Source: Stramenopiles sp. TOSAG23-6 (lineage: Eukaryota > Sar). Taken from it: a DNA stretch of 31,740 nucleotides. A model generated the notes under the pieces. That model was given only the letters and a program-made list of their open reading frames with translations. It had not been told where the DNA came from and did not search any database. The position numbers were made by a program, and so were the translations under genes. Shown piece after piece: positions 1 through 31,740 of the stretch (position 1 is the stretch's first letter; each line of letters begins with the position of its first letter). The stretch is taken from positions 1-31,740 of the forward strand of contig LT635960.1 of the NCBI GenBank assembly GCA_900128565.1, written 5' to 3'.

Positions 1-948
1 TAAACCAATGCAAGGTTATTATCTTGATTCTAATGAACCAAAAGCATGTACTGCTCGAACTAAGGCACAATGTGTAGCGGCGAGTAAAGATAAACCGAAC
101 CCTATTGCTTTAAACACTGTTTGTTCTAACAAGAATACTTTGACTGCCCAGGTTACTGATGCTAATGGATGTGAAGCTTGTGCGGCTGGTTCTTTTGGAA
201 AAAGAAATTCTGGTGAATGTGGTAATTGTACCCCAATTGCTGGCCATGCAACCAATTCAGTAACTACATGCGCCACAGATGCGGATAAAGACACCGCACT
301 TGCATCATCATATGATATCACGGCTGCAACAGATGGCGCACACAAGGGACTTAAATGTGAACCAGGAAAGTTTTATGAGAAAGGGACTAGTGCGGCGGCA
401 ACGTGCTCAGATTGCGGAGATGGCAAGACGAAGTGCTATGAATGCAGCGCAAAGACTGGTACAAAAACATGTAGTAAACCAATGCAAGGTTATTATCTTG
501 ATTCTAATGAACCAAAAGCATGTACTGCTCGAACTAAGGCACAATGTGTAGCGGCGAGTAAAGATAAACCGAACCCTATTGCTTTAAACACTGTTTGTTC
601 TAACAAGAATACTTTGACTGCCCAGGTTACTGATGCTAATGGATGTGAAGCTTGTGCGGCTGGTTCTTTTGGAAAAAGAAATTCTGGTGAATGTGGTAAT
701 TGTACCCCAATTGCTGGCCATGCAACCAATTCAGTAACTACATGCGCCACAGATGCGGATAAAGACACCGCACTTGCATCATCATATGATATCACGGCTG
801 CAACATCTGGCGCACACAAGGGGCTTAAATGCAAACCAGGATACTTTTATGCAAAAACGACTGGTGCGGCGGCAACGTGCACGGAGTGTGCTGATACCGC
901 TGCGAAATGTTATACATGTAGTAGTACAGCTGCAGCTTCGTGTACTGC
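1..948 (+). repeat. Two 474-bp tandem coding repeats
   Basis: Positions 1-331 appear identical to 475-805. The first difference is 332 versus 806, after which the units diverge in the D-G-A/S-G-A and Cys-cluster region. The period is 158 codons exactly, so the frame is preserved. Long exact identity, synonymous sites included, implies a recent duplication or gene conversion. The window starts exactly at a unit boundary, so further copies may have been lost or collapsed. Confidence 0.93.
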
Positions 949-1240
949 ACCTCAAGCAGGATATGCTGTTGTCGCTGGAGTTGCAACAGCCTGCACAACA
1001 ACACCTGAAACTGTATGTACAAAAGAAGCAACAAATAAATTGGTAGCTGCCTCAAATGATATGTGTCCAGTATTGAACACCTGTACTGCTGTCAACTCTC
1101 AAACAGCTGCTGCTGGAACTGTGTCCGTGTGTCCAGTTCCAGCACCAGCCCCAACGCCAGGCTCCGGAGGTTCCAACGGTGCAAGTTCTGTCGCTGTAAG
1201 TGTTTTATCTGTAATGGCTTTTGGTGTGTTTTTGCTTTAA
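2..1240 (+). CDS. Cys-rich repeat surface protein with GPI-type C-terminus (5' truncated)
   Basis: The reading frame is open at the left edge (K-P before the first Met), so the N-terminus lies outside the window. About 412 residues are visible. They consist of one 158-residue unit, a second unit that is identical at first and then diverges, and a final Cys-rich part. Each unit carries spaced Cys pairs (C-x-A-C, C-G-N-C, C-S-D-C, K-C-Y-x-C) of the kind found in ciliate immobilization antigens and Giardia-type variant surface proteins. The end is a Pro/Gly/Ser linker followed by about 20 small and hydrophobic residues finishing in FGVFLL with no charged tail, typical of a GPI-attachment signal. 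The stop is TAA. I infer a cell-surface coat protein; the family assignment rests on architecture, not on a specific match. Its base composition is less AT-rich than the surrounding intergenic DNA. Confidence 0.72.
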   Translation, partial: KPMQGYYLDSNEPKACTARTKAQCVAASKDKPNPIALNTVCSNKNTLTAQVTDANGCEACAAGSFGKRNSGECGNCTPIAGHATNSVTTCATDADKDTALASSYDITAATDGAHKGLKCEPGKFYEKGTSAAATCSDCGDGKTKCYECSAKTGTKTCSKPMQGYYLDSNEPKACTARTKAQCVAASKDKPNPIALNTVCSNKNTLTAQVTDANGCEACAAGSFGKRNSGECGNCTPIAGHATNSVTTCATDADKDTALASSYDITAATSGAHKGLKCKPGYFYAKTTGAAATCTECADTAAKCYTCSSTAAASCTAPQAGYAVVAGVATACTTTPETVCTKEATNKLVAASNDMCPVLNTCTAVNSQTAAAGTVSVCPVPAPAPTPGSGGSNGASSVAVSVLSVMAFGVFLL

Positions 1241-2472
1241 GGTTAATTGACCTTTTTGGTATTACTCTCACTTGTTTGAGTGTAGCTGTCGGTATTTAAC
1301 GTTAACTGTTTGTTAAATAAAATTTGATGGCTAAAAATTATCAACAATAAATATCTAGTTTCAGCTTTTTTAGTAAATTGTAGATTCTGTTGTTATGAAT
1401 CTATACGTCTCTGATGTAGGACAACAAATGTCAATTCAACGCATAAATAAAATAACACGGTAATTCTTGTTTACTTTCGAACATAATTCTTATTTTCCTT
1501 CTTCTATAATAGTGTTTTTCCTCAATTTGATTACTTGAGGGCGTATATGAGAGAGCTAAGTGTAAAATATACCCACTGAAATCAACATGAATTTCAGTAG
1601 AGAGTTTTATCGTTATACGGAATATTAGATTCCTGCTAGTTTTTCATTCGTAATATTTTATTTGGAAGATAATAGTGAACTCTAATATTGCATGTCATTG
1701 GCATTTTTCCATAAAATGTATAAAAAATCTCTTCAGATTTTGTTTTTCCCTTCATAAAAGAGTAATTTTCATAAGAATGTCATGATGTAGAATTACGTGC
1801 AGTACATTGAATATGTGATCGTCTAGAGCTACTTTTAGTTTGAAGTTCACACAAACCTGCCTGAAGGAATCGCACGCTGGGCCTGAGGCCTCGCGTAGTA
1901 ATCTAAAGTCGTGTTTACAATTCCTGTCGAATCCTATACCGGCCACCTTTTTTTGGTACGAAATTTTGTACCTAATACGCTGATCTGCAGAATATCGACC
2001 AAAAAAAAAAGTTCTTTATATTTTGTGCAATTTCTGACAATATTTCTAGCATTTGTCATTTAAAATATTCAGTCAACAGGAGTCATTATCATGCTAAACA
2101 ATATAAAATGAAATGCAAAAGTGCCTTTAAAGACATTCTATTCCAATTGGTCATGTGCGCTAGTATCACATATCCCAATGAGTAATATCATGTAGTTTCA
2201 CAAAGTTGAATACACTATTTTATATGAAATAAAAGATATAGAGACATCCTTTCTTTTTTATCTATCAAATCTTAAAGCAAGTGAAAATTAAATTTCAATA
2301 AAGGAAACGAGATTTTTTGTAAATTTTTGCTTAGGTACGGATTTTCGTACAAAACCAAAAGTGGCCGTATATGGATGGACGTTCTACCTAATCCACCGCT
2401 CCTCCAAAAATTTCTTCTCGTAAAGATTGAAATTTCTGGCATGACTTTTTGTATGATCATCTTATTCTAACA
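1241..2472. other. Intergenic gap
   Basis: This gap separates the surface-protein gene from the LRR gene and is mostly AT-rich. A locally GC-richer stretch at about 1858-1950 contains the small palindrome GGCCTGAGGCC. A degenerate foldback element spans 1935-2371 (listed separately). A 9-codon upstream ORF (2441-2470) starts just before the LRR gene's ATG and ends 2 bp short of it. I see no convincing tRNA, rRNA or further protein gene. Confidence 0.6.
1935..2371. mobile_element. Candidate degenerate MITE-like foldback element
   Basis: The left arm at 1935-1975 (read on the minus strand) and the right arm at 2331-2371 (plus strand) are imperfect inverted copies of about 41 bp. Both arms contain TTAGGTAC, then TTTCGTAC, then an A-rich run, then GTGGCCG and TATA. 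The 355-bp spacer has no obvious ORF. The outer ends read TATACCGGCCAC on the left and GTGGCCGTATA on the right, compatible with TA duplications flanking TACCGGCCAC-type ends. No transposase is present. It could also be two unrelated copies of a dispersed motif. The inner motif is the same core seen in the intron family of this window. Confidence 0.4.
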
Positions 2473-3904
2473 ATGCAAAGAAGCAATAGTGATCCTACAT
2501 CATTCATTGATGATAAAAGTTCTTTCTGGGTAGAGTATACAAAGCGTAGAGTATCGTTGAATAAAGCGGATAAAGTTTCAAAAAAGAAAAGACAGACACG
2601 TGATGAAAAGCTTGCGTTACAAGTACGAGATATGCGCCGATGGCGTTATAAGACAACACACCAAGATACAAAGCTTGTAGATATACATGATGAATCAATG
2701 CAACCTACAGCAGATGAAAAATTAGTATGGACCTCAATTGAAACAATAAATGATCCAAGAGGATCTTCTATTCCAGAAGTAGAGATGTATCTTGAAAGAC
2801 AAAATCGTCGCTGTACAGATATCGCCTTGTGTTTAAAGTGTCTTCGTGATAAGTTGCTAGTTGCACAGTATGGATCAGTTGGTTCACAGAAATTTCCTAG
2901 CAGTATAAGAGTTCTAAATATATATGGTTCCCAGACCTGTGAATATGACTGGTCTGATCCATGTAATCCTGATGAAAAACCAAAAAGAGAATTAACAGAA
3001 ATTCGTTGGTGTTCCATGTGGATGCCAAATTGCCTCAATAGATTAAGAAATCTTCATATGATTAGCATAAAAAACACTACATTAAATACAATTCCTTCTT
3101 CTTGGATTGCTCTATCGCATGTTCTTGAAAGTCTTTGCTTGTGTAATAATAATATTTCCTATATTTCAACTGCTTTATCACAATGTACAAGACTCACTAC
3201 TTTATTATTAAATGGAAACAAAATTGAAAAATTGCCGCCTCTAAATAAATTACAGACGCTTCAAAAATTATGTTTAGGTCAAAATAAGCTTCGTCGGTTC
3301 CCAAGTGGTGTGAGTTCCCTTTTATATCTACATCAATTGATACTTACCAGTAATAGGATTGGTGGTATACCAAGTTCTATAAGTAATTTACAACAATTAC
3401 GAACTTTAGCAATTGGTGATAATTTATTAGAAACCTTACCAGATGCCATAGGGCAGCTTAAACATTTGACACATCTCAGTATCGATAGAAACAAGATACA
3501 AATATTACCCGAGTCAATGGGGAAACTTATTCATTTACGTTTGTTGGATGCTTCCTTTAATCAATTGAGTAATATTCATACATCTATTGATAAAAATACA
3601 GCACTATATGACATGTATGTTTTATTTTTTTTTCAATTTTTAATTTATGTTTTTCGTACGAAATTTTGTACCTAACGAATTAAAAAAATATATTTTTTCA
3701 CAATACATCAACTTGGCCATGAATTTTCTCATGGAACTGCCACGTGTAGTTTTACAAATGACACAATTAACAAAACTTAGTTTAGAAGGAAATCCTTTGA
3801 TGGAGCCAGGAGAGGGAAATGATTGGTTGATACCGCATAATACGCATTATTCAAAAAGTATAATGGCAGCTATAAAAATATCAAGAGATATTATGTTTAC
3901 TTAA
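2473..3904 (+). CDS. Leucine-rich-repeat protein (LRRIQ/Ras-suppressor type)
   Basis: Two exons, 2473-3614 and 3709-3904, encode 445 residues. ATG 2473 is the first in-frame Met; the frame upstream has none. The N-terminal 190 residues are basic and polar (KKKRQTRDEK region) and unrecognised. From about residue 195 a run of eight or so leucine-rich repeats follows the L-x-x-L-x-L-x-x-N-x-L-x-x-L-P pattern. Removing the intron restores a textbook repeat at the junction (LYDINLAMNFLMELP), which is strong evidence for the exon join. LRRs of this plain type bind proteins; the partner is unknown. The stop is TAA at 3902-3904. The last 26 coding bases are repeated just after the stop. Confidence 0.85.
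3615..3708 (+). other. Non-canonical intron (GT...AT) in LRR gene
   Basis: This 94-nt intron begins GTATGTTTT, has the core GTACGAAATTTTGTACCTAA and ends TTTTTTCACAATACAT. No AG occurs near the 3' end. The upstream exon and the intron both end in ACAT, so the exact cut can slide by up to four bases without changing the mRNA. The LRR consensus fixes the length that must be removed. Confidence 0.85.
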
Positions 3905-3935
3905 TTTATAAAATATCAAGATATATTATGTTTAC
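3875..3935 (+). repeat. 26-bp tandem duplication across the LRR gene stop
   Basis: Positions 3875-3900 (the last codons) and 3910-3935 (just downstream) are near-identical copies with period 35 bp, differing at two positions in GAGAT versus GATAT. The second copy is untranslated. Confidence 0.85.
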
Positions 3936-4419
3936 ATCAAACAGTTAAATATTTGTACCAAGTATACTTACACTATTAATGATAATACAAAGATGTAGTC
4001 TAGCAATTATAATGTCTATTTAAAAAACAAAATCCAAGATGTACTACACATTACACTATTAAGATATATAAACGTTTCCATAAATGAATAAAATGTAAGG
4101 AAAATGTTATATTTACTGAAAATGTTGTATTTAATTTTAATGTTATATTTACTGAAAATGTTGTATTTAATTTTAATATTGTATTTACTGAAAATGTTAT
4201 ATTTAATTTCAAATTTGTATTTATTTTTAATGTCCAAGTAGATTGTCACACTTTAAAATAAATATAAACTTGTCTCGTATTGTTGCAAAACTATAACATC
4301 AGTAATACATGTTATTATCATTGAAAAATACAGTTCGAGTTGTATAATTTTTTATTATTTTGAAAAATACACTTACTTCAACTCAAACTCAAACCTACAG
4401 TATAACAATCATGGTTTCT
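3905..4419. other. Convergent intergenic gap with tandem repeats
   Basis: The 515-bp gap between the ends of the LRR and Tubby genes is very AT-rich. It contains the 35-bp-period duplication and a 36-bp-period array. No gene is seen. Antisense reading frames here come only from the repeats. Confidence 0.7.
4105..4212 (+). repeat. Three-copy 36-bp AT-rich tandem array
   Basis: Copies begin at about 4105, 4141 and 4177, each containing ATTTACTGAAAATGTT and then TATTTAATTTT. The first two are nearly identical and the third has several substitutions. It is a minisatellite in untranslated DNA. Confidence 0.88.
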
Positions 4420-6384
4420 CTACAAGTATGTATCATGTCTCGCATACATGGCAGATAAAGCAATTCCAAAACCTTGTAACACAGAAAGTGGATGTATTGT
4501 AAAAAAATATTAAAAAAAAAAAATTGTTAGGTGAAAAATTGTAGCACAAAAAGTGAATGTATTGTACAAAAATATTTTTTTAAAAAGTGTTAGGTACAAA
4601 ATTGTATACAAAAAAAATAATTCATGATGAAAACGTACATATGTAACATCACATGAGAAAACATTTTCTTGTAATTTCCCTGATAACAACCATTCCTTCT
4701 TTTCACCATCTTTAGAATCATACAGAATGAAATTTTTGACACTGCTCAATTTTGCTCTTCCTTTAAAATCCAAAGTATGACATTGACGTCGATTATCCCA
4801 TTCTGGTTCTTTATTAGGTAGAGATACTACTCTATTTTGTGAAAAAATATGTTTTTGTAGTAAAAAAAATGTTAGGTACAAAAATTTTAGAATTTGTACA
4901 AACAAAAAAAATAAATTCAAAATTGAAATTTTTAAATTTGAATGAAAACAAACCTGTTTTTTACCATTGAACGTCCACGACTTTCTTTCTCAAAAGTCTT
5001 TTGTAAACCTTCATCACTATTTGAAGGTCGAAATACAACAGGTTGTCCACCAGTATTAACCATGTATTGTTAAACAATATTTTTTTTCAATAAAAAATGA
5101 ATTTTCAACAAGAAAAAAAAAATTTTGAAATGAAATTGAAATAAATGATGAAAACATATAAATACTAAAAAAAAAAAAAAATGATAAATAAATGATAAAA
5201 ACGTACGTTGGTACTAAAGTATCCATAATTCGTGGATGTTTACTAGACACCGTATATTTTATAGATGCTAGTTCTTTTCGAGATTCCATTCGGCCTCGTG
5301 CTTTGCGAGGGGCGAGACCATTATCATATAATAAAAATTCAGTTTTTGTTAAATTGCCACGAACTTTACCAATAAATGACGGATCTTCACGTCCACCCTG
5401 AGGAGTCATTGAAATCATAACATTAACACCTTTTGAAAGAAATTTACTTCGATCTTTTGCAAACATGACAAACTTATTGCCTTTTTTTCGGTCGAGATAT
5501 AATGCATAAATATACTTATTATTGTCATCTAAACCACGTTTCAAAATGCACTTGACTGTCCCGAGTTCTCGTGGTACCGGATTTGTTAAAAAATTACGTA
5601 ATTGATGAGCTGTATCATAATTATATTTAGGCATGCGAGTTGCGAATGATTTGATGGTACGTATACCTGTTGGTTTTGGAGCAATTTCAACAAAACTTTT
5701 GGCTGTTTTCAAATTAGCAGAGTCATCGGAAGTAGCGTCAGAATCGCTAGTAGATGTGTCACTGCTGTCACTGCTTTCAGAGTCTGAAGAAGAACTAGAT
5801 ACATAGTTTCCAATCCCTTGCATGTCAACATTATTGTCTTGAGCTTCATTGAGTTTCTTTCGACGAAAAGATCGAGCGCAAGCATTTGCTACAGCTGTAG
5901 ATTGCTTTCTTTTCGTTGGAGTCACGCCTGAAGACTTTTCATTAAATAACCAATCTAAATCGTCACCAGTGAGATTATCCGGATTCGCAGCATTTACTTC
6001 AACGGCTGGAGGTACTGAAGCAAATGCATTATCAAACATATCATTGACTTCATTTGAATAATTTATAGATTTTGGCTGGTTAGCGGATACGTATCCTGGA
6101 CGGTTTCCAGAATAATTTTGACCCATTTGTGAGTGTCCATTCACTCCATATCCATTATTGTGGTATGGAGAGTGTTTTCCATCTGTATGAGGAGGAAGTT
6201 TTTGACCAGGCATGTAACGTTGTGGTTGTGCCTGTTGAAAATTACGGTTCTGGCGTAATCCAAAATTATTTTGAGAGGGAGGTGCAGAGGGACCCCCCAA
6301 CACATTACCAAAGGGGCTATTATCCTCATTTTGACCTTCCCAAGATAAATTGTCCCAAAAGGGATCATTTTGAAAATCTCCCAT
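4420..6384 (-). CDS. Tubby-like protein
   Basis: Four exons on the minus strand, 6384-5207, 5061-4954, 4831-4639 and 4491-4420, join in frame to 516 residues ending in TAG. The N-terminal half is low-complexity: Asn/Gln/Pro-rich, then an acidic Ser/Asp run near residues 195-225 and basic KRKQ and RRKK clusters that could be nuclear signals. The C-terminal half is the Tubby domain. It begins in exon 1 with the LxRN...G-T-V-K-C region, SFIGKVRGNL and LLYDNG, continues with PVVFRPSNSDEG, then NKEPEWDN, LDFKGRAKLSSVKNF and ENVFSCDVTY, and ends PLSVLQGFGIALSAMYARHD. That order matches the family. Tubby domains bind phosphoinositides; in animals the proteins act in ciliary trafficking and as membrane-released regulators. 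The last exon is only 23 codons. Three introns of the unusual family interrupt the domain. Confidence 0.9.
4474..4605 (-). repeat. Approx. 66-bp tandem duplication of a splice acceptor
   Basis: Two adjacent diverged units each carry, read on the minus strand, an ACCTAACA core, a T/A tract, ACAATACAT and about 20 nt of exon-like sequence (CCACTTTCTGTGTTACAA in the functional copy, TCACTTTTTGTGCTACAA in the upstream copy). Use of the upstream copy would give a short tail and an early TAA. Confidence 0.82.
4492..4638 (-). other. Non-canonical intron 3 of Tubby gene
   Basis: This 147-nt intron begins GTACGTTTTCATCATG and ends TTTTACAATACAT, with no AG. Joining gives VTY-PLSVLQGFGIALS, the expected Tubby C-terminus. 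It contains a second, upstream acceptor-like end (GTACAATACAT) produced by a local tandem duplication. Confidence 0.83.
4832..4953 (-). other. Intron 2 of Tubby gene (GT...AG member of the family)
   Basis: This 122-nt intron begins GTTTGTTTTCATTC, has the core TTTTTGTACCTAACA and ends TTTTTTCACAAAATAG. It is clearly related to the non-canonical introns but ends in AG. The exon and intron both end in AG. The join gives KNR-VVSLPNKEPEW, matching Tubby proteins. Confidence 0.85.
5062..5206 (-). other. Non-canonical intron 1 of Tubby gene
   Basis: This 145-nt intron begins GTACGTTTTTATC and ends TTTAACAATACAT, without AG at the 3' end. The only AG far inside would lead to an in-frame stop. The 5' portion looks duplicated: GTACGTTTTTATCATTTATT is followed about 40 nt later by ATGTTTTCATCATTTATTTC. 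It lacks a recognisable GTACCTAAC core. It is the one member where the upstream exon end (AC) and the intron end (AT) do not match. Confidence 0.75.
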
Positions 6385-6772
6385 TCTATTAAAAACAGAG
6401 AAGTTTGTTCAGTGTATATTCGCTACAGATATAACACACTTTTTATTCAATGCAAAGATTATTTTGATGTCGAAAGAGCAAGGAGAAAAGTTGGAATTCA
6501 AGTGAACATTGAAGATGAAGAAGATCGATCAAATCAATGAAGAATATCTTTTTGGAAAAGTTTTTGATTTTTTGGTTACCCGGTAATGGTCGAGTTCATA
6601 AAATTTTTTATTTTTTACTGCTTTTTTACTCGTGCTTTTCCGTGCTTTTCTCTCTTATCTTTACTATTACTGCTCCAGGGCTCAAGTCAACTGCTGTTTT
6701 TTCCAAACCTTGAGAAAAACTTTATTCACTATTTTTGTATTTCACCGTAAGACATTCTCTTCATATTCAAAT
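6385..6772. other. Divergent intergenic region, Tubby / selenoprotein W
   Basis: The 388-bp gap is shared by two divergently transcribed genes and must contain both promoters. It is AT-rich with no clear TATA, telomere-like or operator motif that I can defend. GGCTCAAG at about 6677 resembles the end of dinoflagellate spliced leaders but is too short to use. Confidence 0.5.
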
Positions 6773-7039
6773 ATGGTGAAAATTGTAATTCAATATTGTG
6801 GTGGGTGAGGATATGGTGGTCGTGCTCGGCAATGTCAGGAGTTCCTTGAACAGTCGTTGGGTAAGGGAGGTCAATTTCAAGTGGATCTTTTACGAGACCC
6901 TGGAAAAACTGGAAACTTCGAAGTAACAGTGGATGGAACTTTGGTACATAGTAAAAATAGTAATAACGATGGCTTTGTCGACAGTCAAGAAAAGTTGGAC
7001 AAAATTATCGCCTGGGCTAAAAATAAAAGCTGTGGGTAA
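6773..7039 (+). CDS. SELENOW: Selenoprotein W with in-frame TGA (Sec)
   Basis: From ATG 6773 to TAA 7037-7039 the frame encodes 88 residues, the usual SelW size. The only interruption is TGA at 6806-6808, in the context Y-C-G-G-U-G-Y, the C-x-x-U redox motif of SelW in a Rdx/thioredoxin-like fold. The rest matches the family: a K-I-V-I-Q-Y-C first strand, a GGQFQVDLLRDPGKTGNFEV hairpin, V-D-G-T-L-V-H-S-K and a C-terminal helix D-K-I-I-A-W. A SECIS element lies 45 nt after the stop. SelW proteins are small cytosolic thiol-redox proteins, with methionine-oxide and 14-3-3 links proposed in animals. An automatic gene caller would start at 6857 or miss the gene. Confidence 0.95.
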
Positions 7040-7691
7040 CTTGAAATAACTAGTTTTGAGATATTTTATTTGAATACAACGGTTGATACTGTTGGTCTGA
7101 AAGCGGATTTTATTATCTGTAGACAACAGTTGACGTAATAATATGTAATAGTATATAGTATATAAACTCAAATATTTATCTTGTACAAAAGCTTTCAACT
7201 TTCACAAATAATTTTGTCTTTTTGGTACGATTTTTGTAATTTTTAATTTTCGTAGTAAAAATTTGGTCAACGCATTCAATCAATTATTGTTACAAGATAG
7301 AGTATTTCTTTTCAATGGATAATATAAATACTTAACTAATTGTGTACAGTCAAAAGTATTTCTTTTGTTGTAATAAATTCCCATTTTCAAAAAATATATT
7401 CTATTATATACCGATGGGTAGTATGAAAATGAAAGCAATTTGACAAATTCGCACAGACCTGCTAAATTGTGAAGCAAGCCAAGCCAGTAAAATTGATCCT
7501 TGATTAAATGAACTGACTTTACAAGTTGACAAGTAGTTTGACGCGCTTGCTNTGTGTGTGTGTGTGTGATAACTCATTTATACCAAATTTACGATTTACA
7601 TAAATTTGTATTCATCTCTGAACTCCCCCAAACAAGCAGCATTGCGGGTGTAGATTTTCCCGTCGAAGGCGACGTGGCCTCTTTGAACCAA
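7040..7691. other. Intergenic / 5' leader region before eIF4G
   Basis: It holds the SelW 3'UTR with its SECIS, an AT-rich stretch with a degenerate TTTTTGGTACGATTTTTGTA copy of the intron/foldback core at about 7217-7236, a (GT)n run at 7553-7568 beside an N (7552), and from about 7620 a GC-richer, coding-like stretch in frame with eIF4G. That last part may be the 3' portion of an upstream-spliced coding exon. Confidence 0.5.
7084..7134 (+). promoter_or_regulatory. SECIS element (type II) in SelW 3'UTR
   Basis: The 5' quartet strand is TGAT at 7084-7087 and the 3' strand TGAC at 7131-7134. Helix II pairs 7088-7098 (ACTGTTGGTCT) with 7121-7130 (AGACAACAGT), with one bulged G. AAA at 7100-7102 lies 12 nt after the quartet. 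A second small helix pairs 7103-7108 (GCGGAT) with 7115-7120 (ATCTGT), using two G-U pairs and a 6-nt loop. This has all the parts of a eukaryotic type II SECIS, which recruits SBP2 and EFsec to decode UGA as Sec. Confidence 0.9.
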
Positions 7692-10600
7692 ATGGCATTG
7701 AATCAGGCTAGTCTAAACGAAGCAGATCTGAATGCCCTACCTGAACAAGAACGCCGTCAAAAGCTTGGAGATGCACTCTACCCACGTGTTTTGTCACTTG
7801 TGAAACCTGGAGAAGTTGGATTTATTGTAGGTATGATTCTCGAAGCAAAACATTTAAGTGTGAGTGATGTCCTTGATTTACTTGTAAATGATAAAGTTCT
7901 CAAATCTACAGTTGAAAACGCAGTCGCCACGCGGCAAAATGGAAATGTTACTACAATGAACGGAAACAGCCAACCAAACAGATCTAATATTCGTAAACTT
8001 TCTCAATCTGATAAAGAGGCCGAAATATCATATCAAAACAGAATCGAGCGATTCCAACGCGATGCTCCAAAAACTCCTAATCGTAATACGAGAGTAGCTT
8101 GGGCTGGTGGAAAGATTACATCAAATAAAGAAGAAGCTACACAGAAGTTCCTGAAACGAGCACAAGCGTCTGGTGTTCCATTAACTCCACATCAAAAGAT
8201 GGCCTTGGAAAAAGTAAATGCAACTGTCACGAAATCTAATACTACAGGTGCTGTAAAAAGTGATGCTTCTGGAGGCACTAAAAAGTTGAAGACGTCGACA
8301 TTAAAAGCAGGTTCAACAAAATTTACTCCTGGAAAAAAAAAGTTAAGCAGTTCTGCGACATCTTGGACACCAAAAACAAAAGGTACCACAGCTCCAACAC
8401 CTGCTAAAGGACATCTTGCGTACCAGAAAGTTGCTCATAAACAATTACAGCAATCGCAAAAATTAACGCCTGTGATTTTGAGTGAAGCAAAACGTTTAGA
8501 TAGTCTCGAACCTGCTGAAAGACGTCAGCAACTGGGTAATATGTTGTATGCGTATGTAAATAATATTGTTGGTGCTGCTAATGCAGGTCGTGTTACGGGA
8601 ATGTTACTGGAAGCTCAGCATTTAAATACTAGTGCATTACTTCTTTTGTGTCAAGATCCAAATATGTTACTTTTTCAAGTAAAGCAAGCTCAAAGTGTCC
8701 TTGGACAAGTTCACTGGGATACTTCTATGCAACAGCAACAACATCATCACCAAATGCAACACTTAAATACACAAATGTCAAATATGAATATGTCACAAAT
8801 GCATCAATATCCGAATCAACATCAACAAAATATGCATATGCGTCACTATAAGAATTCTCAAGGATTGCATAATATCCATGGACAACAACTTCATCATTTT
8901 CCTGTACCATTAAATGTTCAAACACTTCTTAGTTTACCACAAAACGTTCGCGCGCAGAAGATTGGTGATCGTTTATTTCCTCTTGTTACCCGTCTTTCAT
9001 CTCAAGCAGAAGCTGCTGGCATTGTTGCATCACTTTTGAGTGCTAATCATTTAGATACTGCAAAATTAGTTGCACTTACCACTCCCATTGGAAATGAGCA
9101 ACTTGTGCAACAAGTTGCAAAGATTCGTAATTACAAAGCTCAAGTTGCAGAGACGAAACGCAAGGCAGAACAAGACGCATTCCTCAAGGCAGCAAAAGCT
9201 GATGCATTAGCTAAAGAGGAAGCTGCAGCAAAAGCCGAAGCATTATTGGCAGAAGCAGCAGCAAAGGCGGAAGAAGCAGCAAANGCAAAGGCAGCAGCAC
9301 AAGCAGAAGTTTCACGTAAAATGGAAGAAGCAAAACAAGCAGAATTAATGGCAATAAAAGCTCAAAAACAGGCGGATTCTACTGCAAAGCCTGTTGCCAA
9401 GTCTTCACAGTCACAAGTGTCTGCAATTGCAGCAGCAAAAGCTAAATTTTATGCAGATTGTGAACAAATTGTTACGGAATATTATATGAAACATAATAAG
9501 AATAAAGCATCCCACGCTAAAGATGTTATTAAAAGATATGTAGGACGAATGCATGAATTATATGACCAGCTTACAAACAAATATGGTGATAGTAAAATGC
9601 TTGCGTTATTAAACTCACATCGCCCAGCTGGTGCGCGGGAATTAAGAACTCCTGCTAAATCTAATCAATCAAGATCTGATAAATCTAGAAGACCTTCTTA
9701 TTCTAAAGAACAAATCATGGAAATGCGCGAAAAAGAAAAAACAGATAACAAGAACAAATTAGAAGCGGCTCTTGCTGCTGCTCGTGGAGGTGATAGCATT
9801 CGTAAAAACGAGAGATCGGACAGATCTGTTCCAGTACCATTGCGAATGAGTTCTGGAGGTGCTCGTGGTGGTTGGGAAAAAGCAGGTCAGTCTCGTCGAG
9901 AATCTTCACGTGGAGGTGGTCGTGATCGTGATCGTGATCGTAATGTAAGAGGAGGTGATAATGGAAGACGTGGTGGTGATCGTGCTGGTCGAGGGAATGA
10001 TCGTGGTAGTAATAATGGTCCTGGTTCAAATGAATGGGCTGTTGGTGAAGATGTATATAAAATTATTGAAAAAGGTGATGATTTACATATGCTTAAAAGT
10101 GTCATTAAAAAGAAGTGTGGTTCCGAAATACCATCCGATAAACTTGCAAAAGTAGCAGTGATTAACGCTGCACGTCGTGGGCGAACGAAATGTTGTATTT
10201 GGCTTATTGATGTAGGAAAGGCTAGAGTGAATGAAACAACTAAAAAGGGTCAATCACTCTTACATTATGCTGCTTTTGGAGGTTATGAAGAACTTTGTAA
10301 AGCTTTCTTAGCTCGTGGTGCGATGAAACATTTGAAAAATAAAGAATTTAATGAAACTCCAGAAGAGACTGCCTATGCTGCTGGTCATATTTTATGTGCA
10401 AAAATGATTAAACAAGCTGTTGTGCCTACCTCTGATCCAACTGCTGCTGCTGCTGCTGCTCGAGATGCGCGTAGAGCTAATAGACGTGGTAATAAAGGTA
10501 GAAATGGTCGAGGACGTCGAAATCCAAATGAACGTATTCCTGATCACTTGTTAAAAGAAAAAGCCAACACTGGAATTGTGTTTAAAGCGACTGGAAAGAA

Positions 10601-12464
10601 GGCTGTTGTAAAGAAAGAAGCAAACACAGCTGAAGATGTCATGGAATTGGAGATGCGAAAATTACTTAATAAGATTGCGGCAGCTAATTTTGATAAGATA
10701 TTTAACAAAATGCTTCTTATTCCTGTCAAAGGAATTGATTGCTTCCTTACGCTTATTGATACTGTATTTCATTTTGCTATAATGCAACCAAACTTTGCAA
10801 TACTATTATCGAGACTTGCTCGCAGTTTTAGTGATCATTTTGAAAAAATTCAAAAAGATATAAATATTGTCACAAAGAATGATTCTGGTGAATGGGAATG
10901 TTCAGTATTTGGTGAGAAGTTAGAAGGCTCCTTTAGAAGTGAAAAAGCAGCACGCGATGCAGGTTCAAAAGAGTCTAATTTTAAAGCTATGCTTCTAGAG
11001 AAATGTCAGGATGAATTCACAGCAGAGACAGATTTAGAACGCTTTCATCGTGAGGTTGATTGGGAAGCAATTAAAAAACTTGAAAAACCTGTTGATTTTG
11101 ATGGAACACGAGAACGATATTGTGAATTACAAAAGAAAAGTATGGAGAAAGAAGTATTTATCAAGGAAACAAAAGCAAAGAATATGATCCGAGCAAATGT
11201 GAAGTTTATTGGTTTTCTATATATTCAAAAAATGATGCCAACTTGGTCGCTTCATGGTTGTATTACTCATCTCCTTGGACAGGAAGAAAATGCGAAAAAT
11301 ATCAAGGTTGGTGATGAAAAGGCAGCCAAAGAAGAGCAAGAGAAGCGTTTGACTTTATTGAAAGAACTTTTTGATACCGTTGGACCAACTCTTGATTGTG
11401 GTGCAGAAGCTGCTCGTGTAACTAAACATTTCGAAGCTATTACACGAATTTTGAAAGAGTCAAAGACAATTGCTTCTCGCGTTCGTTTTGGTTTAGAAGA
11501 TTTGATTGAAAAACGTCGAAATAATTGGAACAAACGTCAATCTAATATTATTGCAACACAAGCCAGAGATAAAGGAGATCGTTCTTCCCGTGGAGGTCAT
11601 CGTGGTGGTCATGATAGCTCATGGGGTCCAGGTGGTGGTGGTAATGGACGTCTTTCTCAGGGTAATGGTGATATTCGAAACCGTGGACGTGATGATAGAC
11701 GTGGTGGTGGACGTGATGACAGACGTCGTGGTGGGCGTGATGACAGACGTGGTGGTGGACGTGATGACAGACGTGGTGGTGGACGTGATGACAGACGCGG
11801 TGGTGGACGTGATGACAGACGTGACAATCGTTTTGGTCATGATAGCAGAGGAAACCGTGATTTTAGGAGAGATGACCGAGGTGGTTATAATATGCGTCGT
11901 GGCAGTGGCGATATTCGTAGTAGTATGCCTCGTGGCCATCGTCAAGAAAGGACACCAATACAAATTCTTACTAAAAAAAATGCACCACAGTCAACAGCAC
12001 CACAAACATCCAACAAAAACACAGAAACTTCTAAATCTAAAGAGAGTACCACTTCCAATGGTGTACAAGCCCAAGGTGGAGACACCTTTTCAGACTTGAC
12101 TGAAAAGCAAAAGAGAAGTATCAATGGTACCGTAAATGAATTTTTCAATTTGAAAGATTTTAAGGAAGCAACCTTATGCGTGAAGGAAATGGATTTATCA
12201 AGTCGGGGTTGTTGGATAGAACGTTTTGCATTAATTGCTATTGAAACATCACCTAAAGAAATCGAGAAACGTAAATTACTTGGAGATTTGGTCGTTCATC
12301 TCAAAACTGTCGATGGTGTAGTAAATGATACGGATATTCAGAAAGGTTTGGCAAATGTAGAAGAGTTGGTATCTGATATTGCTATTGATGTACCTTTGGC
12401 ACCAAAATATTTTGCTGAGTTTAAACTTGCATGTACAAAAATGAAAACAGTACATGATGAATGA
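7692..12464 (+). CDS. eIF4G-like scaffold with three MLLE domains, ankyrin-like repeats, MIF4G and MA3
   Basis: The frame from ATG 7692 to TGA encodes 1590 residues. It stays open to 7554 without an ATG, so an upstream exon is possible. Domains in order: MLLE 1 at about residues 12-75 (KLGDALYP, GMILEA); MLLE 2 at about 262-336 (QLGNMLYA, GMLLEA); MLLE 3 at about 406-483 (KIGDRLFP, degenerate ASLLSA); an Ala/Lys/Glu coiled coil at about 483-560; an RGG-rich stretch at about 720-775; ankyrin-like repeats at about 790-915 (SLLHYAAFGGYEELC); MIF4G at about 980-1280 (LLEKCQDEF, VKFIGFLY, RVRFGLEDLIEKRRNNW, very eIF4G-like); a GGRDDRR array at about 1331-1377; and MA3 at about 1466-1586. MIF4G binds eIF4A and anchors the cap complex. 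MLLE normally belongs to poly(A)-binding protein and binds PAM2 peptides. One codon contains an N (9284). Confidence 0.88.
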   Translation: MALNQASLNEADLNALPEQERRQKLGDALYPRVLSLVKPGEVGFIVGMILEAKHLSVSDVLDLLVNDKVLKSTVENAVATRQNGNVTTMNGNSQPNRSNIRKLSQSDKEAEISYQNRIERFQRDAPKTPNRNTRVAWAGGKITSNKEEATQKFLKRAQASGVPLTPHQKMALEKVNATVTKSNTTGAVKSDASGGTKKLKTSTLKAGSTKFTPGKKKLSSSATSWTPKTKGTTAPTPAKGHLAYQKVAHKQLQQSQKLTPVILSEAKRLDSLEPAERRQQLGNMLYAYVNNIVGAANAGRVTGMLLEAQHLNTSALLLLCQDPNMLLFQVKQAQSVLGQVHWDTSMQQQQHHHQMQHLNTQMSNMNMSQMHQYPNQHQQNMHMRHYKNSQGLHNIHGQQLHHFPVPLNVQTLLSLPQNVRAQKIGDRLFPLVTRLSSQAEAAGIVASLLSANHLDTAKLVALTTPIGNEQLVQQVAKIRNYKAQVAETKRKAEQDAFLKAAKADALAKEEAAAKAEALLAEAAAKAEEAAXAKAAAQAEVSRKMEEAKQAELMAIKAQKQADSTAKPVAKSSQSQVSAIAAAKAKFYADCEQIVTEYYMKHNKNKASHAKDVIKRYVGRMHELYDQLTNKYGDSKMLALLNSHRPAGARELRTPAKSNQSRSDKSRRPSYSKEQIMEMREKEKTDNKNKLEAALAAARGGDSIRKNERSDRSVPVPLRMSSGGARGGWEKAGQSRRESSRGGGRDRDRDRNVRGGDNGRRGGDRAGRGNDRGSNNGPGSNEWAVGEDVYKIIEKGDDLHMLKSVIKKKCGSEIPSDKLAKVAVINAARRGRTKCCIWLIDVGKARVNETTKKGQSLLHYAAFGGYEELCKAFLARGAMKHLKNKEFNETPEETAYAAGHILCAKMIKQAVVPTSDPTAAAAAARDARRANRRGNKGRNGRGRRNPNERIPDHLLKEKANTGIVFKATGKKAVVKKEANTAEDVMELEMRKLLNKIAAANFDKIFNKMLLIPVKGIDCFLTLIDTVFHFAIMQPNFAILLSRLARSFSDHFEKIQKDINIVTKNDSGEWECSVFGEKLEGSFRSEKAARDAGSKESNFKAMLLEKCQDEFTAETDLERFHREVDWEAIKKLEKPVDFDGTRERYCELQKKSMEKEVFIKETKAKNMIRANVKFIGFLYIQKMMPTWSLHGCITHLLGQEENAKNIKVGDEKAAKEEQEKRLTLLKELFDTVGPTLDCGAEAARVTKHFEAITRILKESKTIASRVRFGLEDLIEKRRNNWNKRQSNIIATQARDKGDRSSRGGHRGGHDSSWGPGGGGNGRLSQGNGDIRNRGRDDRRGGGRDDRRRGGRDDRRGGGRDDRRGGGRDDRRGGGRDDRRDNRFGHDSRGNRDFRRDDRGGYNMRRGSGDIRSSMPRGHRQERTPIQILTKKNAPQSTAPQTSNKNTETSKSKESTTSNGVQAQGGDTFSDLTEKQKRSINGTVNEFFNLKDFKEATLCVKEMDLSSRGCWIERFALIAIETSPKEIEKRKLLGDLVVHLKTVDGVVNDTDIQKGLANVEELVSDIAIDVPLAPKYFAEFKLACTKMKTVHDE
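11684..11824 (+). repeat. 24-bp in-frame RGG/DDRR minisatellite
   Basis: About six copies of a CGTGATGACAGACGTGGTGG-type unit encode G-G-R-D-D-R-R repeats between MIF4G and MA3 of the eIF4G-like protein. RGG arrays bind RNA and are typical arginine-methylation sites. Copy number is likely variable. Confidence 0.92.
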
Positions 12465-12583
12465 TTGGTTTACTCTTGTTCATTCAAAAGTGATATACAA
12501 GAATAAATGGAATTTTAATTTAAAATGTTTGTTTACTTTGTCATTTATTTTTTAGCATGAGGTTTTTACATAAAACCTTTACA

Positions 12584-12682
12584 CAAACTGTCCGGATAGT
12601 AAACTCTAGTTTAATATCAAGTATTAGGTTAGGGTTATACGCAAACTGTCCGTATAGCAAACTCTGGTTTAATATCAAGTAT
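12584..12682 (-). repeat. Duplicated 3' end of NAD kinase with telomere-like spacer
   Basis: Positions 12642-12682 (end of the coding region) and 12584-12624 (after the stop) are 41-bp copies with three mismatches and a period of 58 bp. The spacer holds TTAGGTTAGGGTTA (12624-12637), which also supplies the stop codon on the minus strand. The downstream copy would encode ILDIKLEFTIRTVCV, so it was once coding or was copied from the coding end. Confidence 0.9.
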
Positions 12683-13999
12683 AACTCGAGAACCATAGGG
12701 AAGCTCTGTGGTAACACTACTAATTGCGTCACATGAGACAATGGTGTCCCATCCTAAAGAGCGTAATTCAATTTTTTGTGCAAAACCTCGTCGACCATTA
12801 ACAACACTATCACTGAAACTCATATCACCAGCAGGGTTAACAACTGGTTCTCGAACGAAGTATTCCATATATTGACTACATGGATCAAATTTTGGTGCTT
12901 CATTTACACGTTTAGTTAGCTGAGTTAGTTTATCTCCTTTTTGTGGCACACCAGCTAGTTCAAGGATTCTATTTACGTCATCTTGGTGAATTGCTGTTGC
13001 ATTAGTCATCCAAGCAGATGATCCAGATCCAGTGCATACAATAACACCAGATGATCGACAAGTAATTGGTTCACCATTATCAATTTGGATCTCATGAGAT
13101 GCTGGTCGAGAAGCATCTCTTTCTGCAAAAAATATTTCATTCAATGCAAAATGTTCTGTACATTTCTCTTTCACTTCATTTTCATTTTCACCGTCTTTAG
13201 TACTATCATACGCGTGAAACACGCGTACACGAAGACGGTTTCTCAGCAACCATTGGAAATTTCCCGTCTCAAGTCGACGAAGAAGTTCTGAAAAAGTTCC
13301 ACAAGGTTGAGGTAAATAACTCCGCATGCGAATGGCACACAAAGCTCCCGTGCTACGATCTGGATCAGTATTGACACCAATTATGGGTATAGAAGGTGAT
13401 GCTATCATTTGTGCGAGAGCAAGAACCGTTCCATCACCTCCAGCTGCAAAAACTACGTCCACATTATCTAAGTGTTCCTTTTTTAGATCACTTGACTTGA
13501 TCACGACACAACTAATGCCAGCCTTTTCTAAATCCGACTTCATGACGTTGACAGATCTCTTATGGGCTTCATAACTTTCGTGAAGCATATTAAAACGCAA
13601 TCCTCTTCTATTTAACTCTTCTTTTAGGTATTTTGTATATTCTAATGAGTTTTCGTCACTATCAGAAAAATCTGATACTTCATATACTTCATTCAAGTTA
13701 TGTTTGTTGAGCTTATTTTGTCTTTCTAAATGTTTTAAGAACTCGTATTCATAGCGAGCAGTTTTGCAAACTATTATAGTATTTCGAATGTCGATAGCTT
13801 TTTCGTATTGTTGTATATTTGTAGTTTCATTTCTTGGTTTTACCATAAGCGAACGTTTCTGGCAAATACTGCCTTGACTCTTTTGGTGTCGTTCAAGCAC
13901 TACATCTAGCATGCGGGAAGACGCGATCAACCTTTTTTGCAAAGGAAATATCATCTTTGGAATTTGTTTACACTTATTCAATAGCATCATATACACCAT
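12635..13999 (-). CDS. NADK2: NAD kinase, mitochondrial (NADK2-like)
   Basis: A single exon runs from ATG 13999 to TAA 12635-12637 and encodes 454 residues. The core G-G-D-G-T motif (residues 187-191, in VVFAAGGDGTVLALAQ) holds the NAD kinase catalytic Asp. N-T-D-P-D-R-S-T-G (210-218) matches the NADK2 branch rather than the cytosolic enzymes. A second conserved block, SSGVIVCTGSGSSAWM, contains the TGSGS turn. The first 30 residues are basic and hydrophobic without acidic residues (PLQKRLIASSRMLD), consistent with a mitochondrial presequence. It phosphorylates NAD+ to NADP+ using ATP. The coding 3' end (ILDIKPEFAIRTVCV) is duplicated downstream of the stop. It is convergent with eIF4G, with a 170-bp gap. 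Confidence 0.9.
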   Translation of the reverse strand: MVYMMLLNKCKQIPKMIFPLQKRLIASSRMLDVVLERHQKSQGSICQKRSLMVKPRNETTNIQQYEKAIDIRNTIIVCKTARYEYEFLKHLERQNKLNKHNLNEVYEVSDFSDSDENSLEYTKYLKEELNRRGLRFNMLHESYEAHKRSVNVMKSDLEKAGISCVVIKSSDLKKEHLDNVDVVFAAGGDGTVLALAQMIASPSIPIIGVNTDPDRSTGALCAIRMRSYLPQPCGTFSELLRRLETGNFQWLLRNRLRVRVFHAYDSTKDGENENEVKEKCTEHFALNEIFFAERDASRPASHEIQIDNGEPITCRSSGVIVCTGSGSSAWMTNATAIHQDDVNRILELAGVPQKGDKLTQLTKRVNEAPKFDPCSQYMEYFVREPVVNPAGDMSFSDSVVNGRRGFAQKIELRSLGWDTIVSCDAISSVTTELPYGSRVILDIKPEFAIRTVCV

Positions 14000-14334
14000 T
14001 TGAAGTAACTGAGAAACTCTCCCACAGATTTAAATTAGAAGATCCATTTGATGAAACTTGATAAAACTTGATCTTTTCCAGTTTCTGTTGCTTTTTTTCG
14101 CTTAGTTTTTTCACGGCGTAGATTCGATTTTTTTTTGAGACGAATTGAATTGAATATTAATGTACAGTAAACCCCTAACCCTAGCTTATAATATAGTCGA
14201 TTTTTTTGACTACTCAAATTTAATGGAATGAATGATGTTGTCTACGTGTGTAAATTGTGTAAATTGTAATGCTTTCAGGAATACAGTAGTCTACTAGTAC
14301 CTACTAACAATATTCGTATCATTCGTTCACCATA
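14000..14334. other. Divergent intergenic region, NAD kinase / EPT
   Basis: The 335-bp gap lies between two start codons. It contains a telomere-like doublet at 14173-14183 and otherwise AT-rich sequence. Both promoters must lie here. No gene is seen. Confidence 0.55.
14173..14183 (+). repeat. Telomere-like doublet CCCTAACCCTA
   Basis: One and a half units of the TTAGGG-type repeat stand alone in a divergent promoter gap. It resembles plant telo-box elements, but its function here is unknown. Confidence 0.6.
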
Positions 14335-15773
14335 ATGCTTAGTGCGTTCTTTGATTTACCAGTTGGAGAATTTCCCTTACTTCATGAAACGGTATTTGAG
14401 CCATATCTACTTTCAGCTTTGAGTATCGTTTTATTATTCGGCTGGATTGTTGCAAAACTCCTTGGTTGGAGTGCAATCACGATCAACTCTCATTTTGAGC
14501 AAACTTTAAAGTCGTATAAATATATATCACCCACTTCAAGTATATTGGAGGATTTATTTCTGAATGCATTTTGGGATAGATGTGCTCTATGTGTTCCTCG
14601 TTGGGTGGCACCTAATCTTATCACTTTTAGGTAAGTAAGACTTTATTTAAAAATTAACTGTGTTGTATTTTTTGAAAACGCTAATTATATTTTTCCTGTT
14701 TGTATTTATTTCAAACGAATCATGTTATCCTTTAAAATTTTTACTTTTCAAATTGTAAAGATTAGCTCAAAACTCATTTCACTTATTTTTCATGTATTAT
14801 TTCGTACTTTAGTGGTGCTGTTTTTATATGCTTTGCATGCATTCTTCATTACTTATTCTCACCTCTGTTGGATCACTCAGCGCCTTGGTGGGTGTACACT
14901 CTCTTTGTTATCTGTATATTTCTATATAATACATTTGATGGTATGGATGGAAAGGTTGCAAGAAATACTAAATCAGGATCTGCTTTAGGTGAGCTCTTTG
15001 ATCATGGTGTTGATGCTTTAGTTACAACTCCTCTTACAGCGTTTGGACTAGATGTCTTGCGTTTAGGTTGTTCAAATCCCTTGCTTAGATTTGCACTTGT
15101 AGGAGCTCAAATGAATTTTGCTTTAAGTAATTTTTCATTACTTCATTGTGGTAGACAAAATTTTATTAAAATTGACTGCCAAGAGGCTCAGTATTTTGTA
15201 ATGCTGTGTATTTTTGTTCTTAATTTATTTCCAAATCTTGCTGAAACTGAATTGATACAAGGTTACACACTTTCAATGTCTGTTATATTGTACGTAGATA
15301 TTAGTATGATTTTTAATGCGGTGCGAAATATTACTGTAATTGCATTATTTTACCTAAGAGGAGAAAAATGTTTGTATCAAAATAGTAGTCGACAAACATT
15401 CACAACGTTTTTACATCAAACAATTTGTGTTTTACTTTTTGCTGTTTTGTCTTTTATATCATCTGTAAAACTTTCGTACTGGACGTGGGTGATTATTTCA
15501 TCATTTCTATCTGCTCGAATGACTAATCAACTTCTTGTAGCACGAATGACTGGGATACAATTCCCAATGATTCCTACATCTATTTTGGTTTGTAGTTTTA
15601 CAGCAGCATATGCATGGAATACATCAAGTGTGAAGAATTATATTTTAGAATGGCATATTGCTCTTTTTTCTGTTTTGACTTGGGCAACTTATTCTGTTCC
15701 AATGTTATTACGATTTGCAAAGTGTTTGAATGTTTCTATATTTCGAATGTCTAATTTATCTAAAAAGGAGTAA
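14335..15773 (+). CDS. EPT1: CDP-alcohol phosphotransferase (ethanolamine/choline phosphotransferase)
   Basis: Two exons, 14335-14630 and 14813-15773, encode 418 residues ending in TAA. Exon 2 carries the complete CDP-alcohol phosphotransferase signature D-G-x2-A-R-x8-G-x3-D-x3-D (DGKVARNTKSGSALGELFDHGVD). Around it are WVAPNLITFSG, a typical family start, and about eight hydrophobic segments. The enzyme transfers phospho-ethanolamine or phospho-choline from the CDP donor to diacylglycerol in the ER/Golgi membrane, the last Kennedy-pathway step. The head-group preference cannot be read from the sequence. Animal EPT1 (selenoprotein I) has a C-terminal Sec; this one does not, ending in KKE and TAA. 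Confidence 0.92.
14631..14812 (+). other. Canonical GT-AG intron in EPT gene
   Basis: This 182-nt intron begins GTAAGTAAG and ends GTACTTTAG. The join gives NLITF-SGAVF, as expected of the family. It shows that ordinary introns coexist with the unusual family, and it shares none of the family's conserved blocks. Confidence 0.9.
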
Positions 15774-16017
15774 TCTCAATTTGATTTTTATAATTAAAAA
15801 TGAGTTTTCAATTGTGTAAAATCTTTTATTTCAATGTTTTAGAACATAGCAAAAAAATACAAATGAAAAACTATATGTCCTTCTTTTCTGACCAATACAC
15901 AATCTCAATCATAATGTATAATATAATATATAGTATATTTAATTTCTGAATATATCAGTAGATACTGGAAGATGATACTTATTTTTTCTTCTGATAAAAA
16001 GTCTACATTGCTAAGAT

Positions 16018-19000
16018 CTATAGTGGCAACTCTACTTTCGGTAAACAAAGTTTGGGTTTTTGCAAATCTTCAAAATGCTTACGAAAACATCGAATTGCTA
16101 ATTCGGCTGGAATGTTCAATTGTGATGCCAAACCTTTTATAATTTCATTTGAAGGCATCGTGGACGCCAAATTTGTCTTACTAACAATGAATTCAGGGCT
16201 TAGGTTTCGTGCACGCCGACGATGATATTTTGACTCTTTATAATATTTAGAAATATTTTCAGATTTGTTTTTTGATGTAAAACTTTTTCCATCAAGAGAA
16301 GAGTGAGTGCTGCGCGAAGGAGCTGACTTTATTCTTGTATTTCTTTTTAGCATTCGATGACTATGTGATGCAACTTTCTTTGCAATTTTTTCTAAATCTC
16401 TTGTGGATTTTTCTTGAAGAGAAATTGTTTGTGGCAATTTTCTATTTGGAACATCTAGTGTTGCTTCAGTCAAAAAAGGGTGTGATAAAAGTTCCTCTGC
16501 AGAAGGTCTCTCTTTCGGGTTTTTCTTTAAACATTTTGCACAAAAATCAACTAATTCAGGAGAGTATTTTTCGCTATCTAATTGTGGAACTTTTTTCTCC
16601 TTTATGATACTAGCAAGCTCCCAAAATCCACCTGATGCTGCTTCCAGAGGAAACTTCGCCTGCGCAAGAGTAAACACAGTTAACCCTAGAGACCAAATGT
16701 CAGCATCATAAGAATACGGTTTTCCTGCAAGTCGTTCGGGTGACATATATATTAATGTCCCCGTAAAAGTTACAGCATTTGAAAAATTCGTTTCATCAAA
16801 TTCTCTGGATATACCAAAATCTGCAATCTTAACTGCGCCTTTACTATTAATCAAAAGATTTGCTGGTTTTATATCCCGATGAATCTGACGAAGAGAATGA
16901 ATAAACTGAAGACCTTTGATTACACGTAAAGTGACGTTTGCTAATATTGGTTCGGAACAAGGTTTACCGGCACTTACAAAATCTTGGAGTGTTCCAGCAT
17001 CCATGTATTCCAAGACGATGGACATCGATTGGTTCTCAGCACTTGTAAAAGCACCATGAAATGTTACAATTTGTGGACATGGTGGTAAAGATGACCAGTC
17101 ACCTAAATCTATACTGTTTGCAAATAGAGAGCCTAGTTCACGTAATATTTGTTTCTTCTTTTCATAAGAGCTCATTCTTACTTTCTTAATAGCTACAATA
17201 TGCAGAGTAGGAACATGAACAGCCTTATAAACAACTCCACCAGCTCCACGACCTAACTCTTTGAGAACAATAAATTCAGCACGCATGCTTCTTTCATCTT
17301 TGCTATACTTGGAGTTTCTTTCATCTTGACTATATTTTTGACGTAGTAATGTTTTATCTCTTTGCTGAAAGTGGTTGAATTTTTGCTTCATTGTAACTTC
17401 ATTTTGATCTGTTTTCATTAGTTGGTCATGTTGAGACATTTGAGTATATTTTTTATTTTTCTGGTATTCTTCATTTTTCTTTACTGTTGAATTAGGGTTA
17501 TTTGTAATAGATATTCCTTGTTGGGTATCGTTTCTTTTCATTGAAGTGTTCATCAATAAATCATTATTTAATTCATTTTTTATACAAGTATTTAAACCAT
17601 TTTCATTATTTTTATGATTTTGTGAATTCAAGTAAATTTCATCATGTATAGAATTTGAAATATCTGGACAATACGGTCGACTTTTAGAATGAAAAAATGC
17701 CTCAGATGATGTCCAAACGTCATCTTCATGTATTGTATTAGAATCTATATTGGAATTTTGTTTACTATTGCTTATTAAATTCTTATATGATTTTTTTGGA
17801 TTTGGTCTCAGTGCTGTCGCTGCAACAGCAGCAACAGCAGCCGATGCGCTTTGAGAAGATTCATTTTTTTGATGTTCTAAATACTTGACAAAATCTGTTT
17901 CTAGATTACTATGAGATTTTTGTGTCTTTTCTTCAGACTCATACATTTTATGTATACTTGAGTTATTATCATACATGTCACCTATATTATTAATCTCTTC
18001 AGTACATTTACCAACTGTAGTTGTACATGCTCTATTTAACTTTGAATACCTAATATCACACTTGTTTAGTTTTTGATTGGATTTCTCATGAGAATTATGA
18101 GAAGTGTTAATCCCAATGGAGAAGTCTTCTGAACTATCAACATGTAAATTAGTATTTTGTTGTACACCATTCTTAGAAATACCATCAGATGTTTTTACAT
18201 TGGTAATATTTTTGTTTTGAGTGGAATTTATAAAATCGTTTTTTATAATGTTTTCTGAGAGTTTGACAAGTTGTTGAGGATTAGAAGTTAGACTGGTGCC
18301 ATGTAACACATTTGATTCAGAAATTGAATCCGTACTACATTTCGTACCAGAAGTCATACGAGATTTACACATTCTATTATTGGTGCCTGGTGTTCTAGCT
18401 ATACCAGATGGATTGATTTTCCATCCTTTCGCTAAAAATGTTCCACTTTCTGATAAATCTATTGATTTTCGATTACCCGCTCGTAGATTAACCCTAGCTA
18501 CGTCTTCATTAATTTTTGCAATATCAAGAGCAAAATTTCGTATTGGAAGTTTTGGTTTTTTTCCTACAGTGTGAAATTGTTTTCTTCGTATATTTTGATT
18601 CATTTTTGATTTTGTCGCATTTTCAACGCTATTCATAAGAGTATGCGAAGAAGAATGACAAGTAAATTCATCAATATCATTTGGTATGAAATTCGCTACT
18701 TTATCATTTTTGATATCAGAATGTCTCATCTCTTCATTTTTTTCTTTATTTACATTATTTTGGATTTCATTACTTTTTCTTAAAGGTGAAATTCCTGCGT
18801 CTATATTTTTTTCTTGATCACTTTGGAGTGACACAAATTCATTATAGTTAAGGTTCATGTCAATATTTTTTGAACCTTTTATATCTTTTTTATATAAGGT
18901 GCTATTTATATTTGTACTACTTTCAGTATTTAAAAATTGATATTTTGATTTCGATGATCTCTTTCCAGAACTAAGACTTGGTGAGGTTGAACGTGTAGGT

Positions 19001-20288
19001 GTCATTGTCAAAATATTTGCGTCTCTGGGCAGTGGGGTAGTATTTGGCAAATGCGACTTGGAAAATTCCGTACCTAACGAATTTCGTATTTGCTGAGTGT
19101 TGCTCCTCTTACTTTTCATCACTTTACAGTCTTTTCGGTTATCTGCAGTAGAGTTGACATTATTTTGTTGAATATCTTCAATTACATTAGTTGAAATATC
19201 ACATGGCTTATTTTCTTTCCTTCTTGGAGTTTGTGTATTAATTGTTAATGTATTGTGAAAAAATATTTTTTTAGTAAAAATATTCGTTAGCTACAGAATT
19301 TACTACAAAAAAAAATTGAAAATCATTATGAAAACGTACATGAAGTATGCTGACTCCTTCTCTGTGCTAGCGACATCTTCCCCTTGGAAGCTTGTGAAGT
19401 GGATGTCATAGCATATCTAGCTGCTGCAGCTACACGAGATCTTTTATTATAATTCTGTGAAAGTGTTGATGAAGAATTTGTAGATTGAGACTGTGGTAAC
19501 CCTAACCCTAATTGTTTCACTTGGCTCTTTTGGCTCTGACCTCTATCATCAATACTTTCTTTATCAACTTTATTACTACTGTTCTCCAAAAGCTTATTTT
19601 GATGCCTATTATTTTCTGAATTACTTGATGTTACATGAATAATTGCATCAGCAACAGTAGTTGCTGTCAAGTTAATTCCTACAGATGAAGAGTTACCACT
19701 CAATTTGATACCTGCTTCATCTTTCTCACTTTGAAGAATTCGTAGACGTACAACTTCACGTAATAATTTCCGCCGATGTAGACGAACATCGATTTCAAGT
19801 AAGCTGAGGTCGTCATCACTATTCATGAGTAATAACGCATTGCCATTAATTTGAAGTTGTCTAAATTTTTCTGAATAACGAGATAAATCTATCGAATGGA
19901 GCCACTGTATCACATCTTCGACACTCCACTGTTGAATATTTGGACCTTGTACATTTCCCTTATATTCCACAGATAAAGATACAGGTTGTTCTTCAACAGC
20001 TAGTGGTGAAATATCATATTTCTCGTTTGTTTGGAAATAGCCATCAACTGTGGAAGCTTGTGTACCTAGCGTAGCTTGGAGAGACATATCTAAAGACTCA
20101 ACTAAATCACTTTTATCCTTTTTCAGACCTCTGGCAGCTAAGAGTAACCGCAATTCTTTGATTTCATCAGGAGTAAGTGAAGCCAACTGCAGCTCACGCA
20201 TCAATTCTGTTTTCTCATTTTCCGAGGTTCCACTATCAGTATCAACCTCAAAACCCAAAGTATCTGAAGAATCCAACAAAGGATTCAT
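16018..20288 (-). CDS. SAM-domain protein kinase, MAP2K-like
   Basis: Two exons, 20288-19340 and 19247-16018, join in frame to 1392 residues ending in TAG. The intron between them is of the unusual family. A SAM domain lies at about residues 118-184 (WSVEDVIQWLHSIDLSRYSE). A long Asn/Ser/Lys-rich disordered linker follows. The kinase domain spans about 972-1242 with the Gly loop LGRGAGGVVYKA, the Lys in VAIKK, HRDIKPANLL, DFG, an activation segment SREFDETNFSNAVTFTGT and the MSPER motif. These are closest to MAP kinase kinases, whose activation loop is phosphorylated at Ser/Thr before GT. SAM domains usually occur on upstream MAP3Ks (Ste11 type) and mediate oligomerisation. The C-terminal part is basic and ends in a small helical region. 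It faces the EPT gene convergently (244 bp). Confidence 0.88.
19248..19339 (-). other. Non-canonical intron (GT...AT) in SAM-kinase gene
   Basis: This 92-nt intron begins GTACGTTTTCATAATG, has the core TTCTGTAGCTAACGAA and ends TTTTTTCACAATACAT. No AG occurs between the core and the end. The exon and intron share a CAT end. Removal joins QHTS to LTINTQTPRRK without a stop and makes one gene from two ORFs. Confidence 0.8.
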
Positions 20289-20695
20289 TTTTTAAAAAGC
20301 TATTTTTGGTGTTTGTTACTGCTGCAATCTAACATTCAAATCGTATCTTCAACACACGTACCCAGCTACTTTGCAGTAGGATGAAATTACTCGTTTAGAA
20401 TATGGAATCCCCTTCTCTTCACTTCTAAACAGTTCTGATTTGAAAAATATTTCAAATATTTGAATGAATAAAAATCGAGCTAGAGTTTCGAATCGAAAGA
20501 CATGATGACGACGACGATTTCCTTTTTTTTTCATTTTGAATTTTCGTGAAGAACCGAACCCTAACCCTAACAAAAGATCTTGAATTTGTAACGGTAATTA
20601 ATTAGTAGCAAAAAATTAGCTAATGACCTTGATAAGTTTCAAAGAAGCTTGTGTAAGATTTTAGGAAAAGTATAATTGCCACATTCGCTTTCAGA
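20289..20695. other. Divergent intergenic region, SAM-kinase / ankyrin protein
   Basis: The 407-bp gap contains a telomere-like doublet at 20557-20571 and several Phe/Lys-biased AT-rich runs. No gene is supported; a 74-codon minus-strand ORF here is not convincing. Confidence 0.55.
20557..20571 (+). repeat. Telomere-like doublet AACCCTAACCCTAAC
   Basis: Two perfect CCCTAA units lie in the divergent promoter gap, about 125 bp before the ankyrin gene's ATG. Confidence 0.65.
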
Positions 20696-21517
20696 ATGTC
20701 AGATTCAGATTTAAGTGATTCAGATGACTCACCAGTAGCAGGAAGAAAAAAATGGTCATTAAAAGAAGTTGCAGGAGGTATTATTGGCTTGCTTGCAGCT
20801 GCACATCCATCCCCAGTTCCTATCCCTACTGTTGATGCTGATATTTGGAGAATATGTGCGCTTGGTAGTGATGTCAAGCTACAGCAATTACTCAATGCTG
20901 TAAAGGATCGACCTAGTATGGCTATTGATTTAGATGCTTTGGATGTAAACAAATCAACTGCATTATTCTGGGCTTGTAGGAATGGTAATGAAGCTTGTGT
21001 GAAAACTCTCTTAGATCATGGTGCGAATATCGATGTAACTGGTTATGGAGGCTTAAGTCCACTGCATCAGTGCGCCAATTTTATTCGAGAGGACTTATTA
21101 GTTCTTCTTCTAGAAAAAGGCGCTAATGTTAATTCAACCGATAATTGTGGAAATTCAACTCTACACTGGGCTTGTCGTCGACCTTCATTAGCGATAGTTA
21201 AAATTCTTTTGAAAAATGGTGCTGATGTAAATTTAGCGAATATAGAGGGAACAACACCATTACATGCAGCTGCAGTTAATGGTTGGTTATCATATCTAAA
21301 ACTATTAGTTGACAATGGAAGCAATGTTAATGCTCAAGACTCGATGGGTCAAACTGCACTTCACCATGCAACTAGTGTTGGTTTTGTTGATATTTGTAAT
21401 GAATTGATTTCCGTTCATGGTGCTGATAAAAGTATAAAAGACAAAACGGGTAAAACGGCGAAGGAAATTGCAAGAATCAAAGAAATGGTTGATTTTTGGG
21501 GAAATATTGAAAAGTAA
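20696..21517 (+). CDS. Ankyrin-repeat protein
   Basis: A single exon encodes 273 residues ending in TAA. An acidic Ser-rich start (MSDSDLSDSDDS) is followed by a hydrophobic Ala/Pro stretch at about 25-45. Five or more ankyrin repeats then run from about residue 70 to 262, with the classic TALFWACRNGNEACVKTLLDHGA, SPLHQCA, STLHWACRR, TPLHAAAVNGW and TALHHATSVG starts. The size and repeat number resemble gankyrin (PSMD10, a 26S proteasome assembly chaperone), but nothing here is specific enough to claim it. I infer a protein-binding scaffold. Confidence 0.88.
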   Translation: MSDSDLSDSDDSPVAGRKKWSLKEVAGGIIGLLAAAHPSPVPIPTVDADIWRICALGSDVKLQQLLNAVKDRPSMAIDLDALDVNKSTALFWACRNGNEACVKTLLDHGANIDVTGYGGLSPLHQCANFIREDLLVLLLEKGANVNSTDNCGNSTLHWACRRPSLAIVKILLKNGADVNLANIEGTTPLHAAAVNGWLSYLKLLVDNGSNVNAQDSMGQTALHHATSVGFVDICNELISVHGADKSIKDKTGKTAKEIARIKEMVDFWGNIEK

Positions 21518-21612
21518 TTTTTTGTTCAATAAATATTGTAAAAAATACAATTTTTTTTAGTTTTACAACATGCTCTTCGTTTTTGTGAGTTATATACAGA
21601 GTTACAGATTAT

Positions 21613-21628
21613 GTTAGGGTTAGGGTTT
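21613..21628 (+). repeat. Telomere-like doublet GTTAGGGTTAGGGTTT
   Basis: Two TTAGGG units lie in the 269-bp gap between the ankyrin gene stop and the ARP10 start, about 160 bp before the ARP10 ATG. Confidence 0.65.
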
Positions 21629-21786
21629 GCTTTTTTCAAGATGACTCTAGCGCTAGTCAGAATAATGTTCTTTTTCACAATATAAATTGGAGATTCTTCA
21701 CTTCACTTCCTTGAACTTGAATAAATAAACCTGTTGTATAAAGTTGATACAAAGAGAGGACGCGGTCTTTGATATTACAGTAATCA

Positions 21787-23161
21787 ATGGTGTATCCTTT
21801 ATATGGGCGTGAACTTTCATCCGTTGTAATTGAACTCGGAAGTGCGTATCTAAAATGTGGTTTCTCTGGAGATTCTGCTCCAAGTCATATAATTCCATGT
21901 CCGGAAATGCACCAACTATTATTGCAGTGGCCTCCACCTTCACCCAGTGAATGGCAAACATATATCAGTGATTTATTATCAAATGTATTTTTTACCAAGT
22001 TACTAGCTAAACCGACAAAAAGAAGCGTTATAATTTGTGAAACATATTTTACCCCAACAATTGTACAAAAAGCTGTTGCTTTTGCGTTATTTGATCATCT
22101 CCGGGTACCAAAAGTTCGATTTATAAAGACAAGTTTGGCTGCACTCTACACGACTGGTAATTTGACTGGAATTGTAATAGACTGTGGTTATTCTGAAAGT
22201 CGCATTGTTGCAGTTTATTCAGGTAAGTTAATACCCGGTGCTCAACGTGTTGTAAAGACTGGTACTTTGGCCGTTCATGAGAAACTAAAAACTGCTTTAT
22301 TTCCAAATGATTCCATTGAATTAGCATCTACTGAGTGTATTTCTCACTCAACTACTAATATGTCATTTTCTGGGATATTGGAAGATATAGCACCCCGATG
22401 TTGTTATGTATCACCCGAAGAAGACAAAAATCAAAATGAAGATTCTGAAGATGGGCCTGATATAAAATACAGTTTACCTATGAATTTTTCTACTTTAGTC
22501 AAAAATGATATTAAAAGTGAAAATAATAGAATTAATATTGAAACAAATAATGCCACTTGTGATAATAGTTGTAGTATTCATATTCCGTATAAAGTGTATA
22601 CAAAAGTCACTGATACATTATTTTATAGTAATGAAAACAACGAATACTCTTTCGCTGAAACATTTTTAGATATTTTGTACGTTTTTATCATTAATTTCAA
22701 TTTTGTTTCATACGAAATTTTGTACCTAACGAAATTTTTTTTCAAAAAAAAAAAAATATTTTTCACAATACTTACGTGCCTGTCCAAACGACCTCCGAAG
22801 AGTTATTGTACAAAATGTTGTAGTTATTGGTGGGACTGCATCATATGATGGTTTTAATGAGAGATTAAAGAATTCAATATTAAACTATGCAAAAAAGTTG
22901 GAAGATTTAGGAGAAAAAACATATAAAAATAGTTTTTATTTTTCATCTTTGAAAGTTATGAAAAATTACCTTAAAATAACACCTCAGATATTTTCACCTA
23001 ATATTACAGCATGGGTTGGTTGTTCATTAATGGGAATTAATGTATCAGTACCAGAATCAAAAATTGATGTATATGATGAATTTTGTGATGATGAATCAAA
23101 TTTTATGACAATTTCAGACTTTTATTCACAAGGAATTCAAGATGAATTTCAAATTGAGTAG
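21787..23161 (+). CDS. ACTR10: Actin-related protein 10 (dynactin pointed-end subunit)
   Basis: Two exons, 21787-22676 and 22774-23161, encode 425 residues ending in TAG, close to human ACTR10 (417). The actin-fold N-terminus reads SSVVIELGSAYLKCGFSGDSAPSHIIP. The phosphate-2 region is TGIVIDCGYSESRIVAVYSG, followed by GILEDIAPRCCYVS, a block characteristic of ARP10/Arp11. The exon junction restores FLDIL-RACPNDLRRVIVQNVVVIGGTASYDGF, the conserved actin adenosine-site segment. ARP10 caps the dynactin mini-filament with p62, p25 and p27 and supports dynein cargo transport. An acidic and Asn-rich insertion at about residues 214-265 is lineage-specific. Confidence 0.9.
22677..22773 (+). other. 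Non-canonical intron (GT...TT) in ARP10 gene
   Basis: This 97-nt intron begins GTACGTTTTTATCATT, has the core ACGAAATTTTGTACCTAACG and ends TATTTTTCACAATACTT. No AG occurs after the core. The exon and intron both end in TT. The actin-fold alignment requires exactly this length to be removed. Confidence 0.88.
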
Positions 23162-23337
23162 TAGAATTTTAGTTATTTTTTATATTTTATCATATAAAAA
23201 AAGAAGTAGAAATATCCAATCGAAATTCATATGAAAATTTTAATCCCTCTACATTTAATGATTTAAACCTAAATATAACCATATAACCCTAATCTACTAT
23301 TCTATCTGAAAAAATATAAACTCCATACTACTTTGCT

Positions 23338-24480
23338 CTAACTAGCCTTTTTTAAATTTTTATTATATTTTCTTTTAGGTTGTACTTTTTGTGCTTCTTT
23401 TGCTTCATGTTTTGTAAAAACTTTTCCAATTGCCTTTACAAAACTAGCATAAACATACTGAGCATTAAACTGCATATCATGCCAATAATTTACAGCAATT
23501 GTTGCTTCATTTTTAGACTGTGCAACACGGTGATACCACATTGCAGGTAAATATAAAATTTCTCCAGCCATTAATCGACATTCTAGAGCCATAACTGATC
23601 CTTGACTTGACATGGGAAATTTCTTTTCTTGTGCAGCATGACATTGTTTTTTTGGACGATTTGGATAATGTAAGTAATCAGGGTGAGGATCAACTGAACA
23701 CCATGGTACTTTTTCACCATTCTCTAAAACTATTTTCCAACATAACTCTGATTTGTCATAGTGATACCTAGCAGGTGAATATTTCTTTTCATATAAAAAT
23801 GGTGCAGCAGCAGGTGGTAATAATATAAAATCCTTATATCCTTTAATTACACAATATAAATTTTCATAATGATCTGCATGTACTGAAGTTGTAGCACGAC
23901 AATCTCCTACCCAAAGATTTACTGCATCAGGTGGTGTACCAAATGCTTTTGTTGCCCAAGATATATTATCAGGAACATCGCTAGATATTTCAGGAAATTC
24001 AGTGCGCAGAGAGTCATTTTGATATGATAAATATGGTATATTTGAGCAATTTTGTTTAGACTCTAGTAAATTTGCAAAATCTGTAAAATTCATTTCTCTT
24101 TCTTCTGGTTTTATAAATACGTATTCGTTCTCAACATTTGTTTCTATATTATGATTCAAAGAGCTACTATCAGATTCACTTTCAACGGCATATTTAGAAG
24201 TGGGAACATGGAGAACTGCATCACCAAGACCATTGGGTGTGACATTTACATTCACGTTTCTATTGCCAGTACTTGTTTTTAAATATTCCAACGACCACCG
24301 ATTGTATGCGTCCCAACCTGACACAACTCCTTGAATAATGACTGGAGTACTGGTTGCAACAAATCTCATAAATTCTAAAGCAGTTGGTTCGCGAATTCTC
24401 TGGATTTGACGAGGAGTCCAGAGAGCTCCGGTTTCAGAAGCAAGCTCACACAGTGCATGTCGTATATCTTCATTAAGCAT
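23338..24480 (-). CDS. JMJD7: JmjC-domain hydroxylase, JMJD7-like
   Basis: A single exon from ATG 24480 to TAG encodes 380 residues. The cupin/JmjC Fe(II) ligands are H201 and D203 in SVHADHYENLYCV and H317 in LPAMWYHRV. Neighbouring blocks match JMJD7 closely: TPVIIQGVVSGW, VNVNVTPNGLGDAV, PDAVNLWVGD and ATIAVNYWHDM. Family members are 2-oxoglutarate/Fe(II) oxygenases; human JMJD7 is a (3S)-lysyl hydroxylase of DRG GTPases, and protease activity has been proposed. The C-terminus is a basic tail (RKYNKNLKK), possibly a nuclear signal. It is convergent with ARP10 and divergent from the helicase. Confidence 0.92.
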   Translation of the reverse strand: MLNEDIRHALCELASETGALWTPRQIQRIREPTALEFMRFVATSTPVIIQGVVSGWDAYNRWSLEYLKTSTGNRNVNVNVTPNGLGDAVLHVPTSKYAVESESDSSSLNHNIETNVENEYVFIKPEEREMNFTDFANLLESKQNCSNIPYLSYQNDSLRTEFPEISSDVPDNISWATKAFGTPPDAVNLWVGDCRATTSVHADHYENLYCVIKGYKDFILLPPAAAPFLYEKKYSPARYHYDKSELCWKIVLENGEKVPWCSVDPHPDYLHYPNRPKKQCHAAQEKKFPMSSQGSVMALECRLMAGEILYLPAMWYHRVAQSKNEATIAVNYWHDMQFNAQYVYASFVKAIGKVFTKHEAKEAQKVQPKRKYNKNLKKAS

Positions 24481-24851
24481 TTCAGTGTGAACGATATACT
24501 AGTATACAAAGATGAAGCTACCGTAGTCTTTTTGTGTTGTTTGGTAGTAATGGTCAAAATTGATTGACAAAAAACAAAAAAAAGAGTCAGCAATGATTTT
24601 GATTCAATAAGGCGATTAAGATCCTGAGGTACCTGTAGTCAATTCAACCTTGATTCGAATTATCTATTTTAATTCAATTGTGTGAATAACTGAAACAAAA
24701 CTATCGAAACAGAGTATATACTATATAGCTGTATAAGCAAGATAGAAAATATTCAGTGTCTTTCTACCATTTACGAAGCTTCTTTGACTTATTTTCAGAC
24801 CCAACACTTTGGCGTGTTTCAACTAATCTTATTTCTTTCAAATTGTACAAA
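24481..24851. other. Divergent intergenic region, JMJD7 / helicase
   Basis: The 371-bp gap is AT-rich. The helicase frame is open back to 24756 but without an ATG. No telomere-like doublet and no other gene is seen. Confidence 0.5.
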
Positions 24852-26681
24852 ATGCTGAGTCGTTTTGCTTCATCAGTTTGGATTGAAAAATGTTTTCACC
24901 GTATTAAAGCACGTCAACTTTCTATTTCTAGTGCTCAAGTAACATTTGGAAAATTATTGAAAGGCAAGGGCTCTTCGTTTTCACCATTTACAGCAAGACT
25001 TAAGAAATTGAAAATTCAAGAACCATCTGAAATACAAAAACTTGCAATACCTCAAATACTCCGCGGTCCAGGTCACGATTTTGCTTTACAGGCACCTACT
25101 GGTACTGGGAAAACATTGACATATTTGTTGCCAGTACTTGCAAAAATTGATCCAACTAAAAGACACATTCAAGCTATTATTATTGCTCCTACAAGAGAAC
25201 TTGTTATACAAATTCATCGTGTTGCAAAAACTGTGGGTGTATATCGTAATAAAAAAGGAAACGGTATAAAAGTAGAGAAATTTACAGGACAAACGTCAAA
25301 AGCACAGTTGCATATAAAACATCACAAACTTGATCAAACACCTCCGCATATTCTAATATGTACACCTCAAGTTCTTCATAAACTTTTACAATATGGACCT
25401 ACCAAGAAATCTTTAGGTTTGCCACGTGTTAATAATATAATTTTTGATGAAATTGAAGCTTTGTTACAACCCACCACACGCCAAATTCTTTTTGATATTG
25501 TTCATTCAGGCCCAAAAAATCCTTTGGACCAACAACGTATTTATGTTTCTGCTACGATGCCATCAGAAGTGCTTACTGGTGTAGCACCTTGTATACGAAA
25601 AGATCAAATACTAAAAGAAAAAATTGCACCCACTCTACTTTCAGTGGATACAAGTAAAGGACAGTTACCACGTGGCACTTCACACCGTATATTACTTTGT
25701 AGTGGGAAACCTAGTTTTAAAAGTCGTTCGGCTGCTTTACAAAGATGGCTTAAAGACGATAGAAATAAAAGAAGGAAATTTTTTGAAAGAAAACGAGAAG
25801 CAAGTCGACAATTCAAAAGTGCAAAAGTTTCTCGGAAACATGCCGAAAATGCTTCAAAACAACAAAATGTAGATATAAGAGTCATTTGTAATACTTTTCC
25901 TATTGATTATGATAATACTAAAGTGATTACAACAAATGATGAATTCATTCTAGCACATCATAGAATTATTACAGCTGAGAAAGCTAAATTAGAAACTCAA
26001 ATTTCAAACTCAAATTCTGGCAATGATCATTTTATCAACAAAGACATTTGGGAAAAGCGAAGAGGTACACTTATATTTGCAAACAGTGGAAAAGAAGTAC
26101 GTAATATTCAGAATATACTTTATAAGGGTGGTGAAAAAAAACCACTTGCTATTGATGGCTTGAAAGGCAATTCTGGTATTGTACCAAATTTATTACCTGA
26201 ACAATTACAAACATCTTGTGTAGGACACAGTAGAGATGTTTCTGAAAAATGGAATAAGATAGCAACAGAGGATGTAGAGAATAATACAAACAAAACATTC
26301 TTGAAAACCAAATCATTAAGAGCAAATGCATTAGCTTCTTTAGGTAGTAAAGCAACTACGGTAGTTATAGCTTCAGATGGTTTATCTAGGGGTATCGATA
26401 TTGAAGGGTTAACACATGTTGTGAACTTTGGTTTGCCATGGGATGGTGCTAATGGCTATATCCATCGCTCTGGTCGTGTTGGTCGAAACCCTGTTATAAA
26501 GACTACAGATTTCAATCTAGAGAAGAGTTCATCTAGTGGTAGTGAAGAAGATACTAATCATTCGGCAGTTGTTATTTCAGTCTTGACAAAAAAAGAAGCA
26601 GAAACATTAAAAAAATGGTCTATAAATGAAGGATGGAATATTGATTTTAATGTACAATTGACAAGTGAAAAAAAACTGTAA
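24852..26681 (+). CDS. DEAD-box-family RNA helicase, probably mitochondrial
   Basis: ATG 24852 is the first Met of the frame and gives 609 residues ending in TAA. Motifs: Q-motif region (IQEPSEIQKLAIPQIL), motif I APTGTGKT at about 82-89, Ia PTREL, motif II FDEIE at about 198-202, motif III SAT at about 233, a C-terminal domain with LIFANSGKE, SRGIDIEGLTHVVNFGLP and motif VI HRSGRVGR at about 538-545. Motif II is D-E-I-E instead of D-E-A-D; the catalytic Asp-Glu are kept. The N-terminus (MLSRFASSVWIEKCFHRIKA) is basic and amphipathic, suggesting mitochondrial import. A basic insertion at about 290-340 and a further insertion before motif IV enlarge the protein. The RNA substrate is unknown. 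Confidence 0.9.
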   Translation: MLSRFASSVWIEKCFHRIKARQLSISSAQVTFGKLLKGKGSSFSPFTARLKKLKIQEPSEIQKLAIPQILRGPGHDFALQAPTGTGKTLTYLLPVLAKIDPTKRHIQAIIIAPTRELVIQIHRVAKTVGVYRNKKGNGIKVEKFTGQTSKAQLHIKHHKLDQTPPHILICTPQVLHKLLQYGPTKKSLGLPRVNNIIFDEIEALLQPTTRQILFDIVHSGPKNPLDQQRIYVSATMPSEVLTGVAPCIRKDQILKEKIAPTLLSVDTSKGQLPRGTSHRILLCSGKPSFKSRSAALQRWLKDDRNKRRKFFERKREASRQFKSAKVSRKHAENASKQQNVDIRVICNTFPIDYDNTKVITTNDEFILAHHRIITAEKAKLETQISNSNSGNDHFINKDIWEKRRGTLIFANSGKEVRNIQNILYKGGEKKPLAIDGLKGNSGIVPNLLPEQLQTSCVGHSRDVSEKWNKIATEDVENNTNKTFLKTKSLRANALASLGSKATTVVIASDGLSRGIDIEGLTHVVNFGLPWDGANGYIHRSGRVGRNPVIKTTDFNLEKSSSSGSEEDTNHSAVVISVLTKKEAETLKKWSINEGWNIDFNVQLTSEKKL

Positions 26682-26843
26682 AAAATAAAGAAAGTTATCT
26701 CATTATGTTTCCAATATTACCACTTTTTACAATATAATAATATTACAATAAATACTTTGTGAAATCGATTATCATCAGGACAAAACATTATCAAGTTATG
26801 CCAGAAATTAATTGAAATCTATAATGAATATATATAGTATATA

Positions 26844-29800
26844 TTAAATATATTCGAAATATGCAGTTGGTATAACACCGATTTCATCAGTTCCATCAGT
26901 CGTCATTACCTGACTCCAACCATCTTCAAATTCTTCCAAAACTTTAATCATAGAATTTTGTTTCACATGTAATTGTTCATCATCATCATCCTCCTCTTGA
27001 GGTTCAAAATCAAATGACATTTTAGCATCCCTTGCAGTTTTAATTAATTCATCTAAATCAGTTTCTGAAGTAATATCAGGATTGACTGATTCATTTGAAG
27101 TAGAATTACCGACAGACTCACTTATTGAAGGTCTTTGGTTGGAAACTTCCATAGATGTCTTTTCTATATCAACGACTTTTGTAGTGCTATCTACAGTTTT
27201 GTTATTGGTATCGGATGAAACAGCTACAGCAGCAGCTTCAGCAGCAGCCTGGATCAAAGCACGCTCATACAAAATTTCAGCATCTTCGTCGGAATCTTGA
27301 TTGACAGTATCATTTTTAGAAAGATTTTGTTTTACATCTTCGTCGGAATCTTCATTGTCAGTATCATTTTTAGAAAGATCTTGTTTTACATCTTCGTTGT
27401 CAACATTGGATACTTCTTCCTTCACATCTGGTATAATCTTTTTTTCAATAGCTTTACTTTCTGGTACCTCGATTACATCAGCATTCGCTAAAGAATTTGC
27501 TGTATACAATCCACAACCATATAATGATGCAGTTATTTTAGGTTTGACTAGTTTTGCTGTTGGTGTTTTTTCAGTATCTTTAATCTTAGAATCATGTATA
27601 GGTGTCTTATCATTCGTATCTGGAGATGTACGCAAGATTGGAGCAGTAGTGAGAGAAGGTGGTCTTTTATTAGGACTAAGCCCTAACCCTCCAACACGAG
27701 ATTTTACTCTTGGAGCATCAATAGAACCTCGTCTTTTCTGTACACGTAAACGAACAGCAACAGGAGCAGAGTTATCTTCTTTAGCTTCGTCTTTTTCTGC
27801 CACTACTGGAAGACTCATTGTATCACATACTGTTTCATTTGCTTGATATGACATATTTTGAGATTTTTTACGAAATTGTTCAATTCTTCTTGTTCTTGAT
27901 GCAATCTTTTCTTTAGCTTCATGAAGATTGTCTGGATCAATTAACTTCAAAGCCTCTGCAACAATTGCAACAGGAATTGAAATTGACGCATTCGAATCTC
28001 TTGCAAGTCGTTTTCGATCAGTATCACGTGAACCTGCTTCAATGTATGCCCATGTTCCATGTATTTTGTAGAAATATTTCAAAAAAAAAACCTAAAATTT
28101 GTTAGGTACAAAATGTTTTGAAAAAAATAAATTCGAAATTGAAAAAAAGAATGAAAACATACATCTACACGAGATGTTTCTTCAAATCGAGCAGCTTCAA
28201 CGGCAGCATTAACACTTGCGGCAGGTTTCATTATAGCATCAATATCACCTGCACCAGCTGAAACACGCACACGAGTACATTCAGATAATAGTGCTGCTGC
28301 TGCTTGTTGAGCCTTTTCTGACGATTGACATGACTTATCAAACAACAAACCACCTGCAGTTCGGAGTAAAGGTTCAAAATATTGACTCCATGTTTCTTCT
28401 TCTTCAACATCTTCATCATTCGAAATTTGAGATNTTTTATTTTCATATGAATTCCTGGCCATCGACAATAAAGCAGATATAATTGTAAAACCACTTGAAG
28501 CATATGTTTCATTACTGATTGTTTCAAGTAATACCATTGCACACATTTTTGCAAGAATAGGAGTTTTTGTGAAATATTCTTGACATACTACATATGCGAT
28601 ACGTTCTAGAAATAATTGAGATGACTTTGTAGAATACTCGGAAACAGCCTCAATTAAATCGGGATGAGCATTTACACGTTTCAATGCATCTAAAAGATGT
28701 TTAATAACTTCAGTAACTTCTCTAGAATCTCTCACAACGAGTGATGTATCTTTCTGATATCGCGAACACACTTGAGAAATCATTGCAGCATCAGCTTCTG
28801 CCTTTACCTTTTGCATATATAACCAAGGTAATAGTAGTAAAAGTGGTCTAAGAACGCGTTCTCCACCAGATGAGTCGAAAAAATCAACAACAACGCCTCC
28901 CCCAGTAAGACGGATAACAACAGATCTTGCAATTGCTGCAAGTTTTGCATCTTTATGGTGTACAACATGTGTTAATAATGTCAATAATCCAGTAAATGGA
29001 GGATCCCAAGCTAAAACACCTGGTGGTGGTGAAAGATTTGAGTCAACTTTTGATAACACAGAAGCAATTGGTGACATTTCTGATGTAACAGTATTCACAA
29101 TACGAAGTCCAGAATATAATAATTCAGGAAGATTTGATTTTAGCATTGCCAAGCCAGTCCACATTAATTGAAAACAAGTTTCAGATGTTGCTGTACATTT
29201 AGGAGAAATTGATGCCTTGGAAGTACTAGAAATAAACTTCACAAGTTCTTCAGATAATACAGCTAAAGTTTCAGCCATTTCAGCAGTTTGTGCAATCAAC
29301 TCGGCCGTTTTCGGTGATGTTGCTTTAACAGATGCACTTGATGAAAGACTCAACATTCGATCTGCTAAATGTCTACATAATGTCAATGCATCATTATGAT
29401 TCATTGTTAATCCTTTTCCTAATTTCTGCAATTGATCACAATGAAGTAAAGTTCGATAAATCCAATGCGCACGTGTAGATAAATTAGAATCCCTACAAGC
29501 AAGAGCATATTCTAGAGTTTCTTTTGTAAGTGATGCAATTAAATCATGACCCTTACCTGTCGCAAAATCAACACTTGTAATAAAAGCTAAAATGAAATTA
29601 CCTAACGAATTCGTGCATTTTGATTCGTACTCCCAATTAATTGTAAATGGTCGACCAGATAAGGATAAAGACAACATTGCAACGAGAGGATTCACTTGTC
29701 CCACTAAAGCATTGTATAATTCTTCAGAATTTTCAGATGTATTTTTTGCAAAACTTGGCAATGATAATAAAACATTACGTAAAAGACTCGGAATATGAGA

Positions 29801-31740
29801 TACACCTAACGCAATCATGACATCATCAGATTGTCGTGGAGTCAATGAAACTCGTTCAGGGCTATTTGTTGCAGGCATTAGTAGCATAGAATGCAATAAA
29901 AGCAAAGGTAATACAGAACACATTGGCTCAAGTAATGTAGTACTTAATTGATGGCATAACATTACTGCGGCAGTAGAGAGGCGTTTATCATGAATTGATT
30001 TTCCATGCATCTTAATTTTATAGACTAATACATCGAGAACATTTTTGGGATCTGACAGATACACAGATCTAGATATTTCTTCTAAATGTGTACCTCCTAA
30101 AACAGAATATAAATTTACTGTTCCAGGACAATGACTTGAAGTAACAGCATTTTTTGCACGCATTGCCACTTCGGTTGTAGCTACAAGAAAATCAACAATA
30201 ATACGAGTATTTCCAGGCACAGTCGTTAAAGCTTGCCACATATTCAATGCAGCACTTAAATTATGTGTTGGCAAATTTCTTGTAATTTTGAATAATTCAA
30301 CTAAAGTTCGTTCAGCGTGAATGAAATCATATTTTGGATGTTCTGTACTAGACGAGGAAGACGTTTTTGGCAATAAGCTAATGTAATTACAAAATGGTAC
30401 GGCAATCGATGCTGTCCAAAGTAAACCACCACCCCATTCTTCTCTTTCTGCACGACATTTTCTACCATTTCGTATTACTCGACATGTGGACGATTCCAAG
30501 AGACATGTCATAAACTCACTTGTAAAACCTGCACTTTGTAAAGTATTTGCTAATTTAGATGTTATTTGATCAGCATATACTTTCAATGTCGCACTCGTTT
30601 CTTTTTCTAATTCAACCTCAATATCATCACACCATTCCAAAAAATCAATTAGAAGTTGTTTATTTCTCTTTGTAGCAGCACCGTATGATATATTATTATC
30701 TGTTGGTATTGATTGAGATAAAGATTGTTTGCCTTTAGGATCAAGACCATAACGTAAAAGACCATCAGCTACTGCAGCACCATCTTCCGCTGTACCTACT
30801 AACGACGCCATTTGTAAATCAACAATCCATTCATTACGGATTTGACTTGTTTCAGCTTTAAATATGTATTCTTTCTTTGTTTCTTTTAAACCCATTAGAG
30901 TAAAACTTGTACCACTTGCACCGTCATCCGGTCGAACATGACAACCACGAAGTAGCAATGTACCTTGAGGTGCTACATTTGTCTTATTTTTATAATACAA
31001 CAAAGTATCTCCACGTAGGACTACCCACCGTGTCTGCCAACGACGACCTCCTATACCTCCCATTTTTTTCAAGATTCCAGTACGTGAACTATGATCCACA
31101 GATTTTCTTCTTTCTGTGCGTACACTCATTCGATGATTCATTACACTAGATTGTTTAGTATCTTTGTTATTCACTGTAGTAGGATGAACAACAGATACAC
31201 GAGGTGATGTCATTGATTGACAAGGTATCAAAGCTTCTACTAAACTCATCCGTATAGCAGAAAAAGCACGACGCCGAATTGATCGATTTGGGTCTCGTAC
31301 TGCACGAATACTCAATAGAAGCATAGACATACAATCTCCTGGATTTGGAAATGGTGAAGCAGGAAGTAATTTACGTTCAATAAATTGAGATACATTATTT
31401 CTTGCAGCTCTTGCAACATCACAGTTGCGAGACCAGGTAGCTAACCTACGAAGAAATGCTTCATTTTCACGAGATATTCCTGACATTGGCACATCTTCCA
31501 AAGGCTCGGAAGCATCGGGTGGTAATAATTGATCAAATAAAGCATGCATAAAATACATTGCACCTTTTCTCGGTTGACACATCACTTCTGTATGCGCAAT
31601 GGAATAAAACTCCTCAGGATGATATGCAATAAGTGAACGTAAACAACGATGACCCCATTTTTCACCTTCAGTAAACCAACCAAGAGCTGAAATTTTGTAT
31701 GAGCGTGCTTTGATCCAGGCTGCTGCTGAAGCTGCTGCTG
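26844..31740 (-). CDS. Large PH- and SH3-domain protein (5' end beyond window)
   Basis: Minus-strand exons (beyond 31740)-28163 and 28058-26844 join in frame to about 1600 visible residues ending in TAA. The frame is open through the right edge (WIKARSYKISALGWF at 31690-31734), so the true start is outside. A PH domain lies at about 31100-30810 (TGILKKMGGIGGRRWQTRWV, then LLYYKNK and the terminal W in NEWIVDLQ). The following roughly 900 residues are alpha-helical, possibly HEAT/armadillo-like, and unrecognised. After the intron come charged and acidic repeats, then a C-terminal SH3-like segment (VLEEFEDGWSQVMTTDGTDEIGVIPTAYFEYI spans it; key W and P-x-x-Y). I infer a membrane-associated scaffold or signalling protein. 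One codon holds an N (28434). Confidence 0.8.
27282..27412 (-). repeat. 54-bp in-frame coding repeat in PH/SH3 gene
   Basis: About two and a half copies encode S-D-E-D-V-K-Q-N-L-S-K-N-D-T-V-N-Q-D type units (18 codons), an acidic linker before the SH3-like domain. The period 54 is a multiple of three, so expansion preserves the frame. Confidence 0.9.
28059..28162 (-). other. Non-canonical intron (GT...AT) in PH/SH3 gene
   Basis: This 104-nt intron begins GTATGTTTTCATTC, has the core CATTTTGTACCTAACAAA and ends TTTCTACAAAATACAT. An AG is present soon after the core (ends at 28091), but splicing there gives D-V-F-F-stop. Cutting at the family position gives RVD-GTWAYIEAG, in frame. The exon and intron both end in AT. 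Confidence 0.8.
31686..31740 (+). repeat. 55-bp inverted match to 27227-27281
   Basis: The last 55 bases are the exact reverse complement of 27227-27281 within the same gene. The match stops only because the window ends. One base before it (31685) the similarity is lost. Confidence 0.95.

Follow-up and report, generated by a model that had tools for sequence, protein, structure and literature searches.

Seven related introns in five genes of the window

By the window we mean the whole stretch of DNA analysed here, 31,740 nucleotides of contig LT635960.1 from Stramenopiles sp. TOSAG23-6. It carries seven segments that the original prediction had singled out as similar introns, most of them not ending in AG, and all seven were found at the predicted coordinates and on the predicted strands. 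With the joins as predicted, all five host genes read through without a break of the frame. An LRR gene (the names of this, the ARP10-like and the PH/SH3 genes are those of the original prediction) contains the intron at 3615..3708 (plus strand), which reads GTATGTTTTATT...CACAATACAT; a kinase gene contains that at 19248..19339 (minus strand; core CTGTAGCTAAC), the ARP10-like gene that at 22677..22773 (plus strand), and the PH/SH3 gene that at 28059..28162 (minus strand). Each of these four leaves an open frame across its join and is matched by the family profile described below.

The remaining three introns lie on the minus strand in a Tubby gene. The first, at 5062..5206, is family-like, as it possesses the 5' and 3' blocks only, lacks the CTAAC core, and is absent from the family-profile matches of the window at E 1e-3; its join, VPT/VNTGG (the slash marks the position of the intron), falls within the Tubby domain. 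The second, at 4832..4953, matches the profile and leaves the frame open. The third, at 4492..4638, had been described as a single intron, and it is indeed removal of the full 147 nt that restores the frame, with a join (CDVTY/PLSVLQ) whose centre, VTY/PLS, lies in a conserved motif. What had been overlooked is that it consists of two copies in tandem, one at 4638-4557 and the other at 4556-4492; removal of the first copy alone (end at 4557) breaks the frame. P0122 is a Tubby protein of a relative.

Five of the introns match the 5' block as originally quoted, GTAYGTTTTYAT, and 4953-4832 has GTTTGTTTTCAT; the quoted consensus misfits the intron at 3615 because the latter starts with GTATGTTTTATT, a second 5' variant that recurs in further copies of the family. 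As predicted, the CTAAC core is present in six of the seven introns, the exception being 5206-5062, and the 3' ends are AT in five cases, TT at 22677, and AG solely in 4953-4832. The exon pair before GT equals the last intron pair in six of the seven (at/AT for the introns at 3615..3708, 4492..4638, 19248..19339 and 28059..28162, tt/TT for 22677..22773, and ag/AG for 4832..4953), and these six junctions can therefore slide by two bases; at 5062..5206 the pairs differ (ac/AT). This 2-bp flank match had not been noted before. The claim that the only nearby AG in the PH/SH3 intron would create a stop is wrong, since the frame stays open when an AG located 33 nt ahead of the end is used, which would add VFFLKYFYKIH. 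The other five non-AG introns of the window have no in-frame AG from the core (or from -60) to about +25 of the end, as judged with the unshifted donor only.

Two further features touch on this set. At 14631..14812 (plus strand), a choline/ethanolamine phosphotransferase gene is interrupted by an ordinary GT-AG intron of 182 nt (GTAAGT...TTTAG), which serves as a contrast case; its join, APNLITFS/GA, could be aligned to 8gyw, with a one-residue gap two residues past the join. A stringent GTRAG...AG test of uncalibrated sensitivity yielded three candidates, among which only this intron was convincing, and both a hidden Markov gene-structure scan and a codon-score scan proved too noisy for counting ordinary introns. 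An intergenic element at 1940..2367 (no strand assigned) possesses terminal inverted repeats (CGGCCAC...), and the inner segment of the left one, GTACGAAATTTTGTACCTAA, is identical to the core of the family.

A genome-wide family with a uniform start and mostly AT ends

The likeness among these introns is far above chance: an exact pattern combining the 5' block and the core has 162 matches in the 8.03 Mb of the assembly, and the reversed pattern has none. These matches are not all independent because some repeat the identical string at a doubled or inverted site (for example C2 twice, C64/C69, C128, C130, C171); a chimeric assembly was considered for them, and the redundant copies were taken out of the set used below. 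The genome-wide profile search proposed with the original prediction gave 243 matches and places the seven introns in a genome-wide family. It yielded 138 non-redundant copies with both ends, of which two starting with AT were set aside, leaving 136 copies whose ends were placed by a profile. An earlier assignment of 3' ends by consensus score (85/99 copies) was biased to ACAT and was replaced by this set. The copies are non-coding and mostly about 80-110 nt long. Six further stretches (36 kb) contained nine copies, spread over four of the six, and by extrapolation 8 Mb would contain some 2,000 copies of the family. Many similar introns thus occupy unrelated gene positions in one genome, as is the case for introner elements.

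All 136 copies start with GT, and they end in AT (105), TT (11), GT (6), AG (5) or otherwise (9); the AG expected of U2-type introns is hence found in 5/136. The 5' hexamer is GTACGT in 90/138 and GTATGT in 27/138 copies, a start compatible with U1 and U6, and the consensus sequences are GTACGTTTTCAT for the 5' end and GTACCTAAC for the core. A CTAAC/T core is present in 132/136 copies, with a median of 39 nt from the branch A to the end, and 121/136 copies carry a T tract, so that a branch motif and a pyrimidine tract are found at the usual distance. The predicted introner-like family with a GT start, a branch-like CTAAC core and mostly non-AG ends is therefore borne out on 136 copies. The relaxed 3' site proposed for it stands insofar as the end is mostly not AG, but it appears to be a specific site ending in U rather than a free choice, because 123 of the 136 copies have T as their last base and 104 end in HAT (H = A, C or T), which covers all but one of the 105 AT ends. 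Among the clear in-frame copies, 13 (10 with AT, two with TT and one with AG ends) carry an AG at least 12 nt past the branch A and end beyond it.

Of 103 clear copies, 97 have a continuous frame once the segment from GT to the assigned end is removed (chance 1/3; binomial 7e-39), the restoration looked for in introner elements. The six copies that break this simple end rule comprise three tandem-like ones, two that fit an AG end 1-2 nt off, and one with an N. Joins fall inside conserved motifs, such as DSL/GG in a kinesin and FY/GPPGTGKT in a Walker A motif. RNA-level support was also sought in protein collections, and the Hsp70 match obtained there, P0121, belongs to another species.

The flank match seen in the window extends to the family. 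At position -2, exon and intron agree in 98/136 copies (75.6 expected; z 6.9), and from -3 to -6 there is no clear excess in the 136 copies; agreement at -1 does not argue for a duplication, as T occupies this position almost invariably in exon and intron alike. The match may reflect a 2-bp target duplication. Both bases are equal in 84/136 copies and unequal in 52/136; the kinesin, MCM-like and carboxypeptidase loci are among the unequal ones. Where the flanks differ in clear in-frame copies (28 cases), the join that removes the segment from GT to its last pair gives no stop, and sliding it by two gives four; in these copies, the exon is thus shown to retain its own pair. A is in excess at intron -2 relative to exon -2: among the 97 in-frame copies, 22 have A in the intron and another base in the exon and none the reverse, and among all 136 the counts are 31 and 5.

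Possible routes of removal

Collectively, we judge it probable from these sequence signals that the family represents introner elements, that their host is a MAST stramenopile, and that an ordinary U2-type spliceosome removes them at a 3' site of the poly(U)-HAU type. The host is an uncultured marine protist, and MAST-3 is a reading of a database label. Short non-coding mobile introns would have spread through its coding regions, each insertion probably leaving a short duplication, so that the two bases ahead of GT recur as the final two of the intron. A U2-type spliceosome could then act on a GTAYGT 5' site, a branch core ending in GTACCTAAC, a T tract and a (C/T)AT 3' site, after which the exon often starts with G. 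Since the family introns mostly end in AT and not in AG, the splicing machinery probably recognizes another signal at the 3' end: the last intron base, U, could form a pair with the initial G of the intron, substituting for the G-G contact that is usual there, and a fidelity factor may be altered, with Prp18 or U2AF1 as the first suspects. A wider view, that the main spliceosome of the lineage has been reset to poly(U)-YAU as its normal 3' site, and thus resembles in nature what a prp18 deletion does in yeast, is possible at somewhat less than even chances; the introner family would have exploited this opening and come to outnumber every other type of intron in the genome, with a few GT-AG introns persisting.

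Prp8 is present and looks normal, with a 507-residue stretch that aligns to hPrp8 gap-free and a Q at the position matching yeast Gln1594, and Slu7 was found as a match to part of its profile. U2 (Rfam and pattern), U6 (pattern), U2AF1 and Prp18 were not found in the assembly contigs; these absences say nothing firm because the assembly looks partial, the SSU 3' end, searched by pattern, being missing from its contigs too.

One challenge to the AT ends is that these are ordinary GT-AG introns that use a nearby AG with the first or second GT of GTACGT, at the price of slightly changed proteins. With the first GT, 54 of the 93 in-frame non-AG copies offer a stop-free AG that keeps the frame within 45 nt of the AT end; the PH/SH3 intron offers one too. 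With the second GT the figure is 49/93, and only 16/93 lack such an AG within 45 nt with either donor. At L018 1501, L025 967 and L015 1501, a donor shifted by +4 combined with an AG at +4 would preserve protein length, and this combination agrees with the public gene model of L025 at one family intron, with RMY for RMQ and no change in length. At its other family intron, however, the same model has FLFYVRKTMT in place of FLFYGPPGTGKTMT and thereby loses the Walker A motif, the expected product of donor +4 with AG +16. Moreover, the distances of usable AGs scatter, and at the first GT 39/93 copies lack such an AG within 45 nt and 72/93 within 15 nt; with either GT, 62/93 still lack one within 15 nt. 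We consequently regard this explanation as very unlikely. Sliding each junction by two would instead yield NN-GT...AC introns, mostly of the known AT-AC type; AT is the most frequent pair, and the 84 copies with identical flanks would give the same mRNA either way. Beyond the four stops among the 28 unequal copies, this slide would turn the leucine of the conserved kinesin DSL/GG join into histidine, and copies flanked by TT or GT would become TT-AC or GT-AC, so that odd ends persist. The slid junction is, in our estimation, highly improbable. Introns of the U12 type have ATATCCTT or GTATCCTT at the 5' end and TTCCTTAAC close to the 3' end; the family departs from this pattern, with GTACGTTTTCAT at its start and a core, GTACCTAAC, at a median of 39 nt from the end.

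Another excision route, which the original prediction had kept open, is better described as unlikely. Hairpin-guided removal of the kind considered for Amoebophrya introners and known for euglenid introns, or a ciliate-like DNA elimination, would accord with the short flank repeats and with an end choice that AG does not govern. RNAalifold, however, found no consensus pair in 120 copies, pairing between the ends exceeds that of shuffled sequences only slightly (0.81 vs 0.58; 80 copies), and the mean fold energy is slightly lower (-8.8 vs -6.9); inverted repeats pairing both ends were thus not observed. Ciliate-type eliminated DNA carries an exact repeat at both ends of each copy, and exact repeat-guided excision is not expected to tolerate unequal flanks in 52/136 copies. 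The segments are, moreover, present in the assembled DNA, and the GTAYGT start, the CTAAC core and the T tract are what a spliceosome requires.

Significance and comparison with known systems

AG is the almost universal end of introns. If splicing at AT by the U2-type spliceosome holds true, a wild organism would possess one near-uniform non-AG 3' site that serves hundreds or thousands of introns, and the question of what enforces AG would become testable through a comparison of Prp18, Slu7, U2AF1, U5 and U1 between it and its relatives. AT-ending introns would escape standard gene finders, and the protein set of the species may be damaged more widely because one compared public model lost its Walker A motif at a family intron. 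This points to a possible gap in introner surveys that start from annotated introns, as described in the available part of one such survey: they can overlook families of this kind (PMC9860276).

According to that text, the introner elements of algae, fungi and dinoflagellates likewise consist of one short family at many gene positions that leaves mRNA length mostly unchanged, and part of the families carry a target duplication (PMC9860276). These families were found among annotated introns, and the accessible sections mention rare GC/GA 5' sites and no AT 3' end, whereas the ends are mostly AT here (PMC9860276). The introners of Amoebophrya, for which a hairpin-guided removal has been proposed, share direct repeats at the boundaries and ends other than GT-AG; as far as the portion consulted describes them, they have inverted repeats of 8-20 nt, direct repeats of 3-5 nt and very mixed ends, in contrast to the 2-nt repeat, fixed GT start, mostly single 3' end and lack of conserved end pairing observed here (PMC7789003). 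In Fritillaria, introns with non-AG 3' ends are spliced as well, a natural AU end has been used as a probe, and duplicated U2AF subunits have been tied to non-AG splicing; in the parts of that report at hand, 95% of the introns escape GT/AG with diverse 3' sites, whereas the family described here has a GT start and a nearly uniform HAT end (PMC13326754). Yeast without Prp18, as described in the sections available, uses HAU sites, with CAU and UAU as the best among the ends that lack G, an upstream poly(U) tract favours their use, and a pair between U-1 and G+1 has been proposed (PMC10711555). That case concerns a mutant with alternative isoforms (PMC10711555); here, a wild organism apparently uses a similar 3' site as a matter of course.

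Members of the intron family in the window and the assembly

The seven similar introns that the original prediction placed in the window (3615-3708, 22677-22773 and, on the minus strand, 5206-5062, 4953-4832, 4638-4492, 19339-19248 and 28162-28059) are all present and have sequence in common. The 5' block that they were said to share differs at 3615-3708, where a second variant (GTATGTTTTATT) is found, and the intron at 5206-5062 has the end blocks only, without the core. The segment 4638-4492 consists of two family copies in tandem. Tandem or nested copies were likewise seen at four fetched loci (L036, L081, L065 and L072); at L036 and at window 4492-4638, the frame fits only when the entire tandem is removed.

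A search of the 8.03-Mb assembly (408 contigs, of which the window is contig C10) for the 5' block followed after 10-40 nt by the core returned 162 matches, 81 per strand, some of them identical strings at doubled places; the reversed pattern, serving as a control, gave no match in the same 8.03 Mb. From the pattern search 30 loci were fetched, together with 60 further stretches surrounding matches among those listed. A profile made from the copies yielded 243 hits, including 138 non-redundant copies with both ends. Two of these begin with ATATGT and ATACGT where the others have GT and were set aside, leaving 136 copies for analysis.

Copy density in the fetched loci is biased because these were picked for strict copies. 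In six 6-kb stretches chosen by contig number (C11, C31, C51, C91, C141 and C181; a copy elsewhere on C51 was known beforehand), nine copies were found in four of the six, about 0.25 per kb, and the window holds seven family introns in 31.7 kb. Extrapolated beyond the counted matches to 8 Mb, this would correspond to about 2,000 copies, with a wide margin.

Intron ends and the joined reading frames

The 136 copies have the 5' consensus GTACGTTTTCAT and the 3' consensus TTTTTCACAATACAT, and the core ATTTTGTACCTAAC is found in 98 of the 132 copies that possess a CTAAC/T core. At least five T occupy the six bases from -16 to -11 in 121/136 copies. The last dinucleotide is AT in 105, TT in 11, GT in six, AG in five, AC and CA in two each, and five others once each; all but one of the AT ends (104/105) read HAT, with C at -3 in 86 and T in 15. 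The last base is T in 123/136 copies, a preference not favoured by the assignment of the ends since the profile used to set them stops one base short of it. The first base after the intron is G in 87 copies.

One frame is clearly open on both sides of 103 of the 136 copies, and removal of GT...NN, NN being the last two intron bases, makes it continuous in 97 of these (61/63 in an earlier, smaller set). The exceptions are the tandem-looking copies at L065, L072 and window position 4638, two copies (L063 and L012) compatible with an AG end displaced by one or two bases, and L029, with an N within the end block. Several joins lie inside conserved motifs: LLMDSL|GGTSKT in a kinesin, whose intron is a 184-nt tandem, the Walker A sequence HFLFY|GPPGTGKT, and PPM|LRGVPQ in an Hsp70 that aligns gap-free. 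The Tubby joins also fall in conserved motifs, with a two-residue gap near the second join in one alignment; another alignment has gaps of one residue, close to the first join and ahead of the second. When ten joined proteins were scanned against Pfam with curated cut-offs, join-spanning matches above the cut-off were obtained for Hsp70, M14 peptidase, kinase, sugar transporter, ABC, M16_C and a fn3-type domain. An EF-hand match extends only two residues beyond the join, UCH has its best match wholly downstream of the join, and the WD40-type matches that span it scored below cut-off.

Position of the junction and the question of hidden AG sites

In 84/136 copies the exon dinucleotide preceding GT is identical to the final dinucleotide of the intron, against 65.5 expected and a maximum of 78 in 20,000 shuffles, and usual mRNA would consequently be unable to separate GT...AT from AT...AC. 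The excess resides at -2 (98 vs 75.6 expected, z 6.9); there is none at -1, a position almost always occupied by T, and beyond -2, z is at most 1.3. The pattern resembles a target duplication of 2 bp, a route of insertion that we infer from the flanks. Sliding the junction by two (AT...AC) creates four stops in the 28 clear in-frame copies with unequal flanks and turns a conserved kinesin leucine into histidine, while keeping the exon pair creates no stop in the same 28. The exon thus retains its own pair, and the intron reads GT...NN. Among the 97 in-frame copies, A at -2 is present in the intron and not in the exon in 22 and the reverse in none (31 and five in all 136), suggesting that A at -2 was selected for after insertion; an AG end, one change further, is not favoured.

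One alternative is a hidden GT-AG junction. The original prediction had held that the AG in the PH/SH3 intron makes a stop; this was wrong, as that AG is in frame and stop-free. An in-frame, stop-free AG is absent within 15 nt of the end in 72 of the 93 in-frame copies with a non-AG end, within 30 nt in 56 and within 45 nt in 39. These numbers fall to 62, 33 and 16 once the second GT of GTACGT is admitted as an additional donor, and three copies then gain a length-neutral GT-AG alternative. GT-AG splicing is thus possible for some single copies; the case against it rests on how uniform the end is, on the frame and on the joins within motifs. In 13 clear in-frame copies (ten AT, two TT and one AG end), moreover, an AG lying 12 nt or more beyond the branch A is bypassed, with the intron end only 2-5 nt after that AG in six.

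The same organism also uses AG ends: an ordinary intron (GTAAGT...TTTAG) lies at 14631-14812 on the plus strand of the window, in a phosphotransferase gene. Its removal gives a protein that can be aligned to choline/ethanolaminephosphotransferase 1 (8gyw) across APNLITFS|GA, a gap of one residue following shortly after the join. This intron was the one convincing case among three candidates that passed strict frame tests in the fetched DNA when a GTRAG donor and an AG acceptor were required.

Lineage, neighbouring elements and splicing machinery

The ATAD3-like protein of locus L025 is 99% identical, where both align, to EukProt GSMAST32.ASY1.ANO1.1475.1. The name of that entry indicates an assembly from a MAST stramenopile, and we read it as MAST-3. 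At one family intron this public model is missing the GPPGTG of Walker A; it also lacks several pieces elsewhere, differs by one residue at the other family intron, and is compatible with the second GT of GTACGT as donor. Composite single-cell genomes of MAST-3A and MAST-3F are described in PMC5778133; the accessible portions of PMC5778133, PMC12614181 and PMC8163842 contain two, zero and zero words beginning with 'intron' and do not discuss such introns. Searches of an open-access library turned up no report of an AT-ending introner family.

An intergenic element of about 0.43 kb (1940-2367) is bounded by inverted repeats C(C)(T)ATACCGRCCACTTTT..., and 20 bases of the introner core recur in the inner part of its left repeat. 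Two other contigs carry related ends, at loci L093 and L094, giving three places in the assembly, and a link between introner and element family is possible. The window also encodes, at 1-1240, a protein rich in cysteine that has CxxC repeats and a hydrophobic C-terminus; 1-300 is repeated there without change at 475-774. Short telomere-like words, (CCCTAA)2 or (TTAGGG)2, lie in or beside genes at 19500, 20559 and 21614, and recur in L094. The last 55 bases (31686-31740) repeat 27227-27281 exactly in reverse complement; this is probably an assembly-word artefact where the contig stops.

The sequence itself shows the family, its ends, the continuous frame, the retained exon pair, the surplus of A at -2 and the contrasting GT-AG intron; from these we infer splicing of the family introns and the machinery involved. 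Prp8 is present as 2,021 open codons without an intron; a 507-residue stretch is nearly identical to hPrp8 and matches yeast chain 3jcm 1438-1944, so that the Q of NAQR corresponds to yeast Gln1594, a residue said, in the part of PMC10711555 available, to contact the -3 pyrimidine. This near-identity, with the Q kept, makes a changed Prp8 finger unlikely. Prp18 was not found in the 8.03-Mb assembly, which is partial, so this carries no weight. In the same portion of PMC10711555, yeast without Prp18 is described as using HAU 3' sites, CAU and UAU being best among those lacking G, with poly(U) upstream favouring them and a U-1/G+1 pair proposed by its authors. It appears the most telling parallel, with HAU sites and poly(U) there and HAT ends and a T tract here; in Fritillaria, according to the accessible part of PMC13326754, a similar outcome is reached with a divergent U2AF.
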